Origin: Salinigranum salinum
Lineage (GTDB): Archaea; Halobacteriota; Halobacteria; Halobacteriales; Haloferacaceae
NCBI RefSeq assembly: GCF_009176545.1
Contig: NZ_VTOJ01000002.1
Location: 868,001-932,000, forward strand
Direction of reading: 5' to 3'
DNA: 64,000 nucleotides
Below are positions 1 to 64,000 of this stretch, in pieces (position 1 is the stretch's first letter; each line of letters begins with the position of its first letter). The translations under genes were made by a program, and so were the position numbers. The notes under the pieces were generated by a model, which had not been told where the DNA came from, did not search any database, and worked only from the letters and a program-made list of their open reading frames with translations.

Positions 1-1556
1 GTGTCCGCGGAGGTGACGATGAAGACGACGATGAGCCCGAGGAACAAGAAGACGAGCAGGCGGTCCAGCGGGAGCGCCGCCAGGACGGGGAAGCCGACGA
101 CGGCCTCCGAGCCGCCGTACTGCTGGACGACGGCGAGGACGTCCGCACGGCCCGTGTGCTGCAGCGAGAGGGTGGTGCCACCGAGCAGGACGAACCAGGC
201 GACGGTCGCGGCGGAGGTGGCGACGCCGCCCGTAAAGACGACGGTCCGGATCCGCCGGCCCTTCGAGAGCGCCGCGAGGAAGAGGCCGGCGAAGGGCGCC
301 CACGAGAACCACCACGACCAGTTCCAGACGGTCCACGCGGCCACCCACGGGCCGTCGAAAAAGAGGCTCATCGGGAGGAAGTTCAGGGTGTACGAGCCGA
401 GCGCGGCCGAGCCGGCGTCGGCGACGAACGAGCGAGGTCCGACGCCGACGAGCAAGAGCGCGAACAGCGCGAACAGCCCGAGCGTCACTCCCGAGATCCG
501 TCGGATCCCCCGCTGGACGCCGCTCTCGGCGGAGACGACGTAGATGAGCGTCAGCCCGGCGACGAAGACGACGGGGCCGACGTCGCCGTAGGCGACGCCC
601 CACTGGAAGTCGATGCCGGCGAGGAACTGCTGGGCGACGAAGGCGATCGAGGTGGCGATCCCGCCGATGGTCGCGAAGATGGCCAGCACGTCGACGACCG
701 TCGCCCACCGGCTCCGGAGTCCGTCGACGCCGAGGAACGGGGCCAGGATGGTCGACACGCGGAGGGGAGCGCCGAGCTGGTAGGTGAAGTAGGCGATGGG
801 AACGCCGACGACGAGGTAGGCACACCACGCCGAGAAGCCCCAGTGGAACAGCGCGTACGTGAGCGCGGCCACGACCGCGGCGTCCGATCGGGGGGCGACG
901 TCGAAGAACGGCGGCGGGGTCCCGTAGTGAAAGAGCGCCTCGGCCGGCCCCCAGAAGACGATGCCGGCGGCGATGCCCGCGGTGAAGAACATCGCGAAGT
1001 ACGTCGGGTAGGTGTACGTCGGTTCGGCGTCCGGGCCACCGAGTCTGATCTCGCCCCACGGCCCGAGGAGCAAGAAGAGACAGTAGCAGACACAGAGGAA
1101 CATCGCACCGAGAAACAGCCAGCCTAGCTCCTGAAGCAACAGGTTCTCGACGGTGCTCACGGCGCGTCCCGTCGTGGTGGGGAGTACGATCTGTGCGAGG
1201 AAGAACAGCACCAGCACGGCGACCGGCACGCCGAACGTCGCCGGGTCCTGCCGCCCGACGAACGACCGGAGCGCCGCGAGCGGCGAGAGGTGACGCACCC
1301 TGAGCAGATACGGGGCGTCCCTGCGCCGCCCCTCGTCGGCCTCGGCGTCGTTCGCGAGCGGGAGGAGCGCGAGATACGCCAGGCCGGAGCCGAAGAAGAG
1401 GAGTGCGGCGACCAGCAGGGCGCGCCCGGGAATCACGGAGCCGACGAACACCGGAAAGAAGAACACCGTGACGACGAGCACGCCCGAGAGCGTACACACC
1501 GGGACGAGCGTCTTGCGGACGGCGGCCTCGACCGCGTCGTACCCGTGCGTCGCCAT
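1..1556 (-). CDS. BCCT-family transporter (betaine/carnitine/choline type), 3' end cut by window
   Basis: A secondary transporter of the BCCT family, which moves quaternary-ammonium or sulfonium osmolytes across the membrane. About 518 codons are visible from the ATG at 1556; the C-terminus lies beyond position 1. Many hydrophobic segments are present, with the family's tryptophan-rich segment (WNWSWWFSWAPF) and an early helix MFFTAGIAAGIVFWG, where the betaine/Na+-type motif MGIGLMF is replaced by IAAGIVF. That difference from the second BCCT at 5584-7380 suggests another substrate or coupling ion. A TATA-like AATATATCC on the minus strand (1581-1589) sits 26-30 nt before the ATG, so a leaderless transcript is likely. 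The potassium channel gene is divergent. Family call is firm; substrate is unknown. Confidence 0.85.
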   Translation of the reverse strand, partial: MATHGYDAVEAAVRKTLVPVCTLSGVLVVTVFFFPVFVGSVIPGRALLVAALLFFGSGLAYLALLPLANDAEADEGRRRDAPYLLRVRHLSPLAALRSFVGRQDPATFGVPVAVLVLFFLAQIVLPTTTGRAVSTVENLLLQELGWLFLGAMFLCVCYCLFLLLGPWGEIRLGGPDAEPTYTYPTYFAMFFTAGIAAGIVFWGPAEALFHYGTPPPFFDVAPRSDAAVVAALTYALFHWGFSAWCAYLVVGVPIAYFTYQLGAPLRVSTILAPFLGVDGLRSRWATVVDVLAIFATIGGIATSIAFVAQQFLAGIDFQWGVAYGDVGPVVFVAGLTLIYVVSAESGVQRGIRRISGVTLGLFALFALLLVGVGPRSFVADAGSAALGSYTLNFLPMSLFFDGPWVAAWTVWNWSWWFSWAPFAGLFLAALSKGRRIRTVVFTGGVATSAATVAWFVLLGGTTLSLQHTGRADVLAVVQQYGGSEAVVGFPVLAALPLDRLLVFLFLGLIVVFIVTSAD

Positions 1557-1580
1557 ACCACACGTATCGACGCCGACAGG

Positions 1581-1640
1581 GATATATTGTCGGTCGAGAC
1601 CCCGCGACGGGGAGTCGACGTTCGCCGCGGAGCTTTTATA
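1581..1640. promoter_or_regulatory. Divergent promoter pair for the BCCT transporter and RCK channel genes
   Basis: In the 109-bp gap between the divergent starts there are two AT-rich elements. AATATATCC on the minus strand (1581-1589) is placed for leaderless transcription of the transporter (start 1556). TTTATA (1635-1640) lies 26-31 nt before the GTG at 1666 of the channel gene. The spacing fits archaeal TATA boxes. The elements are seen directly; their use is inferred. Confidence 0.6.
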
Positions 1641-1665
1641 GCCGTCCGTCAGTAGATCCGACACC

Positions 1666-2982
1666 GTGGCGAACGATCCGTCGGAACCCTCCGAGACGCG
1701 GATGGACGCCGCCCTCCGCGAGCTGTTCTCCCACGGGGAGCGCGTCCCGCTGGTCTACTGGCGGCGGTTCTCCGGCGCGAAGGCGACGGTGCTGGCCACC
1801 GGCGCGGTGGGCATCCTCGCGTTCATCACCGGCCTGTCGCACCTCAGTCAGGGCGGTGCGTCTTTCGACGGCCCGCTCGCACCGGTCGTCCCGGCGGGCA
1901 CCGCCGGTCTCGTCCAGCTCGCGGGCGTGCTCCTCGGGTTCGTCCTCGGCGGGGTCGCGGCCGGGATGCAGCGCCGCTACCGGCTCGCGTGGTGGGGAGC
2001 CGCCGTGGCACTCCCGCTGGCGCTGGTGCTCCCGCTGGTGACCGCCGAGGCGACCGACGTCCTGCTGTTCGGCAGCGCGGCGATCACGCTCCCGCTCGTC
2101 GTCTACAACCGCGGGGGGTTCGACCGGCGGGTCGAACTCTCGCCGTTTCAGGCCGCCGCACTGACCACGCTCGTCGCCGTCCAGCTGTACGGAACCGTCG
2201 GCGCGTACGTCCTTCGCGAGCAGTATACGGGCATCGAGACGTGGACGGATGCCGTCTACTACGTCGTGGTCACCGGGACCACCGTCGGCTACGGCGACGC
2301 GACACCCACGACGGCGGACGCGAAGCTGTTCACGCTCTCGGTGCTCCTCGTCGGGACGGCGGCGTTCGGCGCCGCGTTCGGATCGTTCATCGTCCCGGCG
2401 CTCGAAACCAGGCTCACGGCCGCATTCGGTACCATGACCGCATCTGAACTCACGCTGCTCGAGGACCACGTCGTCGTCCTCGGCTCCGGCGACCTCACCG
2501 AACCGCTCCTCGACGAACTCGACGCCGAAGACGTCGTGGTGGTCACGCTCGACACGGAGGCGGCCTCGGCGCTCCGCGACCGCGACGTCAGCGTGCTCAC
2601 CGACGACCCCACCGACACGGAGGCACTGCTGGACGCGCGAGTGGACGTCGCACGTGGGGTCGTCGCGGCCACCGACGACGACGCACGGAACACCCTGGCG
2701 ATCATCGCCGCCCGGCAGGCGAACCCCGACGTCCGGATCGTCGCGGCGGCGACCGACCAGCGACACGTCGACAAACTCGAGGGGGTGGGTGCCGACGCGG
2801 TGATCAGCCCGGCGGTCATCGGCGGGCAGTTGCTCGGCCGATCGGTCCTCGGCGAGGCCGACCCACTGCTGTCGGACCCGGACGCGGCCGACACCACGGA
2901 CCCGGACACGGCCGACACCACGGACGACGACGCGGCCGACACCACGGACGACGACGCGGTCGACCCCGGTCCGTCGACGTAG
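1666..2982 (+). CDS. Two-TM potassium channel with RCK (TrkA-N) domain
   Basis: A K+ channel subunit of 438 residues starting at GTG 1666. The N-terminal half has hydrophobic segments and a pore loop with the selectivity filter TVGYGD at residues 206-211. A TrkA-N/RCK nucleotide-binding region follows (about residues 265-390, including VVVLGSGDL and a Rossmann-like alternation). The last ~35 residues are an acidic repeat of DAADTT/DTADTT units, which could be a flexible or halophilic tail. It sits between an osmolyte transporter and a UspA gene, consistent with salt-stress physiology. K+ channel identity is secure from the filter; gating ligand is unknown. Confidence 0.88.
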   Translation: MANDPSEPSETRMDAALRELFSHGERVPLVYWRRFSGAKATVLATGAVGILAFITGLSHLSQGGASFDGPLAPVVPAGTAGLVQLAGVLLGFVLGGVAAGMQRRYRLAWWGAAVALPLALVLPLVTAEATDVLLFGSAAITLPLVVYNRGGFDRRVELSPFQAAALTTLVAVQLYGTVGAYVLREQYTGIETWTDAVYYVVVTGTTVGYGDATPTTADAKLFTLSVLLVGTAAFGAAFGSFIVPALETRLTAAFGTMTASELTLLEDHVVVLGSGDLTEPLLDELDAEDVVVVTLDTEAASALRDRDVSVLTDDPTDTEALLDARVDVARGVVAATDDDARNTLAIIAARQANPDVRIVAAATDQRHVDKLEGVGADAVISPAVIGGQLLGRSVLGEADPLLSDPDAADTTDPDTADTTDDDAADTTDDDAVDPGPST

Positions 2983-3067
2983 CGGGGCGGTGTGCCGCGC
3001 CGAGATCCGTCGTTCGCTCCCAAAGCTATTTACTTTTGATAGGAAAACAGATACCGGGCGACAACAG

Positions 3068-3508
3068 ATGTACGATACCATTCTCGTTCCGTTCGACGGG
3101 AGCAAAGAGGCGCGAAAGGGAGCACAGCACGGCATCGAACTCGCAGCGGCGCTCGGGTCGACCATCCACGCGCTGTACGTCATCGACCTCCCGGGCCACC
3201 CCCGGACGGTGTATCTCAGCGCCAGCGACGACGAGATGAAGGAGGAGTACCAAGAGTACGCGGAGGAAGTCACGGCGGAACTCTGTGAGATGGCGGAGAA
3301 AGCCGGTGTCGACTGCGTCACGGCGATCCGGACCGGCAAGCCCGCCGAGGACATCGTCGAGTACGCCGACGAGGAGGAGATGGACGCCATCGTGATCGGG
3401 AGCGCCTACCGCGGGAAGTTCCGGGCACTGCTGGGGAGCACCGCCGACAACGTCATCCGGACCTCCCGGGTGCCGGTGATCACGACCCGGACGCGGTTCG
3501 ACGAGTAA
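3068..3508 (+). CDS. Universal stress protein, UspA family
   Basis: A single-domain Usp protein of 146 residues beginning MYDTILVPFDGS, the usual first strand and ATP-loop start. The C-terminal GSAYRGKFRALLGSTADNV matches the family's G-2x-G-9x-G(S/T) nucleotide-binding pattern. The ATG at 3068 was chosen over an upstream in-frame start because the family begins here. A TATA-like TTTACTTTTGAT precedes it at about 3028-3040. Probably a cytoplasmic ATP-binding stress protein; the exact role cannot be read from sequence. Confidence 0.85.
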   Translation: MYDTILVPFDGSKEARKGAQHGIELAAALGSTIHALYVIDLPGHPRTVYLSASDDEMKEEYQEYAEEVTAELCEMAEKAGVDCVTAIRTGKPAEDIVEYADEEEMDAIVIGSAYRGKFRALLGSTADNVIRTSRVPVITTRTRFDE

Positions 3509-3599
3509 CCCGGGTCCGTCCCGACCCCTGGAGGCGTCGGTCCACGACACGGTCGTCGCGGCGGTGACGACCGGGTCGACCGCCAGCGTGGCGTCCCGG

Positions 3600-3764
3600 T
3601 TAGCCGCCTCGCTGGAGCCGTCTCGCTCGCAGATAGATGACGATGCTCGCGCTGAAGAAGCTCACGCCCGCGACGCCGAAGTTCCCACGGCTCATGGAGA
3701 ACAGGGCGATCCCGATCAGTGCAACCGCGAGGGCCGCGAGCGCTGCTGGAATCAACTCGACCAT
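3600..3764 (-). CDS. Small two-helix membrane protein
   Basis: A 54-residue protein from ATG 3764 to TAA 3600-3602. Two hydrophobic helices (about residues 5-22 and 31-45) are separated by a short SRGNFG turn, and the C-terminus is basic (RARRLQRGG), suggesting the positive end is cytoplasmic. It lies downstream of, and on the same strand as, the zinc-ribbon gene at 3851-4267. A longer in-frame extension upstream is arginine-rich and unlike haloarchaeal coding sequence, so I used the internal ATG. Function unknown. Confidence 0.55.
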   Translation of the reverse strand: MVELIPAALAALAVALIGIALFSMSRGNFGVAGVSFFSASIVIYLRARRLQRGG

Positions 3765-3850
3765 GGACTCTCGGGTGATTCCGACGACGTGGGCAGGGTC
3801 CAATAGTGTGTCCCTCGCGTCGCGGATCGGCTTCGGTGTTCGGCCACCGC

Positions 3851-4267
3851 TCAGAACGAGTGCCCGATCTCCCAGTGGTACCGACAGCTGTGGCACGTCG
3901 CCCACTCGGGGACGTCCACGCTGTCTGGGTGTCGCCGCCCGTGTTCCATCCGGTCGCGACAGACGGGACACACCAGAGACAGCAGTTCCAGATCGCCGAA
4001 CTCCTCGGGGCCGTACTCGGCGGTACAGCGCGGACAGTCGATGCGATCGTACGGGTCGGCCTGGCGGATCTCGCTGGCGCACTGACCACAACGGAGCTGA
4101 GCCGGCGGGCGTTTCGCCCAGCCGGTGTCGCCGTCGATCGTGGTCGTGTGTGTCTCGGGGATCGAGAGACGGAAGTTCTCGAAGTCGTCGTCCGCTCGCA
4201 GCGGGTCGACCAGCCGCTCGACCACCAGCTTGAGCGTCTCGAACACAACCTGAAAGTATCCCGCCAC
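3851..4267 (-). CDS. Zinc-ribbon protein with four CxxC pairs
   Basis: A 138-residue protein starting at GTG 4267. The N-terminal third is helical and amphipathic. Four cysteine pairs follow (CGQC, CPRC, CPVC, CHSC), enough for two zinc ribbons. The second half is compact and ends HSCRYHWEIGHSF. An AT-rich element is found upstream on the minus strand. I do not recognise a named family. Two zinc ribbons of this spacing can bind nucleic acid or protein. The 54-residue membrane protein follows on the same strand. Confidence 0.6.
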   Translation of the reverse strand: MAGYFQVVFETLKLVVERLVDPLRADDDFENFRLSIPETHTTTIDGDTGWAKRPPAQLRCGQCASEIRQADPYDRIDCPRCTAEYGPEEFGDLELLSLVCPVCRDRMEHGRRHPDSVDVPEWATCHSCRYHWEIGHSF

Positions 4268-4412
4268 GTTGTGGTATCGTATCGCGAACGTAATAGTTCG
4301 ATCGGCGACGGGGCCCGTGCGCGCACAGCGAGCGACCGACGGACGACGGGATCAAGGGGTCGATCGGACGGACGTCGACAGGTTTTCCCGGTCACCTCCG
4401 CAACGAAGAGGT

Positions 4413-5018
4413 ATGAGTTCGGGCCCCGTGCGGCTGGCCGCGGTCGGTGTGGGCGTGCTGGCGAGCGTCCCCGGCGTGGTCACGGCGCAGCCGCTGGGCC
4501 CGTCGGCCATCGTCGACGCCCCACCGTCGGTCCGGGCCGTCGTCTCGTTCGTGCTCGTGTTGCTGTTCGGCGGTGCCCTGCTCGTCCGGTACGAGGGGTT
4601 CGTCGAGCGATCTATCGACTCCTCGAGGGAGCGGCTGCTGGTGTCGGTCGTGTACGGCGCGATCGCGTACGGTCTCGTCGGCTTCGCCTGTGTGTACGCG
4701 TACAGCCAGCTGGCTCGCCTCGGTGTCGGGGGGTCGGTGCTCACGACGGTCGCCGTGGTCGCCGCGGGCGTCGTTCTCCTGACCCTGGCTGGGCTCGGCT
4801 TCGTCGTGGTCGGGACCCTCCTCACCGAACTGCAGGGGCCCCGCCAGCCGTGGACCGGGCTGGTCGTCGGCGCGTCGATCAGTGCGGTCGCGTGGTTCGC
4901 CCTCCCGCTCGCCGCCGGCGTGGTCGCCTGGCTCGCTGTCACCGCCGTCGGAATCGGCGGCCCGACCCGGAAGTGGGTCCACGCGTCGCAGACGCGGCCC
5001 GTCGAGACCGACGCCTGA
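4413..5018 (+). CDS. Integral membrane protein, unknown function
   Basis: A 201-residue protein from ATG 4413. An N-terminal hydrophobic segment with an AQ-type end could be a cleavable signal or first helix. Four or five further hydrophobic stretches follow (VVSFVLVLLFGGALLV, LLVSVVYGAIAYGLVGF, VLTTVAVVAAGVVLL and two near the C-terminus). The segments are rich in Val, Gly and Ala, as is common in haloarchaeal membrane proteins. No catalytic motif is visible and I do not recognise the family. Confidence 0.65.
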   Translation: MSSGPVRLAAVGVGVLASVPGVVTAQPLGPSAIVDAPPSVRAVVSFVLVLLFGGALLVRYEGFVERSIDSSRERLLVSVVYGAIAYGLVGFACVYAYSQLARLGVGGSVLTTVAVVAAGVVLLTLAGLGFVVVGTLLTELQGPRQPWTGLVVGASISAVAWFALPLAAGVVAWLAVTAVGIGGPTRKWVHASQTRPVETDA

Positions 5019-5172
5019 GTGGTCACGCGCGACACCAGCGGCGAGAGCTGCTCGTCCGAGACCGACGGCCACGACGACACCGAGCGTCGAGTAGTGGACG
5101 TCGGGCGAACGGAGGGTGGATACCGGGGGACCGGTGACCAACGCTCTTGTGGGTGGCCGACGTAGTTCTCGT

Positions 5173-5400
5173 ATGACGTTCCTCGCGCTCCAGCTGGGTG
5201 GGTCGGGACTGCTCGAATCCATCTCGCAACTGGCCGTCATCGGCGGAACACTCGTGCTGGTGCTCGGTCTCGTCGCGTTCGGCGCGTTCGTCTACAAGAG
5301 CCTCAAAGGAGGGGTCGAGTGGCCCGACGACGTCGACGAGGATGCCGACGACGGCGAGGTCAGACGTGGGGACTCGGACGACGAGTGGGAGTTCTACTGA
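5173..5400 (+). CDS. Small membrane protein with acidic tail
   Basis: A 75-residue protein starting at ATG 5173. One long hydrophobic helix (about residues 20-43) is followed by a basic YKSLKGG and a strongly acidic C-terminus rich in Asp, ending EWEFY. The layout predicts a single-pass protein with a cytoplasmic tail. Composition is typical of real haloarchaeal small proteins. Function unknown. Confidence 0.6.
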   Translation: MTFLALQLGGSGLLESISQLAVIGGTLVLVLGLVAFGAFVYKSLKGGVEWPDDVDEDADDGEVRRGDSDDEWEFY

Positions 5401-5583
5401 CGCTGTGCGTCCCGGAGTCGGTAGACACCGACACGGGACGCGACGCACGACCGAGCGACACGGGACGGAGAACCGGACGCGAACGTGCGAGCGCCTCGTG
5501 TACGAGACGAACGGTCGCAGAACGAGAAGCGATGAGTGGAGTGTGGTCGACGAGACGAGACGACGGAAGACCGACGCGACGCA

Positions 5584-7380
5584 TCAGTCGCCGCTCGGCG
5601 TGTCGTCGCCCTCCCGTAAGCTCGTCACCATCTCGTCGCCGGAGGTGATCACCTCCACTTCGCCCTCGGCGGTGAGTTCCTCGATACGCTGGGCGAACGT
5701 GTCGGATTCGAGGATCTCGTACTCGTTGTCGAGGCCGAGGTAGACCGTGTAACACATCAGGCACAGGATCACCGCGAACGGTAACCCGGTGGTGATCGAC
5801 GCGGTCTGCAGCGCGCTCAGCCCGCCGCCGAACAGCAGGACGGCCGCGACGGCGCCCTCGGTGACCGCCCAGAAGACGCGCTGGGCCTTCGGGACGTCGT
5901 GCTTGCCACCCGAGGTGAGGTGGTCGATGACGAGCGACCCCGAGTCCGAGGAGGTGACGAAGAACGTCACCACGAGGAACGTCGCGAGGATGCCCGAGAC
6001 GGCCCCGAGCGGGAACTGCGCGAGCATGGAGAACATCGCGATGGTCTGGCCCTGGTTCGCCACGGCGGAAGCGATGCCGCCGCCGCCGACGAGTTCGACC
6101 CAGAGCGCCGAGCCGCCGAAGGTCGACAGCCAGAGGAACGAGAACAGCGCCGGCAGGAACAGCACGCCGAGCACGAACTCGCGGACCGTCCGGCCCTTCG
6201 AGATGCGCGCGATGAACATCCCGACGAACGGCGACCACGCGATCCACCAGCCCCAGTAGAAGATGGTCCAGCTCCCCATCCAGCCCTTGACCGTGTAGCC
6301 GCCGAGGGCGGCGGTGCCCCCGACGGTGCCGGTGAAGAAGCTGAGCGTGAGCAGGTTGCCGAGGTACGCGGCGAGGCCGTCGGCCATCGTGCCGAAGATG
6401 AACACGGTCGGGCCGACGATGAGCATGAAGCCCAGCAGCGCGAACATCAGGTAGAGGTTGAGCGTGCTCAGCCGCTTGACCCCACCGTCGAGGCCTGCCG
6501 CGACGGACGCCGTGGCGATAGCCGTGATGCCCGCGATCAGGACGACCTGCGGGATCGTCCCGGTCGGGATGCTCACCAGCCCGAGGGTGTCCCCGATCAC
6601 GAACGAGAGCCCGGTGTTCACCTGCGCGACGCCGAGCCCGAGCGACGTAGCGAGACCGAACAGCGTCGCGAACACGGTCACCAGGTCGATGACGTGTCCG
6701 GGCCAGCCGTAGATCCGTTCACCCAGGAGCGGCCAGAACACCGACCGGAACGTCAGCGGCAGGCCGCGATTGAACGAGAAGAACGCCAGTCCCAGCCCGA
6801 CGAGACCGTAGATGGCCCACGGGTGGAAGCCCCAGTGGAAGAACGTCTGCGCCATCGCGGCTGTCGCGGCGCCCGCTCCGCCACCGGCAGCGTCGAACGC
6901 GGGTGGGACGACCATGAAGTCCGAGGCGTCGGAGCCGAAGTGCCACATCGGCTCGGCCACGCTGAAGAACATGAGGCCGATCCCCATCCCGGCGCTGAAC
7001 AGCATCGCCATCCAGGAGAAGTCGTCGAACTCCTTCTCGGCTTTCACGCCACCGATTCGGATACTCCCGTACTTGCTGATGGCGAAGTAGACGATCGCGA
7101 TGATGAAGACGTTCACCGCGAGGATGTAGAACCAGCCAAAGGTCGTGTTGATGAAGTTAAATATCGCGCTGTACGCCGCCGACGCCTGTTCGCCGAGGAG
7201 GATGGTGACCGCGACGAACAGTGCGATGATCACGAGGGCGATCGGGAAGACGACCGGGTGGACGTCGAACCCCCATTTGACGATGTTCGTGTCCCCGGGT
7301 TCCCGATCGGAGTCCGGGTGGAACAGCTCCACCTGGAGCCCGTCGGACATCTCCCCGGTGAGCTCTTCGTCGTTAGCCAT
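5584..7380 (-). CDS. BCCT-family transporter, probable Na+-coupled glycine betaine (or DMSP) uptake
   Basis: A complete 598-residue BCCT carrier from ATG 7380. It shows the Na+/betaine-type motif MGIGLMFF in the unwound helix and the tryptophan box YWGWWIAWSPF that lines the substrate site in BetP-like carriers, with twelve hydrophobic segments between acidic ends. The C-terminal tail (about residues 545-598) is hydrophilic and could sense osmotic state as in BetP, though it is acidic rather than basic. A Shine-Dalgarno GGAGGT (7386-7391) lies 5 nt before the ATG, implying a leadered mRNA. It lies in front of a glycine-betaine-type demethylation block, so its cargo may be nutrient as well as osmolyte. 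Confidence 0.9.
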   Translation of the reverse strand: MANDEELTGEMSDGLQVELFHPDSDREPGDTNIVKWGFDVHPVVFPIALVIIALFVAVTILLGEQASAAYSAIFNFINTTFGWFYILAVNVFIIAIVYFAISKYGSIRIGGVKAEKEFDDFSWMAMLFSAGMGIGLMFFSVAEPMWHFGSDASDFMVVPPAFDAAGGGAGAATAAMAQTFFHWGFHPWAIYGLVGLGLAFFSFNRGLPLTFRSVFWPLLGERIYGWPGHVIDLVTVFATLFGLATSLGLGVAQVNTGLSFVIGDTLGLVSIPTGTIPQVVLIAGITAIATASVAAGLDGGVKRLSTLNLYLMFALLGFMLIVGPTVFIFGTMADGLAAYLGNLLTLSFFTGTVGGTAALGGYTVKGWMGSWTIFYWGWWIAWSPFVGMFIARISKGRTVREFVLGVLFLPALFSFLWLSTFGGSALWVELVGGGGIASAVANQGQTIAMFSMLAQFPLGAVSGILATFLVVTFFVTSSDSGSLVIDHLTSGGKHDVPKAQRVFWAVTEGAVAAVLLFGGGLSALQTASITTGLPFAVILCLMCYTVYLGLDNEYEILESDTFAQRIEELTAEGEVEVITSGDEMVTSLREGDDTPSGD

Positions 7381-7928
7381 GCGTTACCTCCCTGTACTGT
7401 TCGATCGCGAAACCCTTCGTGTCGGTCATGAGTTATCCGTTGTGTCGGTCGTTGCGAGGTGCGGTGATCGACCGTGTCCGTCACGGCCGTCGGTGCGTTC
7501 GAGTCCGTCCGTTCGCGAGCGGAACCCGGTTCCGTCGCCGGTCGGGACGGACTGCGATTCTGCTGATGTCAGCCACCGGACGTCGCTCCCGTAGGGTGCG
7601 CGTGAGCGTACACAGTCGTGCTGTCGCGTACCGTCGACTACGTTGAGGCTCACCGACGTCGGCAGAGCCTCGCGTGGCATGGTGCGCGCCCGCCGCTCGC
7701 GGGCGACCGTCTCCCGTCGTGAGCACTGCGAGCCCGTGTCATGACACTGAGCCACACGAACTTGTTTGTATTGAATTATAAAAAACTTCGCGGCTTTGAT
7801 CTGTGGTAGTTATATAGTCGAGTGCGACCGTCGACGACGCGCGTTCGACACGCTCAGGTGTGTGAAACCGACACACAGACGTGAGTTCGGGTCGGCGAGC
7901 GAGGGGGCGACCCGTCGTCCGCGTCAGC
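7381..7928. other. 548-bp gap; leader and promoter region of the BCCT gene
   Basis: I find no convincing gene. Open frames here encode basic, arginine-rich sequence unlike this genome. The GGAGGT at 7386-7391 serves the BCCT start. The only strong minus-strand TATA is TTTTTTATAA at 7777-7786, which would give a 5' leader of about 370 nt. A second AT-rich TATATAG lies at 7811-7817. No clear riboswitch fold could be recognised by eye. Confidence 0.5.
7777..7786 (-). promoter_or_regulatory. TATA element upstream of the BCCT transporter
   Basis: The minus strand reads TTTTTTATAA in an otherwise GC-rich gap. Transcription would start near 7755 and run through about 370 nt of leader to the SD-preceded ATG at 7380. 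This is the only good candidate promoter for the transporter. Confidence 0.4.
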
Positions 7929-9176
7929 TCACGCGTTGAGATGTCTGACCTCGTAGCCGTGGCCACGGACAGAGCGGATAATGGCGCGCGCCTGGCCGGC
8001 ACCGCTCGTCTCGATAGTGAACACCAGATACGCCTCGCCGACGTCGAGTTCCGGCGACGACCGGTCGTGTCTGACATCCTGGATGTTGGCGCCGTGGTCG
8101 GCGACGACCCCCGACAGCTCCTGGAGTTTTCCGGGCTGGTCGTCGATCCGCACCCGGAGGCGGATGAGCTGTTCGCGGTCGGTGAGCGCGTGGACCAACA
8201 CCGTCTGGAGCATCGTCATGTCGAGGTTTCCGCCGCAGAGCAGCGGCATCACCGTCTCGCCCTCAACGTCGAGCCCGTCGCTCAGAAGCGCGGCGACGCT
8301 CGCGGCGCCAGCTCCCTCGACCACCTGTTTGGCGCGTTCGAGCAGCAGCAACACCGCGCGGGCGATCTCGCCGTCGGTGACGGTGACGATCTCGTCGACG
8401 TGGCGCTGGATCAACGAGAGCGTCAGCTCCGAGATCCCACCGGTCGCGATGCCGTCGGCGATCGTGTCGACCGAGTCCAGCGTCTGCGGCACGCCCTTGT
8501 CGAGGCTCCGGGGCACGGTCGCCGCGCCCGACGCCTGGACGCCCACGATCCGCGTCTCGGGCGAGAGTTCGGCGAACGCGGTGGCGATGCCCGAGATGAG
8601 GCCACCGCCGCCGATGGGGACGATGACGGTGTCGACCGAGGGCAGATCCTCGTGCATCTCGATCCCGAGGGTACCCTGCCCCGCGACGATGGCGGGGTCG
8701 TCGTACGCGTGGACGAACTGCACCGTCTCGTCGTCCTCGACGAGCCCCTGCGCGTAACTCATCGCCTCGCGGAAGTCCTGACCGACGAGTTCGACCGTGG
8801 CGCCGTAGTCGCGGGTGGCGTCGACCTTGGTCTGTGGTGCGGTCTTCGGCATGACGATGGTGGAGCCGACGCCGAGCTTCGTCGCTGCCAGCGCCACGCC
8901 CTGCGCGTGGTTGCCCGCGCTGGCCGCGACGACCCGCTCGACGGTGAGCTCGTCGTCCGTCTTGAGCTGTTTGATCTTGTTGTACGCCCCGCGGGTCTTG
9001 AACGAGCCCGTCCACTGGAGGTGTTCCATCTTCAGGTGCACCTCGCCGCCCGTGAGTTCGTCGAGCGACGTGCTCCGCTCCACCGGCGTCCGTTTCACCA
9101 CCGTCTCGTCGTCGAACCGGCCGCGTGCCCGTTCGATGTCCGCGAACGAGACGGCGTCCGAGAGGTCCTGTGGCAT
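7929..9176 (-). CDS. ilvA: Threonine/serine ammonia-lyase, PLP-dependent, with ACT domain
   Basis: Threonine dehydratase family, 415 residues from ATG 9176. The PLP lysine is in GSFKTRGAYN (Lys60), the phosphate-binding glycine loop is PIGGGGLISG, and SAGNHAQGVA is the substrate-binding Asn loop. From about residue 330 an ACT-like domain begins (LIRLRVRIDDQPGKL). Enzymes of this length with one ACT domain are often the catabolic type acting on threonine and serine. Next to a sarcosine/dimethylglycine module it could drain serine made from glycine to pyruvate, but biosynthesis of isoleucine is equally possible. Confidence 0.88.
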   Translation of the reverse strand: MPQDLSDAVSFADIERARGRFDDETVVKRTPVERSTSLDELTGGEVHLKMEHLQWTGSFKTRGAYNKIKQLKTDDELTVERVVAASAGNHAQGVALAATKLGVGSTIVMPKTAPQTKVDATRDYGATVELVGQDFREAMSYAQGLVEDDETVQFVHAYDDPAIVAGQGTLGIEMHEDLPSVDTVIVPIGGGGLISGIATAFAELSPETRIVGVQASGAATVPRSLDKGVPQTLDSVDTIADGIATGGISELTLSLIQRHVDEIVTVTDGEIARAVLLLLERAKQVVEGAGAASVAALLSDGLDVEGETVMPLLCGGNLDMTMLQTVLVHALTDREQLIRLRVRIDDQPGKLQELSGVVADHGANIQDVRHDRSSPELDVGEAYLVFTIETSGAGQARAIIRSVRGHGYEVRHLNA

Positions 9177-9350
9177 ACCTGTACAGTCGACACCGGGGGG
9201 TCGTAAGTGTCCGTGTTCACGTCGTACGACTCGGGTGATCGTTCGTCCGCGCGTCGACGCCCCGGACTCGTGTCTGGGGGCACGGATCGATGTGGACGGA
9301 GCGAGCCAGGCGCGAGCGCGACGACGACGACGGGACGGACCGCGGCGTGT

Positions 9351-11900
9351 TCAGCGGACGATCTTGTCCCGTCCGGGATCGAACAGGGGTTCCTCGCGCA
9401 CCGTCGCGTCGTACGTCTCGCCCTCACACAGGATCTGGACCGCCGTGCCGTGTTCGGCGTGTTCTGCGGGGAGATAGGTGTAGGCGATCGACTCGCCGAT
9501 GCTGTAGCCGAAGTCGCCGGCCTGCACGTAGCCGACCGCGTCGCCGTTCTTCAGCACGGGCCGCCCGCTCAGCACGATGTCGGTCGAGTCGTCGAGCGTG
9601 AGCGGGACGATACGGTTGTCGACGCCCGCCGCCTTCGCCTCCGCGAGCGCCTCCTTCCCGATGAAGTCGGTGTCCATGTCGACCGCGAACGGCAGCCCGG
9701 CCTCGTACGGGTTGGCGTCGGTGTCGATGTCGGTCCCCCAGAGCCGGTACCCTTTCTCGAGACGCATCGACTCCAGTGCCCCGCCGCCCATCGGTCGCAC
9801 GTCGAGGTCCTGTCCGGCCTCCCAGAGTGTCTCCCAGAGCGTCGCGCCGTACTCGACGGGTGCCCACAGCTCCCAGCCGAGTTCGCCCACGTACGACACC
9901 CGTAGCGCGAGGACGGGCACGTCGCCGACGTGGATCTGTTTGGCACGGAAATACGGGAAGCCGGCGTTCGAGACGTCGGCGTCCGTGACCCGCTGGAGGA
10001 GGAGCCGCGACTTCGGCCCCCACAGGCCGACGGTCGAGCGTCCGCCCTCCTCGACCGTGACCGAAACGGACGACGGTGCGTGTCGTTTCAGCCAGTTGCC
10101 GTGGATGCCCGGCGAGTTCCCCCCGCCGGTCGTCACCACGTACTCCTCTTCACCCACTCTGACGACCGTCACGTCCGCGAGGATGTTGCCGCCCTCGTTC
10201 AACAGCAGCGAGTACCGGACCTGCCCCACGTCGATGTCGATGTCGTTCGAACAGGTTCGCTGGAGGAACGCCCTGGCCCCCTCGCCCGAGACCACGATCG
10301 ACGAGAACGAGGTCATGTCGAACATCGAGACGTGCTCGCGCGTGTGGAGGTGCTCGGCACCCTCGATCGGCGAGCGGTTGATCGCCTGCCAGCCGTCTTG
10401 GTCGGGGATCCGGTCGTCGTACCGCTCGACGAGGTCTTCGTTCGACTCGTACCACTGCGCCGACTCCCAGCCACCCGACTGGACGAAGTTCGCGCCGAGT
10501 TCCTCTTGATGGGAGTAGAAGGGACTCCGACGGAGGCCGCGGTGGTCGTCGGGCTGCCAGCGCGGCTCGACGATGCTGTACACCTGTCGGTACTGTGTCG
10601 CCCCGCGATCGACGAAGTACTCCTTGTTCCCGGCGTGCGGCTCGAACCGGTCGACGTGGATGCCACCCGTGTCGACCGGGCCCGACGGGAGCTTCGGGAC
10701 GCCCGTCTCCATCCACTCCGCGAGGATCCTGCCGTAGCCGCCCGAGTGGGTCCACCAGATCGCCAGCGCGGTCCACAGGCCGTCGACCTGCGACGTCTCG
10801 CCCAGGACCGGCATCCCGTCGGGCGTGAACACGAAGATGCCGTTCTCGGTGACACGGAACGACTTCCCCTCGGTCGCCGGCAACAGCTCCTCGAACGCCT
10901 GCTTCGCCGATTTGTCGCGGTCCGGGTGGGTGGGTCGCTCCCAGTGCTCGGTCGTGAAGTCCCGCACCGACGCCTGTCGCTGCTCCGTGTTCGTGCCCAT
11001 GGCGTCGGGATCCACGGAGAGCGTCTCGTGGTTGTACGAGCCCAGACCGATGGCGTCGCCGTGCGTCCGGAAGTACAGCGAGTGGTCCTGGTCGCGACCG
11101 ACGGGGCGGTGCGGGGCCTTCCCCATGTACTCCGCGATGCGGTGGTCGCCCGGGATCTCGGCGTCGGAGAGGTCGGCGCGGGGGTTGGGGTCCGCGCCCG
11201 CCAGCTCTTCGAGGGGTTCGGTGACGGCGTACTGGTGTTCGACCGGCGCGATCGGGAGATCGAGTCCCGCCATCTTCCCCGTCTGGTAGCCCCAGTTGTT
11301 CGTCGCGATCACGCACCGTTCGCAGTCGATCGTGCCACGGTCGGTCTCGACCGCCGTGATCTCGCCCCCGTCGACCACGAGGTCCTCGACCGACGTGTGA
11401 CCGTAAAAGCGCGCGGCCGACTGGTCGATGTACCACTGGAGCGCGGCGACGCCGTCGACGCGGCCGTCGGTCGGCGAGTAGTAGCCGCCGAGGATCTCGT
11501 CGGCGTTCACCAGCGGCAGTTTCTCCTGAACCTCCTCGGGCGTCAGCAGCTGGGGATCGGGCAGCCCGTAGGCGGTTGCGTTCTCGACGCGGCGCTGGAG
11601 GAAGTCCATCCGCTCGGGGGAGCGGGCCATCTCGATGCCGCCGACCTCGTCGTACACCCCGGCCTCCTTGAGGAGGCGGCTGGTGTAGTGGGCCGTCTTC
11701 GTCTGGAGCTTCGACGGCGACGTCTGGAACATGATGCCCGGCGCGTGGGTCGACGAGCCGCCGGTCACGGGGAGCGGCCCCTGGTCGACGACGACGACGT
11801 CCTCCGCGCCGAGCTCGGAGAGGTGGTACGCGACGCTACAGCCGACCGCACCGGCGCCGATGACGACCGTCTTCGCCCGCGACGGAAGCGTTCCGCTCAT
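9351..11900 (-). CDS. FAD-dependent oxidoreductase-GcvT fusion (dimethylglycine/sarcosine dehydrogenase family), copy A
   Basis: An 849-residue protein of the family that oxidatively N-demethylates dimethylglycine or sarcosine, donates electrons to ETF and transfers the one-carbon unit to THF. The N-terminal DAO domain has GxGxxG at residues 15-20. His52 in the GGSSTHAPG segment lines up with the histidine that binds FAD covalently in mammalian DMGDH. A linker domain follows at about 385-440, then a GcvT domain (about 460-740, with NEGGNILAD) and a GcvT C-terminal barrel. The ATG abuts the TAG of copy B with no gap, so the two are translationally coupled in one operon. Which methylamine each paralogue uses cannot be decided by eye. 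Confidence 0.85.
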   Translation of the reverse strand: MSGTLPSRAKTVVIGAGAVGCSVAYHLSELGAEDVVVVDQGPLPVTGGSSTHAPGIMFQTSPSKLQTKTAHYTSRLLKEAGVYDEVGGIEMARSPERMDFLQRRVENATAYGLPDPQLLTPEEVQEKLPLVNADEILGGYYSPTDGRVDGVAALQWYIDQSAARFYGHTSVEDLVVDGGEITAVETDRGTIDCERCVIATNNWGYQTGKMAGLDLPIAPVEHQYAVTEPLEELAGADPNPRADLSDAEIPGDHRIAEYMGKAPHRPVGRDQDHSLYFRTHGDAIGLGSYNHETLSVDPDAMGTNTEQRQASVRDFTTEHWERPTHPDRDKSAKQAFEELLPATEGKSFRVTENGIFVFTPDGMPVLGETSQVDGLWTALAIWWTHSGGYGRILAEWMETGVPKLPSGPVDTGGIHVDRFEPHAGNKEYFVDRGATQYRQVYSIVEPRWQPDDHRGLRRSPFYSHQEELGANFVQSGGWESAQWYESNEDLVERYDDRIPDQDGWQAINRSPIEGAEHLHTREHVSMFDMTSFSSIVVSGEGARAFLQRTCSNDIDIDVGQVRYSLLLNEGGNILADVTVVRVGEEEYVVTTGGGNSPGIHGNWLKRHAPSSVSVTVEEGGRSTVGLWGPKSRLLLQRVTDADVSNAGFPYFRAKQIHVGDVPVLALRVSYVGELGWELWAPVEYGATLWETLWEAGQDLDVRPMGGGALESMRLEKGYRLWGTDIDTDANPYEAGLPFAVDMDTDFIGKEALAEAKAAGVDNRIVPLTLDDSTDIVLSGRPVLKNGDAVGYVQAGDFGYSIGESIAYTYLPAEHAEHGTAVQILCEGETYDATVREEPLFDPGRDKIVR

Positions 11901-14492
11901 CTAAACCAGCGGCTCCTCCCGCACGGTGGCGGCGTAGTGGTCGCCCTCGAACAGCACCTCGACCGACGTGCCGGGCTCGGCGTACTCGGGTGGGAGGTAC
12001 GTGTAGGCGACGCACGCACCGGCCTCGTAGCCGTACTCGGCGGCGTGGACGTAGCCAAGCGACTCGCCCGTCTCGGGGTCGAGCACGGGGCGGTCGTCGA
12101 GGATCGTCGCCTCGGGGTCGTCCAGCGTCAGGCAGGCGACCTTGTGGCGGGGACTCCCGCCATCCGCCGCGGCCGCCTCCGTCTCCGCCCCGGCGAGCGC
12201 CTCCTTCCCGATGAAGTCGGTGTCCATGTCGACCGCCCAGCCGAGGCCGGCCTCGTACGGGGTGTGCTCCGTGTGGAGGTCTTTCCCCCACAGCCGGAAC
12301 CCCTTCTCGATGCGCAGGGCGTTCAGCGCACCGTTTCCGTACGGTCTGATGTCGTACTCCTGGCCGGCCTCCATGATGTGCTCCCACAGCCGCTCGCCGT
12401 ACTCCGAGGGAGTGTAGAACTCCCAGCCGAGTTCGCCGGCGTACGAGACCCGCAGGGCGAGCACCGGGACGTTCTTCACGTAGAACTCCTGGGCGGTGAA
12501 GAACGGGAAGGCCTCGTCGGAGAGGTCGACGTCCGTCACCTTCGAGAGTACCTTTCGCGCGTCGGGCCCGGTACAGACCATCGCCGCGAGGCTGGAGGTG
12601 ACGTCGTTCACCACGACGCCGTCGGGGGACTGCTCGCGCACCCACGCGACGTGGTTGTTCCCGACCTCGCGTCCCGTGGTGAGGAGGAGGTAGCGGTCCT
12701 CGTCAGTCCGGGTGACGGTGATGTCCGCACGGACGCCGCCGCCCTCGTTGCACATCAGGGTGTACTTCACGTCCCCGACGTCGAGGTCCACGTCGTTCGT
12801 ACAGAGCCGCTGGACGAACGCCCCCGCCTCGGGGCCGACGACCTCCATCTTGTTGAAGGGGGTCATGTCGTGCAGCCCGACCGCGTTCCGGACGTGGAGC
12901 GCCTCGGCCCCCTCGATGGGCGACCAGTAGATGCCCTCCCAGCCGTCGCGGTCGGGGATCCGATCGCCGTACCGCTCGACGAGGTCCTCGTTGGATTCGA
13001 ACCACTGCGGGGCCTCCCAGCCGGCCTCGGCCCACATCTCCCCGCCCAGCTCCAGGTGGGAGTGGTACATCGGCGTCCGTCGGATGTCGCGCTGTTTGTC
13101 CGTCCACACCCACTTCGGGTGCATGATGTTGTAGACGATGCGGTACTCCTCGCCGCCGATGTCGCGGGCGAAGTCCCAGCTGCCCTCGTGTTCGTCGAAG
13201 CGGTTGACGTCGCAGTGGGCGAGGTCGATCGGCCCGTCGTCGAGCCGCGGCACGCCGGTCTCCATCCACTCCGCGAGCGCCTTCGCCGCGCCGCCGGCGT
13301 GGGTGACCCAGATGGCCGCCGCCGTCCACAGCCCGTCGAGTTCCTGCACCGGCCCCATCACGGGCAGGCCGTTGGGCGACTCCGCGAACATCCCGTTGTA
13401 CTTGAACTCCAGCTCTTTGCCCGCCGTCGCCGGAAGGAGTTCGTCGGAGGCCCGTCGAGGGGCCTTGTGTGGCCGGTCGGGATGGGTCGCGTTCTCCATG
13501 TGGTGGTCGGTGAACTCGTGGACCGACCCCTGCGACTCCTCCGTATTGCCGCCGAGTTCCTGCGGGTCCGGCACGATCGGCTCGTGGTTGTACGAGCCGA
13601 TGCCGTACGAGTCCCCGTGCGTCCGGTAGTACATGGCGTTGTCCTGGTCGCGCAGGATCGGCCGATCCGGCCCGACGAGCAGCCGTTTCGCCTTCTCGCC
13701 GGAGACGTTCTCGTACCCCTCGAACAGCGGGTGGTCCGTGATGTCGACCGCGCTGTCGGCCAGCTCTTCCAGCGACTCGGTCATCGTGTACTGGTGTTCG
13801 ACCGGCGTCACGGGCAGGTGGACGCCCAGTTTCTCGCCCAGCTGGCGAGCCCAGATGTTCGTCGCGACGACGACCTCGTCGCAGTCGATCGTCCCCCGCT
13901 CCGTGACGACCGACGTGACCGAGCCGTCCGCGACTTCGACGTCCTCGGTCCGCGTATGGGGAACGAACGTCGCTCCCTTGTTCATGGCCTCGCGGGCCAG
14001 CGCGTCGCAGGCGACGACGCCCGACACCTGGCCGTCGGTCGGCGAGTAGTAGCCGCCGAGGATCTGACTCTCGTCGACGAGCGGCAGCTTCTCCTGAACC
14101 TCCTCCGGGGTGAGCAGTTGCGGCTCCGAGATCCCCCACGCTTTCGCGTGTTCGACCCGGCGCTGGAGGAACGCCATCCGCTCCTCGCTGCGGGCGACCT
14201 CGATCCCGCCGGTCTCGTTGTACGCCTGCTGACCGTCCGCCCCCTCGAGGTCGGCGTACAGCCGCCGGGAGTAGTCGGCGAACTGCGAGAGCACCTTCGG
14301 TTCGGCGGTCTGGAACATGATGCCCGGCGCGTGGGTCGACGACCCACCCGTCGTCGGCATCGGCCCCTGATCGACCACGACGACGTCCTCGCGTCCCAGC
14401 TCTGTCAACTGATAGGCGACGTTACACCCGACGATGCCGGCACCGACGACGACCGTGCCGGCCTCGGCCGGGAGACTGCCCTGTGTACTCAT
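11901..14492 (-). CDS. FAD-dependent oxidoreductase-GcvT fusion (dimethylglycine/sarcosine dehydrogenase family), copy B
   Basis: An 863-residue paralogue of copy A with the same domain order: DAO domain with GxGxxG at residues 17-22, His54 as candidate flavin-linking residue, linker, GcvT and GcvT-C. I chose ATG 14492 because homology with copies A and C starts there and a TATA-like AATTTAAC lies 24-32 nt upstream; an upstream in-frame ATG adds only an unrelated 15 residues. It is the first gene of the B-A operon. An inverted-repeat array lies just upstream at 14530-14561. Paired paralogues suggest successive demethylations (dimethylglycine to sarcosine to glycine). Confidence 0.85.
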   Translation of the reverse strand: MSTQGSLPAEAGTVVVGAGIVGCNVAYQLTELGREDVVVVDQGPMPTTGGSSTHAPGIMFQTAEPKVLSQFADYSRRLYADLEGADGQQAYNETGGIEVARSEERMAFLQRRVEHAKAWGISEPQLLTPEEVQEKLPLVDESQILGGYYSPTDGQVSGVVACDALAREAMNKGATFVPHTRTEDVEVADGSVTSVVTERGTIDCDEVVVATNIWARQLGEKLGVHLPVTPVEHQYTMTESLEELADSAVDITDHPLFEGYENVSGEKAKRLLVGPDRPILRDQDNAMYYRTHGDSYGIGSYNHEPIVPDPQELGGNTEESQGSVHEFTDHHMENATHPDRPHKAPRRASDELLPATAGKELEFKYNGMFAESPNGLPVMGPVQELDGLWTAAAIWVTHAGGAAKALAEWMETGVPRLDDGPIDLAHCDVNRFDEHEGSWDFARDIGGEEYRIVYNIMHPKWVWTDKQRDIRRTPMYHSHLELGGEMWAEAGWEAPQWFESNEDLVERYGDRIPDRDGWEGIYWSPIEGAEALHVRNAVGLHDMTPFNKMEVVGPEAGAFVQRLCTNDVDLDVGDVKYTLMCNEGGGVRADITVTRTDEDRYLLLTTGREVGNNHVAWVREQSPDGVVVNDVTSSLAAMVCTGPDARKVLSKVTDVDLSDEAFPFFTAQEFYVKNVPVLALRVSYAGELGWEFYTPSEYGERLWEHIMEAGQEYDIRPYGNGALNALRIEKGFRLWGKDLHTEHTPYEAGLGWAVDMDTDFIGKEALAGAETEAAAADGGSPRHKVACLTLDDPEATILDDRPVLDPETGESLGYVHAAEYGYEAGACVAYTYLPPEYAEPGTSVEVLFEGDHYAATVREEPLV

Positions 14493-14515
14493 GTGGCAGG
14501 TGCCAAGGAGTGCCC

Positions 14516-14561
14516 GGTTAAATTCGTTTCCCGCCACTACTGGCGGGGTTTAATACCCGCC
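14516..14561 (-). promoter_or_regulatory. Promoter and operator-like inverted repeats of the demethylase operon
   Basis: The TATA candidate AATTTAAC (about 14517-14524, minus strand) serves the start at 14492. Directly upstream, CCCGCCA (14530-14536) and TGGCGGG (14541-14547) form a perfect 7-bp inverted repeat with a 4-bp spacer. A third half-site CCCGCC (14556-14561) pairs with GGCGGG across an AT-rich GTTTAATA. This looks like a multi-site operator overlapping the BRE region. A further palindrome TGGCA-GG-TGCCA lies at 14494-14505, right before the start codon. The repeats are seen; regulation is inferred. Confidence 0.5.
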
Positions 14562-14647
14562 ATGAGCACGCGTCGTGGTACCAGAACCCACACACGGCGA
14601 CGGTGTGGTCGTGGGACGCCCGCGAACGAGCGTCCCGGTCCCGTCGC

Positions 14648-15628
14648 TCACCGGCGCGCCCGGATCGCCTCGTTGATCGCCGGGATCACCTCGTGGAGGT
14701 CGCCGACGACGGCGTAGGCGGCCTTCTGCATGATCGCCGCCTCCGGATCGGTGTTGATCGCGAGGATGTTCTGTGCGCCCTTGCAGCCGACCATGTGCTG
14801 GACGGCGCCGCTGATCCCGCAGGCGATGTAGATGTCGGGGGCGATCTTCGACCCCGTGAGGCCGATCTGGTCGTCGTGGGGCCGCCAACCCTCGTTGACC
14901 GCTGCGCGGGAGGCGCCGACGGTCCCGCCGAGCAGCTCCGCGAGCTCCTCCAACTGGTCGTAGTTCTCCGGGCCCTGCACCCCGCGACCGCCGCCGACGA
15001 CGACGCGGGCTTCCTCGAGTGGGACACCCTCCTCGTCGCTCTCCTCGATCCGGCTGATCCGGACCTGGACGTCGATATCGGTGAGGTCGGGCTCGAACGG
15101 TTCGACCGCCGCGTCCGCGTCCGGCGCCCCGGTCGGGTCGGCGTCGAACTCGTGGGGCGGCACGGTCATGAGCCGCGTCTCGGCGTCGAACGTCGCGTGC
15201 TCGGAGAGCGATCCGCCCCAGCGCTGCCGGGTGATCTCGTACGGGCCGTCGGCGTCGTCGGCCGAGACGGCGACGCAGTTGGCCGCCATCGGGACGTCGC
15301 GGAGCGCCGCCACGTGCGCCAGCACCTCGTGACCCCGGTCGCTGCCGGGTGCGAGAACCGCCTCGGGCGCGACGTGGTCGACGACCTGGCTCAGGCTCTC
15401 GCCCCACACCCGCGGCGCGTACGGCTCTATGTCGGCGTGGTCGACGTGGTGGACGACCTCGACGCCGTACGCCCCGAGGTCGTCGGCGACGCCCGCGCCC
15501 TCGGGGCCGAAGACGACCGCTTCGAGCGGCGATCCCAGCCGGGCGGCGAGGTCGCCGGCGAAGCCGAGCGTCTCCAGCGAGCTCTCGGCCGGCTCGCCCG
15601 CCTCGTGTTCGACGAGCACGAGCACCAT
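14648..15628 (-). CDS. etfA: Electron transfer flavoprotein alpha subunit
   Basis: EtfA of 326 residues from ATG 15628, which holds FAD and passes electrons from flavin dehydrogenases to the membrane quinone pool through ETF:QO. The C-terminal FAD-binding part has the family signature IACGISGAVQH followed by INTDPEAAI, and GGGRG starts that domain near residue 210. It begins 1 nt after the TGA of etfB, so both are cotranscribed. Position between the dehydrogenase paralogues indicates that it is their acceptor. It can also serve the acyl-CoA dehydrogenase at 59114-60325. Confidence 0.93.
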   Translation of the reverse strand: MVLVLVEHEAGEPAESSLETLGFAGDLAARLGSPLEAVVFGPEGAGVADDLGAYGVEVVHHVDHADIEPYAPRVWGESLSQVVDHVAPEAVLAPGSDRGHEVLAHVAALRDVPMAANCVAVSADDADGPYEITRQRWGGSLSEHATFDAETRLMTVPPHEFDADPTGAPDADAAVEPFEPDLTDIDVQVRISRIEESDEEGVPLEEARVVVGGGRGVQGPENYDQLEELAELLGGTVGASRAAVNEGWRPHDDQIGLTGSKIAPDIYIACGISGAVQHMVGCKGAQNILAINTDPEAAIMQKAAYAVVGDLHEVIPAINEAIRARR

Positions 15629-15629
15629 C

Positions 15630-16400
15630 TCAGAGCACCCCCAGTTCGTCGAGCAGGTCGACGACGGCGTCGGCCGCCTCGGGGCCCTCGCCGAGGATCT
15701 CGGCCTCGCCCTCGTCCGCCTCGGGCGCTTCGAGTCGGTGCTTCTCGAACGACCCGGTCCCCGGCCTGTGCTCGGGGGCCAGCCGAGTGATCTCCTGTTT
15801 CTTCGCCTGCATCCGGCTCCGCATCGACGGGTAGCGCGGGGAGTTGAGCCCCTCTTTGACCGTGAGCACCGCCGGAAGCGGAAGCTCGTATATCTCCTGA
15901 CCGCCGGTCACCTCCCGTGTGGCGATCACGGTGTCGCCGTCGACCTCGACCTCTTTGATGCCAGTGACCACGGGGAGATCGAGTTCGTGGGCGACGCGGA
16001 TGCCGACCTGGTAATCCTCGGTGTCCGCCGACTCGTTGCCGAACAGGAGGAGGTCGAACCCCTCGCCCTCGGTTTCTACCTCCCTGACGGCGTCGGCGAT
16101 GGCGCGGGCGATCTCTGTGGGCCGCCATTCGGAGCCGTCGGTCTCCAAGAGGACCGCGTCGTCGGCGCTTCGGGCCAGCGCCGTGTACAGCTGTTCGGTC
16201 GACTCCTCGGAGCCGAGCGTCAGCGCCGTCGCCTCGCCGCCGTGTGCCTCGACCTGCTGGACCGCTTCCTCGACCGCACACTCCTCGTGCGGACTGACCG
16301 TGAAGCCGAGGGCGGTCGTGTCGATCTCCGTGCTGTCCTCCGTCAGTGGTATCTTCGCACCGGTGTCCGGTACGCGCTTGACGCATGCGAGCGTTCTCAT
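15630..16400 (-). CDS. etfB: Electron transfer flavoprotein beta subunit
   Basis: EtfB of 256 residues from ATG 16400. The N-terminus MRTLACVKRVPDTGAK is typical of the family. The central block LPLPAVLTVKEGLNSPRYPS matches the ETF-beta signature that helps bind AMP and recognise dehydrogenases. It is the first gene of the etfBA pair, with a 1-nt gap to etfA. No clear TATA box is present in the 160 bp between it and the end of dehydrogenase copy C, so it may be cotranscribed from the 19.1-kb promoter. Confidence 0.93.
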   Translation of the reverse strand: MRTLACVKRVPDTGAKIPLTEDSTEIDTTALGFTVSPHEECAVEEAVQQVEAHGGEATALTLGSEESTEQLYTALARSADDAVLLETDGSEWRPTEIARAIADAVREVETEGEGFDLLLFGNESADTEDYQVGIRVAHELDLPVVTGIKEVEVDGDTVIATREVTGGQEIYELPLPAVLTVKEGLNSPRYPSMRSRMQAKKQEITRLAPEHRPGTGSFEKHRLEAPEADEGEAEILGEGPEAADAVVDLLDELGVL

Positions 16401-16560
16401 GTCGTATCGTGTCTCCGTTTGGTCTGGTTCGATCGTCGTCTCGTCTCGTCTCGATCGTCTCGTCCGCCCTGTCCTGGTCGGCGGGTGTTCTCGCGGTCGC
16501 CCTCCCGGGCTCGGCGGAGAGCCCGGCCTCGCCCCACTCGGGACGGCCGGTCGCCCCGGT

Positions 16561-19092
16561 TCAGCTCCGAATCCGCTCGTTCTCCGGGTCGAACAGTGGC
16601 CGGCTCCCGACGACCTCTACCGTGACCGGGTAGTGATCGCCGAAGTACTCGACCTGGAGTTTTTGGCCCTCCTCGGCGTACTCGGGCGGCAGGTAGCTCA
16701 TCAGGAGGTGTTTCCCAACCGTGGGACCCGTACCGGCGCTGGTGACGTACGAGCGCCGTCCCTCGTCGTCGACGATGACCTCGCCATCAGGGGAGAGGAT
16801 CGGTTCGTTGCCGAGCATGAACCGCCGCGTCCCGTCGGAGGAGGTGTGGTCGTCGACCGACAGCGTACAGAGCGTCGCGGCGTTGTCCTCCTCGATGGCC
16901 TGCGCGTACGCCTCCTTGCCGATGAAGTCGGCGTCCTTGACGCCGTGGAACGTCAGGCCGGCCTCGGCGGGGTTGTAGTCGAGTTCGAGTTCGTGGCCGT
17001 ACAGACGGTAGCCCTTCTCGATCCGGCCGGTCGTCCCGTAGACGCCCATGCCGACCGGGCGGATGTCGTACGCCTCGCCCGCGTCGGCGACGACGTCCCA
17101 GAGCCGCTGGCCCTTCTCCATCGGTGCGTACAGCTCCCAGCCGAGTTCGCCCACGTACGAGATGCGCAGTGCCCACGCGTCCACCTCGCCGAGGGTGATC
17201 TCCTGTGCCGTATAGGGAGCAAAGGCCTCGTGGGAGAGGTCCTCCTCGGCGATCTCCTGGAGGACGTTCCGCGCGTCGGGACCCCAGACGCCGAGCCGAC
17301 AGAGCGACGACGTCCGGTCGACGAGCTGGACGGAGCCGTCCTCGGGGAGGTGCTCTTTGAACCACTGCTTGTCGTTACCGCCCACGCCGCCGCCGGTGAT
17401 GACCCGGTAGCTGTCCTCACCCGTGCGGACGATCGAGAGGTCCGACCGGAAGCCGGCGTTCGTGTCGAGGATCGGCGTGTACACCGACTTGCCGACGTCG
17501 ACGTCCATCCGTCCGACGGCCATCTTCTCGGCGTACTCGGTCGCGCCGGGACCGATCAGGTCGAAGACGGTGAAGCCCATGTCGCCCACCATGGCGACCT
17601 TGTCGCGCATGTGGAGGTGCTCGCCCAGAATGATCGGCGACCACCAGCGCGAGTCCCACTCGTGCGGGCGTCGGAGGTGTTCGATCTCGTCGGCGTACTC
17701 CTCGAGGAGGTCGGCGTTGGACTCGAACCACTGCGCACGCTCCCAGCCGGCGGCCTCGAAGAACTCCGCGTCGAGTTCCTGCTGGCGGGTGTAGAAGCCC
17801 GTGGTCCGGAGGGGACGCGACGACTGCCACTGCTCCGCGGGGTGGATGATGCCGTAGATCTTCTGGTACCCCTCGTGGGCGCGGTTCTTGACGAACTCCT
17901 TCGAGGTGCCGTACTCGTAGAAGCGGTTGACGTTCGCGCCGTGGAGGTCTCGCTCGGGCCGCCCCTCGACCATCCACTCGGCGAGGTGCTGGCCGAACGC
18001 CGGGGCCTCCTTGATCCAGATAGCCGAACACGCCCACAGCCCGTCGACGTCCTGCATCGGTCCCACGAGCGGCATCCCGTCGGGGGTCACGGAGAGCAGG
18101 CCGTCGATCTCGTAGCGGATGCCGGCGTTCGGGTCGTCGAGCACCTCCGGCATCAGCTCGAGCGCGTCCGCCATCGACTGCTCGAAGGCGTCCTGCGTCA
18201 GCGGGGGTTGCGTCGGCGACAGCGGTGCCTCGTCGATCGACATGATCTCGTCGACGTCCCAGAGGATCGGGCGGTGCTGGTAGGAGCCGACCTCCATGTC
18301 GTTGCCGCTCGGTCGCTCGTACATCTGGGTGTCCATGTCGCGGACGACCGGGTGGTTGATCTCGCCCTCGAACTGCTCGAAGAAGTCGATCGGGCCGACG
18401 CTGATCAGCTGGTGGACCGCGGGCGTGAGCGGGATCTCCACCCCGGCCATCTCCGCGATCTTCGGGCTCCAGAGCCCGGCCGCGATGACCACCTCGTCCG
18501 CTCGAACCGTGCCGCGGTCGGTCTCGACGGCCCGGATGGACCCGCCCTCGACGTGGAGGTCCAGTACCTCGGTGTTGGGTGAGGTGACGAGATTCGCCTG
18601 GTCGGCGGTGCGCGCACGCATCACCTCCCCCGCTCGAAGCGGGTCACACGTCCCCGCGCCGGGGCTGTAGAAGCCGCCCTTGATGACGTCGGTGTCGATG
18701 TACGGGACGTGCTCCTCGACCTCCTCGGGGGTGAGCAGTTCGCCCGGCTCACCCCAGGCCTTCGCGCTCATGACGCGGCGGTCGAACTCGGCCATCTGCT
18801 CGTCCGTGCGGGCCACCTCGATGCCACCGCTGTTGGTGAACGTGTCCATCTCCTCGTACTGCTCGACGCTCTCCTGGGTGAGGTGGGTCATCTCCTTGGA
18901 ATGCTCGACGGGCATGATGAAGTTCGACGCGTGGCCCGTCGACCCACCCGGGTCGGGGAGCGGTCCCTTGTCGATGAGGACGATGTCGTCACGGCCCAGC
19001 TCCGCGAGGTGATACGCGACGCTGTTGCCGACGATACCGGCACCGATGATGACGGTCCCGGCTTCACTCGGCAGTTTGTCATTATCGACCAT
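16561..19092 (-). CDS. FAD-dependent oxidoreductase-GcvT fusion (dimethylglycine/sarcosine dehydrogenase family), copy C
   Basis: An 843-residue, more divergent paralogue of copies A and B. GxGxxG is at residues 17-22 and a candidate flavin-linking His54 is in GGSTGHASNF, where the other two have SSTHAPGI. The linker, GcvT and GcvT-C regions are retained, and the C-terminus ends SRPLFDPENERIRS as in copy A. ATG 19092 was chosen over a start 27 nt upstream: the extra residues include no family sequence, and TTATTTG is placed for leaderless start at 19092. It is followed 160 bp later by etfBA on the same strand. Substrate may differ from copies A and B. Confidence 0.83.
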   Translation of the reverse strand: MVDNDKLPSEAGTVIIGAGIVGNSVAYHLAELGRDDIVLIDKGPLPDPGGSTGHASNFIMPVEHSKEMTHLTQESVEQYEEMDTFTNSGGIEVARTDEQMAEFDRRVMSAKAWGEPGELLTPEEVEEHVPYIDTDVIKGGFYSPGAGTCDPLRAGEVMRARTADQANLVTSPNTEVLDLHVEGGSIRAVETDRGTVRADEVVIAAGLWSPKIAEMAGVEIPLTPAVHQLISVGPIDFFEQFEGEINHPVVRDMDTQMYERPSGNDMEVGSYQHRPILWDVDEIMSIDEAPLSPTQPPLTQDAFEQSMADALELMPEVLDDPNAGIRYEIDGLLSVTPDGMPLVGPMQDVDGLWACSAIWIKEAPAFGQHLAEWMVEGRPERDLHGANVNRFYEYGTSKEFVKNRAHEGYQKIYGIIHPAEQWQSSRPLRTTGFYTRQQELDAEFFEAAGWERAQWFESNADLLEEYADEIEHLRRPHEWDSRWWSPIILGEHLHMRDKVAMVGDMGFTVFDLIGPGATEYAEKMAVGRMDVDVGKSVYTPILDTNAGFRSDLSIVRTGEDSYRVITGGGVGGNDKQWFKEHLPEDGSVQLVDRTSSLCRLGVWGPDARNVLQEIAEEDLSHEAFAPYTAQEITLGEVDAWALRISYVGELGWELYAPMEKGQRLWDVVADAGEAYDIRPVGMGVYGTTGRIEKGYRLYGHELELDYNPAEAGLTFHGVKDADFIGKEAYAQAIEEDNAATLCTLSVDDHTSSDGTRRFMLGNEPILSPDGEVIVDDEGRRSYVTSAGTGPTVGKHLLMSYLPPEYAEEGQKLQVEYFGDHYPVTVEVVGSRPLFDPENERIRS

Positions 19093-19275
19093 GCACCAAT
19101 TGCGACGGGAGAAGTACAAATAACCACCCCTGTCTCACCGAACCTGTTCTTCACCTGCGGACCGGTGTCGACACGCACGACGCCCTCGCGGGGCACGCCG
19201 AACCCGCTCGTCGGTGTTGGACTCTCGATTCGTCGACGAGAATCCGTCCGACTTCGGTCGCGAGGGAGTGCCCGG

Positions 19276-19329
19276 CTACGAGACAGTATCCGACTACGAG
19301 ACAGTATCCGACTACGAGACGGTACCCCA
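19276..19329. repeat. 18-bp tandem repeat, three copies
   Basis: The unit CTACGAGACAGTATCCGA occurs at 19276-19293 and 19294-19311, with a degenerate third copy (CTACGAGACGGTACCCCA) at 19312-19329. It lies in the gap between folC-folP end and dehydrogenase copy C start. It is a multiple of three but no real gene seems to cross it. Confidence 0.8.
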
Positions 19330-19355
19330 CTGCCGGACCGTCGCGACGACGCCGG

Positions 19356-21845
19356 TCACTCCCCGCCGGACGTCTGCTCGGCGGTCCGTACGGCGGCGAC
19401 GTTCTCGGCGACGTCGTGGACGCGGACGACGTCGACGCCGCGCTCGGCGGCGAGCGCCGTCGCGGCCACGGTGGGTGCGAGGCGCTCGTCTGGGCCGCAG
19501 CCGGCCTCGGCGAACATCGACTTGTGCGAGTGACCGACCATGACGGGCGTGCCGAGCGCCTGGAACTCGTCGAGCCGATCGAGCAGCTCAAAGCTCTCGG
19601 CGGCTGTCTTCCCGAAGCCGAGTCCGGGGTCGACGATAAGGTCGGACCGGTCGATGCCCGCTCGCTCCGCCAGCAGCACCCGTTCCGTGAGCGCCTCCAG
19701 CACGTCGTCGACGACATCGTCGTACGCGTACCGTTCGCCGGGGTCGACGGGGGCCGAGAGGCTGTGCATCAACACCGCCGGGACGCCGTGGTCGGCGACG
19801 ACGCGGCGCATCGCGGCGTCGGTCAGCCCGGTGACGTCGTTCACGATGTCGGCACCCGCCTCCAGGGCCGCCTCGGCGACCGCGGGCTTCCGCGTGTCGA
19901 CCGAGACCATCGCGTCCACGTCACGGAGGCGTTCGATCACGGGTACGACGCGGTCGATCTCCTCGTCGATCGACACCGGCTCGGCACCCGGCCGGGTCGA
20001 CTCCCCGCCGACGTCGACGATCGACGCTCCCGCGGCGACCATCTCGCCGGCGCGAGCGACGGCGGCGTCGACCGCGTTGTACTCGCCGCCGTCGTGGAAG
20101 GAGTCGGGCGTCACGTTCAGGATGCCCATGACCGCGGTCCCGGTCTCCCAGGGGTAGTCGGTGGGGTCGTCGGTGCCGATGCCGAGCGCGCCGTTGAGCT
20201 GGTGGGCGAGGTGTCGGCTCGCGCCCGACCGCCGCCGCAGGCGACGGACGAGCCCCCGGAACTGGTCGAGCGTCCCGCTCAGCACGCAGTCGACGTGTTC
20301 GTCGGCGGTCGCGATGCCCGAGACGGCACACTGTCCGCCCAGCGCGAGCATCGTCTCCTTCAGCGAGGCGGCCTCCTCGCGCCGGACGTGGAGCCGGATC
20401 GTGCGGTGGACCAGCCCGTCGATAGCCTCGTGTCGCGTCGTCTCGGGGACGTCCGCGCTGGTCATGAGCGACCGGGCACGTTCGGCCGTGGGCGTCCGGA
20501 CGGCCGTGGGCGTCCGGGTCCAGCGGTCGCGCGCCTCCCCGATCGTGTACAGCGAGCCCGTGACGAGGACGCAGTCGGTCGGATCGGCGGCGCGGAGCGC
20601 CTCGCTCACCGCGGCGAGGACCGACTCGCACTGGTCCGTGGTCGCGTCGGTCTCACGCTCGAACACCGCCGCCAGGCTCTCGGCGGGCTGGGCCCGGTCG
20701 ACGGCGGGCTCGGCGAGGAACGCCCGGTCGACCGTCGGAAGCGCCCGACACATCGCCAGGTGATCCTTGTCGCGCATTGCGCCGAACACCAGCTGCAGGT
20801 CGTCGTAGTCGAACCGATCGAGGAGCGTCGCGAGTTTGGCACAGGCGTCGGGGTTGTGTGCGCCGTCGAGGACGACGAGCGGTTCGCGCGACAGCACCTC
20901 GAACCGGCCGGGCCAGTGGACGTTCCGGATGCCGGCCGCGATGTCGTCCCCGGTGACCGCGGCGTCGGTCGCCGCTCCGATCTGCCGGGCGAGCGTGGCG
21001 GCGATGCCCGCGTTGAGCGCCTGGTGAGCCCCCAGGAGCGGCGTCGAGGTCTCGACCGTCCAGTCCGGGCCGACGAGCGAGACGGTCGACTCCGAGAACG
21101 AGGTCATCGCCAGTTCGCGAACCGCGACGTCCGGCTCCTCACCGGACGTGTCCCCGACGCCGGTCGCGTCCACGCCACTGCCGTCGTCGCCGTCGTCGTA
21201 GCCGACGGTCAGGACGTCCGTCGTCTCGCGGATCGTCTCGAGCGCCGACCCGGTCGCGCCGGTGACGAGCGGGGCGGTCCCTGGCGCGACGTGGGCCTTG
21301 TCGCGGGCGATCTCCTCGACGGTCGATCCCAGGATGTCGGTGTGTTCGAGGCTGACGTTGGTGACGGCCGCGGCGACGGGATCGACGACGCTCGTCGCGT
21401 CGTACCGCCCGCCGATGCCGACCTCGAGGACGGCGACGTCGACGTCTTCGCGGGCGAAGTGCCACAGCGCCATCACCGTGAACGCCTCGAAGAACGTGGG
21501 GGCGTCGCCGTCGACCGAGCGGTCGACGATGGTCGGCCAGATCTCCTCGACGAACCGAACGACCTCGTGCTTGGGGACCTTCTGCCCGCGCACGCGGACC
21601 CGCTCCCGCAGATCGTTCAGATCCGGGGACGTGTAGAGCCCGACCGCGAGCCCCGCCTCGCGTAGCACCCGTTCGAGCATCCTGGCCGTACTGCCCTTGC
21701 CGTTCGAGCCGGCGATCTGGACGGCGACCAGTTCCTCGTGCGGATCGCCCAACTCGGCCAGCAGGGAGGCGGTCGTCTCCGTGCCCAGTTTGGGCCGGAG
21801 CCGCCGGAGTCGCTCCAGTGCGTTCACCGCCTCGTGATACTCCAT
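19356..21845 (-). CDS. folCP: Folylpolyglutamate synthase-dihydropteroate synthase fusion (FolC-FolP)
   Basis: An 829-residue bifunctional folate protein from ATG 21845. Residues 1 to about 425 are a Mur-ligase-type FolC with P-loop GSNGKGST (46-53), which adds folate or glutamates. A linker of about 110 residues follows. From about residue 550 a TIM-barrel dihydropteroate synthase has GILNVTPDSF, VDVGGESTRPGA and a late VGHSHKS. It makes the folate core from pABA and then extends it. FolC-FolP fusions are known in haloarchaea. TTTATTTA at 25-33 nt upstream supports this start over a distant GTG-like extension. The gene supplies the THF that all neighbouring methyl-transfer enzymes need. Confidence 0.9.
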   Translation of the reverse strand: MEYHEAVNALERLRRLRPKLGTETTASLLAELGDPHEELVAVQIAGSNGKGSTARMLERVLREAGLAVGLYTSPDLNDLRERVRVRGQKVPKHEVVRFVEEIWPTIVDRSVDGDAPTFFEAFTVMALWHFAREDVDVAVLEVGIGGRYDATSVVDPVAAAVTNVSLEHTDILGSTVEEIARDKAHVAPGTAPLVTGATGSALETIRETTDVLTVGYDDGDDGSGVDATGVGDTSGEEPDVAVRELAMTSFSESTVSLVGPDWTVETSTPLLGAHQALNAGIAATLARQIGAATDAAVTGDDIAAGIRNVHWPGRFEVLSREPLVVLDGAHNPDACAKLATLLDRFDYDDLQLVFGAMRDKDHLAMCRALPTVDRAFLAEPAVDRAQPAESLAAVFERETDATTDQCESVLAAVSEALRAADPTDCVLVTGSLYTIGEARDRWTRTPTAVRTPTAERARSLMTSADVPETTRHEAIDGLVHRTIRLHVRREEAASLKETMLALGGQCAVSGIATADEHVDCVLSGTLDQFRGLVRRLRRRSGASRHLAHQLNGALGIGTDDPTDYPWETGTAVMGILNVTPDSFHDGGEYNAVDAAVARAGEMVAAGASIVDVGGESTRPGAEPVSIDEEIDRVVPVIERLRDVDAMVSVDTRKPAVAEAALEAGADIVNDVTGLTDAAMRRVVADHGVPAVLMHSLSAPVDPGERYAYDDVVDDVLEALTERVLLAERAGIDRSDLIVDPGLGFGKTAAESFELLDRLDEFQALGTPVMVGHSHKSMFAEAGCGPDERLAPTVAATALAAERGVDVVRVHDVAENVAAVRTAEQTSGGE

Positions 21846-22002
21846 GTCGTGCCGTGTTCGGGTGATCGTAAATAAATCTCCTGTTCGGACGGGGCCGGGC
21901 GGTGCCGTGCCGCGAGGCACTCGATCGACCGTGCCACGGATCGCCTGGATCGGACGGCTCCTCGGATCGGTCCGAACGGGTTCCAGTCGGGCCGACCCCG
22001 GG

Positions 22003-22411
22003 CTACCCTTCTTCGCTCGGGACGTCACCGTCGACCTCGTCGGGCAAGGCGGACGCGTCGGAGTCGTCCACGGTGCCGGTCGGAGGCGCACCGACCATCA
22101 CCCAGGTGTGGACCTCGTCGTCGGTCTCGTTCACCACGCGCCGCACTGGATCGGGACCGACGCGGACGACGCCGCCCCACGGGACGTCGTACCGCTCGCC
22201 CTCGACCGGATCCGGCCACCGGACAGCGAGGCGAACAGTTCTCCCGGTCGTGCGCGCGAGGGGTGACGCCCTCGCCCGGTCGGAGCGTGACGACGTTCAC
22301 CCGCGTGTCCGCGACAGCCCGGCGCGTCGGTGTCCGTCAGGTGATCGACGTCGACCGTGTCGAACCGCTCGGGTCGACGTCCGCGGGCGTGACGACACTG
22401 AAGTCGCACAT
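22003..22411 (-). pseudogene. Cupin-fold protein, broken by several frameshifts
   Basis: Reading all three minus-strand frames in turn rebuilds one small cupin. It starts MCDFSVVTPADV at ATG 22411, moves to ERFDTVDVDHLTDTDAP in a second frame, to VNVVTLRPGEGVTPRAHDRE in a third, and finishes with RYDVPWGGVVRVGPDP and VHTWVMVGAPPTGTVDD, ending at TAG 22003-22005. At least three shifts within 410 bp are needed. The histidine-containing metal motif is damaged in the middle. Sequencing error is possible but several independent shifts favour decay. Confidence 0.6.
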
Positions 22412-22523
22412 GGTCGTGGGGGGCGTGTGGACAACAGTTCAGGGTTCGCGGTGACTCCCGCTCGCCGCCGTGCCGGGGCGACGGGCCAACCACAACGTAT
22501 CAAAAACGGATATTGTTGTGTCG

Positions 22524-22565
22524 AGGTGAGTCGGGAGGCCTCGAAGGTGAGTCGGGAGGCCTCGA
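22524..22565. repeat. Perfect 21-bp tandem duplication
   Basis: Two identical copies of a 21-bp unit beginning AGGTGAGTCGGG lie at 22524-22544 and 22545-22565, about 160 bp upstream of the fhs start. The frame of fhs is open across it, but no homologous protein sequence is encoded here, so it is probably in the 5' region. Confidence 0.8.
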
Positions 22566-22722
22566 GGTGGAGACGGCCGTCCGCGGGGACGAGTGGGTCA
22601 CAGACGACCGACGAGACCGACCGAACGGTGAGAAGCCGGCGTCCGCGGTGCAACCACGTCGTATCCGGGATCGGATACGTGTACTAACATTGATGATGGC
22701 GTCAGGGGAACGTCTCCCCGAA

Positions 22723-24441
22723 ATGTCAGACACGAGTGAGAGCGAGTCGTCGATACCCACGGACTACGAGATCGCACAGTCGGTCGAGAAAGAACACATC
22801 GCGGACGTCGTCGAACCGTTCGGGCTCGGCCGCGACGACCTGGAGCTGTTCGGCGAGCACAAGGCCAAGGTGAAGTTCGACGCGATCGAGCGCATCAAGC
22901 AGGAGAGCGACGAGAAGGGGAAACTCGTGCTCGTCACCGGGATGACGCCGACGCCGATGGGTGAGGGCAAGACCGTCACCACAGTCGGGCTCGGGCAGGC
23001 GTTCAACCAGCTGGGGAAGAAGGCGCTGATCGCCATCCGCGAGCCGTCGCTCGGGCCGGTGTTCGGCGTCAAGGGTGGCGCTGCGGGCGGCGGCTACTCG
23101 CAGGTGCTCCCGATGGAGGACATCAACCTCCACTTCACGGGCGATCTCCACGCGCTCACCTCGGCGCACAACCTGATCTCGACGATGCTGGACAACCACA
23201 TCAAGCAGGGCAACGAGCTCGACATCGCGGTCAACTGGGTCGAGTGGCCCCGCGCGATCGACATGAACGACCGCGTGCTCCGGGAGACGGTGATCGGGCT
23301 CGGCGGCGACGTCACGGGTGTCCCGCGCGAGGACGGCTTCATCCTCACCGCGGCCTCGGAGATGATGGCCGTACTGTGTCTCGCCGACAGTATCGCCGAC
23401 CTGAAAGAGCGCGTCGCTCGCATCATCGTCGGCTACGACGAGGACGGCGGCCCCGTGACGGTGGACGACATCGACGCGACGGGTGCGGTCGTCATCCTCC
23501 TGAAAGAGGCGCTCAAACCCAACGTGGTCCAGACCATCGAGGGGACGCCCGCGTTCGTCCACGGCGGTCCCTTCGCCAACATCGCTCACGGCACCAACTC
23601 GCTCATCGCCGACGAAGTCGCCTCGCGGCTCTCGGACTACCTCGTCACCGAGGCCGGCTTCGGTTCCGACCTCGGGGCCGAGAAGTTCATGAACATCGTC
23701 TGCCGGTTCGGCGAGATGTCGCCCGACGCGGTCACGCTCGTCTCCTCCGTCCGCGCGCTGAAGTACCACGGGCAGGACATGTGGCCGCCGGACCTCGACG
23801 CACTCAAGGCAGAGGACGTCGACGCCGTCCAAAGCGGGTTGGAGAACCTCGACAAACACGTCCGCAACCTCCAGCAGTTCGGCGTGCCGGTCGTCGTCGC
23901 CGTCAACCGCTTCCCGGGCGACACCGACGCCGAGGTCGAGGCCGTCGTCGACCACTGTGAAGAGGAACTGGGGATCCGGGCGGCCGAGTCGAACCTGTTC
24001 CAGCACGGCGGGGAAGGCGGCATCGACCTCGCGGAGAAACTGGTCGACGCCGCCGAATCGGAGTCGTCGTTCGAGCACCTGTACGACCTCGACGTCTCGA
24101 TCAAGGAGAAGATCGAGACGATCGCGACCGAGATCTACGGTGCCGACGGCGTGAAGTACCACGGCGACGCCGAGGACGACATCGAACGCCTCACCAACCT
24201 TGGCTTCGACGACGTCCCGGTCTGTATGTCGAAGACGTTCCACTCGTTCAGCGACGACCCGAGCCTCAAGGGCGTCCCCGAGGGGTGGACGCTCGAGGTC
24301 AAGGAAGTGTACCCGTCGGCGGGTGCGGGCTTCCTCGTCGCGCTCACCGGTGACGTGCTCACGCTGCCGGGTCTCCCGAAGGAACCGGCCGCGGCCAACA
24401 TGGACATCGACGACGACGGGACGATCTCCGGCCTGTTCTGA
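22723..24441 (+). CDS. fhs: Formate-tetrahydrofolate ligase
   Basis: Fhs of 572 residues from ATG 22723, close to the usual 555-560. It interconverts formate plus ATP plus THF with 10-formyl-THF. The ATP loop TPTPMGEGKT is at residues 75-84, and the signature REPSLGPVFGVKGGAAGGG plus DINLHFTGD follows. ATG codons at 22693 and 22696 are in frame and add only ten residues. Within a methyl-oxidising block the reverse direction would release formate and conserve ATP by substrate-level phosphorylation. Biosynthetic formylation is the alternative. Confidence 0.93.
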   Translation: MSDTSESESSIPTDYEIAQSVEKEHIADVVEPFGLGRDDLELFGEHKAKVKFDAIERIKQESDEKGKLVLVTGMTPTPMGEGKTVTTVGLGQAFNQLGKKALIAIREPSLGPVFGVKGGAAGGGYSQVLPMEDINLHFTGDLHALTSAHNLISTMLDNHIKQGNELDIAVNWVEWPRAIDMNDRVLRETVIGLGGDVTGVPREDGFILTAASEMMAVLCLADSIADLKERVARIIVGYDEDGGPVTVDDIDATGAVVILLKEALKPNVVQTIEGTPAFVHGGPFANIAHGTNSLIADEVASRLSDYLVTEAGFGSDLGAEKFMNIVCRFGEMSPDAVTLVSSVRALKYHGQDMWPPDLDALKAEDVDAVQSGLENLDKHVRNLQQFGVPVVVAVNRFPGDTDAEVEAVVDHCEEELGIRAAESNLFQHGGEGGIDLAEKLVDAAESESSFEHLYDLDVSIKEKIETIATEIYGADGVKYHGDAEDDIERLTNLGFDDVPVCMSKTFHSFSDDPSLKGVPEGWTLEVKEVYPSAGAGFLVALTGDVLTLPGLPKEPAAANMDIDDDGTISGLF

Positions 24442-24603
24442 GTCGGCCACGGGCAGCTCCACCCGGGCCGTTCGGGGACGGACAGATCGACGGGTGCGAG
24501 CACGCGTCCGCCACGGGCGACGTGCGTGCTGTCGGCTGGGAGGATTCAACTGGTGGTGCCGGCGAGGAAGATTCAAATTGTCTCCCGTATAACACGTTGT
24601 CGT

Positions 24604-25074
24604 ATGTCGGGTAACCCTCTCGCCCAGTTCAGTGGAACGCCGATGAGCCGTGACGACATCCGCCGGCTGTTGACGTCTCAGGGGTACGGCGTTCTCGCGC
24701 TCTGTCGTGACGGGGAACCGTACAGCATCCCGGTGTCGTTCGGCTACGACGACGAGCGCGTCTACTTCCCGTTCCTCGTCGACTCCGACGACGCCACCAA
24801 GACGAGGTTCATCGCGGACGGGGCGGTGGCCCGGCTCCTCGTCACGGACATCCGTGGCCGGTTCGACTGGCGAAGCGTCGCGATCACGGGACCGGTCCGG
24901 TCGGTCGACCCCGACGACGACGACGAGTGGACGCGGTTCGCCGACGCGCTCGAGGACAACGCGTGGTTCATGCGCTCGTTCGCCCGCGCCGACTCGGTCA
25001 GTTCGGTCCAGGGGTGGGAGCTAGAGATCGACGAACTCCGGGGACTGAAGCGGACCGAAGAGGTGTACGACTGA
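24604..25074 (+). CDS. PNPOx-like flavin-binding split-barrel protein
   Basis: A 156-residue member of the pyridoxamine 5'-phosphate oxidase-like superfamily. The start MSGNPLAQFSGTPMSRDDI leads into the barrel: GYGVLALCRDGEPYSIPVSFGYDDERVYF is the usual first half, and GRFDWRSVAITGPVRSV the second. Such proteins bind FMN, F420 or haem; which cannot be told. ATG 24604 is preceded by an AT-rich GTATAACACG. It stands alone between fhs and a small protein. Confidence 0.75.
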   Translation: MSGNPLAQFSGTPMSRDDIRRLLTSQGYGVLALCRDGEPYSIPVSFGYDDERVYFPFLVDSDDATKTRFIADGAVARLLVTDIRGRFDWRSVAITGPVRSVDPDDDDEWTRFADALEDNAWFMRSFARADSVSSVQGWELEIDELRGLKRTEEVYD

Positions 25075-25205
25075 CCGGGCCGCACCACGCGTCGTGGTGG
25101 GCGGTTTCTCCCGGGGAGTCGGTCCGATGACGGACCGGATCCCAGCTCTCGAACGGTGAGAGTCGGCGTCGCCTCTTAAACGACGGGTTGACGATACGGA
25201 ACCGT

Positions 25206-25418
25206 ATGTCAAAAGCCCACATCAGTACGGTCCGGCGGATGCTGGAGAGCGTCCTCGAGGAGGCGACCGACCCGGAGATCACGTTCAAACTGCGGACGGC
25301 ACTCCAGCTCCTCGTCCTGATCGAAGAACAGCAGGCGGGGGCACGGAGCGCGCTGGCGAAGGCCGACCTCGACGCCGAGCTGCGCGAGAACCTCCGCGAT
25401 CTGGGATATCTCGACTGA
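25206..25418 (+). CDS. Small conserved-looking helical protein
   Basis: A 70-residue acidic, mostly helical protein from ATG 25206 (MSKAHISTVRRML). It has no Cys, one short Leu-rich core (LRTALQLLVLIEEQ) and ends RDLGYLD. TTAAAC at about 25178-25183 suits a near-leaderless start. I do not recognise a family. Size and charge suggest a cytoplasmic dimerising protein. Confidence 0.55.
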   Translation: MSKAHISTVRRMLESVLEEATDPEITFKLRTALQLLVLIEEQQAGARSALAKADLDAELRENLRDLGYLD

Positions 25419-25596
25419 CGATCCTCGACCAAGATGCCTCGACCGGTGGACGTCGAGACGAAACGGCGGCTCGCTGGAGCAGAGGGATGTGGACAGTCGT
25501 CGAGAGCGCCGCCGATCGGGACGACCAGCACGGACGACGAGCGACGGGGGTCCGGCGAATGATTGACGTACCCCGCCCGTGAAGCGCGACCGGACG

Positions 25597-26304
25597 ATGC
25601 CCCCATTGGACGAGTTGACAATCCTCGTGCCGGTCGACATCTCGGAACCCGAACTGCCGACCCTGGGGATCATCGATCTCCTCGGGCCGATCGACGTCGT
25701 GCTCCTCGGCTACTTTCCGGTGCCGATTCAGGCCGATCCCGCGCTCATCAAGCACGAGTACGAGGCCGACGCCGAGGCGCGACTGGTCGAGATCGCCGAG
25801 GGTCGGCCCGAACTGACCGAGGTGCTCGTGTTCACCCACGACCGGAGCGCGACCGTCGACCGCGTCGCCCACGAGTACGGCTGTGACGCGGTGTTGACCG
25901 CGGGCGACACCGACCGGATCGACGAGATCCTCGTCCCGATCAGGGGCGACGTGAACCTCGAACGGATCGTCTCGGTCGTCGCCGGCCTCATGGAGGCGAG
26001 CGGCGCGACCGCGATGCTGTTTCACTCGGTCGGCGAGAGTGCCGATCGAAGTCAGGGCGAGTTCCTCCTCCGGGGAGCAGTCGATCGGTTCGTCGACTTC
26101 GGAATCGACCGCGGGCGCATCGACACGCAGCTCGCGACCGGGGGCGACCCGCGGGCGGGGATCGTCGACCGCGCGGGCGACTTCGACGTCGTCGTCTTCG
26201 GCGAGACGGAGCCGTCGCTCCGCGAGCGTGTCATGGGCGACGTCCTCTCGCGGATCGTCGAGGAGATCGACGTCCCCGCGCTGATCGTGAGGGACGTCGA
26301 ATGA
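25597..26304 (+). CDS. Usp-like two-domain stress protein
   Basis: About 235 residues from ATG 25597 (MPPLDELTILVPVDIS); a GTG at 25579 is a less likely start. The first half resembles a degenerate Usp fold. The second begins DEILVPIRGDVNLERIV and ends DVVVFGETEPSLRERVMGDVLSRIVEEIDVPALIV, the standard Usp C-terminal layout but with Glu in place of the G(S/T) nucleotide loop, so ATP binding may be lost. It precedes the permease-Usp gene by 40 bp and is probably cotranscribed. Confidence 0.75.
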   Translation: MPPLDELTILVPVDISEPELPTLGIIDLLGPIDVVLLGYFPVPIQADPALIKHEYEADAEARLVEIAEGRPELTEVLVFTHDRSATVDRVAHEYGCDAVLTAGDTDRIDEILVPIRGDVNLERIVSVVAGLMEASGATAMLFHSVGESADRSQGEFLLRGAVDRFVDFGIDRGRIDTQLATGGDPRAGIVDRAGDFDVVVFGETEPSLRERVMGDVLSRIVEEIDVPALIVRDVE

Positions 26305-26344
26305 GCCGGTCCGGGACGGGTCGGCAGCGCCGCGAGGGGCACTC

Positions 26345-28525
26345 ATGAGCGTCGACGGCGGTGAACTCGAACGGACCCTGGGGTTCCTCGAGGCGATGAC
26401 CCTGGGCGGCGGGACGATGATCGGGGCGGGGATCTTCATCCTCCCGGGGATCGCGGCGCAGAACGCCGGCCCGGCGAGTTCGATCTCCTATGCCATCGCC
26501 GGCTTCGTCGCCCTGCTGGCGGCGCTGTCGCTCTCGGAGCTGGCGACGGGGATGCCGATCGCCGGGGGGAGCTACCACTACGTCAACCGGGCGCTCGGGA
26601 GCCTCTTCGGGAGCGTCGTCGGCTGGGGGATGTGGACCGGCCTCATGTTCGCGAGCGCCTTCTACATGATCGGCTTCGGGCAGTACATCGTCGAGCCGGT
26701 CCCCTTCCTCGACGGCCGGGTGTTCGTCGTCCTCCTAGGCCTCCTGGGGCTGGCGCTGCTCCTCGGGGTCAACTACTACGGGACCGAGGAGTCGAGTTCG
26801 CTCCAGAACGTCATGATCGGGGCCGAGACCGCCGTCATCCTCGTCTTCGTCGCCGTCGGCGTCTTCTTCATCGACCCGGCGAACCTCGAGCCGTTCGCCC
26901 CCACCGGCGCGACCGGGATCGTCGCCACGACGGGCATCGTCTTCATCTCGTTTCTCGGCTTCGAGATCATCGCGACGGTGGCAGGCGAGATCAAGAATCC
27001 GAGTCGGATCATCCCGCTGTCGATGATCCTCTCGGTCGTCCTGGTCACCCTGCTGTACGTGCTCGTCATGCTCGTCGCCACCGGGGTCGTGACGATCGAC
27101 GTCCTGGCCGCCTCACCCATTCCGGTCGCCGACGTGATCAGGGTGTATCTGGGCCCGATCGGCGCGGTGTCGATCGTGTTCGCCGCGATTATTGCGGCCA
27201 TCTCGAGCTCGAACTCGTCGGTGCTCGCCGCCTCGCGCGTCATCTACGCCATGGGTCGGGACGGCATCGTGAGCGAGTGGCTGAACGCGAGCCACCCGCG
27301 CTTCTTCACCCCACACAGGGCGATCGTGGTCACCGGTGGCCTCATCGCCATCCTCGTCTCGATCGGGCTCGGCGTCGACGCCATCATCTCGCTGCTGGCG
27401 GAGGCGGCGAGTTTCAGCTTCCTCGTCTCGTACTCGCTCGTCCACGTCTCGCTGGTCGTGTTCCGGCGCGCCGACCCCGACGAGTACGAGCCGTCGTTCA
27501 GACTGCCCACCCCGATCTACCCGGTAGTCCCGATACTCGGGGTCATCCTGTCCCTCGTCGTCGTCTCGCAGATGGCACCCATCATCGTGCTCGTCGGGAC
27601 GGGTATCGTCGCCCTGGGCGTCGTCTGGTACGCCGTCTACGCCAGGGGACGCACCGTCGGCGAGGGGCTGCTCCGCGAAGCCCTTCGGAGAGAGCCGACC
27701 GACGTCTACCGGGTCGTGGTTCCCGTGTCGAACCCGGAAACCCAGCGGGGGCTCCTCCGCCTCGCGGCGGCCAGCGCACACGCCAACGCCGACGCGGGAA
27801 CGCCCGAACTCGTCGCGGTCAACGTCGTCCACGTCGAACACCCCTCGCCGTTACAGAACGTCGAGTCCGAGCGGGTCGGCCACCAGCGCGACCTCCTCGC
27901 CAACGCGCAGGAGTTCGCCGCGGAGATGGACGTCCACCTGCGAACGCGGGCAGTCGTCGCCCCCGACACCGGACAGGCGATACTGGACGTCCTCGACGAG
28001 GAGGACGCCGACGAACTGCTCGTGGGCTGGGACGGCACGCTCGGTCGTGACGGCCACGTCTTCGGGGAGACGCTCGATACGGTCGTCGAGCGCGTCCCCT
28101 GTGACGTCTCGGTCGTCACCCTCGGGGACGAGACGATCGGGACGCCGCTGGCGCTGGTCGCCCCCGGGCCGAACGCGTCGGCGATCGTCCGGCGCGCGGT
28201 CGAGTTCGCGACCGTCGACGGCACGGTGCCGACCCTCCTGACGGTCCGGCCACCGCGAACCGACGAGGCGGAGGCGACCCGCCAGGGGCGGGCGTTCGTC
28301 GAGGAGGTCGCGGAGGCGGCCGAACTCAACCCCGACAAGTACGAGATCCGGGTCGTCGTCGACGACGACGCCGAGTCGGCGATCCTGGCGGTGATCGACG
28401 AGTACGACACCGTCTGCGTCGGGCTCTCCCAGCGATCCGAGCGCCTCGGCGTGCCGTACGGCGCGATCACGGAGGGCGTCGTCCGGGAGGCCCCGGGCAC
28501 GGTCGCACTGATACGGGGGTCGTGA
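26345..28525 (+). CDS. APC-superfamily amino acid permease fused to two Usp-like domains
   Basis: A 726-residue protein. Residues 1 to about 440 are an APC permease with the first-helix motif GGGTMIGAGIFILPG and some twelve hydrophobic segments. The cytoplasmic C-terminal part holds two Usp-like units (about 450-590 with VYRVVVPVSNPETQRG, and about 590-726 with GTPLALVAPGPNASAIVRRAVEFA). Such permease-Usp fusions are common in haloarchaea, and the Usp part is thought to modulate transport. Substrate is probably an amino acid or amine. The upstream Usp gene is likely part of the same unit. Confidence 0.85.
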   Translation: MSVDGGELERTLGFLEAMTLGGGTMIGAGIFILPGIAAQNAGPASSISYAIAGFVALLAALSLSELATGMPIAGGSYHYVNRALGSLFGSVVGWGMWTGLMFASAFYMIGFGQYIVEPVPFLDGRVFVVLLGLLGLALLLGVNYYGTEESSSLQNVMIGAETAVILVFVAVGVFFIDPANLEPFAPTGATGIVATTGIVFISFLGFEIIATVAGEIKNPSRIIPLSMILSVVLVTLLYVLVMLVATGVVTIDVLAASPIPVADVIRVYLGPIGAVSIVFAAIIAAISSSNSSVLAASRVIYAMGRDGIVSEWLNASHPRFFTPHRAIVVTGGLIAILVSIGLGVDAIISLLAEAASFSFLVSYSLVHVSLVVFRRADPDEYEPSFRLPTPIYPVVPILGVILSLVVVSQMAPIIVLVGTGIVALGVVWYAVYARGRTVGEGLLREALRREPTDVYRVVVPVSNPETQRGLLRLAAASAHANADAGTPELVAVNVVHVEHPSPLQNVESERVGHQRDLLANAQEFAAEMDVHLRTRAVVAPDTGQAILDVLDEEDADELLVGWDGTLGRDGHVFGETLDTVVERVPCDVSVVTLGDETIGTPLALVAPGPNASAIVRRAVEFATVDGTVPTLLTVRPPRTDEAEATRQGRAFVEEVAEAAELNPDKYEIRVVVDDDAESAILAVIDEYDTVCVGLSQRSERLGVPYGAITEGVVREAPGTVALIRGS

Positions 28526-28599
28526 CCGGCCGGTTCTGACCAGAAATTTACCCACATCCGAGCCAAAATTTTTGAGGGTCGAGCACGAAACGAGAGACA

Positions 28600-28728
28600 G
28601 TGGCAACCGAACACCAGTCCGCCCGAGAGACGTACCGATGCCCCGAATGTGACGGCGTCCTCGCGTTCGTCGACGGGTCGTGGGGCTGTGGCGACTGCGG
28701 CTACGCCCCGCGGCACGCGGCCGACTGA
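28600..28728 (+). CDS. Zinc-finger microprotein (42 aa)
   Basis: A 42-residue protein starting at GTG 28600 and ending at TGA 28726-28728. It contains CPEC (residues 14-17) and CGDCG (30-34), a two-knuckle zinc ribbon typical of haloarchaeal small CPxCG proteins. An AT-rich CAAAATTTTTGAG lies 27-35 nt upstream, fitting a leaderless gene. Role unknown; members of this group affect regulation or stress in other haloarchaea. Confidence 0.7.
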   Translation: MATEHQSARETYRCPECDGVLAFVDGSWGCGDCGYAPRHAAD

Positions 28729-28809
28729 CGGGGGAGCGCAGACGTATCGGCGCGATCGCGAGCCGCCACCAGGTCGATTCGGCCGTGCCGGCGGTTCGGC
28801 CGACCGGTT

Positions 28810-29703
28810 TCAGGGCAGGTCGACCGGCACGTCTGCCTGCAGACTGGCCGCCTTCACCGTGTTGTACAGCAACATCGTGATCGTCATCGGGCCGACGCCG
28901 CCGGGAACGGGCGTGATGACGCCGGCCTTCTCCTTCGCGGAGTCGAAGTCGACGTCGCCGACGAGTTCGTACCCCTTCTCGTTGTCCGCGTCGACGCGGT
29001 TCACGCCGACGTCGATCACGGTTGCGCCCTCCTTGATCATCGAGCCGTCGACGAGACCGGGGTAGCCCGTCGCGGCGATGACGATGTCCGCCTGGCGGGT
29101 CTTCTCGCCGAGGTCCTGGGTTCGAGAGTGACAGACGGTCGTCGTCGCGTTGCCGCCCGGTGCCTTCTGGATCAGCAGGTTCGCCATCGGCTTGCCGACG
29201 ATGTCCGAACGTCCGACGACGACCGCGTCCGTCCCCTCGGTGTCGACGTCCGCGGCCTCCAAGAGCTTCTGGACGCCGTGGGGCGTGCAGGGCTTGAACC
29301 GGGCGTCGCCGGCGACGAGGCGGCCGACGTTCTCGGGATGGAAGCCGTCGACGTCCTTGATCGGGTCGATGCTCCGGAGCACGGCCCGGGTGTCGACGTG
29401 GTCGGGGACGGGCATCTGGACGAGGATGCCGTGGACGTCGTCGCGGCCGTTGAGCGTCTCGACCGTGTCGAACAGTTCGTCGGCGGACGCGTCGGGCTCC
29501 AGTTCGTGGTGGATGCTCTCGATGCCGAGCTCCTCGCAGGCCCGACCTTTCATCGAGACGTACGTCTCACTCGCGGCGTCGTCGCTCATCAACACCGTGG
29601 CGAGACCGGGCGTCGTGCCCGCCTCGTCGAGCGTCGCGATACAGCCTCGCAGGTCGTCTCTGATCCGGTCGCCGACCGCGTTCCCGTCGAGGACGTGCGT
29701 CAC
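28810..29703 (-). CDS. folD: Methylene-THF dehydrogenase/methenyl-THF cyclohydrolase FolD (copy 1)
   Basis: A 297-residue bifunctional FolD from GTG 29703. The catalytic lysine is in TYVSMKGRACEELGI, VQMPVPDHV corresponds to the QLPLP motif, DVDGFHPENVGRL follows, the Rossmann loop is VVGRSDIVGKP and PVPGGVGPMT closes the active site. It oxidises 5,10-methylene-THF with NAD(P)+ and hydrolyses methenyl-THF to 10-formyl-THF. It is divergent from the dmdA-like gene and near metF-like and fhs, so it links MetF or dehydrogenase products to Fhs. Confidence 0.95.
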   Translation of the reverse strand: MTHVLDGNAVGDRIRDDLRGCIATLDEAGTTPGLATVLMSDDAASETYVSMKGRACEELGIESIHHELEPDASADELFDTVETLNGRDDVHGILVQMPVPDHVDTRAVLRSIDPIKDVDGFHPENVGRLVAGDARFKPCTPHGVQKLLEAADVDTEGTDAVVVGRSDIVGKPMANLLIQKAPGGNATTTVCHSRTQDLGEKTRQADIVIAATGYPGLVDGSMIKEGATVIDVGVNRVDADNEKGYELVGDVDFDSAKEKAGVITPVPGGVGPMTITMLLYNTVKAASLQADVPVDLP

Positions 29704-30192
29704 GGTCGATCACCGCCCGTCGCGTCGGAGTCTACTGGGTGTGTCACGTGTACGTTCATGATTGGCTCACCGATCCGCGCTCGCGCCGTCGATCCGATCG
29801 CCGACCGGGGCGCGGTCGCGGGGAGACAGTGTGGAATCTCCGGACGGACGGTTATGAATTGAGGGGATTGCCTGGCTCGGGTGTTTATCCGGGGCGCACA
29901 CCACCGACGGCGACCCGCGACGCGAGCGTGTGGTCGGCGGGACGCGGGCGAGGGGCCGACGGGGGAGCGCGGGCGAGAGGCCGACGTCGCCCGCCGACGG
30001 ACGCCGTCGAGGTGACGCGACCGGACGGAGCCGACAGCGACCGGAGGTTGGCGGGCGAAACCGCCCGACGACGACGGCGTCGACGGGGGTGGTAACGTCG
30101 GTCGACTGGCGTGCGCGGAGAGCGTCTCTTTATATAAGTGCGCACTACCTGAGGTCCACCATTATTAGTACACGGATGTTTGTTCGGAACCG
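29704..30192. other. 489-bp gap between folD and the dmdA-like gene
   Basis: No gene is apparent. A near-identical 18-bp direct repeat, GCGGGCGAGGGGCCGACG at 29944-29961 and the same with one change at 29969-29986, lies in a very GC-rich centre. The right end carries the promoters of the dmdA-like gene. Confidence 0.55.
30129..30168 (+). promoter_or_regulatory. Two TATA elements upstream of the dmdA-like gene
   Basis: TTTATATAA (30129-30137) and TTATTAG (30162-30168) precede ATG 30193. The proximal element, 25-31 nt away, would give a leaderless mRNA. The distal one is the stronger match and would give a leader of about 30 nt. Two promoters would allow differential use; this is inferred. Confidence 0.55.
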
Positions 30193-31581
30193 ATGTCAGA
30201 GAACGAAGGGCAACTCACGGAGCCAGAGCACCTGAACCATCCGAGCGTCGACCAGTCGGATCGAGTCCTCCCACGAAATCTGCGGCAGTCCGGCGATCCG
30301 GGCATCGAGATGCTCGTCTCGACCCGAGTCAGGAAATCGCCGTTCTTCCACAAGTCGTTCGTCGAGAACGGCGCGTGGCGCGCGACAGTGTACAACAGAC
30401 TCTACCACCCCCGGGGCATGCTGAAGCCGGAAGAGGGAGGGATGATGAAGGAGTACGACGCGCTCGTCAATCACGTGACCCTGTGGGACGTAGCCGTCGA
30501 GCGACAGATCTGCGTGAAGGGGCCCGACGCGGAGGACCTCGTCAACTACGTCATCACGCGCGACGCGACGAAGATCGAGCCGATGCACGGCAAGTACGCC
30601 ATCCTCTGTAACGAGAAGGGTGGCATCCTGAACGACCCCGTGCTCCTCCGGCCCGAAGAGGACGAGTTCTGGTTCTCTATCTCCGACTCCACGCTGATGC
30701 AGTGGCTCGAGGGTGTCAACGTCGGCATGGACTTCGACGTCGAGATCGACGAGATCGACGTCGCGCCGATGCAGGTGCAGGGTCCGAAGTCGACCGACGT
30801 GATGGTCGAAATCGTCGGCGAGGAAGTCCTGGACATCCCGTACTACGGGCTGATGGAGGCCGAGATCAACGGCGTCTCCTGTCTGGTGAGCCAGACCGGC
30901 TTCTCGGGCGAGAAGGGCTTCGAGATCTACGTCCGCGACGCGTCGAAGTACGCCGAACACGTCTGGGACCCGGTCTACGAGAGTGTGAAAGAGCACGGTG
31001 GGATGCAGGTCGCGCCCGCTCACCACCGCCGCATCGCCGCCGGCATCCTCTCGTGGGGCCAGGACATGGACCACGAGACGTCGCCGTTCCAGGTCAACCT
31101 CGGCTACCAGGTCCCCGACGAGAAGGAGGCCGACTACATCGGCAAGGAGGCCCTCGAGGCACAGAAAGAACAGATCGAGAACGGCGACTACCCGTTCGTC
31201 CACAAGCTCGTCGGACTGAAGTTCGCGGGCGAACCCGTGCGCGACTACGCCCCGGACTTCTGGCTCATCTCCGACCCCGACACGGGCGAGGAGTGCGGCT
31301 ACGTCACGTCGCCGTGGTACAACCCCGAACTCGAGACCAACCTCGCGCTCGGCTTCGTCCCGGCCGACAAACTCCAGGCCGACACCGACGCGCTGCTCGA
31401 CGACGAGATCTACGACACCGAAGTGGGAACTGAGTTCCAGATCCACCTGCCGGACGAGTACGCCGAGGAGCCGGGTGAGCCGGTGTACGCGAAGGTGTCG
31501 AAGGTGCCGTTCAAACCCTCGGTGAACCCCAGCGCACGCGAACAGGCCAAACTGCACGCCAAGGAAGACGCCGAGGAGTAG
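30193..31581 (+). CDS. GcvT-fold demethylase of the DmdA type (DMSP or related osmolyte, THF-dependent)
   Basis: A 462-residue GcvT-fold protein. It resembles bacterial DmdA, which moves a methyl group from dimethylsulfoniopropionate to THF, giving methylmercaptopropionate and 5-methyl-THF. Shared landmarks are WDVAVERQ (98-105), RDATK, NEKGGILNDPV (140-150, with the GcvT-type Asp148), FWFSISDS, VQGPKS and GFSGEKGFEIYV. It is about 90 residues longer than Pelagibacter DmdA (369), with a 40-residue N-terminal and a longer C-terminal extension. The MetF-like gene follows on the same strand. DmdA relatives with other substrates exist, so glycine betaine or another methylated onium compound is possible. 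Confidence 0.65.
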   Translation: MSENEGQLTEPEHLNHPSVDQSDRVLPRNLRQSGDPGIEMLVSTRVRKSPFFHKSFVENGAWRATVYNRLYHPRGMLKPEEGGMMKEYDALVNHVTLWDVAVERQICVKGPDAEDLVNYVITRDATKIEPMHGKYAILCNEKGGILNDPVLLRPEEDEFWFSISDSTLMQWLEGVNVGMDFDVEIDEIDVAPMQVQGPKSTDVMVEIVGEEVLDIPYYGLMEAEINGVSCLVSQTGFSGEKGFEIYVRDASKYAEHVWDPVYESVKEHGGMQVAPAHHRRIAAGILSWGQDMDHETSPFQVNLGYQVPDEKEADYIGKEALEAQKEQIENGDYPFVHKLVGLKFAGEPVRDYAPDFWLISDPDTGEECGYVTSPWYNPELETNLALGFVPADKLQADTDALLDDEIYDTEVGTEFQIHLPDEYAEEPGEPVYAKVSKVPFKPSVNPSAREQAKLHAKEDAEE

Positions 31582-31637
31582 TCCCGTCGGCTGCTCCCGA
31601 TTCGTGAACCGGCGCGACGACGACCGCGGTCGCCGCA

Positions 31638-31645
31638 TTTATAAA
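31638..31645 (+). promoter_or_regulatory. TATA element of the metF-like gene
   Basis: TTTATAAA lies 99-106 nt before ATG 31744, so transcription should begin near 31668 and leave a leader of about 75 nt. An in-frame GTG at 31654 is too close to the TATA to be translated. The gene therefore has its own promoter besides any readthrough from the dmdA-like gene. Confidence 0.5.
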
Positions 31646-31743
31646 CACCACAGGTGACCGGACGGTACTGTCTTCACCACGGAACCGCTACTGCGAACAA
31701 GGACCGGCGGCTGGGCGACCACGACCGCGGGAACAGGAACATC

Positions 31744-32604
31744 ATGTCACTCACGTCACGTTCGAAGGCGACGACGGAAGGGGTACAGCGACTGCTCGGG
31801 AAGCCGAAGTTCGAGCTGATGCCGTTCGACAGTTTCGGCGGGCAGATGACACACCTGCCAGAGGGGGCGACGGTGACGATCACCGCGTCGCCGACGCTGG
31901 GCATCGCCCCGACGATCGACTGGACGGAGAAAGCGGCCGCAGAGGGGTTCGAGGTCGTCCCTCACCTCGCCGCCCGCTACGTCGAGAGCGAGGAGCACCT
32001 CGAGGAGATCGCACAGCGGATCACGGCGGCGGGGGTGACGCGGATCTTCGTCCCCGGCGGCGAGCGCGAGGAGCCGGCCGGCCCGTACGAGTCGGCGTAC
32101 GACCTGCTCGTGGCGCTCGACGACCTCGGCTACGAGTTCGAGGAGGTCGGCATCACCGGCTACCCCGAGGGCCACCACTTCGTCGACGACGAGACGATGG
32201 CCGAGGCGATGGCGAAGAAGGAGCCGTACGCCACCTACATCGTCACCCAGATCTGCTACGACCCCGAGACCGTGGTCGAGTGGGTCGACGAGATCCGCGA
32301 CCGGGGCGTCGAGTTACCCGTCGAGGTTGGCATCCCGGGCGTCATGAAGTACCAGCGTCTGCTGGGCATCTCGCAGAAGGTCGGCGTCGGCGACTCGATC
32401 GGTTTCCTCCGGAAGACTACCGGCGTCGTCGACTTCGTCCGACAGCTCGTCGGCTCGCGCGGGAAGTACACGCCCGACAAGCTCATCGACGGGCTCGCCC
32501 CCTACACCGACGACCCCCACTACCGGATCCAGGGCGTCCACATCTACACGTTCAACCAAGTGCCCGACACCGAGGCGTGGCGCCAGGAACGGCTCGGGGA
32601 GTGA
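31744..32604 (+). CDS. Methylene-THF reductase-like protein (MetF family)
   Basis: A 286-residue TIM-barrel protein of the MetF family, FAD-linked enzymes interconverting 5-methyl-THF and 5,10-methylene-THF. Matching parts include EVVPHLAARYVES, RIFVPGGEREEP, VGITGYPEGH, YIVTQICYDPETVVEWVDEIRDRG and VEVGIPGVM. The loop that carries the FAD-associated Asp in bacterial MetF (RGD) reads GGERE here, so flavin chemistry or specificity may differ. Placed after the DmdA-type gene it would oxidise the methyl-THF formed there. Methionine synthesis is the alternative role. Confidence 0.8.
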   Translation: MSLTSRSKATTEGVQRLLGKPKFELMPFDSFGGQMTHLPEGATVTITASPTLGIAPTIDWTEKAAAEGFEVVPHLAARYVESEEHLEEIAQRITAAGVTRIFVPGGEREEPAGPYESAYDLLVALDDLGYEFEEVGITGYPEGHHFVDDETMAEAMAKKEPYATYIVTQICYDPETVVEWVDEIRDRGVELPVEVGIPGVMKYQRLLGISQKVGVGDSIGFLRKTTGVVDFVRQLVGSRGKYTPDKLIDGLAPYTDDPHYRIQGVHIYTFNQVPDTEAWRQERLGE

Positions 32605-32889
32605 CCGCGTCGCGCCGACCGACGCGGACGACGGATTCGCCGTCGCCTCGCCCGGTCGTCGGGTCCCGCCCCCGTCGAACCTGTTCGTGGACTCTCTTCA
32701 GCCCCGCACCCGTTCGTCGGCTCTCTTCGTCGGCTCGTTCGACTCGGTGTCCGCCGCGTCCGTGACGTGCCCGTGACGGGTGTTCGATCCCGTGTTCCGA
32801 GGTCTCGATCTTCGCTCTCGACGTTCGACGGCACGGCCTCACGACGAGGGCGCGGGCCGGAACCGGATCGGTGGACGGGACCGAGCGGT

Positions 32890-33468
32890 TTACGGTAGAC
32901 GTCGACGGGCGCACGAACGGTAGACGACGTAGAGGTCGTCGCCGTGTGTCGCGACACCGATGCCGGTGCGGAACGTCCCGGCGCGTTCGAGGAGGGCCGC
33001 GTCGTCCGCGGCCACGAGCGCCTCGAGCAGATCCGTGGCGATCGCGTCGGCGACCGCGGGATCGACCGGCTCGCTCGGGTCGGCGGCCCACCCGTGCGAC
33101 GCGACCGACTGACGGATCAGGAGGTCGTCACACCGGTCGCTCCCCGTGAGATGCGGGCCGGTCGCCGGCGGTCCCGTCTCGTTGGTCCCTCCCGAGGAGC
33201 GGTTACTGGCGGCGACCGCGACGGCCGCCGACTGCGCGGAGCGTGTGATATCCCCCACCCGTCGGGGCGGATCGAGCCCCTGCGCTGTCCGCCACTCGGT
33301 GACATCCGTCCAGAGTGCGTCCCTGACCTGTCGCTCGCGCGCGTCGATCTCTTCGGCCGGGAGCAGCTCACCCCGCGAGTGCTGGACGCCGCCCCACATG
33401 GCAGTGAAGACGACGAGGAAGATCGCACCGATCGTGAGCACGTCCAGATCTGTCCCGTGAGATGGCAC
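32890..33468 (-). CDS. Membrane-anchored CAP-like protein, copy 1
   Basis: A 192-residue protein with an N-terminal anchor helix (LTIGAIFLVVFTAMWGGVQ) followed by an outward or inward acidic domain. It is a paralogue of the protein at 34084-34671. Shared marks are the GGVQxxRGEL turn, W.....E.R...GLDP and the end GIGVATHGDDLYVVYRSC. The ending resembles CAP/SCP (cysteine-rich secretory, PR-1) domains, whose proteins have VGVxxxGxxxYVTQxF. The HxxE metal motif of CAP proteins is not clear. Function unknown; perhaps an exported peptidase-like or ligand-binding domain. Confidence 0.6.
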   Translation of the reverse strand: MPSHGTDLDVLTIGAIFLVVFTAMWGGVQHSRGELLPAEEIDARERQVRDALWTDVTEWRTAQGLDPPRRVGDITRSAQSAAVAVAASNRSSGGTNETGPPATGPHLTGSDRCDDLLIRQSVASHGWAADPSEPVDPAVADAIATDLLEALVAADDAALLERAGTFRTGIGVATHGDDLYVVYRSCARRRLP

Positions 33469-33587
33469 TGTGTCACAGTACGGTCGTTGGAAAAATACCC
33501 TTGTCGGCGCTCCGACCGTGGGTCAGGGCGCGGACGGGACGAGAGACCGGCCGAAACGAACCGAACACCGTCGTCTCGACGGCCGCC

Positions 33588-33863
33588 TTACGGCGCCTTC
33601 CGCTCGCGGTACACCGGCCGCAGGTCGGTGACGCCCTTGTTGTAGCCCAGCCACACGCTCAGAACCGACGCCGCGAACACGAGGTAGACGGGGAAGACGA
33701 CGACCAGCACGAAGCCGACCAGCAGCAGGGTGAGCTGGCCAGCCCAGTAGAGGAAGCCCACGCAGGCGAGGGCGACGACCGCCGCAGCCACGATCCCCGT
33801 TCGGAACGCGCTCCGAGCGCTCGCGCCAGGGGTTACTCTCAAACGAGTCACGTTGTCCAACAC
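33588..33863 (-). CDS. Small two-TM membrane protein
   Basis: A 91-residue protein from GTG 33863. Two hydrophobic segments (about residues 22-45 and 48-68) are followed by a polar end NKGVTDLRPVYRERKAP. A TATA-like TTTATTTG lies 17-25 nt upstream. It sits between two CAP-like paralogues. Function unknown. Confidence 0.6.
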   Translation of the reverse strand: MLDNVTRLRVTPGASARSAFRTGIVAAAVVALACVGFLYWAGQLTLLLVGFVLVVVFPVYLVFAASVLSVWLGYNKGVTDLRPVYRERKAP

Positions 33864-34083
33864 TACGCGTCGCAGTCAAATAAACCTGTCACTGTTCCAC
33901 CGCAGAGACCGTTGGTATCGTCCGACACAGCGTCTAAAATGGACGAATGTGATTAATTCCACGGTGCGTTCGACACGGGGAAGCGGTCGAGCCGAAGGAC
34001 GCGGACGGCGTGTAGCCGACGGCAGGTCGAGTGGCGCGCACGCGGAGCAAGACACTTGACCGTCGCACGACAAGCGTTCACTG

Positions 34084-34671
34084 ATGGCGTCCAGCCCTGG
34101 CGGGCTCAGTCTCCTCGCGATCGGCACGATATTCGTCGTCGTCTTCGCGGCGATGTACGGCGGGGTGCAGTACGCCCGGGGTGAGCTGATCGACCACGAA
34201 CCGGCCTCGGCACTGGAGACGGAGCTCCGCGACGACCTCTGGGAGGAGATCAACGACGAGCGGGCCACCCGCGGCCTCGATCCCGCCCAGCGTGACTCGG
34301 CCACGAGAGCGGGCGCACAGGAGACGGCCAGCCGGCTCACCACGATGGCGTACTTCGGCGAACCGACGGCGGCCGGCATCCGCCCGGACGCGGACGAGCT
34401 GCTCCCGAACCGGATGGGGTTCTGTTACCAGACGCCGGTGAAGCTCACCGTCGAGCCGACGGCCGGTGACGAGAACGGGGCGGACGCCGACCGGGGCGGC
34501 GTCGCCGGGGTGCCGACCCGCGCCGTCGCCGAGCAGGTGGTCGAACTACTCGCGAGCGACGCCAGTACCGACGTGTTCAGCCGCTCGAACGACCAGAAAC
34601 ACGGACTCGGTGTCGCCGTCAGCGGCGACGTCGTCTACGTCGTCTACCGGACCTGTGCACTGGGATACTGA
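34084..34671 (+). CDS. Membrane-anchored CAP-like protein, copy 2
   Basis: A 195-residue paralogue of the protein at 32890-33468. An N-terminal helix (LLAIGTIFVVVFAAMYGGVQYARGEL) is followed by a CAP-like stretch: DLWEEINDERATRGLDPAQRD, an AxxxAxRLTTMAYFG segment as in SCP proteins, and GLGVAVSGDVVYVVYRTC at the end. Cysteines are at the GFCYQT and RTC positions and could form a disulfide outside the cell. The two copies face outward from a small membrane gene. Family call rests on the general CAP pattern. Confidence 0.62.
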   Translation: MASSPGGLSLLAIGTIFVVVFAAMYGGVQYARGELIDHEPASALETELRDDLWEEINDERATRGLDPAQRDSATRAGAQETASRLTTMAYFGEPTAAGIRPDADELLPNRMGFCYQTPVKLTVEPTAGDENGADADRGGVAGVPTRAVAEQVVELLASDASTDVFSRSNDQKHGLGVAVSGDVVYVVYRTCALGY

Positions 34672-34723
34672 GCCTGCGACGAGACGGCTGAACGTACAAG
34701 TGGCTCGCCGCGCAATCGCCACC

Positions 34724-35620
34724 GTGTCGACGAGACGGCTACGCGGCGACCCGGTCGCCGCGACGCTCCGAGCCGAGGTCCGCGAACGGGTCGCGACGCT
34801 CGGCGAGCGCGGGCGCGTCCCCACGCTCGCCACGGTGTTGATGAGCGACGACCCGACCGACGAGCGGTTCGTGGAGCTGAAGCACGACGCCTGTGACGAG
34901 GTGGGGATCGAGACGCGGGACTGCCGATTCGCCCCCGACGCCCCGGCACAGGAGCTGTACGAGACCGTCGAGCGGCTCTCCACCGCGGTGGCCGTCGACG
35001 CCGTCTTCGTCCAGGTGCCACTCCCCGAACGGGTGTCGGTGCCCGAGGTGCGACGGCGGATCGTTCCCGAGAAGGACGTCGACTGTTTTCACCCCGAGAA
35101 CGTCGGTCGCCTCGTCGCCGGCGACCCCCGGTTCGTCCCGGCGACTCCCGCCGCCGTCCAGCACCTGCTGGCGGCGTACGGGATCTCGACCGCGGGGCAG
35201 GACGTCGTGATCGTCGGGCGCTCGGACGCCATCGGGAAGCCGCTGGCGAACCTCCTCGTCGGGAAGGGTCCCGGCGGCGACGCGACGACGACCGTCTGTC
35301 ACTCCTACACGCGAAACCTCGCGGCGAAGACCCGCCGGGCCGACGTCGTCGTGACGGCGTGTGGCGTGCCGGAACTCGTCGACGGCTCGATGCTCTCGCC
35401 GGGGGTCGTCGTCGTCGACGTGAGCGCGAATCGGCGGTCGAAGAGCGGCGACGGTGGTGGGTCCGGCGGCGAACTCGTCGGCGACGTCGACTTCGAGAGC
35501 GCGACGGAGAAGGCGAGCGCGATCACGCCGGTGCCCGGGGGGATCGGCCCGGTCACGCTCGCGGCACTCGTGGGGAACGTGGTTCGGGCGGCCGAGGGAC
35601 GAGCCGGGAACGACGAGTGA
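34724..35620 (+). CDS. FolD paralogue (copy 2)
   Basis: A second FolD-like protein of about 298 residues from GTG 34724 (GTG 34700 also in frame). The catalytic lysine in RFVELKHDACDEVGI, VQVPLPERV, DVDCFHPENVGRL, VVIVGRSDAIGKP and PVPGGIGPVT are all retained. The body is about half identical by eye to copy 1. DVD-C replaces DVDG, and a Gly/Ser-rich insert sits before the NAD-binding end. Two copies in one window could serve opposite fluxes or different pyridine nucleotides. It converges with pabA. Confidence 0.88.
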   Translation: MSTRRLRGDPVAATLRAEVRERVATLGERGRVPTLATVLMSDDPTDERFVELKHDACDEVGIETRDCRFAPDAPAQELYETVERLSTAVAVDAVFVQVPLPERVSVPEVRRRIVPEKDVDCFHPENVGRLVAGDPRFVPATPAAVQHLLAAYGISTAGQDVVIVGRSDAIGKPLANLLVGKGPGGDATTTVCHSYTRNLAAKTRRADVVVTACGVPELVDGSMLSPGVVVVDVSANRRSKSGDGGGSGGELVGDVDFESATEKASAITPVPGGIGPVTLAALVGNVVRAAEGRAGNDE

Positions 35621-35672
35621 CGGATCGCACGCGCCAGCGCTGGTGCCGGTGCCGGTGAATCGCGAGAACGTG

Positions 35673-36311
35673 CTACGACGTCGGCCCGTTCGAGCAGTCG
35701 CGGACGAACGTCTCGATCATCTGCATACCCACGTCGGTCAGGATGCTCTCGGGGTGGAACTGGACGCCCTCGTGGGGACGGTCGCGGTGACGCACGCCCA
35801 TGACGACCTCGCGCTCGTCGTCCGTGCTGGCGGTTTCGGTCAGGCTCTCGGGGAGGTCGTCGCGTTCGACCGCCAGCGAGTGGTACCGTCCGGCGGAGAA
35901 CGTGTCGGGGAGCGCGTCGAAGATGCCGCGGCCGTCGTGTCTGACGATCGAAGGCTTGCCGTGGACGACGTCGGGCGCGTGGCCGACGGGAGCGCCGTTG
36001 GCCGCACAGAGCGCCTGGTGGCCGAGACAGACGCCCAGCGTGGGGTAGGAGAGGTCGCGGAAGATCGGGATCGAGACGCCCGCGTCCTCGGGCGTCCCGG
36101 GGCCCGGGGAGACGACGATGCCGTCGGGATCCAACTCCCGGATGCCGTCGACGTCGATGGCGTCGTTGCGCCGGACGATGACGTCGCCGCCGTCGGGCGC
36201 ACCGACGGCCGCGCCGACGTACTGGACGAGGTTGTACGCGAACGAGTCGTAGTTGTCGACGACCAGTATCCGCGGACCGGCCGTCGCGGTCGTCGCGGAG
36301 GAAGACGCCAT
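35673..36311 (-). CDS. pabA: Glutamine amidotransferase subunit, PabA/TrpG
   Basis: A class I glutamine amidotransferase of 212 residues from ATG 36311. It has ILVVDNYDSFAYNLVQ, oxyanion SPGPGTP, nucleophile Cys in GVCLGHQAL and the His-Glu in QFHPESI. It releases ammonia for its partner, encoded immediately upstream: its ATG overlaps the partner's TGA by one base (TGATG). It acts in aminodeoxychorismate or anthranilate formation. PabA is favoured here because of the surrounding folate genes, but TrpG or a dual role is possible. Confidence 0.85.
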   Translation of the reverse strand: MASSSATTATAGPRILVVDNYDSFAYNLVQYVGAAVGAPDGGDVIVRRNDAIDVDGIRELDPDGIVVSPGPGTPEDAGVSIPIFRDLSYPTLGVCLGHQALCAANGAPVGHAPDVVHGKPSIVRHDGRGIFDALPDTFSAGRYHSLAVERDDLPESLTETASTDDEREVVMGVRHRDRPHEGVQFHPESILTDVGMQMIETFVRDCSNGPTS

Positions 36312-37876
36312 CAGTCGGCCACCCCCGGGTCCTCGACGGCGAAGTCCGTTCGTTCACCGAGCGCCTCGTCCAGCGCCGTGACGAGCGCGCGCCCCTTGTC
36401 GAGCGTCTCGGCGTACTCGCGTTCGGGGACGGAGTCGTGGACGATGCCCGCACCCACTCTGAGGAAGTACTCGGCGCGGTGGCGCACGAGCGTCCGGATG
36501 ACGATGTTGAGCGTGGCGCGGCCGTCGAAGCCGAAGACGCCGATCGACCCCGTGTAGGGGCCCCGCCGGGTGGCCTCCATCTCGTCGATGATCTCCATCG
36601 TCCGGGGTTTGGGCGCGCCCGTGATGGTGCCGCCGGGGAAGACCGCGGCGACGGCGTCGGCGAGGCCGAACTCGGGGCGAAGCTGGCCCTCGACGAGCGA
36701 GACGAGGTGCATCACCTCGGAGTAGCGGTCGACGCGGCGGTACTCCGAGACGTCGACCGTCCCGTACTGGCTCACCTTCCCGAGGTCGTTCCGCTCGAGG
36801 TCGACGAGCATGGCGTGTTCGGCACGTTCCTTCTCGTCGCTCAGGAGTTCGTCTTCGAGTTCGCGGTCCTCTTCGGGGGTGGCACCGCGCGGTCGGGTGC
36901 CCGCGATGGGTTCTGTGAGGAGGCGGTCGCTCCCCTCGTCGACATCGAGGAGGAGTTCGGGGGAGGCGCTCACCAGGTCGACGCCGGGGAACTCCACCAG
37001 CGCCGAGTACGGGGCGGGGTTCACCCGCCGGAGGGCGGCGAACGCCTCGACCGGGTGGACGGCCGCGGGCGCGCGCAAGCGCTGTGAGATGTTCGCCTGG
37101 AACGTGTCGCCGTCACGGATGTACTCCTTCACGCGACGGACCCGTTCGGCGAACTCTGCGGAGGAACAGTCGCTCTCGAAGGTGGCGTCGTCCGTCCGGA
37201 CGGGTGGCGCGCCGACCGCGGGGTCCCCGGTCGTCGCGGCCGCAGCGAGCGCGAGTGCGCGTTCTCTCCCGCGTTCGTACGCCGCGGCGGGGTCGTCGCC
37301 GACGCGAGGACAGGCGGTCACGCGGAGCGTGGTGTCGCCGTCACGGGGTTCTTCCCACGCCGCCACGCGGTCGAAGACGCCCAGTTGCAGCCGCGGGAGG
37401 CCACGGTCGTCGACGGTGGTCTCGGGGAGGCGTTCGAGTTCCCGCGCCACGTCGTACGAGAGCCATCCGAACGCGCCACACGGGTAGGGGACGTCACAGT
37501 CGCCACGGACGAGCCGTTCCCCCTCGAGGAGCCCCGCGAGTTCCGCGAGCGACGGCGAGGGGTCGACGTCGTCGACCGGGTGGAGCGTCGGACCGACCTG
37601 GAGCCGACTGATCGGGTCGACCGCGAAGTAGCCCCAGCCGGACTGCCCGCCGGTCGTCTCCAGGTAGACGCCGTCGGAGCCGTGACGGCGTCCGTGTCCT
37701 GTCCCCGCCGCGTCGGTGGCGGGGTCGTGGCTGTCGTCGCCGCGGGCGCGCCGGTAGGCGAGGAACGGGTCGTCGACCGTGACCCGGACCTCGACCGGCA
37801 CGCGCGCCGCGGGCTCGACACGGCGAGCGGTGTCGAGGAAGTTCGATTCGGTCGTGACGACGCGTGGTGAGTCCAT
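36311..37876 (-). CDS. Chorismate-binding subunit, PabB/TrpE-like
   Basis: A 521-residue chorismate-binding protein from ATG 37876. An N-terminal TrpE-like domain precedes the catalytic region: [52 protein letters not shown], and [11 protein letters not shown] are all family motifs. The PIAGT motif has Ala where ADC synthases such as E. coli PabB often have Lys (PIKGT), which points to anthranilate synthase chemistry or a Lys-independent PabB. An upstream in-frame extension of 43 residues is not family-like. Coupled by 1-nt overlap to the amidotransferase subunit. Confidence 0.82.
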
Positions 37877-38019
37877 CTGTGTGGCTCCTTCGGAGACCAG
37901 CGAGTCCGCTGTCTCGTTGTCCGGGTTTGTGTCGAGGACGATTAAAGCGTTTCGTGGACGATCGCCCGCGACATCGCGCGACTGCGACGGGGTTCCGTCG
38001 GCCACCGAATCGGCGGACG

Positions 38020-38096
38020 TATATAAATACAGCCATCATTACACACACAGGTTGATGCCGATGTTGAACCGATACGTCCACGATCACGGGCCATGA
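38020..38096 (+). promoter_or_regulatory. TATA box and 13-codon upstream ORF overlapping the HTH gene start
   Basis: ATATAAATA at 38021-38029 should set transcription start near 38050. The first ATG (38055) opens a 13-codon frame, MPMLNRYVHDHGP, whose TGA (38094-38096) overlaps the ATG of the next gene (38093) as ATGA. This would couple translation of the regulator to the leader peptide. The same layout is found at 40329-40400. Confidence 0.5.
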
Positions 38097-39265
38097 CAGT
38101 CGGTAGCGCGCTCCGGGAGTTGGGACGGTTCCTCGAGGAGTTCGAGCAGCGGGCGGCGGTGACCACCGTCGACCTCGTCGACGCGGCCGACTCGAGTGGC
38201 GTGGACGGACTGACCGTCGAGGTCGAACTGACGGTCGCGACGTCGTCGGACGGGCCGGGCAGCAGGGCGGAGCTGCTGTCGCTCGTCTCGACGACCGTCG
38301 GCGACGACGGGCGGCTCCGCCTCGGGTTCGAGACGGCCGAACCGCTCGTCCCGACGACGGACCACGACGTCACGGTGGAGCCCGCGGGGGCGACGGTCGG
38401 CGACGAGACGATGGTCGTACGGCTCGCCGTCTCGGTCCCGACGAGCGACGACCCCACGAGCGAAGGGACCGGCGACCGGGGCGAGCGAACGTCCGGAAAC
38501 GCGACGGAGGAGAGCGGCGCGGCTGCCGACGGCGAGAGCGGGTCGCCCAGCGCCGATCGTGGCCCCGACCCCCACTCCGACTCCGACTCGGGGTCCGACA
38601 CCGACACTGACCCCGAGTCCAACTCCGAAGCCGAGCGCACGGTCCCGCCGTTCAGAGACCCCGACCTCCTCGCGTCGGTGTACGAGTCGTGCGAGACGTT
38701 CGCCGAGATGGCCGACCGCATCGACATGGACGTGACCGCGGAGACGGTCAGGCGGTACATGATCGACTACGACATCCACCAGCCGAACACCTACGCCACC
38801 GCTTCGACCCGCGCCGACGAGACGGCGACGTCGGACGCCGAGGGCGAGACGGCGACGCCGGAGACGGCAGAGGAAGTGCAACGGGAAGCGGAGACGGCGG
38901 GGTGGACGGAGCCAACAGAGCGAACGGGGTCGAGAGAGCAGTCGAAGGCGGCGGAGCGGGCGAAGTCGACGACGAGGGACGAGGCGGACGCGGACGAGTC
39001 GGAGACACCGGTCGTGCTCGCGGACGGGATCGGGCTCCCGAACGACGTCGCCGTCGAGACGCTCGTCGAGGCCGTCAAACGGTCGAACACAATCTACGAC
39101 GTCGAGCGTCACGTCGGCGTCGACCGGGAGGAGGCAGTGACGTTGCTCCGCGAACTCGGCCTGCTCGACCTCGTCGTCGGCCGTCTCGCCACGGAGGCAC
39201 AGCGAGACATCAGCCGCGAGGTGGTCGTCGACCGTCTCCGCGAGGCATCGGCCACGCGGTCGTAG
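38093..39265 (+). CDS. Putative HTH DNA-binding protein with acidic linkers
   Basis: A 390-residue acidic protein. The N-terminal ~125 residues form a mixed alpha/beta domain. After a low-complexity Asp/Ser/Thr linker, residues about 190-235 form an HTH-like unit (DPDLLASVYESCETFAEMADRIDMDVTAETVRRYMIDYDIH). After a second linker, a C-terminal helical repeat (LVEAVKRSNTIYDVERHVGVDREEAVTLLRELGLLDL) looks like another HTH. Both HTHs resemble homeodomain-like resolvase helices. It is probably a regulator; its targets are unknown. Translation may be coupled to the upstream 13-codon ORF. Confidence 0.6.
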   Translation: MTVGSALRELGRFLEEFEQRAAVTTVDLVDAADSSGVDGLTVEVELTVATSSDGPGSRAELLSLVSTTVGDDGRLRLGFETAEPLVPTTDHDVTVEPAGATVGDETMVVRLAVSVPTSDDPTSEGTGDRGERTSGNATEESGAAADGESGSPSADRGPDPHSDSDSGSDTDTDPESNSEAERTVPPFRDPDLLASVYESCETFAEMADRIDMDVTAETVRRYMIDYDIHQPNTYATASTRADETATSDAEGETATPETAEEVQREAETAGWTEPTERTGSREQSKAAERAKSTTRDEADADESETPVVLADGIGLPNDVAVETLVEAVKRSNTIYDVERHVGVDREEAVTLLRELGLLDLVVGRLATEAQRDISREVVVDRLREASATRS

Positions 39266-39397
39266 CGAAGGGGACGCGATCGGCAGTGGCCCGGACGCGA
39301 CGCGAGAGAGACCACGGACGACGTGTGCGACGCCTCTCGCGTCGATCGGAGCCGGAATCGGAATCGGAATCCGGATCGCGAGCGGCAGAGCGGCAGG

Positions 39398-40135
39398 TCA
39401 GCGGTGTGGCGGTCGCGTCGTGTCGCGTTCGGCGACCGTCGCGAGGAGGTCGGCGAGTGCCGTCGCCGCGAGATCGAGCAGCTCCTCGCCCCACTCTTTC
39501 GTGGCCGCCGTCGGATCGCCGACGGTGCCGTTGTCGGTGAACTCCGCGGAGTCGAACGCGAGGTTGACGCGCCCGGACCACTCGCCCCAGCCGTCGCTGC
39601 CGCCGTCGCGGGCCGCCTCCAGGCGCTCGGGATCGAGGAGGTCGGGGTGGGTCGCGAGGAGGAGCGACGTCTCCAGCGGGCCACCGTGGCCCATCTCCGA
39701 GGTGTGTTCGCCGACCGCGTCGAACCAGGTGAACGGGACGGCGTAGGCGTCGTCGTGCCGCGTGATCGTCCCCGAGACCTCGCGGAGCGCGTCGACGTTG
39801 CCGCCGTGACCGTTCACGAGCACGACCCGGTCGAAGCCGTGGTGGGCCAGGCTGTTCACCACGTCGCGGACGTACGCGCGGAAGGTCTCCTCCGATACCC
39901 AGAGCGTGCCGGTGAACTGTCGGTGTTCCTCGGCGACGCCGACGGGTACCGCAGGGGCGACGACGACCGGGCGGTCACACCGCTCGACGCCCGCCTCGCT
40001 CACGGCGCGGGCGGTGAGCGTGTCGGTCCCCAGCGGTCCGTGCGGGCCGTGCTGTTCGGTGCTCCCCACGGGAACCACGGCGAGGTCGGTGTCCGCGGCG
40101 TCGACGTCCGTCCAGGAGAGATCTGCCAGTCGCAT
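39398..40135 (-). CDS. Creatininase-family amidohydrolase
   Basis: A 245-residue member of the creatininase superfamily from ATG 40135 (MRLADLSWTDV). Metal ligands are visible in PVGSTEQHGPHGPLGTDT and NGHGGN. GVAEEHRQFTGTLWVSEET and MGHGGPLETS are further family blocks. Relatives include creatininase, the FAPy deformylase ArfB of archaeal F420/riboflavin synthesis, and MftE. ArfB is the most likely role in an archaeon. Creatinine hydrolysis is worth a thought because sarcosine-type dehydrogenases occur in the same window. Confidence 0.8.
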   Translation of the reverse strand: MRLADLSWTDVDAADTDLAVVPVGSTEQHGPHGPLGTDTLTARAVSEAGVERCDRPVVVAPAVPVGVAEEHRQFTGTLWVSEETFRAYVRDVVNSLAHHGFDRVVLVNGHGGNVDALREVSGTITRHDDAYAVPFTWFDAVGEHTSEMGHGGPLETSLLLATHPDLLDPERLEAARDGGSDGWGEWSGRVNLAFDSAEFTDNGTVGDPTAATKEWGEELLDLAATALADLLATVAERDTTRPPHR

Positions 40136-40162
40136 ACACGTCGTTCGAGACGGGACGAGTAT

Positions 40163-40219
40163 AGGTGGTGGGGAACCGGTCACGGGTGTACAGGTGGTGG
40201 GGACCCGGTCCCGAGTGTG
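40163..40219. repeat. 29-bp imperfect tandem repeat, two copies
   Basis: AGGTGGTGGGGAACCGGTCA... at 40163-40191 is repeated with about five changes at 40192-40219. It lies between the creatininase-family start and the Bat-type regulator promoter, so it could hold binding sites for either gene. Confidence 0.65.
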
Positions 40220-40299
40220 ATCCCGGCTCGTGTCTCCCCTCGCCGGGCGTCGGTCGCCGTGTCGGCGGATCAGAGCCGGTTGCGACCAGTCACCGAACC

Positions 40300-40400
40300 C
40301 TTAAACTCGTGCCGCGCCGCGATAGGGTATGGACTCGCTCGCGAACGAACGGACCGGCGGATCGGCTGATCGACACGCCCCCCGTCGTCGACCGACATGA
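40300..40400 (+). promoter_or_regulatory. Promoter and 23-codon leaderless upstream ORF with ATGA overlap
   Basis: TTAAAC at 40301-40306 lies about 26 nt before ATG 40329. That ATG opens a 23-codon frame beginning MDSLANERTGG and ending at TGA 40398-40400, which overlaps the regulator's ATG (40397) as ATGA. The main gene therefore probably lies 68 nt within the transcript behind a translated leader. Confidence 0.5.
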
Positions 40401-41059
40401 CGCTGATCGCCGTCGTCGAGATCGAACACCAGGACCTCGCGCTGGGCCAGACGATCAGGAACGTCCCCGAGGCGTCCATCCAGGTCGTCCCGCACAGCGG
40501 CACCGACCCCGACACGGGGATGTTCTTCTTCATGGTCGAACACGAAGACGACGACTTCGACACGGTCGAAGCGCAGTTCGACCACGACCCGACCGTCGAG
40601 GAGTGGACGCGGATCGCGGACGACGAGCGGACCCGGATCTACCGGCTCCAGCACACCCCAGGAACGAAGCTGTTGACGCCGGAAGCCACCAAGGTCGGCG
40701 GGTTCACTCTCGAGGCCAAGAGCACGAGCCACGGCTGGCGGACCCGACTCCAGTTGCCCGATCGTGAGGCGATCTCGCGGCTGTGGGACTACTGCCGGGA
40801 GGAGGGGATCTCCTTCGAGCTGGTACAGATGTACCAGCAGGAGGGGATCTCTCTCGACGGCAAACCCCTGACCGAGCCACAGCGCACGACGCTGTTGGCG
40901 GCGTACGAGCGGGGCTACTTCGACGAACCGCGCGGAACCTCACACAAGGAGATCGCCGAACTCCTCGGTATCTCCCCGACGGCGGTCGGCGGGCGCATCA
41001 GGCGTGGGACCGCCCGACTCATCGAGATGGTACTCACGGACGACATCGAAGAGCAGTGA
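40397..41059 (+). CDS. Bat-type HTH-10 transcriptional regulator
   Basis: A 220-residue protein with the layout of haloarchaeal bacterio-opsin-activator-like regulators. An N-terminal sensing domain of about 150 residues includes VEIEHQDLALGQTI. The C-terminal HTH_10 domain has LTEPQRTTLLAAYERGYFDEPRGTSHKEIAELLGISPTAV and ends in a helix rich in Arg. It has no neighbour that clearly marks its regulon. The start follows a short overlapping ORF. Confidence 0.85.
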   Translation: MTLIAVVEIEHQDLALGQTIRNVPEASIQVVPHSGTDPDTGMFFFMVEHEDDDFDTVEAQFDHDPTVEEWTRIADDERTRIYRLQHTPGTKLLTPEATKVGGFTLEAKSTSHGWRTRLQLPDREAISRLWDYCREEGISFELVQMYQQEGISLDGKPLTEPQRTTLLAAYERGYFDEPRGTSHKEIAELLGISPTAVGGRIRRGTARLIEMVLTDDIEEQ

Positions 41060-41107
41060 GCGACGGCCAGTCGGCGTCGGCGGGGCTCCGGCCGAGGTCG
41101 AGCCGGA

Positions 41108-42037
41108 TCAGTCGTCGGCCCCGTGGTCGTCGACGAGGGCTGCGAGTCCCTCGCGGAGCGAGACGGTCGGCTCGTACCCGAGACGATCGCGCGCCCGAGA
41201 GACGTCCGCACAGCTCTCGTCGATGTCACCCGGCCGTGGCTCCGTGTGGACGATGTCGGAGTCCGACCCGGTCACGTCACGGATCAGTTCGGCCAGTTCG
41301 CGGATGGTGATCGACTCGCCGCGGCCGACGTTGTACGCCTCGCCGACCGCGTCGGTCGTCGCCGCGCGGAGGTTGGCCTGGACGACGTCGTCGACGTGGA
41401 CGAAGTCGCGGGTCTGTGTCCCGTCGCCGTCGACCGTGATGTCGACGCCGCGGGTCGCCTGGTCGACGAAGACGGCGATGACGCCCGCGTAGGGGCCGCC
41501 GACGTTCCGCGGACCGAACACGTTGAAGTAGCGGAGCGGGACCGTCTCGACCCCGTAGAGGTCGTGGTACTGGACGGCGTACCGGTCGAGGGTCAGTTTC
41601 TGCAGGCCGTACGGGGAGGTCGGCCCCACGGGATCGGTCTCGGCGATCGGCACCCGCTCGGGATGGCCATAGATCGCGGCGCTGGAGGCCAGCACGACCC
41701 GCGCGCCCTCCCGGCGGGCGGCTTCGAGCACCGCGAGGCCGCCGGTCGCGTTGACGTCGTGCGAGCGGACGGGGTCCTCGACGGATGCGGTGACGCTGAC
41801 GACGGCCGCCTCGTGGAAGACGACGTCGACGCCCTCCATCGCCGCTGCGAGGGTCTCGTCGTCGCGGACGTCGCCCTCGATCAGTTCGGCGTCGTCGGGG
41901 AGGTGGTCCCGCGACCCCGACGAGAGGTCGTCGAGGACCCGAACCGCGTTCGAGTCGACGAGCGTGTCGGCGATGTGACTCCCGATGAAGCCGGCACCGC
42001 CCGTCACGAGACAGTGCGAACCCGAGAGTGTCTCCAT
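41108..42037 (-). CDS. NAD-dependent sugar-nucleotide epimerase/dehydratase
   Basis: An extended short-chain dehydrogenase of 309 residues from ATG 42037. The dinucleotide loop VTGGAGFIGSH, DLSSG, catalytic S/Y-x3-K (ASSAAIYG and SPYGLQK), LRYFNVFGPRN and GDGTQTRDFVHVDDVV are those of UDP-glucose 4-epimerase-like enzymes. It probably interconverts nucleotide sugars for surface glycans or S-layer glycosylation. No glycosyltransferase is nearby, so the exact substrate is open. Confidence 0.85.
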   Translation of the reverse strand: METLSGSHCLVTGGAGFIGSHIADTLVDSNAVRVLDDLSSGSRDHLPDDAELIEGDVRDDETLAAAMEGVDVVFHEAAVVSVTASVEDPVRSHDVNATGGLAVLEAARREGARVVLASSAAIYGHPERVPIAETDPVGPTSPYGLQKLTLDRYAVQYHDLYGVETVPLRYFNVFGPRNVGGPYAGVIAVFVDQATRGVDITVDGDGTQTRDFVHVDDVVQANLRAATTDAVGEAYNVGRGESITIRELAELIRDVTGSDSDIVHTEPRPGDIDESCADVSRARDRLGYEPTVSLREGLAALVDDHGADD

Positions 42038-42106
42038 GGCTGCCCGGTGGCCACCGTCGCTGAAAAAGGTAGAGGACGACTGTCGGCGGAGACGGTGGCC
42101 GGAGCC

Positions 42107-43399
42107 TCAGCCGTCCGCGCCGGGGAGGTCGGAGACGTCGCCCGAACGGAGGATGTACTCGACCGCGATGCCCGTCAGCGTCGAGTCGGCGGCCTCCGCG
42201 TACGCCCGCGCGGGATCGAAGTACGCCTCGGCCACCTCGACGATCGACTCGAACGCCGCCCGTTCGGAGTCGGCGAGCAGGTACTCGGCCGTGACGGGAG
42301 TGAGCTGCCCGTCGGCGACGTCGTCGTGGTAGTCGTCGACGTCGTCGAGCCACACCTGTGCGCCGATGATCGCGAAGACGATCGACCGCTCGAACGCCGG
42401 TTCGATCTCGAAGCCCGCTCCGCGGTACATCTCGAGCATGCCGTGGTAGATGACGCCGACCCGGTCGTACTGGGTGGTGAGGTAGGGGAGGTCGAGTTCG
42501 TCGTCGGTGAACGGGTGGCCGTCGTCGGCCATCTGGCGATACTTGTACTCGCCCTCGATGGCGTCGCGGGCCGCTTCGGGCGAGCGGTCGGCCACGTCGC
42601 TCTCGGCGGCGTCCGTCTCGTCGGCTACCGGCGCGTCGTCGGCAGCCGCCGCCATCAGCCCGCGGAAGCGGTCGTCCTCCGCTTGGTGGGCTTCGCTCAC
42701 CTCGACCGCGTGGTCGTACGCCGCCCGAACGGCGTCGGGATGGTCGTCGAAGCCGGCCTCGACCCGTGACTGGAGACGCGACTGCGCCACCCGTGCGACG
42801 CGGCGCGGGGCCAGTTCCGTCGACGTGGCGCGTGCGTCGGCGTCGACGTCGACGACGAAGTCCTCGAACTCGTCGTCGTTGATCGCGTCGCGCATGTCGC
42901 CGTCGAGGAGCGCCCAGACGACGAACGCCGTCATCTCGCGCGCCCGGCTCGCCTCGGCCGCCAGCTCGCGGTTCGCGCGCTGTCGGTGAGCCGTCTCGTC
43001 GCGCCGACCCCCGACCCCCGGGAACGTGCCGAGGACGCCGTCGCGCCCCGCGAGTTCGTCGGCGACCGGGTCGTAGCCACCCGTCGCCCGGGAGCGGTAC
43101 CGGCGGAAGAGGTAGCCGAGCGTGAGTTCGGCCGGGAGCGTCAGCTTCGTCTCGTACGCGAAGCTGACGGCGTCGGCGGGGAGGTCGAACTCCCGTGCGA
43201 GTTCGGTCTCGACGGCCTCGTACAGCTCCGCGAGCACCTCGTCCATCACGTCGTCGACCTGTGACTTGAGCGCGAGCGCGCGGTAGTCGAACGTGCCCGT
43301 CTCGGCGTAGTAGCCCAGGACCGCGCGCTGGGCGTCCGGGAGCCACCGCCGGTCGGCGGCCCACCGTGCGAGACGCGAGACGACGCCGACGTCTGTCAT
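42107..43399 (-). CDS. Helical protein with DDxDDY-type acidic motif; possible isoprenoid-synthase-like fold
   Basis: A 430-residue, highly helical acidic protein of no named family that I recognise. The C-terminal third holds IIGAQVWLDDVDDYHDDVADGQLTP, which resembles the second aspartate-rich motif of class I isoprenoid synthases (QxxDDxxD...). A first DDxxD-like VDDVMDE is near residue 50. The middle (about 130-290) is Asp/Ala-rich and less conserved-looking. It is divergent from a GGGP-synthase-like gene 211 bp away, which gives the isoprenoid idea some context. This assignment is inference. Confidence 0.5.
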   Translation of the reverse strand: MTDVGVVSRLARWAADRRWLPDAQRAVLGYYAETGTFDYRALALKSQVDDVMDEVLAELYEAVETELAREFDLPADAVSFAYETKLTLPAELTLGYLFRRYRSRATGGYDPVADELAGRDGVLGTFPGVGGRRDETAHRQRANRELAAEASRAREMTAFVVWALLDGDMRDAINDDEFEDFVVDVDADARATSTELAPRRVARVAQSRLQSRVEAGFDDHPDAVRAAYDHAVEVSEAHQAEDDRFRGLMAAAADDAPVADETDAAESDVADRSPEAARDAIEGEYKYRQMADDGHPFTDDELDLPYLTTQYDRVGVIYHGMLEMYRGAGFEIEPAFERSIVFAIIGAQVWLDDVDDYHDDVADGQLTPVTAEYLLADSERAAFESIVEVAEAYFDPARAYAEAADSTLTGIAVEYILRSGDVSDLPGADG

Positions 43400-43610
43400 C
43401 GCTCGCCCCCCGGTCGGACGCGACGGAACCCGGCTGGTGTCATACGAGCGGTTCCCCGCGGGACCGGCTTGAAAGTTGCCATGGCCACCGAGCCGTCACC
43501 GGATCGTCGGCCGTCCACGCGCCGCCACCACTCCGCGTCGATCTCGAGGCCGACGCCCGACACCGAGTGCGTTTTGACGCGTCACCGCGGACGTCCTCGT
43601 GTGAACACGC

Positions 43611-44975
43611 GTGACAGCGAGCGACAGGACGCGGCGTGAGCGGCTCGGGGTGGGGGTGGGACGCCTCGCGGCGCTGGGACGCGTCGTCGGGCGCGCCCTC
43701 CCCGTCGACACCAACCCGGTCCCACGGGCGTGGACACACCTCACGAAGATCGATCCGGAGGACGAGAAACGGCTGCCGCTGCTGTATCCGGCGTACCTCC
43801 GGCATACGGACGCAGTCGCCGTCGGCGGCTCGTCGGCGGTCACGCAGGCGAACACGGAGGCGACGTTCGCGCTGCTGTCGGTCGTCGACCGGCCGACCTT
43901 CCACGAGCCGAGCGACCCGGCGCACGTCACCGACCGGACGCGGGAAGTAGCCGCGTTCATCGCCGTGCCGCAGGTGCTCAACGGGAGCACGGACGCCATC
44001 GTGGGTGAGCTCGGCGCGGGCATCCAGCGCGTCCGCGACGAACTCGCCCCGGCGATGGTCGACTCGCGGCTCCCACGGTGGACGCCCGCCGTCGTCCGCG
44101 ACGCGCTCGCCGACGCCGCGACCTCGTGGCTCCTCGAGACCGCCGTGTTCGAGGCGTACCTCGTCCAGAACCCCGACAGCGCCGCGGCGCGCGAGGCCGG
44201 CGTCACCGCCGAAGACGTACTCTCGCCCGCGGAGGCGGCGCGACGAGCGACCGTCGCCGACCGCTACCTGTCGAGTCCCGTGATCTACGTCGAGTACTCG
44301 GGGCGGTTCGGCGGACGAGACGCCGAACGGCTCCTCCGTGCGGTCCGACCGGCCGTCTCGCGCTCGCGGGTGTGGTACGGCGGGGGTCTGACGTCGCGGA
44401 CGGACGTCGAGCGGGTGTTCGACGCCGGTGCGGACGCCGTCGTCGTCGGCGACGTCTTCCACGAGATCGCCCGCGAGGAGGCGTCGCTCTTCGCGCGTGC
44501 TCGGCCCGTCTTCAGCGGAACCGCGTCCAGAGAACGCGTCGACGAGTGGGTCGAAGCGGAGGTCCGGGTCGCGGAGACGGCCGCCGCGTCGTACCTCTCG
44601 ACGATCCCCGACGTCGGCGATCCGACGGCGACGGCACGCCGCGTGCTCGTCGACACGCTGACCGTCTGGCTCCACCTCCGGTCGAGTACCGACGCGTCCG
44701 CCGAACGAGCGGCGACCGCCGCAGTCGACTGCGCGTGCACCGCCGGGGTGCGGTTCGCGAGGGGACACGACGAGGTGGGCGACGGCGCGGAGCGTCGCTG
44801 GGGACGGGCGGCGGTCGGAGCGGTCAGAGGGGAGCCGTGGGCGAACCCACTCGCCGCCCACCTGAGCCCTGCGACGCCCGCGGCTGCCGGGGAGGGACGG
44901 AGTGACCCCGGCGGCGACACCGCAGGCGTCGGGGACGACCGAGGCGGCCAACGAGAAGACGGCATCGGTCAGTGA
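43611..44975 (+). CDS. Long GGGP synthase/PcrB-like prenyltransferase-fold protein
   Basis: A 454-residue protein from GTG 43611. Residues about 40-290 match the (geranylgeranyl)glyceryl phosphate synthase barrel: HLTKIDPED, TDAVAVGGSSAVT, AYLVQNPDSAAAREAGV, VIYVEYSGRFGG, YGGGLTS and DAVVVGDVF. The family is normally 220-250 residues. Here about 160 residues are added at the C-terminus, mostly helical with a disordered Gly/Asp tail. The phosphate-binding GG motifs are intact, so it may bind G1P-like substrates. It could make a non-standard ether lipid. The main haloarchaeal GGGPS would be elsewhere in the genome. Confidence 0.68.
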   Translation: MTASDRTRRERLGVGVGRLAALGRVVGRALPVDTNPVPRAWTHLTKIDPEDEKRLPLLYPAYLRHTDAVAVGGSSAVTQANTEATFALLSVVDRPTFHEPSDPAHVTDRTREVAAFIAVPQVLNGSTDAIVGELGAGIQRVRDELAPAMVDSRLPRWTPAVVRDALADAATSWLLETAVFEAYLVQNPDSAAAREAGVTAEDVLSPAEAARRATVADRYLSSPVIYVEYSGRFGGRDAERLLRAVRPAVSRSRVWYGGGLTSRTDVERVFDAGADAVVVGDVFHEIAREEASLFARARPVFSGTASRERVDEWVEAEVRVAETAAASYLSTIPDVGDPTATARRVLVDTLTVWLHLRSSTDASAERAATAAVDCACTAGVRFARGHDEVGDGAERRWGRAAVGAVRGEPWANPLAAHLSPATPAAAGEGRSDPGGDTAGVGDDRGGQREDGIGQ

Positions 44976-45087
44976 GACGGGTACGTAGCCGCGACGACGA
45001 CCCGGCGAGGCTCACCACGACCCGATCGGTACGGGGCCCATAACCAAGAGTCACCAGCCCCACGTACGGACGGAGTAAACGAGCACT

Positions 45088-45198
45088 ATGAACACGCCCA
45101 CCTGCAGCCGCTGTGGCTGCCCACTGACCCGCGAGCACACCGGGATGCTGTCGATGTCGGTGACGACACTCTGTGCAGACTGCGACCGGAGCGCCTGA
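45088..45198 (+). CDS. Zinc-knuckle microprotein (36 aa)
   Basis: A 36-residue protein from ATG 45088 to TGA 45196-45198. It has CSRCGC near the N-terminus and CADC near the C-terminus, together a four-cysteine zinc site. It resembles haloarchaeal microproteins with two CxxC knuckles. No function is known. Confidence 0.6.
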   Translation: MNTPTCSRCGCPLTREHTGMLSMSVTTLCADCDRSA

Positions 45199-45421
45199 AG
45201 CGAGGATCGAACACGGTTTTACGACCACGCACCGCCCGGGAGCCACGCCGCCGGTGCGACCGTCACGGCATCGGAGCTACGATCCGTACGACGAGCCGTC
45301 GACAGCGAGTCCTAAATCACTGATTAACCGCTAGACTGCACCGACCGAGCGGCGTCGTCACGCCGCGGGATTAGGCATCTATTATATAACAGCCGCCCGT
45401 GTAGAGAACAACCACTGGTCG

Positions 45422-46921
45422 ATGACGAACACCGAGCCGAGCCCCGACGACGAGCAGCCGCGTGTCCTCCACGTCACCACCGACGAGGCGGTCAGAGAGC
45501 GCGTCGTACGACAGTTCGCCGCCGAACAGCCGTCACTGGACGTCGTTCCGGTCACGACGGACACAGCGGCGGACCACCTCGGCGACGTCGACTGCGTGCT
45601 CTCCGACCACGCGCTCCCCGAAACGGACGGGCTGGCGTTGCTCAGAGCGGTTCGCACCACACATCCGGAGCTCCCGTTCGTGCTCTACACGGCCGCCGGG
45701 AGCGAGACCGTGGCGAGCGAGGCGATTTCCGCGGGCGTGACGGACTACGTCCAGCAGTCGGACGACCGCGAGCACGTCGCGCTGCTCGCCCGGCGCGTGT
45801 GGAACCTGGCGACCAGGTACCGCACGACCCGGACGGTCGACGCCCAGGAGCGGCGCTTCCGAAAGCTCGTCGAACAGTCGTCGGACGTGGTCTCGATCGT
45901 CGACGCGAACGGCGTGTTCCAGTACGTCTCGCCCGCGTCCCGTCACGTCTTCGGCTACGATCCCGAGGAGCTCGTCGGCGAGGTCGGCTTCCAGTATCTG
46001 CATCCCGACGACGTCGAGTACGTGGCGGAGACGCTCGCCCGGGCGATCGCCGACCCGACCGCCCGGCCCGTCATCACCTTCCGATTCGACCATCCGGAGA
46101 AGGGATGGATCGTCCTCGAGAACACCGGCCGCAACCTCATCGCCGACCCCGACATCGCGGGGTTCGTCATCAACTCCCACGACGTGACGGGACGCGTCGA
46201 GCGCGCGACGCAACTCGAACGCCAGCGCGACCGACTCGCGGAGTTCGCCAGCGTCGTCTCACACGACCTGCGCAACCCGCTGACGGTCGCCAGCGGCAAT
46301 CTCTCGCTGATCGAGGCGACGGAGGACGTCTCTCACGCCGTCGACGTGCGGCTCGCGCTCGAGCGGATGGAGGCGATCATCGACGACCTCCTGACGCTCG
46401 CCCGCGAGGGGGAGGACCTGACCGACCTCTCGGCCGTCCCGCTGGCGCAGGTCGCCGAAGCCGCCTGGCAGTCGGTCGACACGAAAGCGGCCCGGCTCGT
46501 GGTCGAGACCGACACGGTCGTCATGGCCGACGCCGGGCGGCTCCGCCAGCTCCTCGAGAACCTCTTCTCGAACGCCATCACCCATGCCGGGCCAACGGCG
46601 CTCGTCCACGTCGTCGACGTACTGGACGGATGTGGGTTCGCGGTCAGCGACGACGGGCCCGGAATCGACGACGGCCTCGACGGGATCTTCGACTACGGCG
46701 TCTCCTCGTCGCCGACCCGGACGGGGTTCGGCCTCGCCATCGTCCGCCGCGTCGCGGACGCCCACGGCTGGACGATCACCGTGACGCGCGGGGCAGACGG
46801 TGGCGCCCGGTTCGAGTTTCGCGACATCGAACGACCCGGAGACGCCAGCGAACCGACGTCGAACGACTCCGACCCCGGGGAGAACGCGGTCGTGGCCGAC
46901 GACGCCGTGACCACCGACTGA
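45422..46921 (+). CDS. Hybrid sensor histidine kinase (receiver-PAS-HisKA-HATPase)
   Basis: A 499-residue soluble kinase. Residues 13-130 are a receiver-like domain with the phospho-Asp region CVLSDHALPETDG. A PAS domain (about 145-255, DVVSIVDANGVFQYVSPASRHVFGYDPEELVG) comes next. The H-box SHDLRNPL has its His at about residue 281, and the HATPase boxes are ENLFSNAITHA, DDGPGID and TGFGLAIV. No membrane helix, so it senses an intracellular cue. TATTATATAAC at about 45377-45387 is a strong TATA box. No cognate regulator is adjacent. Confidence 0.9.
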   Translation: MTNTEPSPDDEQPRVLHVTTDEAVRERVVRQFAAEQPSLDVVPVTTDTAADHLGDVDCVLSDHALPETDGLALLRAVRTTHPELPFVLYTAAGSETVASEAISAGVTDYVQQSDDREHVALLARRVWNLATRYRTTRTVDAQERRFRKLVEQSSDVVSIVDANGVFQYVSPASRHVFGYDPEELVGEVGFQYLHPDDVEYVAETLARAIADPTARPVITFRFDHPEKGWIVLENTGRNLIADPDIAGFVINSHDVTGRVERATQLERQRDRLAEFASVVSHDLRNPLTVASGNLSLIEATEDVSHAVDVRLALERMEAIIDDLLTLAREGEDLTDLSAVPLAQVAEAAWQSVDTKAARLVVETDTVVMADAGRLRQLLENLFSNAITHAGPTALVHVVDVLDGCGFAVSDDGPGIDDGLDGIFDYGVSSSPTRTGFGLAIVRRVADAHGWTITVTRGADGGARFEFRDIERPGDASEPTSNDSDPGENAVVADDAVTTD

Positions 46922-47429
46922 GTACCGCAGCCGTGAGTCGCCGGCATCGCTCTCGCCGGATCGACCGGCCTCGTTAGAACTCGGTTCCCGTTTTGAAGAC
47001 GAGTCCGGGGTCGATGCGACTGGCACGGGTAAGTGTAGATCGGTGGTGTCCGGGGCGTGACCGAGCGCCGCACTGACGATCGTCACCGCGGTGTGTGCCG
47101 ATCGTCGCGGTGAGGAACCGGAACAACGACGAGATATTCGAGGGAATCGTCCGTGACGTGTCCAGGGTGACGAGCGACGGGGCGAGACACTGATACGAGA
47201 CGGTGAGCCAGGTACACCGGCACGAGGAGACACGCCGATCCGTGTGCCCGTGCACGACCCGAGACGGCGACCGCGTGCCCCCGACACCGCCGAAGAGGTA
47301 CTCTCGAAACGAGAGACTACTTCCGGCGAATCCGGCAGGTCTGAACGTACCGACCCGGGCGTCACGACGCCAGTGCGTCCGATGCGTTACACGAATAACG
47401 ATGTAACGTCCTGCGTCTGCGAACCGGCC
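46922..47429. other. 508-bp gap between the kinase and Sph-like gene
   Basis: No clear gene. A 32-codon frame from GTG 47095 to TGA 47191-47193 (VPIVAVRNRNNDEIFEGIVRDV...) has haloarchaeal codon usage and could be a microprotein or a remnant, but it has no promoter or homologue that I can point to. The rest seems non-coding. Confidence 0.4.
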
Positions 47430-49376
47430 TCAGATGTCGGTGACGCGCCGGTAGTCGTCGTCGAGCGCCTGGGCGTCCTCGGGGAGGAGTGCGACGACGA
47501 GGTTGTCGGCGAACGACGCGAAGTAGTCGATGAGTGCGGCGATCCGGTTCGAGTCGATCGCCTCCAGCGAGTCGACGAGTAAGAACGGACACGTCTCGTA
47601 CACCTCGTGGACCAGATAGCCCGCCAGCGCGAACACGAGCCCCGTTACCTCCCGTTCGCTCTCGGAGAGGTGGTCGACGGTGTCCTCGTACGCAGAGCCC
47701 TCGTCGGTCGTTCGGACGATGTGGAGGTCGAAGACGGTCTTTTCCACCCGACGCCGCCCCTCGCGGACCGTGGTCTCCGTGCGCTCGATCCAGATGCGGT
47801 CGATGTTCTCGTACTCGAGGAGCGAGAGCACCTCGTCCATGTGTTCGTTGAACTCCTCGACGGCCTCGCGCTCGATGCGGTCGATGCGGGTCCGCAGTTC
47901 GGCGAGTTCCTCCGTCACGGCTTCCCGGTCGTCTTCGATCTCGTCGCGTTCGGCGAGGCTGCGCTCGATCTCCTCGATCTCGGCTTCGACCTCGCGTTTC
48001 TCGTCCCGCAGCCGGTCGAGTTCGAACTCGCGGCGGTTCACCTCCTTGTGGTGGTCGAGCACCTCGCTGTACGTCTCGTCCTCCAGCGACTCGACCTCCG
48101 CTTCGAGGTCGGTGACGCGCTCTTGGAGTTCGTCCCGGCGTTCCTGGAGTCGTTCGACCTTCTCCTCGCGGCGTTCGATCTCGTCCGTGACGCTCTGCAG
48201 CCGCCGTTCGAGCTGGTCGTGCTCCCGGACGGCGGACTGGATCTCGTCGCGTCGGGACTGTTCCGCCGAGATGTCCTGTTTCAGCGACCGCCGCTCCGAC
48301 ATCTTCTCCTGTCGGAGGTCGCGGAGTCGGTCGAGCGTCGTCTCGATCTGTTCGCGCTCGACGTCCGTCCCGCAGGTCCAGCAGACCACCGAGGTGTCGG
48401 CGAGCAGGCCATCGGTGACGGAGCCGTCGTCGTCGCGGAGCGCGTGGGCGATCTCCTCGTTGGTCCCCTCCAGCATCTCCTCGTTGAACTGGATGACGCT
48501 CTGGAGCTGTTTGACCGTCGAGTCGAGCTGCTGGCGGCGCTCTCGGAGCCGGTCGAGCTCCGCCTCGATCGCCGTGACGTCGCTGGAGTCGGTCCCCTCT
48601 GCCGCCTCGAGCTCCGACTCGAGGTCGTCGCGGTCGGCCCGAAGGGAGTCGAGACTCTCGCGCTCGGTCTCGATGTCGTAGCGGACCGACTCGAGGTCGT
48701 CGCGTGTGTCCCCGAGCGCTTCGAGCTTCTCGTCGAGGGCGTTCTTCTCCTCGCGTGACCGCTGGACACTCGTGTCCGCCGTCTCGAGTTCCTCGCGCGC
48801 AGCCGCGAGTTCGGCCTCTGCCTCCTCGATCCGCGTCTCGAGTTTCGTCCGTCGCTCCTCCAGCTGGGGGAGCGAGTCGGCGAGCGTATCGAGCTGGTCG
48901 AGCTCGTCGTCCAGGTCGCGTTTCTCTCGCTCGAGCCGATCGATCTCGGCGTTGATCGCCGTGGTGTCGACCGGCCGCATGATGAGTTCGCGGAGGTCGT
49001 CGCCCCGGGCGACCGCCCGGCGCGCCTCGTTCGATTCCAGGAGGAACGCGAACAGGTCGGCGAGTTCGGGATCGTCGAGGAACGGGTCGCCACCGGTCTG
49101 TACCGTCGTCCCCGTCCGCGTGAGCGTCCGGCTGTACGTCTCGTTGTCGATGGTGAGGTCGACGCGGCCGGCGTCGGCGTCACCCTTCAGCGAGACGTGC
49201 TCGCTTCCGAGTGCGGCCATCAGGGCCTGGAGGAACGAGGTTCGATTCGTCGCGTTCCTGCCCGCGAGGACCGAGACGCCCGGCCGAAGCGTGACCTCGG
49301 ATTCGGAGATCCCACCGACGTTCTCGACGCGGACGTCGATGGCGAGGTCTGTATCCGGCGTCTGTGCTGAGGTCAT
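47430..49376 (-). CDS. Archaea-specific SMC-related protein (Sph-like) with zinc hook
   Basis: A 648-residue Rad50/SMC-like ATPase from ATG 49376. An N-terminal ATP-binding head (VSVLAGRNATNRTSFLQALMAALG, a degenerate P-loop without the GKS Lys) is followed by long coiled coil interrupted at Cys332-Cys335 (CWTC), the zinc-hook position. The coiled coil then resumes and the head ends with LSESEREVTGLVFALAGYLVH and a Walker-B-like FLLVDSLEAID. It is paired with an RdfA-type gene, as in Haloferax where Sph3 and RdfA act in cell shape. The missing Walker A lysine is characteristic of this archaeal group as far as I recall. Confidence 0.82.
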   Translation of the reverse strand: MTSAQTPDTDLAIDVRVENVGGISESEVTLRPGVSVLAGRNATNRTSFLQALMAALGSEHVSLKGDADAGRVDLTIDNETYSRTLTRTGTTVQTGGDPFLDDPELADLFAFLLESNEARRAVARGDDLRELIMRPVDTTAINAEIDRLEREKRDLDDELDQLDTLADSLPQLEERRTKLETRIEEAEAELAAAREELETADTSVQRSREEKNALDEKLEALGDTRDDLESVRYDIETERESLDSLRADRDDLESELEAAEGTDSSDVTAIEAELDRLRERRQQLDSTVKQLQSVIQFNEEMLEGTNEEIAHALRDDDGSVTDGLLADTSVVCWTCGTDVEREQIETTLDRLRDLRQEKMSERRSLKQDISAEQSRRDEIQSAVREHDQLERRLQSVTDEIERREEKVERLQERRDELQERVTDLEAEVESLEDETYSEVLDHHKEVNRREFELDRLRDEKREVEAEIEEIERSLAERDEIEDDREAVTEELAELRTRIDRIEREAVEEFNEHMDEVLSLLEYENIDRIWIERTETTVREGRRRVEKTVFDLHIVRTTDEGSAYEDTVDHLSESEREVTGLVFALAGYLVHEVYETCPFLLVDSLEAIDSNRIAALIDYFASFADNLVVALLPEDAQALDDDYRRVTDI

Positions 49377-49501
49377 CGAATGATCATTGCCCGCGCCATA
49401 CATAAGCGTTCATGACCATAACGAGAGTTATGTCGTCCTCCTGCACGGGTTCCGCCCGGACGTCGGTGAGCGCGACAGTTCGACGCCGGTGAGCGCGACG
49501 C

Positions 49502-50143
49502 TCACGCCGTGTCGGACTCGCAGTCGCAGCCACCGCGCTCGATGAGTTCGACCGCCTCGTACTGCGAGCCACAGTCGCTGCAGTACACCTGGACGTCGGT
49601 CAACACCTCGAAGTCGCCGACCGTGACGTCGCCTGCGTTCGACAGTCGGGTGAGCCCGCTCTCCGTCACGACGGAGATGCGGCCCTGGAGCCGACGAATG
49701 GTCTGTGTTTCCTTCTCGATCCGAGACACCTCCTCGGTCTCGAGTTCGGCACCGCGGTGTTCGCGGAGGTAGGTGTGGATCGCCTGGTGGGAGACGAAGT
49801 CGGATTCGACGCTGTCGAGGTCGACACCGCCGCGCTCGAGCTGGCGGCGGACCTCGGTCCGCATCCCGGGGCTGACGTCGTCGCCCCGGAGGAGTCGGTA
49901 CGTGTTCTCCACCTCGCCGTCGAGCGGGCTCGCTCCCGCCTCGTCGAGGGCGGTCCGGAGGACGGCCCGGTTGAACCGATCGGCGAGACTCCGCAGGCTC
50001 TCGCGGTCGCCCGTCGCCCCCGTCCACCGGCGTTCCAACTCGTCGCCCAGTCCCTCGAGACCGTAGGCCTCGAGGACACGTTCGACCTTCCCGCGTGGCC
50101 CCGGTGCGGTCTCCGTGTCGTCTGCATCGCTCATACCCGTCAT
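49502..50143 (-). CDS. rdfA: RdfA-family protein (rod-determining factor-like)
   Basis: About 213 residues from ATG 50143 (ATG 50134 also possible). A helical body (VERVLEAYGLEGLGDELERRWTG, SLRSLADRFNRAVLRTALDEAG) is followed by HQAIHTYLREHR and ends with a CSDCGSQYEAVELIERGGCDCES zinc finger. This is the pattern of haloarchaeal RdfA, which pairs with an Sph SMC protein in Haloferax volcanii rod/plate control. It lies 125 bp upstream of the Sph-like gene on the same strand. Likely regulator of cell shape. Confidence 0.75.
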   Translation of the reverse strand: MTGMSDADDTETAPGPRGKVERVLEAYGLEGLGDELERRWTGATGDRESLRSLADRFNRAVLRTALDEAGASPLDGEVENTYRLLRGDDVSPGMRTEVRRQLERGGVDLDSVESDFVSHQAIHTYLREHRGAELETEEVSRIEKETQTIRRLQGRISVVTESGLTRLSNAGDVTVGDFEVLTDVQVYCSDCGSQYEAVELIERGGCDCESDTA

Positions 50144-50300
50144 ACAACCCCCCGATACTCTTGGGTGTACCGACTCGCCCAAGGTGGGCGCCGCGACCCA
50201 TTCGAGATGTCCCGCACGACCCGTCCACGGACCGACGGATCGGTGGTGAGCTGCGGACATATGTCCTTAGATTTAAGAGGGCGCGCGACGCCGTGTCCGT

Positions 50301-50711
50301 ATGGGTAAACTGGAGAACGTCGATCCGTCGATGCTCCGAGCGGCGCTCGCCGACGCGACCGACGCGAAGGCGACGAAGCGCCTCATGGTGGCGCTGGACT
50401 ACCTCGATGGGGCTCCGGTGGACGAACTGAGCGATCGGTACGGGATCCCCCGGTCGACGGTCTACTACTGGCTCTCGCGCTTCGAGGAGCGCCCGCTCGA
50501 GGAGGCGATCACCGACGAAGACCGGCCCGGACGGCCGCGAGAACTGGACCGGTCGGTGCTCCGGGACGTCGTGGAGGCGGGACCGACACCGTACGGAATC
50601 GACCGCGAGGAGTGGACACCACCCACGCTCAGGGACGTCCTCGACCGCGAGTTCGACGTCTCGTACTCCGAGGGGCACGTCCGTCGACTCCTCGGAGAAC
50701 TCTCCGAGTGA
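50301..50711 (+). CDS. HTH protein resembling the N-terminus of IS630-type transposases
   Basis: A 136-residue protein with two HTH units: VDELSDRYGIPRSTVYYWLSRFEERPLEEAI and a winged HTH near VSYSEGHVRRLLGEL. This is the helix-turn-helix pair found at the N-terminus of IS630/ISH-type transposases, but no DDE catalytic domain follows. GATTTAAGAG about 30 nt upstream gives a leaderless start. It is divergent from rdfA, so it may regulate the shape genes. It could also be a domesticated transposase part. Confidence 0.7.
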   Translation: MGKLENVDPSMLRAALADATDAKATKRLMVALDYLDGAPVDELSDRYGIPRSTVYYWLSRFEERPLEEAITDEDRPGRPRELDRSVLRDVVEAGPTPYGIDREEWTPPTLRDVLDREFDVSYSEGHVRRLLGELSE

Positions 50712-50919
50712 GTCGTCGGAGCGAGTACAAAAACAACTGTCTGCCACACCGTGGCCGTGGACCGGCACGGACGTCACCCGGGCCGATCGCGTCGAACCCG
50801 ACTGCCGGACACCGTCTGCCGTCTCAGGGGTGGAGACACCGTGGACTCGACACCGGATTCGAGCGTCGCCGAGTCACGGCACACGATACGTTTTATCCCT
50901 GGAGAGTAGTGGCAAGAAC

Positions 50920-52287
50920 ATGACAGCAGGGACGTTCGGTCACCTCGGTCCCGAGACGCTCGCACTGTTCACGGATCGGTACGAGCTCTCGATGATGCAG
51001 GGGTACGTAAACCAGGGACACACGCCCGACGCGACGTTCAGCCTCTTCTTTCGGTCCCTCCCGGACGACCGAGGCTACCTCGTCGCGGCGGGGCTCGAAC
51101 AGGTCGTCGCGGCCGTCGAGGAACTCTCGTTCGGTGACCGCGCGCTCGCGTACCTCGAGCGGACGGGCTTCGACGACGACTTCCTCGACTACCTGGCGGG
51201 GTTCGAGTTCGGCGGCGAGATCAGAGCCGTGCCCGAGGGGACGGTCGTCTTCCCGGACGAGCCCATCGTCGAGGTGACGGGGTCGCTCGTCGAGGCGCAA
51301 CTCCTCGAGACGCTCGTGCTCAACCAGGTGGGGTTCCAGAGCCTGGTGGCGACGAAGGCCGCGCGCATGCGCGACGTCGTCGAGCGGTACGGCGACGAGC
51401 AGACGCTGGTCGACTTCGGTTCGCGCCGGGCCCACGGTGTCGACGCCGGGCTGAAGGCCGCCCGCGCGGCGTACGTCGGCGGCTTCGACGGCACCTCGAA
51501 CGTCGCGGCGGGCGAGGCGTTCGGGATCCCCACGTACGGGACGATGGCGCACTCGTGGGTACAGAGCTTCCCGACCGAGCGCGAGGCGTTCGAGACGTTC
51601 CTCGCCGAGTACGGCGACGACAGCACGCTCCTCATAGACACGTACGACACGGTCGGCGGGGCCGAACTCGCGAAGGAGGTGGCGGCCGACATGGGCGTCG
51701 ATCTCCGGGGAGTCAGACTCGACTCGGGCGACCTGGTCGCACTGTCGAAGGCGGTCGACGAGATCCTCCCCGACGTCGATCAGTTCATCTCCAGCGGGAT
51801 GGACGAGTACGCCATCAGGGAGTTCCTCACGAGCGGCGGCGTCGGCGCGGGCTTCGGCCCGGGCACCGCACTCACCACCAGCGAGGACGCGCCGGCGCTC
51901 GACATCGTCTACAAGCTGGTCGCCGTCGAACGCGACGGGGAGATGCGACCGAGCATGAAGCTCTCGTCGGGGAAAGTAACGTACCCCGGTGGGAAGCGCG
52001 TCGGGCGCGTCGAACAGGGAGGGACTTTCGTCCGCGACGTGCTCGGTCGGCGCGACGAGGAGGTCGACGGCCGCGACATCCTCGAGACGGTCGTCGTGGA
52101 CGGCGACGTCGTCTCCGACCGCCCGTCGCTCGACGCGATCCGGGCGGTCACCCGACGCAACGTGCGGGCGCTCCCCGACGGCGTCCGCGCGATCGATGAT
52201 CCGGAGAGGTACGAGGTGTCGGTCAGCGACGCACTCGCGGCCGAGACCGACGCGCTCCGCGAACGGCTCGAGTCGCGGGCGATCTGA
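50920..52287 (+). CDS. pncB: Nicotinate phosphoribosyltransferase
   Basis: A 455-residue NAPRTase-family protein from ATG 50920, preceded by TTTTATCC about 28 nt upstream. It forms nicotinate mononucleotide for NAD salvage. LFTDRYELSMMQGY, VDFGSRRAHG, GTSNVAAGEAFGIPTYGTMAHSW, and GVRLDSGDLVALS are family motifs. An extension starting at GTG 50830 is not family-like. A divergent or dual-specificity nicotinamide enzyme is a lesser option. Confidence 0.92.
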   Translation: MTAGTFGHLGPETLALFTDRYELSMMQGYVNQGHTPDATFSLFFRSLPDDRGYLVAAGLEQVVAAVEELSFGDRALAYLERTGFDDDFLDYLAGFEFGGEIRAVPEGTVVFPDEPIVEVTGSLVEAQLLETLVLNQVGFQSLVATKAARMRDVVERYGDEQTLVDFGSRRAHGVDAGLKAARAAYVGGFDGTSNVAAGEAFGIPTYGTMAHSWVQSFPTEREAFETFLAEYGDDSTLLIDTYDTVGGAELAKEVAADMGVDLRGVRLDSGDLVALSKAVDEILPDVDQFISSGMDEYAIREFLTSGGVGAGFGPGTALTTSEDAPALDIVYKLVAVERDGEMRPSMKLSSGKVTYPGGKRVGRVEQGGTFVRDVLGRRDEEVDGRDILETVVVDGDVVSDRPSLDAIRAVTRRNVRALPDGVRAIDDPERYEVSVSDALAAETDALRERLESRAI

Positions 52288-52403
52288 CTCTGTCCCCCGG
52301 ACGTCGTCCGACTGTCGCGCGGCCGTGGCGGACCCGACGAGCGATCCAGGTCCGTGCGTCTCCCGGTAGTAACAAATATGAATCTTCACGAGAAACCGAA
52401 CGT

Positions 52404-52685
52404 ATGGCGCGGTCCGAAGACGGGGTGTGGCGAACGCTCGCCCGCATCTACGTCTCCGTCTTCGCCTGTGGGCTCTTCGTCCCGACGACCGCGGCGGTGC
52501 CGGTGCTCTTCGGCGTCGACTCCCTCTTCGTGACGCTCGTCTTCGGAGGCGTCGGTGTCGGCGTCGCCGCCGGCGCGACGTTCTTCGCCGGCGCACGACT
52601 GGATACCGCGGTCGACTCCCTCTCGCTGTCGGACGATCTCGACGATTCTGATCCGCCGATACCCGCCGGATCGAGCGGAGAGTGA
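52404..52685 (+). CDS. Small membrane protein
   Basis: A 93-residue protein from ATG 52404. Two hydrophobic helices (about residues 15-37 and 42-62) lead to an acidic Ser/Asp-rich tail. AACAAATATGAATC upstream is AT-rich. No motif is recognised. Confidence 0.6.
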   Translation: MARSEDGVWRTLARIYVSVFACGLFVPTTAAVPVLFGVDSLFVTLVFGGVGVGVAAGATFFAGARLDTAVDSLSLSDDLDDSDPPIPAGSSGE

Positions 52686-52762
52686 ACGGTCGGGAGACGA
52701 GAGGCGACCGTCGGGACGGTCGAATGGAAGTACGTAAGTGACTCGTGGGTGAAGTGACGCGC

Positions 52763-52969
52763 ATGTCGGGCGCCGTCGCGGAACTCGCGCAGGTGGTGTT
52801 CACGAGGCGGAACGCGCTGACTGTCGCCGTGATGGCCGCCCTCGCGGTCGTCGGCATGGCGCTCCCGGACGGGACGCTCAGCTACGCGGCGTACCTCGCG
52901 CTGTTCTCCGTGTGGATGATCGGCTTCGTGCTGACCGTCGTCGACCTCCTCCGCTTACGATCCCGGTAA
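52763..52969 (+). CDS. Small two-helix membrane protein
   Basis: A 68-residue protein from ATG 52763 (MSGAVAELAQVVFTRR). Two helices (about 18-35 and 41-61) are flanked by basic residues (TRRN and LRLRSR), placing the termini in the cytoplasm. It is encoded 77 bp after another small membrane protein and may share its transcript. Function unknown. Confidence 0.55.
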   Translation: MSGAVAELAQVVFTRRNALTVAVMAALAVVGMALPDGTLSYAAYLALFSVWMIGFVLTVVDLLRLRSR

Positions 52970-53880
52970 GCTCATCGACGTCCCCGGATTCGATCCCGAT
53001 CGTGACCGGACGCCGTCGAGTCCACAGACACGACCCGGACGCGGGTGAGAGCCGGACTCGACGCGCCGGGAGCGGAGAGCGGCCTGCGGAGGTTGCGAAT
53101 GTACTCAGCTGACAAACGGCGGCTACCGGAGAAGGGTGTCGAGGGGGCGGCGTTTCCGTTACGGTCGCCGACGGCGACCGCGAGCTGGCTTTCGAGTGGG
53201 GGGAGTCCCCGGTGTCCCGTCGTCTCACAGGCGTCGTGGACGACGACCGGGGCACATCTGTTCCCGTTCGCGCCCGAGACGATCTCCGAAGAACGGTACG
53301 ACGCGTGGCTCGCGGGCCGGCTCGCCCCACGATGTCATCGTATGTGCACATATAGTTGTATAAACGAGAACTTGAGTATCATAGAGATTATACTAAGATA
53401 CGGATGAGCGCGTCGATTCGAGAGCCGAGGCGTGTCCCGCCGCTCGCGATCGCGAGCTCATCACGGCGGGTCACGGCTACCGACAGATTCGGCCGCTGGT
53501 AGCGGTCTCCGTGGTGATCTACCGCGACGCGACCGAATGGAGCGTATCGGCGAGCCCGTCGACCTCGACGATGCTGGTCGTACCCGTTCGTCGTGTCGTC
53601 TGTCCCTCTCGAGACGTGCCAGTACCCGCAGAACCGGCGCCGACGGTCGGTCTTCGTGGGATCCGAGAGCGCGGCGGCGGCGTACCCACGAGCGAGCGAT
53701 CCCGGACGGATGCCGAAAACCGAATCGTCCGTGTCGGCACGTCGACGTTCGTTATATCAGAAAGTATAAAACGTAAAGAATACAATTATTTTGTAGAATC
53801 CGGAGGGTACCGACGTCGTCCCTCACACGCCCCGCTGCTCGACCACGGGAGAGGCGAGCGGTGTCGCCGGACGTGTCCCC
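52970..53880. other. 911-bp gene-poor stretch with AT-rich patches
   Basis: No intact gene. 53113-53355 keeps one frame open for 80 codons with acidic, GC3-rich sequence (VTVADGDRELAFEWGESPVSRRL...), but has no start codon at its left end, so it may be a decayed gene. Two AT-rich islands, 53341-53404 and 53748-53800, contrast with the genome. This stretch separates the osmolyte/cell-shape genes from the catabolic island at 53.9-64 kb. Confidence 0.45.
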
Positions 53881-54711
53881 TCACACCCAGCCGTCGCTAC
53901 TGGAGGTGAACACGGTCGTGCCCGGACCGCGGCCGGGGTAGCTGAGGAGCAGGCCCTCGGCCGCTTCGGTGACGACCATCCCGAGCGTGCCGGCGGGATC
54001 GAACGCAACGTTCGTCGGATCCCGACCCGGGACGTCGATCCGCTCCTCGATGGTACCGTCGGGGCCGATCACTCGGATCTCGCCGGAGCCGAAGACGGCT
54101 ACGTACAGTCGTCCATCAGCACCGAACGCCATCCCGTCCGGTCCCACGGGACCGCCGATCTCACACCAGATCTCGCGGTCGGTCCACTCGAAGTGTTCGC
54201 TATCCCAGGTTCCTTTCCAGAGCCTGTGACTGACCGTCTCCGCGACGATCAGTTCGTCCCCGTCCGCGTCGAACGCCAGTCCGTTGGGGAAGTACAGTCC
54301 CTCACCGATCGTGGTGAGCGTGCCGTCGGGGCGGAGACAACAGACGTAGCCGATCGGCTCGTAGCGAGAGCCACCGGGACACGTGAAGACGAGCGAACCC
54401 GACGGTCCGAACACCAGATCGTTCGGCGCACGGAGCGGTTCGCCAGCTCTCGTGCCCACGACCGTCTCCCAGTCGAGTGTCTCGGGATCGAACCGTCTGA
54501 CCGCGTTCTGGTCACCGTCACAGACGAGGGCTCGTCCCTCCTCGTCGAAGACGATGGCGCTCGGACTCCCGTCCGTCGGATGCTGCCGGAGTCCAGCGGC
54601 GGTCCGGTGGACGAGTCGTCCACCGTCTACCTCCGTGCACCAGAGATCTCCCTCGGGGTCGAACGCAGGCCCCTCGCCGAACTCGAGCGTGTCAGTGAGT
54701 ACGTCTGGCAT
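53881..54711 (-). CDS. SMP-30/gluconolactonase-family lactonase
   Basis: A 276-residue six-bladed propeller of the SMP-30/gluconolactonase/LRE family. Calcium ligands are visible: Glu in LEFGEGPAFD, Asn in LRAPNDLVF, Asn in YFPNGLAFD, and Asp in GPDGMAF. It probably hydrolyses a sugar-acid or other lactone. It is divergent from the LigM-like gene over 213 bp and may share its regulation. Lactones arise in sugar and some aromatic pathways, so it does not fix the pathway. Confidence 0.85.
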   Translation of the reverse strand: MPDVLTDTLEFGEGPAFDPEGDLWCTEVDGGRLVHRTAAGLRQHPTDGSPSAIVFDEEGRALVCDGDQNAVRRFDPETLDWETVVGTRAGEPLRAPNDLVFGPSGSLVFTCPGGSRYEPIGYVCCLRPDGTLTTIGEGLYFPNGLAFDADGDELIVAETVSHRLWKGTWDSEHFEWTDREIWCEIGGPVGPDGMAFGADGRLYVAVFGSGEIRVIGPDGTIEERIDVPGRDPTNVAFDPAGTLGMVVTEAAEGLLLSYPGRGPGTTVFTSSSDGWV

Positions 54712-54895
54712 GTCGTCGTGAACACCGACGTTCCATCCGTGGAGAACCGATTAGTACGTTTCGCAACCGGAGAGCGAACTCCAGCCGGCTCGTCGCGGCA
54801 GGTCTGCCCCGTCCACACTGTCCGGGGTCCGTCCAGCGACACGGACTGGGCTGCGCCGCACGGCGAGTCGAGAGAGCCCGTCGGTCACCCAAAGC

Positions 54896-54904
54896 ATTAT
54901 ACAT
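54896..54904 (+). promoter_or_regulatory. TATA box of the LigM-like demethylase gene
   Basis: ATTATACAT lies 21-29 nt before ATG 54925, predicting a leaderless transcript. It decides the start against a long in-frame upstream extension, which is antisense to the lactonase gene. Confidence 0.65.
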
Positions 54905-54924
54905 ACTTCGAGTATCTACAGACC

Positions 54925-56286
54925 ATGGCTGCCGAAAACCTAGCCCAGGTGCTCCAGTCGGCGGACAACGTCGCGAAGATGTTCCGGAACAACGACCTCT
55001 CGTGGCAACCGTACGTCTTCCGCGAGGAGTACACGAACTGGATCGAGGAACAGCGGGCGGTGCGCGAGAGCGTCGCCGTCGTCGACCAGTCGTACCACAT
55101 GGAGATCCTCCAGATCGAGGGGCCGGACGCGGTCGACCTGCTGGATCACCTCAGTGTGAACAGCTTCGAGAAGATGCGGAACGAGGCACCACCGCAGGCG
55201 ATCAACTACCTGACCTGTAACCCGGACGGCTACGTGATCGGGGACGTCATCGTCTTCTACACGGGAGAGGACACGTTCACGTCGGTCGGCTCTGAGTGGA
55301 TCAACAACTGGATCCGCTACAACGGGGAAACCGGCGACTACGACGTGAGTATGGACGTCCCGTACAGCCCGTTCGGCGACGAGGAACCTCCCGAGTTCAG
55401 GTTCCAGGTGCAGGGGCCGGACGCGCTCTCCGTCATGGAGGAAGTCGTCGACGGTCCCCTCCCGGAGATCCCGTTCTTCAAGATGGACACCGTCGAGATC
55501 GACGGGGTCGAGACGTTCGCGCTCAGCCACGGGATGGCGGCGATGCCGGGGCTCGAGATCTTCGGCCCGCACGAACACCACGACGACGTCCTCGACAAGA
55601 TCTTCGCGGCGGGCGAGGAGTACGGGATCCGTCAGCTGGGGACGAAAGCCTACAAGACCGGAAAGATCGGCTCCGGCTGGTTCGTCGCGGCCGTGCCGGC
55701 GATCTACGAACACGAGGAGTTGAGCGACTACCGCGAGTGGCTGGGTGCCGACAGCATGGAGGCGAACCTGTCGGTCGGCGGGAGCTACGCCTCCGACGAC
55801 ATCACCGACTACTACATGACCCCGATGGAGCAGGGGAAGGGCCACCTGATCGACTTCGACCACGAGTTCGTCGGCAGGGACGCGCTGGCGGAGATGGCCG
55901 ACGAGCCACACCGCGAACGGGTGACGCTCGTGTGGGACGCCGAGGACGTCGTCGACGTCTACGCGTCGCTCTTCCGCGAGGGCGAGACGAACAAGTACAT
56001 CAATCTCCCCGACGTGGCCACCCAGTGGTCGGTCTCGCACTACGACGCGGTGTACAAGGACGGCGAGGTGGTCGGACTGTCGAAGTATCCGGGCTACCTC
56101 TACTACACGCGGGAGATGCTCTCCCTCGCGACGATCGATCCCGAGTACAGCGAGCCGGGGACCGAGGTGACGTTCGTCTGGGGTGACGAGACGGAGAAGC
56201 GGCGCGTCGAGCGGCACGAACCGGTCGAGATCGGCGCGACGGTCGCGCCCGCACCGTACGTCCAGGGCGGTCGTGTGAACGACTAG
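54925..56286 (+). CDS. LigM/DesA-like THF-dependent demethylase (GcvT fold)
   Basis: A 453-residue GcvT-fold protein of the aryl O-demethylase group. LigM and DesA move a methyl from vanillate or syringate to THF. Blocks shared with LigM from memory are NNDLSWQPYVFREEYTNW, DQSYHM (His59, at the place of LigM His60), NPDGYVIGDVIVFY (101-112), VQGPDA, RQLGTKAY (Tyr243, close to the catalytic Tyr of LigM), DDITDYYMTP, FDHEFVGRDAL and the end EIGATVAPAPY. THF use is likely; the donor could be a methoxyaromatic acid, or a different methyl ether or onium. Neighbouring CoA-type and TRAP genes point to an acid substrate. Confidence 0.75.
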   Translation: MAAENLAQVLQSADNVAKMFRNNDLSWQPYVFREEYTNWIEEQRAVRESVAVVDQSYHMEILQIEGPDAVDLLDHLSVNSFEKMRNEAPPQAINYLTCNPDGYVIGDVIVFYTGEDTFTSVGSEWINNWIRYNGETGDYDVSMDVPYSPFGDEEPPEFRFQVQGPDALSVMEEVVDGPLPEIPFFKMDTVEIDGVETFALSHGMAAMPGLEIFGPHEHHDDVLDKIFAAGEEYGIRQLGTKAYKTGKIGSGWFVAAVPAIYEHEELSDYREWLGADSMEANLSVGGSYASDDITDYYMTPMEQGKGHLIDFDHEFVGRDALAEMADEPHRERVTLVWDAEDVVDVYASLFREGETNKYINLPDVATQWSVSHYDAVYKDGEVVGLSKYPGYLYYTREMLSLATIDPEYSEPGTEVTFVWGDETEKRRVERHEPVEIGATVAPAPYVQGGRVND

Positions 56287-56955
56287 CCGCCCGGGTCGTG
56301 ATCGGTTCCTGACGACTTCTCGGTCGTGGTTCCACGCGCGAGTCCGATTGATTCTCTCCGCGTCGTCGAGACGAGTGAGAACTGGTTCCTCGTTGCCCTC
56401 GCAGCGGTGTTCCTGACGAGACGAGGAGCTGCTGACGTACCGACTGACCGTTCGCACGCAGCGACCGCCGACTGTTCCGTGCACCCGGTCTCCGTCTCTC
56501 GACCCTGATCCGACACGACTGCCCTCGACGCCCGACGCCGAGCTGTCGGAGCGTTCGGTATCACTGAACGCGAGACGGGGGCCACGCGTTCCCGTCCGTT
56601 TCGGCAGGCTGGTGACTTACAGCACTATGTCTGTAACGGACCGCTCGAACCTGCAGTTCCACGGGTGAATCTCGGTCGGCGGGCAGTTCGACTGGGCTGA
56701 ACAGAGACGATCAGGATCGATTTGTGAGACGATTGTCACCGAACGACCGGTCGAATGGGACAATGTGAACACGTGTCACACAATACGTCCTTGTAGTGTG
56801 CGTTTCAGTGAACCAGTCTGACATGGCTCTCGCCACTCTCGACCGGCGAATTCCACCGTCTGACACGTCGAACACGCCTGATTCGGGATCGAAATGAAAG
56901 ACGACTGATAAGTTCGGTCATACGAAACGGGGTGTGGATCGAGGTCGATACCGAG
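56287..56955. other. 669-bp gap with palindromes, before iclR
   Basis: No convincing gene; a 60-codon frame at 56326-56508 has one hydrophobic patch but no promoter. The part from 56730 to 56930 carries several inverted-repeat elements, listed separately. The LigM-like and IclR genes converge here, so the repeats may also act as a 3' end element. Confidence 0.45.
56736..56780. promoter_or_regulatory. Candidate IclR binding sites downstream of iclR
   Basis: TCACCGAACGA (56736-56746) is the exact inverse complement of TCGTTCGGTGA at 57754-57764 in the iclR promoter. TGTGAACACGTGTCACA (56764-56780) is an imperfect 17-bp palindrome. IclR family regulators bind such palindromes near their own gene. 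Binding is inferred. Confidence 0.4.
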
Positions 56956-57723
56956 TTACAGCTCCCGGATATTGATCTCGATCTCGTTGGTGGCACCGAG
57001 GATGAGGTTCGTCAGGTTCTCGCTCTGGTTCTCTCCGGTCAGACGGTGGGCGGGCCCGCCGATGCTGATCGCGCCCAGGACCTCGTCGTCGCTGCCGACT
57101 ATCGGCGACGCGATCGCGTGGACGCCCTTCGCGCTCTCCTGTCGGTTGAACGCGACGCCCGACTCCCGGACCGTGGCGAGTTCGGCCGCCAGCGTCTCGC
57201 GATCCGTGATCGTGTTCTCCGTCCGTCGTTCGAGCCCGTGTCGATCGACGATCTCGTCGACACGCGCCTCGGGGAGATGTGCGAGGATCGCCTTTCCCGC
57301 GGCGAGACAGTGCAGGGGTTTCCGCTGTCCCGGGTACTCACGGGTCTTGATCGACTGGCGGCCCGACGAGCCGTAGATGTAGACGGCCTCGCCGTGTTCC
57401 TCGACGAGACACCAGATCTGTTCGCCGGTGGTTTCGGCCAGATCGTCGACCTTCTCTTGGGCGACCTCGAACAGCGCGTGTTCCAGCCGAGCCGCCAGTC
57501 CGTAGTCGAGAAAGCGCAGTCCGAGCCGGTAGCCCTCGTCGGTACGGGTGACGAAGTCCTCCCGTTCGAGCGTCACCAGGTGGTTGTAGATCGTGCTCTT
57601 CGCCACGTCGAGGTCGGCCGCCAGTTCCGCCAGCGTGATCGTTCCCCGCGCACGGACGAGAGCGAGGATCGAGAACAGCGTCTGATCCGATTTCACCAGC
57701 GCGGGTGAATCTTTCGCGTGCAT
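56956..57723 (-). CDS. IclR-family transcriptional regulator
   Basis: A 255-residue IclR protein from ATG 57723. The N-terminal winged HTH (LFSILALVRARGTITLAELAADLDVAKSTIYNHLVTLEREDFV) precedes a ligand-binding IclR domain with LHCLAAGKAILAHLPE and IASPIVGSDDEVLGAISIGGP. Such regulators control catabolism of aromatic and other carboxylic acids. It is divergent from a crotonase gene over 89 bp that includes both promoters, the usual autoregulatory arrangement. It is the probable regulator of the surrounding catabolic genes. Confidence 0.92.
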   Translation of the reverse strand: MHAKDSPALVKSDQTLFSILALVRARGTITLAELAADLDVAKSTIYNHLVTLEREDFVTRTDEGYRLGLRFLDYGLAARLEHALFEVAQEKVDDLAETTGEQIWCLVEEHGEAVYIYGSSGRQSIKTREYPGQRKPLHCLAAGKAILAHLPEARVDEIVDRHGLERRTENTITDRETLAAELATVRESGVAFNRQESAKGVHAIASPIVGSDDEVLGAISIGGPAHRLTGENQSENLTNLILGATNEIEINIREL

Positions 57724-57748
57724 GGCGGGAACGTCGACATGGATCGTT

Positions 57749-57792
57749 ATAATTCGTTCGGTGAGAGTGAACGACCGGGGAGTTCATAACGT
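57749..57792. promoter_or_regulatory. Divergent iclR/crotonase promoter with inverted repeat
   Basis: ATTATAAC on the minus strand (57747-57754) is placed for iclR (start 57723), and TTCATAAC (57784-57791) for the crotonase (start 57813). Between them TCGTTC (57754-57759) and GAACGA (57769-57774) form an inverted repeat with a 9-bp spacer. An IclR dimer here could control both directions. Confidence 0.55.
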
Positions 57793-57812
57793 ACCCCGCC
57801 GTCGATCGGATC

Positions 57813-58565
57813 ATGATCGACTACCAGCTGTGCGATCAGGTGGGACAGATCACCCTCGATCGATCGAGCGCACTCAACGCGTTCACCGCCGAGGGGTGGG
57901 ACGAGCTGATCGACGCGCTCGAACGGGCCGAGAAAGAGGCCCGAGTCGCGGTGATCCGCGGTCGAGGGAACGTCTTCTGCGTCGGCGAGGACATCGAGTG
58001 GCTGGCGTCGCTGGATGATCCGGCCGCCATCGCCGAGTTCGCCGAGACCGTGTACGCGGGCTTCCGGGCGATCGAGACCGCGAGGGTGCCCGTCGTGGCC
58101 GCGGTCGACGGCCCGGCGTACGGCGTCGGGGTCGACCTCGTGGGCGCGGCTCACCTCGCCGTGGCAACGAGTGAGGCCCGTTTTGCCCTTCCTGAGACCC
58201 GGCTGGGTGCGTACCCGGGCTACGGCCTCGAACGCTACCCGTTCCAGTGTACGCGGAAACAGTTCATGGAACTCGCACTCACGGGCGAACCGATCGACGC
58301 GACGACGGCTCTCGAGTGGGGGCTGCTCAACCGTGTCGTCGACCCGGATGCGCTCGACGCTGCCGTCGACGACCTGGTCGGGAGCCTCCTGAAATCACCG
58401 CGGCGTCCGCTGGCGGTCGTAACCGGACTGAGCGGTCGAACGCTCCCGAACCCGGGCGAACACGAGCGGATGATGGGGCTGTTCACGTCGCTGTTCCTGG
58501 CCCCGGAGTTCCAGGAGGGTGTCGAGGCGTTCAGAGAGAAACGAGACCCCGAGTGGCAACGATAG
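57813..58565 (+). CDS. Enoyl-CoA hydratase/isomerase family protein (crotonase 1), atypical active site
   Basis: A 250-residue crotonase from ATG 57813. The CoA/oxyanion part is VFCVGEDIEWLASL, and PAYGVGVDLVGAAHLAVATSEARFALPETRLGAYPGYG follows. The usual first catalytic Glu (GGGxEL) is Asp here (GVGVDLV); the second Glu is kept in LPETRLG. That pattern is seen in crotonases acting as isomerases, lyases or hydrolases rather than standard hydratases. It starts the plus-strand side of the iclR locus. Substrate unknown. Confidence 0.85.
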   Translation: MIDYQLCDQVGQITLDRSSALNAFTAEGWDELIDALERAEKEARVAVIRGRGNVFCVGEDIEWLASLDDPAAIAEFAETVYAGFRAIETARVPVVAAVDGPAYGVGVDLVGAAHLAVATSEARFALPETRLGAYPGYGLERYPFQCTRKQFMELALTGEPIDATTALEWGLLNRVVDPDALDAAVDDLVGSLLKSPRRPLAVVTGLSGRTLPNPGEHERMMGLFTSLFLAPEFQEGVEAFREKRDPEWQR

Positions 58566-59113
58566 CCCCCACGAGCCGACCGGAACGTATCAGCCGCGCC
58601 CTGAAGCCACACGGAGTGACGATGGACGGACGGTCGTGCGTGCGGTGCGGAGTGACTGCCGAGCAGGGTTCTGGCACACTGCGACGTCGGATCGACTCGA
58701 CGTCGGCGGAAACCGGCGACGAACTCCCATACTATCCATCCGGAGACCGAGGGCTGGGTGACGATGCCGGACTGCGGCTGGTGTGGGCCACCGTGCCGGA
58801 TCACTCCGGTCGCCGTCTCGTTCGCCGACGACGAGTTCAGCGGGGACGTCCCAGCGAACGAAGTCTTCTGGGCCGACCACTCCATCGTCACCCTCGCCGG
58901 GCACGGTCGTCGATAGACGTCTCTGCATCGCGTGTGAACGGTTCAACCGCTCTCGCCGTGATACTCGGCCGCAAAAGGCGTCCACCGGGCTCGCGGTCGT
59001 CTCGTGCGTCACCGCATCCCGCCGCGCTCGGCCCCGTCCCGGACGGTTGAACGTCGTGGTATCCGTACCGACAGCAGGCTTTTGTACCGATGGAGGTGTG
59101 TAGATCGTACAGT
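58566..59113. other. 548-bp gap before the acyl-CoA dehydrogenase
   Basis: No certain gene. 58764-58916 has a 50-codon frame starting MPDCGWCGPPCRITPVAVSFADDEFSG that looks coding and could be a zinc-binding microprotein or the tail of a broken gene, since upstream codons in another frame include CVRCGVTAEQGSG. No promoter for it is clear. Confidence 0.4.
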
Positions 59114-60325
59114 ATGAACTTCGAGACACCACCACTCGTCGAGACGTTCAGCGACCAGCTCGACCGGTTCATCGAACTGGAGGTCGAACCGCTCGAAGCC
59201 GAACACGACCAGTTCCTCGGTGAAACCGGCGAACAGTCCCTGCTCGACGCGGACGGTCGCGTGTGTGAGGAGTACCTGTCGGTGATGGACGAGATCCAGC
59301 GAGCCTCCGTCGAGGCCGGATTCTACACGATGCACATGCCCGAGTCGGTCGGGGGCGGCGGGTTGAGTCTGCTGGAGTTCACCATGATGATGGAGCACCT
59401 CCACGACCGTCACCCGGACGGGTTCCACGAGGACATCGTCGACCTGCTGAGCGTGACGCCGGCGCTGCTTCCCTGTCACGACGACGAGTACCAGCGCGAA
59501 CGGTTTTTCGATCCGGTGATGGACGCCGAGATGCACCTCTGTTTCGGGCTCACCGAACCCGATCACGGGAGCGACATCACCCACATGGAGACCACCGCCG
59601 AACGGGACGGGGACGAGTGGGTGATCGACGGGACGAAGTGTTTCATCACGAACTCGACGTTCGCCGACGCGATCATGGTCCACGCCCGGACGTCGGGCGA
59701 GGACGGCGACCCGCGCGGGATCTCGTCGTTCCTCGTCGAGCGCGACAATCCCGGCTGGCAACAGGGCAAGGTCCAGCGGGCGATGGGTGGCGACGTCGGC
59801 AGACACGCGTTCAACCACTTCACCGACTGTCGAGTGCCCGCGGAGCAGATGGTCGGTGAGGAGGGTCGAGGGTTCATGGACGCGGCGATGCGACTGGTCG
59901 GCTGGACGCGCCTCCACCTGACGGCCAAGTGCGTCGGTCGCGCCCAGTGGCTGTTCGAACAGTGCGTCGACTACGCGAAACAGCGAACCTCCTTCGGGGA
60001 GCCGATCGGGACACGGCAGTCGATCAAGAACATGCTTGCCGAACTCCGAACAGACATCGAACAGACCCGGTGGCTCTACCGGCACGCCGCCTGGCGGTAC
60101 GATCAGGGTGAGAACCCACGGTGGGAGCAGAGCGCCGCGTGGCTTCGGGGTGGGGAGCTCTGGAATCGGGCCGCAGACGTCGCCATTCAGGTCCACGGTG
60201 GGGCGGGGTTCTTCCGGTCGCTCCCGTTCGAGGGCGAGTATCGTGCCGCCCGTGCGGCGCGTATCTACGACGGCACGGACGAGATTCAGCGCCGGACCAT
60301 CGCCAACCAGTTCCTCGACCGCTAG
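59114..60325 (+). CDS. Acyl-CoA dehydrogenase
   Basis: A 403-residue flavoprotein from ATG 59114. FGLTEPDHGSDI, IDGTKCFITN, QRTSFGEPIGTRQSIKNMLAEL, VQVHGG-type AIQVHGGAGFF, and RIYDGTDEIQRRTIANQFL are the family motifs. The YEGT base Glu of medium-chain enzymes is Asp here (YDGT), so the base may lie elsewhere or the specificity may be unusual. It desaturates an acyl-CoA and reduces ETF, probably the EtfBA of this window. DmdC is longer (about 590), so this is not a clear DmdC. Confidence 0.9.
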   Translation: MNFETPPLVETFSDQLDRFIELEVEPLEAEHDQFLGETGEQSLLDADGRVCEEYLSVMDEIQRASVEAGFYTMHMPESVGGGGLSLLEFTMMMEHLHDRHPDGFHEDIVDLLSVTPALLPCHDDEYQRERFFDPVMDAEMHLCFGLTEPDHGSDITHMETTAERDGDEWVIDGTKCFITNSTFADAIMVHARTSGEDGDPRGISSFLVERDNPGWQQGKVQRAMGGDVGRHAFNHFTDCRVPAEQMVGEEGRGFMDAAMRLVGWTRLHLTAKCVGRAQWLFEQCVDYAKQRTSFGEPIGTRQSIKNMLAELRTDIEQTRWLYRHAAWRYDQGENPRWEQSAAWLRGGELWNRAADVAIQVHGGAGFFRSLPFEGEYRAARAARIYDGTDEIQRRTIANQFLDR

Positions 60326-60514
60326 AGCGCCGCATCGCGAACGTCATCGTCGACCCCGCCGGGCGAGTCTCTCGTGTGAGACTGATGTGAGGTCGGTCAC
60401 ACGCCGAGATCGACTGGCGCTCGTGGCGACACGACCGTTCGCTAGAGGAGGGATGGCGGCGAACGAGTGATGGGGGAACGGTTTTGTCGTTCCCTCCTCT
60501 CTGAGAGAGCGTTC

Positions 60515-61288
60515 ATGAGCGAACACGTCCACTGCGAACGGACTGAACACGCACACGTCGTCACGATCGACCGCCCGGACAAGCTGAACGCCCTGAACAC
60601 GGAGATCGAAGACGCCCTGTACGCGGAGTTCGAGCGACTCGCGGAGGAGGACGCGACGGTCGTCGTCATCCGGACCGAGGGCGACGCGTTCATCGCGGGT
60701 GCCGACCTGAAGGAGATCAGGGGTATGTCGACCCGCGAGTTCGTCGAGTACCAGAAGAACGCCCGGGAGACGCACGACTACATCGCGACACACCCGGCGG
60801 TCGTCATCGCCGCTGTCGACGGGCTCGCGTACGGTGGCGGCTTCGAGATCGCGCTCGCGGCCGACATGATCGTCGCGGGGACGGACGCGACGTTCGCGGT
60901 CCCGGAGGTGAAGCTCGGGCTCGTCCCCGGGGGTGGAGCGACCCAGCGTCTCCCCCGACTCGTCGGCAAGAACCGGGCGAAGGAGCTTCTGACCACCGGC
61001 AACCCGATCGACGCGGACGAGGCGCGGATGCTCGGCCTGGCCAATCGGGTCGTTCCGACCGAAGAGGTGGACGAGGCCGCGCGGGAGTTGGCGGCCGAGA
61101 TCGACACGAACGCGCCGCTGGCGGTGAAGGAGGCGAAGCGGCTCGTCAACGAGGGAACCGAGGCGGCGCTCGACACCGGACTCTCGTACGAACAGGAGGT
61201 GACGTTCACGCTGTACCAGACGGCCGACGCGGCCGAGGGGATCGACGCGTTCGCGGAGAAGCGCGATCCGGAGTTCACTGGCGAGTGA
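60515..61288 (+). CDS. Enoyl-CoA hydratase (crotonase 2)
   Basis: A 257-residue crotonase from ATG 60515 (MSEHVHCERTEH). It has both catalytic glutamates: GGGFEIALAAD and AVPEVKLGLVPGGG. FIAGADLKEI forms the oxyanion region. It resembles standard short-chain hydratases that add water to trans-2-enoyl-CoA, the product of the preceding acyl-CoA dehydrogenase. An upstream start at 60467 adds unrelated residues. Together the two genes form a partial beta-oxidation cassette. Confidence 0.92.
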   Translation: MSEHVHCERTEHAHVVTIDRPDKLNALNTEIEDALYAEFERLAEEDATVVVIRTEGDAFIAGADLKEIRGMSTREFVEYQKNARETHDYIATHPAVVIAAVDGLAYGGGFEIALAADMIVAGTDATFAVPEVKLGLVPGGGATQRLPRLVGKNRAKELLTTGNPIDADEARMLGLANRVVPTEEVDEAARELAAEIDTNAPLAVKEAKRLVNEGTEAALDTGLSYEQEVTFTLYQTADAAEGIDAFAEKRDPEFTGE

Positions 61289-61330
61289 CCGACTGGGCCG
61301 GCGTATCCGAGTGCCGTTCCGACCACTCGA

Positions 61331-61792
61331 TCAGTCGCGCGTTTCGACCAGCGTGATGTGCTGTTTACAGACGAAGACGGTCTCGTCGTCCTGGTTCTCG
61401 GCGACGTACTCGTAGACGACCTTTCCGTACTCGTCGTTGTACTCCGCTTTCTCCACCACCTCGCGGTGCACGGTGAGCGTGTCGCCGATGAGGGTCGGGG
61501 TCGGATACCGCAATCCCTCGTGGCCGTAGGTGAACGACCGCGGGTTCATGTCCGCGACGAGCGCCTCCGCGATGGCGAACACGAGCACACCGTGGGCGAT
61601 CCGCCCGTCGAACGGCGTGTCCTTCACGACCTCCGTACTCATGTGGTACGGGTGGAAGTCGCCCGAGATGCCGGCGAAGTTGACGACGTCGGCCTCGGTG
61701 ATCGTTCGCTGTCGTTCGACAGTGTAGGTCTCGCCGACGTCGATCTCCTCGAAGTACCGTTCGGTGTCTTTGGCGGGAGCTTCGGTCGCCAT
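61331..61792 (-). CDS. MaoC-like (R)-enoyl-CoA hydratase
   Basis: A 153-residue hot-dog-fold protein from ATG 61792. The hydratase-2 motif is in ISGDFHPYHMS (Asp and His catalytic). FDGRIAHGVL and YPTPTLIGDTLTV are other family blocks. It probably hydrates an enoyl-CoA to the R-hydroxy form or an unsaturated diacid-CoA. It converges with crotonase 2. TTTTTTAATAC about 28 nt upstream of the ATG is a clear TATA box, so it is a separate unit. Confidence 0.9.
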   Translation of the reverse strand: MATEAPAKDTERYFEEIDVGETYTVERQRTITEADVVNFAGISGDFHPYHMSTEVVKDTPFDGRIAHGVLVFAIAEALVADMNPRSFTYGHEGLRYPTPTLIGDTLTVHREVVEKAEYNDEYGKVVYEYVAENQDDETVFVCKQHITLVETRD

Positions 61793-62019
61793 GCCCGTTC
61801 CGGGCGCCCGCAGTATTAAAAAAGTGTGGTGCGGCGGATCGGTGACGGCTCACAATCGACCACGAGGACGTCGGGGCCAGTGAGCGTCGGGAGTGGAAGC
61901 CCTGAGGAGACGGGGAGTTGCTGTGTGAAACCGTCGGGTGAGACGTGCGATCAGTGCGGTTCGCAACCGTCTAGCACAAGTACTATAACCAATGACTGTG
62001 TGCTTCGAGTAGTAGGATC

Positions 62020-63201
62020 ATGCCAACAAATGAGCCTGCGTCCAACGGTGGGAAGCGAAGCGATCGAACAACGACTCGTCGGCCGTTGCTCAAGACCGTC
62101 GGGGCTGGACTGCTGGCGACGGGTCTCGCGGGATGTGCAGGCGGCGGTGGTGGTGGGAGCGGAGATGGCGGCAGTAGCGGCGATGGCGGCAGCGGCGACG
62201 GTGGCAGTGGTGGCGACGGCGGCAGCGGCGACGGTGGCAGTGGTGGCGACGGCGGCAGCGGTGGGGGAGGCGGCAATGCCGAGGTCTCGATGACGATCGC
62301 GAGCGCGTTCGCGGAGAGTCACGTCCTGATCAACGGCGCGGCCAAGCGCTTCAAGGAGATCGTCGAATCGGAGTCCGACGGGAACTTCACCGTCAACATC
62401 TCCCCTGGTGGGGCTTACGGTGCCGAGGACGAAATCAGCGAACTCACGGCGGAGGGAGGGGTCGAAGCCCACAGTCAGGGAACGTTCCCGTTCCTGCAGT
62501 ACGCCCCGGAGTACTTCTTCTTCGCCAACCCGTTCGTCGTGCGGGGTCACGACCACATCCTGGCCCTCCACGAGAGCGACCTGATGGCGCCAGCCTACGA
62601 CCAACTGATCGAGAACGGAAACCAGCGGGCGGTCGGGAAGATGGTGTACCGCGGCGCCCGGCACCTGTGCACGCGGGAGAGCACCGGCGCGGTGAACACG
62701 CCCGAACCGATCCAGGGACTGAACATGCGGGTGCCCGAGATCCCGCCGTGGACGAACATCTGGGCTGCGATCGGGGTGAGTCCAACGCCGATCGCCTGGA
62801 CCGAAGTGTACAGCGCCCTCCAGACGGGGACCGCCGAGGCACTCGAGGCACCCCCGGGGGCGATCAACTCGGCGAAGCTCTACGAGGTGATCGACTACCT
62901 CAACATGACCTCGCACCAGATCACGACCGGGAACATCTACGTGAACGAGGACTTCTACCAGGGCCTCGACGAGAGCTACCAGGAACTCGTCCAGAGTGCC
63001 GGAGACACCGCGACCGAGCACGCCAGTCAGATGGCGCGTGAACAGGAGCAGGGTCACCTCGACACCTTCGCCTCCGACTACGACGTCACGATCAACGACC
63101 AGACCGAGCGTTCGACGTTCTCGGACGCGGCCCAGCCAGCGATCCAGAAACTGTTCGACAACGAGTGGGCGCACACCTGGGAAGAGGTGAAAAACGTTTA
63201 A
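62020..63201 (+). CDS. TRAP transporter substrate-binding lipoprotein (DctP-type)
   Basis: A 393-residue binding protein from ATG 62020. The signal has a Tat twin-arginine (Arg20-Arg21), then GLLATGLAGC as a lipobox with Cys39, as is common for haloarchaeal lipoproteins. A Gly/Ser/Asp linker of ~45 residues with GGSGDGG units follows. The mature domain has FPFLQYAPEYFFFANPFV and GLNMRVPEIPP, whose Arg would hold a carboxylate, and ALQTGTAEALEAPPGA. DctQ and DctM genes follow. It probably captures an organic acid outside the cell and hands it to the Na+-driven permease. Confidence 0.92.
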   Translation: MPTNEPASNGGKRSDRTTTRRPLLKTVGAGLLATGLAGCAGGGGGGSGDGGSSGDGGSGDGGSGGDGGSGDGGSGGDGGSGGGGGNAEVSMTIASAFAESHVLINGAAKRFKEIVESESDGNFTVNISPGGAYGAEDEISELTAEGGVEAHSQGTFPFLQYAPEYFFFANPFVVRGHDHILALHESDLMAPAYDQLIENGNQRAVGKMVYRGARHLCTRESTGAVNTPEPIQGLNMRVPEIPPWTNIWAAIGVSPTPIAWTEVYSALQTGTAEALEAPPGAINSAKLYEVIDYLNMTSHQITTGNIYVNEDFYQGLDESYQELVQSAGDTATEHASQMAREQEQGHLDTFASDYDVTINDQTERSTFSDAAQPAIQKLFDNEWAHTWEEVKNV

Positions 63202-63225
63202 TATCCCCCTGTCGACTACCCGTCA

Positions 63226-63795
63226 ATGGAGATCGACCAGTCGATCGAAATAACGGTCGAGAACGTGTTCGATCGCGTGATCCTGATAGCGGCGACTGGC
63301 CTCTTCGCGCTCACCGTTATCCTGACCACGTTGCAGGTAATCGTGAGACAGACACCGTTCCTGCCGTCCGAGTGGTTCATCTGGACGGTGCCGGCCGCAC
63401 GGTTTCTGCTGATCATCATGACGTACGTCGGTGGTGCCGTCGTGACGCGGAACAACGAACACATCTCGATCAGCCTCATCCTGGACTGGCTCGGGCAGTT
63501 CGTCCCCCGGCTTCGGACATCGCTCATGGTCGTCTCCGACGCGATCGTCATCGCGTTCCTCGGGATGGCACTGTACGGGACGTACCTGAGTACGACCGGG
63601 AACTGGCGGACGTCGGTCGGCGGCATCTCCGGAATCACGTCAGGGTACATCTACCTCGGGATCGGGCTCGGACTGCTGGCGATGCTCGTCTACGAGGTCG
63701 ACGACGCCGTCGAGGCGGTCCAGTCGTTGCTCACGGGCGACTGGCAGACGACCACCGACGAGACGGACGACGAGGGCGGGGTGGAAGATGTCTGA
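63226..63795 (+). CDS. TRAP transporter small permease (DctQ-type)
   Basis: A 189-residue membrane protein from ATG 63226. Four hydrophobic segments (about 17-40, 53-70, 98-120, 138-160) are arranged as in DctQ: QVIVRQTPFLPSEWFIW, FLLIIMTYVGGAVVTRNNEHISI and a distal GIGLGLLAMLVYEVDDAVEAV. It pairs with DctM and sits 24 bp after the binding protein. Its end overlaps the DctM start by 8 nt. Confidence 0.9.
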   Translation: MEIDQSIEITVENVFDRVILIAATGLFALTVILTTLQVIVRQTPFLPSEWFIWTVPAARFLLIIMTYVGGAVVTRNNEHISISLILDWLGQFVPRLRTSLMVVSDAIVIAFLGMALYGTYLSTTGNWRTSVGGISGITSGYIYLGIGLGLLAMLVYEVDDAVEAVQSLLTGDWQTTTDETDDEGGVEDV

Positions 63796-64000
63796 ACTCC
63801 TCTTCGTCGGCGGACTGTTCCTCGGCGTTCTTCTTCTCCTCTACGCAATCGGCGTGCCGGTGGCCATCGCGATGGGGATGAGCTGTATCGTGATGTGGCT
63901 CTCCCCGTTCGGCTCAGGCATCAATTTCACGCTGATCAGCACCCGCCTCTTCTTCGGAGTGAACAGCTTCCCGCTGCTGGCGATCCCGTTCTACGTACTC
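63788..64000 (+). CDS. TRAP transporter large permease (DctM-type), N-terminal part cut by window end
   Basis: The first 71 codons of DctM from ATG 63788, overlapping the DctQ stop. LFVGGLFLGVLLLLYAIGVPVAIAMGMS is the first helix block and LLAIPFYVL the start of the next, matching the large-subunit pattern of NSFPLLAIPFF. The rest lies beyond 64000. It is the ion-coupled transport subunit. Confidence 0.88.
   Translation, partial: MSELLFVGGLFLGVLLLLYAIGVPVAIAMGMSCIVMWLSPFGSGINFTLISTRLFFGVNSFPLLAIPFYVL

Follow-up and report, generated by a model that had tools for sequence, protein, structure and literature searches.

A 64-kb stretch of Salinigranum salinum DNA, which we call the window, carries an island of genes that we think probably encodes a catabolic pathway for glycine betaine via folate, with a DmdA-like protein as the candidate demethylase of the first step. 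We infer the reactions, the substrate and the direction in which Fhs and the MetF-like protein run from sequence. A preliminary description of the window had proposed that a methylated osmolyte is demethylated step by step onto folate, formate and ATP being recovered; that outline gains comparative support from the co-inheritance and clustering of the genes, and the substrate indicated is glycine betaine rather than DMSP.

In the proposed pathway, glycine betaine would be imported by the BCCT carriers, and the DmdA-like protein would pass a betaine methyl group directly to tetrahydrofolate (THF), a reaction that would yield dimethylglycine and 5-methyl-THF and need neither cobalamin nor oxygen. 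The methyl-THF would then be oxidised to methylene-THF by the MetF-like flavoprotein. The FAD-GcvT enzymes FG1 and FG2 (and FG3 with EtfBA) would take dimethylglycine to sarcosine and then to glycine, each methyl going to THF as methylene-THF. Surplus methylene-THF would yield formate and ATP via FolD and a reverse-running Fhs, with the folate pool maintained by FolCP (in relatives also by DHFR). SHMT would make serine from glycine and methylene-THF, and the dehydratase would convert serine to pyruvate and ammonia, the enamine being cleared by a Rid protein. We also lean, by a little, towards the broader claim that the DmdA-like proteins would form a new class of enzyme for demethylating glycine betaine. 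One GcvT-fold protein would transfer the methyl directly to THF with no cobalamin, homocysteine or oxygen, would replace GbcA in most haloarchaea with dimethylglycine-oxidase-like enzymes, and would be tied to a methyl-THF-oxidising MetF.

Gene content of the island

Genes were assigned by Pfam and NCBIfam profile search, and all gene starts are approximate. The gene families named in the preliminary description are all present by these profiles, including three FAD-GcvT genes, EtfBA, FolCP, Fhs and FolD. The two BCCT carriers that it claimed are both real, carrier 1 being cut by the left window edge. In window coordinates, the features are:

1..1556, continuing leftward past the window to about -360, minus strand: BCCT carrier 1 (PF02028, 429 bits; start codon chosen by hand)
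5584..7380, minus strand: BCCT carrier 2 (PF02028, 594 bits)
7929..9176, minus strand: threonine/serine ammonia-lyase, the dehydratase, PALP and ACT domains (TIGR01127, 454 bits, above the cut-off of 378.75)
9351..11900, minus strand: FG1, FAD-GcvT dimethylglycine/sarcosine oxidase-like (DAO, FAO_M, GCV_T, GCV_T_C)
11901..14492, minus strand: FG2, FAD-GcvT dimethylglycine/sarcosine oxidase-like (DAO, FAO_M, GCV_T, GCV_T_C)
14648..15628, minus strand: EtfA (PF00766, PF01012)
15630..16400, minus strand: EtfB (PF01012)
16561..19092, minus strand: FG3, divergent FAD-GcvT enzyme adjoining EtfBA (DAO, FAO_M, GCV_T, GCV_T_C)
19356..21845, or to 22091 with an earlier start, minus strand: FolCP, folylpolyglutamate synthase fused with dihydropteroate synthase (PF02875, PF08245, PF00809)
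22693..24441, plus strand: Fhs, formate-tetrahydrofolate ligase (PF01268, 832 bits; NF010030, 832 bits, above the cut-off of 652)
28810..29703, minus strand: FolD (PF02882, PF00763; NF010764, 550 bits, above the cut-off of 477)
30193..31581, plus strand: DmdA-like GcvT-family protein, candidate folate-dependent glycine betaine demethylase (PF01571 (GCV_T), 144 bits)
31744..32604, plus strand: MetF-like protein, candidate methyl-THF oxidase (PF02219)
34724..35620, plus strand: second FolD paralogue (PF02882, PF00763)
38093..39265, plus strand: X3 homologue, putative regulator (tblastn, 42% identity)
40397..41059, plus strand: HTH_10 (bacterio-opsin-activator type) regulator (tblastn, 60% to cluster regulators)

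The Pfam match of BCCT carrier 1 is at C2:867787-869235 on the minus strand (window about -213 to 1235). For BCCT carrier 2 the top NCBIfam model is glycine betaine uptake BCCT, with 520 bits, below its cut-off of 650. A permease at 26345-28525 was considered as the second BCCT and ruled out, as it belongs to the APC permeases and carries Usp domains, and the true second BCCT is the one at the left edge. The longer FolCP frame (to 22091) scores above cut-off for both TIGR01499 and TIGR01496. The second FolD, X3 and the HTH_10 regulator are outside the preliminary list, as is a Rid-like gene approximately 1.6-1.9 kb left of the window edge. With these four included, the island may extend between roughly -2 kb and 41 kb. 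One member of the regulator family related to the HTH_10 gene matches PF04967.

In relatives, X3 often adjoins the MetF-like gene, and it occurs beside DmdA-like clusters and also beside GbcA-like clusters that have no DmdA-like gene (loci L036, L038, L041 and L087). An alignment of 24 X3 sequences has two stretches that resemble helix-turn-helix motifs when judged by eye, and X3 is probably a DNA-binding regulator. We rejected a role as enzyme partner of MetF, since these stretches are its best conserved ones. The window protein itself has no Pfam match, and 5 of the 24 have weak TrmB matches (best E 0.013).

Dimethylglycine oxidase 1pj5 is the closest PDB entry to FG1 (E 1e-169); FG2 matches it across residues 13-862 (E 9e-177), and FG3 with E 5e-144. 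At the counterparts of dimethylglycine oxidase His225 and Tyr259, which we take to be functional residues, FG2 has His and Tyr, FG1 has His and Phe (motif SLYFRTHG), and FG3 has His and Glu. Because the Tyr259 counterpart is missing in FG3, its substrate may differ. The FG3-EtfB-EtfA set is the sole FAD-GcvT match in genomes G064, G052, G017, G001 and G007. The top PDB match of the MetF-like protein is 7xg9 (E 2e-29; the runner-up has 3e-10), presumably the MTHFR enzyme of Sphingobium SYK-6. According to part of a review, an MTHFR subfamily that favours methyl-THF oxidation partners a LigM-type demethylase (PMC13001107), and the window genome has a second MetF-like copy, which a LigM-like gene adjoins at a distance of 3.9 kb.

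Co-inheritance and alternation with the GbcA-like gene

The preliminary description had offered conservation of the gene set across Halobacteria as a check, and the homologues turn out to be co-inherited and mostly clustered, not scattered. In 53 related haloarchaeal loci, every one drawn by its FG2 match and with matches below 40% identity left out of the counts, we find FG2 in 53, FG1 in 48, the dehydratase in 44, the MetF-like gene in 42, BCCT carrier 2 in 33, the DmdA-like gene in 29, SHMT in 16 and a GbcA-like Rieske gene in 9. Since SHMT is nearby in those 16 loci, glycine is likely to be turned into serine and then pyruvate, the second conversion being the likely role of the dehydratase. 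Formate-dehydrogenase-like and Rid genes are close to Fhs in relatives.

The DmdA-like gene is present in 69 of 292 sampled genomes, and all 69 also carry a MetF-like gene (Fisher 5e-64) and a FAD-GcvT gene (Fisher 6e-43); these and the other Fisher values overstate independence because the sampled genomes are kin. In a set of 97 genomes, all 21 with the DmdA-like gene have Fhs, and their MetF-like gene is no more than 30 kb away from a FAD-GcvT gene in 21/21 and from Fhs in 19/21. If the proposed pathway is right, about a quarter of the sampled haloarchaeal species (69/292) have its core, the genes for folate-based demethylation of betaine. Three genomes (G057, G222 and G264) have a MetF-like gene and no DmdA-like gene. 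The 100 genomes with FAD-GcvT genes divide into 54 with only the DmdA-like gene, 29 with only the GbcA-like gene, 15 with both and 2 with neither (Fisher for avoidance 5e-12). For the 195 genomes outside the set on which the idea was formed, the corresponding counts are 36, 24, 12 and 1 (p 2e-9). By genus, 33 have FAD-GcvT genes: 18 are DmdA-like only, 7 are GbcA-like only, 3 are DmdA-like with some members also GbcA-like, 3 are GbcA-like with some members carrying the DmdA-like gene as well, and the remaining 2 include a genome that lacks both. Because 15 genomes hold both genes, the replacement is not strict. In three of these (G130, G132 and G248) the GbcA-like match consists of a part-length stretch at 76% and a nearly full one at 51-53%, and one genome of the GbcA-only set (G192) has part-length GbcA-like matches only.

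The alternation is simplest if both proteins supply dimethylglycine, and it fits the DmdA-like protein standing in for the betaine monooxygenase. The MetF-like gene tracks the DmdA-like gene (69/69) and not the GbcA-like one (1 of the 29 GbcA-only genomes), as expected if the DmdA-like route yields methyl-THF and the GbcA route formaldehyde. The haloarchaeal GbcA-like protein scores 135 bits, far under the GbcA equivalog cut-off of 670, so its function is one that we infer.

The DmdA-like protein could instead demethylate another onium compound or methylamine (e.g. choline, carnitine, proline betaine or trimethylamine), with the FAD-GcvT enzymes using imported dimethylglycine or sarcosine and the same folate C1 oxidation following. 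We consider this unlikely, since genomes that encode dimethylglycine-oxidase-like enzymes mostly have either the DmdA-like or the GbcA-like gene, even though both first-step candidates occur together in the 15 genomes above. BCCT specificity is unreadable from sequence, with the betaine-BCCT profile under its cut-off, and MttB-family methyltransferases near Fhs in some relatives suggest that the substrate range of the cluster may be broad. Two literature cases also count against the betaine reading or against catabolism. Growth of Haloquadratum walsbyi is not improved by betaine, according to part of one paper (PMC3102087); two MAGs named Haloquadratum walsbyi (L028 and L048) have FG2, FG1, the dehydratase, BCCT carrier 2 and the MetF-like gene, and no DmdA-like gene is seen in the fetched stretch of either. 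In Halomicroarcula strain F13, whose locus (L049) bears the cluster, BCCT carriers and choline-to-betaine genes are read as osmoprotection in the excerpts of PMC8600319. The excerpts of that paper, PMC6719526 and PMC5793203 hold no report of betaine tested as a haloarchaeal carbon source.

The DmdA-like protein, DMSP and other readings of the cluster

The label of DmdA-type demethylase in the preliminary description holds for the fold family (GcvT/DmdA) and not for the equivalog: the DmdA profile NF009133 gives 244 bits, above the 159 of the GcvT profile and below its equivalog cut-off of 410. The top PDB match by sequence is 3tfh, the P. ubique DmdA (PMC7487153, in part), and this, together with the stronger DmdA profile, is what a true DMSP demethylase, in an island mixing DMSP and betaine use, would have in its favour. 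We regard that reading as improbable. In a tree of 20 rows, the haloarchaeal DmdA-like proteins form their own clade (100/100) outside three annotated DmdAs and three other bacterial homologues. The position aligned to a Trp that contacts DMSP in DmdA (PMC7487153, in part) is Phe237, by our own mapping of residue numbers, in 20 of 20 aligned sequences including that of the window, though it is Tyr in the three annotated plasmid DmdAs; it is Trp in two uncharacterised roseobacter homologues (Phaeobacter and Loktanella). Among the 31 gene families common to at least 5 fetched loci, identified by window labels, by Pfam on ten representatives or by first residues by eye, none looks DmdB-, DmdC- or DmdD-like. 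With the alternation with the GbcA-like gene added, the DMSP arm of the earlier proposal is left without support, and DMSP as main substrate was ruled against by the sub-cut-off score, the separate clade and the lack of recognised follow-on genes.

Common descent and shared replicons are a still weaker explanation, in which a mobile block moves as a unit and the DmdA-like/GbcA-like alternation is a lineage effect and not a functional replacement. Some islands are indeed on megaplasmids, such as pHH400 of Haloarcula hispanica, and genera are mostly uniform. In H. hispanica the DmdA-like gene is HAH_RS18290, the MetF-like gene HAH_RS18285, and FG2 and FG1 are HAH_RS18270 and HAH_RS18265. The co-occurrence persists, however, where the DmdA-like gene is 27-172 kb from the MetF-like gene (G001, G007, G014 and G075) or on a separate contig (G095), and the alternation is seen across the 33 genera and again in the 195 genomes outside the set on which the idea was formed, all of which makes a mobile block very improbable. 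Biosynthetic C1 supply for purines and methionine, with the FAD-GcvT enzymes merely recycling methylated glycine, is hardly credible: FolCP, FolD and Fhs belong to folate metabolism at large, and Fhs is in 39 of the 97 genomes (18 of them without the DmdA-like gene), but roughly three in four of the 292 genomes have no DmdA-like or MetF-like gene, which argues against a general supply, and the carriers, dehydratase and SHMT suit use as food.

Comparison with known systems

The preliminary description knew of no haloarchaeal pathway of this whole form. Use of betaine, dimethylglycine or sarcosine had in fact been suggested by Anderson et al. 2011, who connected BCCT carriers with dimethylglycine-oxidase-like genes in four haloarchaea; the consulted part of that paper (PMC3102087) mentions neither a DmdA-like, MetF-like or SHMT gene nor an initial demethylation. 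In the open-access literature searched, we find no worked-out haloarchaeal route for eating betaine and no folate-dependent betaine demethylase, and the latter appears to be new within that literature.

FG1-FG3 match Arthrobacter dimethylglycine oxidase and mammalian DMGDH across almost their full length and in identical domain order; the island differs in having three paralogues, of which FG3 is paired with EtfBA and is without a Tyr259 counterpart. DmdA shares the GcvT fold with the haloarchaeal protein, is its nearest relative of solved structure by sequence, and is likewise expected to pass an onium methyl to THF, whereas the haloarchaeal protein is under the equivalog cut-off, in a separate clade and in clusters without recognised DMSP follow-on genes. 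The GbcAB monooxygenase route, which requires O2, supplies dimethylglycine to similar downstream enzymes. It differs in releasing formaldehyde (PMC12478193, in part), and a search of the window genome at E 1e-50 found no GbcA-like Rieske gene. The MtgBCD system (Mausz et al. 2025; PMC12478193, in part) also brings betaine methyl into one-carbon metabolism and has a strongly induced MetF paralogue; it differs in using cobalamin and an MttB-family protein, and the window genome, searched at E 1e-30, shows no MtgB-type (PF06253) protein. In the SAR11 oxidation of betaine and DMSP (Sun et al. 2011; PMC3160333, in part), folate is likewise the C1 carrier, with dimethylglycine and sarcosine dehydrogenases, MetF, FolD, Fhs and formate dehydrogenase. 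There, betaine use is thought to start with BHMT and a separate DmdA acts on DMSP, whereas in haloarchaea the DmdA-like gene is inside a betaine-type cluster. If the proposed first step is right, a cobalamin-free and oxygen-free betaine demethylation joins GbcAB, BHMT and MtgBCD, the first-step types named in the consulted part of the 2025 paper (PMC12478193).

Distribution of DmdA-like and GbcA-like proteins

Three genes of the window recur throughout this analysis of the proposed catabolism of glycine betaine by stepwise methyl transfer to tetrahydrofolate (THF):

5584-7380, minus strand: BCCT carrier (BCCT2)
30193-31581, plus strand: DmdA-like GcvT-family protein, proposed folate-dependent glycine betaine demethylase
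31744-32604, plus strand: MetF-like protein, proposed methyl-THF oxidase

Among 97 genomes, DmdA-like proteins are found in 21, MetF-like in 22, FAD-GcvT in 27 and Fhs in 39. All 21 DmdA-like genomes also have MetF-like, FAD-GcvT and Fhs, and in these the MetF-like gene lies within 30 kb of FAD-GcvT (21/21), of Fhs (19/21) and of the DmdA-like gene (17/21). The search for a GbcA-like Rieske oxygenase, an alternative candidate for the first step, identifies 9 of the 97, which led us to the idea that DmdA-like and GbcA-like proteins alternate. Fhs, surveyed in these 97 genomes only, is absent from all five that are GbcA-only.

We repeated the GbcA-like, DmdA-like, MetF-like and FAD-GcvT searches on 292 genomes, the 97 included, with counts for the full set and separately for the 195 new genomes. 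E-value limits changed from 1e-60 to 1e-100 (FAD-GcvT and DmdA-like), from 1e-50 to 1e-80 (Rieske) and from 1e-30 to 1e-60 (MetF-like), and fewer candidates were scored per genome (3 for FAD-GcvT). In both surveys, FAD-GcvT means any match to FG2 of the type of FG1, FG2 or FG3, the three dimethylglycine/sarcosine oxidase-like proteins of the window. The 292 genomes include 69 with DmdA-like, 72 with MetF-like, 100 with FAD-GcvT and 48 with GbcA-like proteins. The 100 FAD-GcvT genomes divide into 54 with DmdA-like only, 15 with both, 29 with GbcA-like only and 2 with neither (G053, G197). MetF-like is present in 69/69 DmdA-like genomes versus 1/29 GbcA-only genomes (G264). For the 195 new genomes, the division is 36, 12, 24 and 1 (p 2e-9); p values are not strict because the genomes are related, and the pattern is seen across 33 genera (genus table). 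Outside FAD-GcvT genomes there are four GbcA-like matches (G090, G245, G262, G280), just 45-53% identical; the GbcA-like protein that serves as yardstick is itself a putative GbcA by weak similarity.

Conservation of the gene cluster

Scanning named genomes with FG2 yields 54 loci, of which 53 are haloarchaeal; L062, bacterial with a 29% match, is excluded from the counts, and L032 and L033 belong to one genome. Window genes are counted at 40% identity or more (five weaker matches dropped), over stretches of up to 10 kb on each side, some shortened by contig ends.

Genes found in the 53 haloarchaeal loci (number of loci)
Window genes
FG2: 53
FG1: 48
Dehydratase: 44
MetF-like: 42
BCCT2: 33
DmdA-like: 29
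FolCP: 17
Fhs: 10
EtfA, EtfB, FG3, FolD: 5 each
Families absent from the preliminary description
X3 (putative regulator): 36
AstE/AspA-like: 24
HTH_10: 23
SHMT: 16
GbcA-like Rieske: 9
DHFR: 9
Rid: 8
Formate-dehydrogenase-like: 7
MttB: 2

Pfam and NCBIfam bear out every family named in the preliminary description. Among the added families, Pfam confirms, on one representative each, SHMT, Rieske with ring-hydroxylase, MTTB, HTH_10, AstE/AspA, molybdopterin oxidoreductase and L-PSP (Rid). DHFR was identified by eye, and the Haloarcula hispanica record carries the same annotation. There, on pHH400, the order is DHFR, DmdA-like, MetF-like, X3, AstE-like, FG2, FG1, ilvA, Usp, BCCT, folP and Fhs, a stretch of about 22 kb with four small hypothetical genes interspersed. 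The AstE/AspA-type deacylase gene (as in L009:2879-3826) lies between X3 and FG2 in 23 of the 24 loci carrying it; it has no part in the proposed pathway, and the window and its flanks include a weak partial match only. Neither SHMT nor formate dehydrogenase is found within the window and flanks.

Five of the 97 haloarchaeal genomes (G001, G007, G017, G061, G063; loci L073, L075, L080, L083) have a methyltransferase gene of the MttB family (PF06253) close to Fhs, at a distance of approximately 0.1 to 5.6 kb. All five also have DmdA-like and MetF-like proteins, and G001 and G007 have a second MttB-family gene elsewhere. An extra methylated substrate is possible.

The demethylase, oxidase and reductase families

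Of the ten GCV_T matches in the source genome (haloarchaeal, 4.69 Mb, five contigs), five fall in the window (C2:868001-932000), where a BCCT gene other than BCCT2, on the minus strand, is truncated by the left edge. The best PDB match of the DmdA-like protein is 3tfh, the P. ubique DmdA (PMC7487153, excerpt). It scores 244 bits with the DmdA equivalog profile (cut-off 410) and 159 with the GcvT profile, and is 75-84% identical to 19 orthologues. In a 20-row tree, a haloarchaeal clade of seven rows (support 100/100), including the source genome's own paralogue, adjoins a group in which three annotated DmdAs stand with three uncharacterised homologues from bacteria. That paralogue (L085:9576-10943, C1:2140087) is 70% identical, and no further gene in the 20 kb fetched around it was labelled as a counterpart of the window's betaine-type genes. 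Three roseobacter plasmids (L088, L089, L091; two typed conjugative) carry a DmdA-like homologue in a repeated cassette with an Lrp regulator, GcvT-like, OsmC, enoyl-CoA hydratase and acyl-CoA synthetase. On a Lichenihabitans plasmid (L090:10660-15227) another adjoins methylenetetrahydrofolate reductase, purU and folD, a bacterial parallel to the set of demethylase and C1-oxidation genes.

Arthrobacter dimethylglycine oxidase (1pj5) matches FG1 (E 1e-169), FG2 (9e-177) and FG3 (5e-144) at nearly full length; all three fall below the NCBIfam sarcosine oxidase cut-offs. Of two oxidase residues that we take to have functional roles, His225 has a His counterpart in all three, and Tyr259 is retained in FG2 but replaced by Phe (by motif) in FG1 and by Glu in FG3, so that the preference or electron acceptor of FG3 may differ. 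Since FG3, beside EtfBA, is the sole FAD-GcvT match in five genomes (G064, G052, G017, G001, G007), FG3 with EtfBA may replace FG1 and FG2 in function.

Glu24 and Gln169 of the MetF-like protein, invariant across 19 aligned sequences, presumably match the MTHFR catalytic residues. Among solved MTHFRs the best match is 7xg9 (E 2e-29; next best 3e-10), which we take to be the Sphingobium SYK-6 enzyme. The SYK-6 subfamily prefers methyl-THF oxidation and is partnered with a LigM-type demethylase (PMC13001107, excerpt). A second MetF-like gene of the source genome (L086:9561-10421, C1; 70% identical) lies 3.9 kb from another LigM-like gene (L086:14276-15631), a further case in which this type of MetF is paired with a probable folate demethylase. 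The window has its own LigM/DesA-like GCV_T protein of the aromatic O-demethylase family (54226-56286, plus strand), extended at its N terminus by about 235 aa and scoring under both equivalog cut-offs (454 vs 800 and 406 vs 580 bits); adjoining ORFs resemble, by eye, enoyl-CoA hydratase, acyl-CoA dehydrogenase and TRAP transporter genes.

Proposed pathway and known systems

GbcA yields dimethylglycine and formaldehyde (PMC12478193, excerpt), and the DmdA-type reaction 5-methyl-THF (PMC5395565, excerpt), which would be hard to burn as fuel without a MetF able to oxidise it. MetF-like proteins follow DmdA-like and not GbcA-like proteins, as predicted if the methyl-THF route needs an oxidising MetF. 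The substrate of the DmdA-like protein is a putative assignment, made from alternation and context and not from the binding site. The FG enzymes, SHMT and dehydratase would lead to pyruvate, and surplus C1 would pass through MetF-like, FolD and Fhs to formate and ATP.

In the excerpted text of Anderson et al. 2011 (PMC3102087), dimethylglycine-oxidase-like genes lie near BCCT carriers in four haloarchaea, and use of betaine, dimethylglycine or sarcosine is suggested; betaine does not enhance growth of H. walsbyi, and H. utahensis, outside those four, is unable to grow on it. In Halomicroarcula, choline-to-betaine genes and BCCT carriers are interpreted as osmoprotection (PMC8600319, excerpt); such genes could also supply the proposed pathway. 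Mausz et al. 2025 (PMC12478193) name GbcAB, BHMT and MtgBCD as betaine first steps, and the terms DmdA and GcvT are absent from the text searched. In the open-access literature searched, we find no description of a GcvT-fold folate-dependent betaine demethylase. The folate pathway of SAR11 is similar, but its first step is BHMT (PMC3160333, excerpt).
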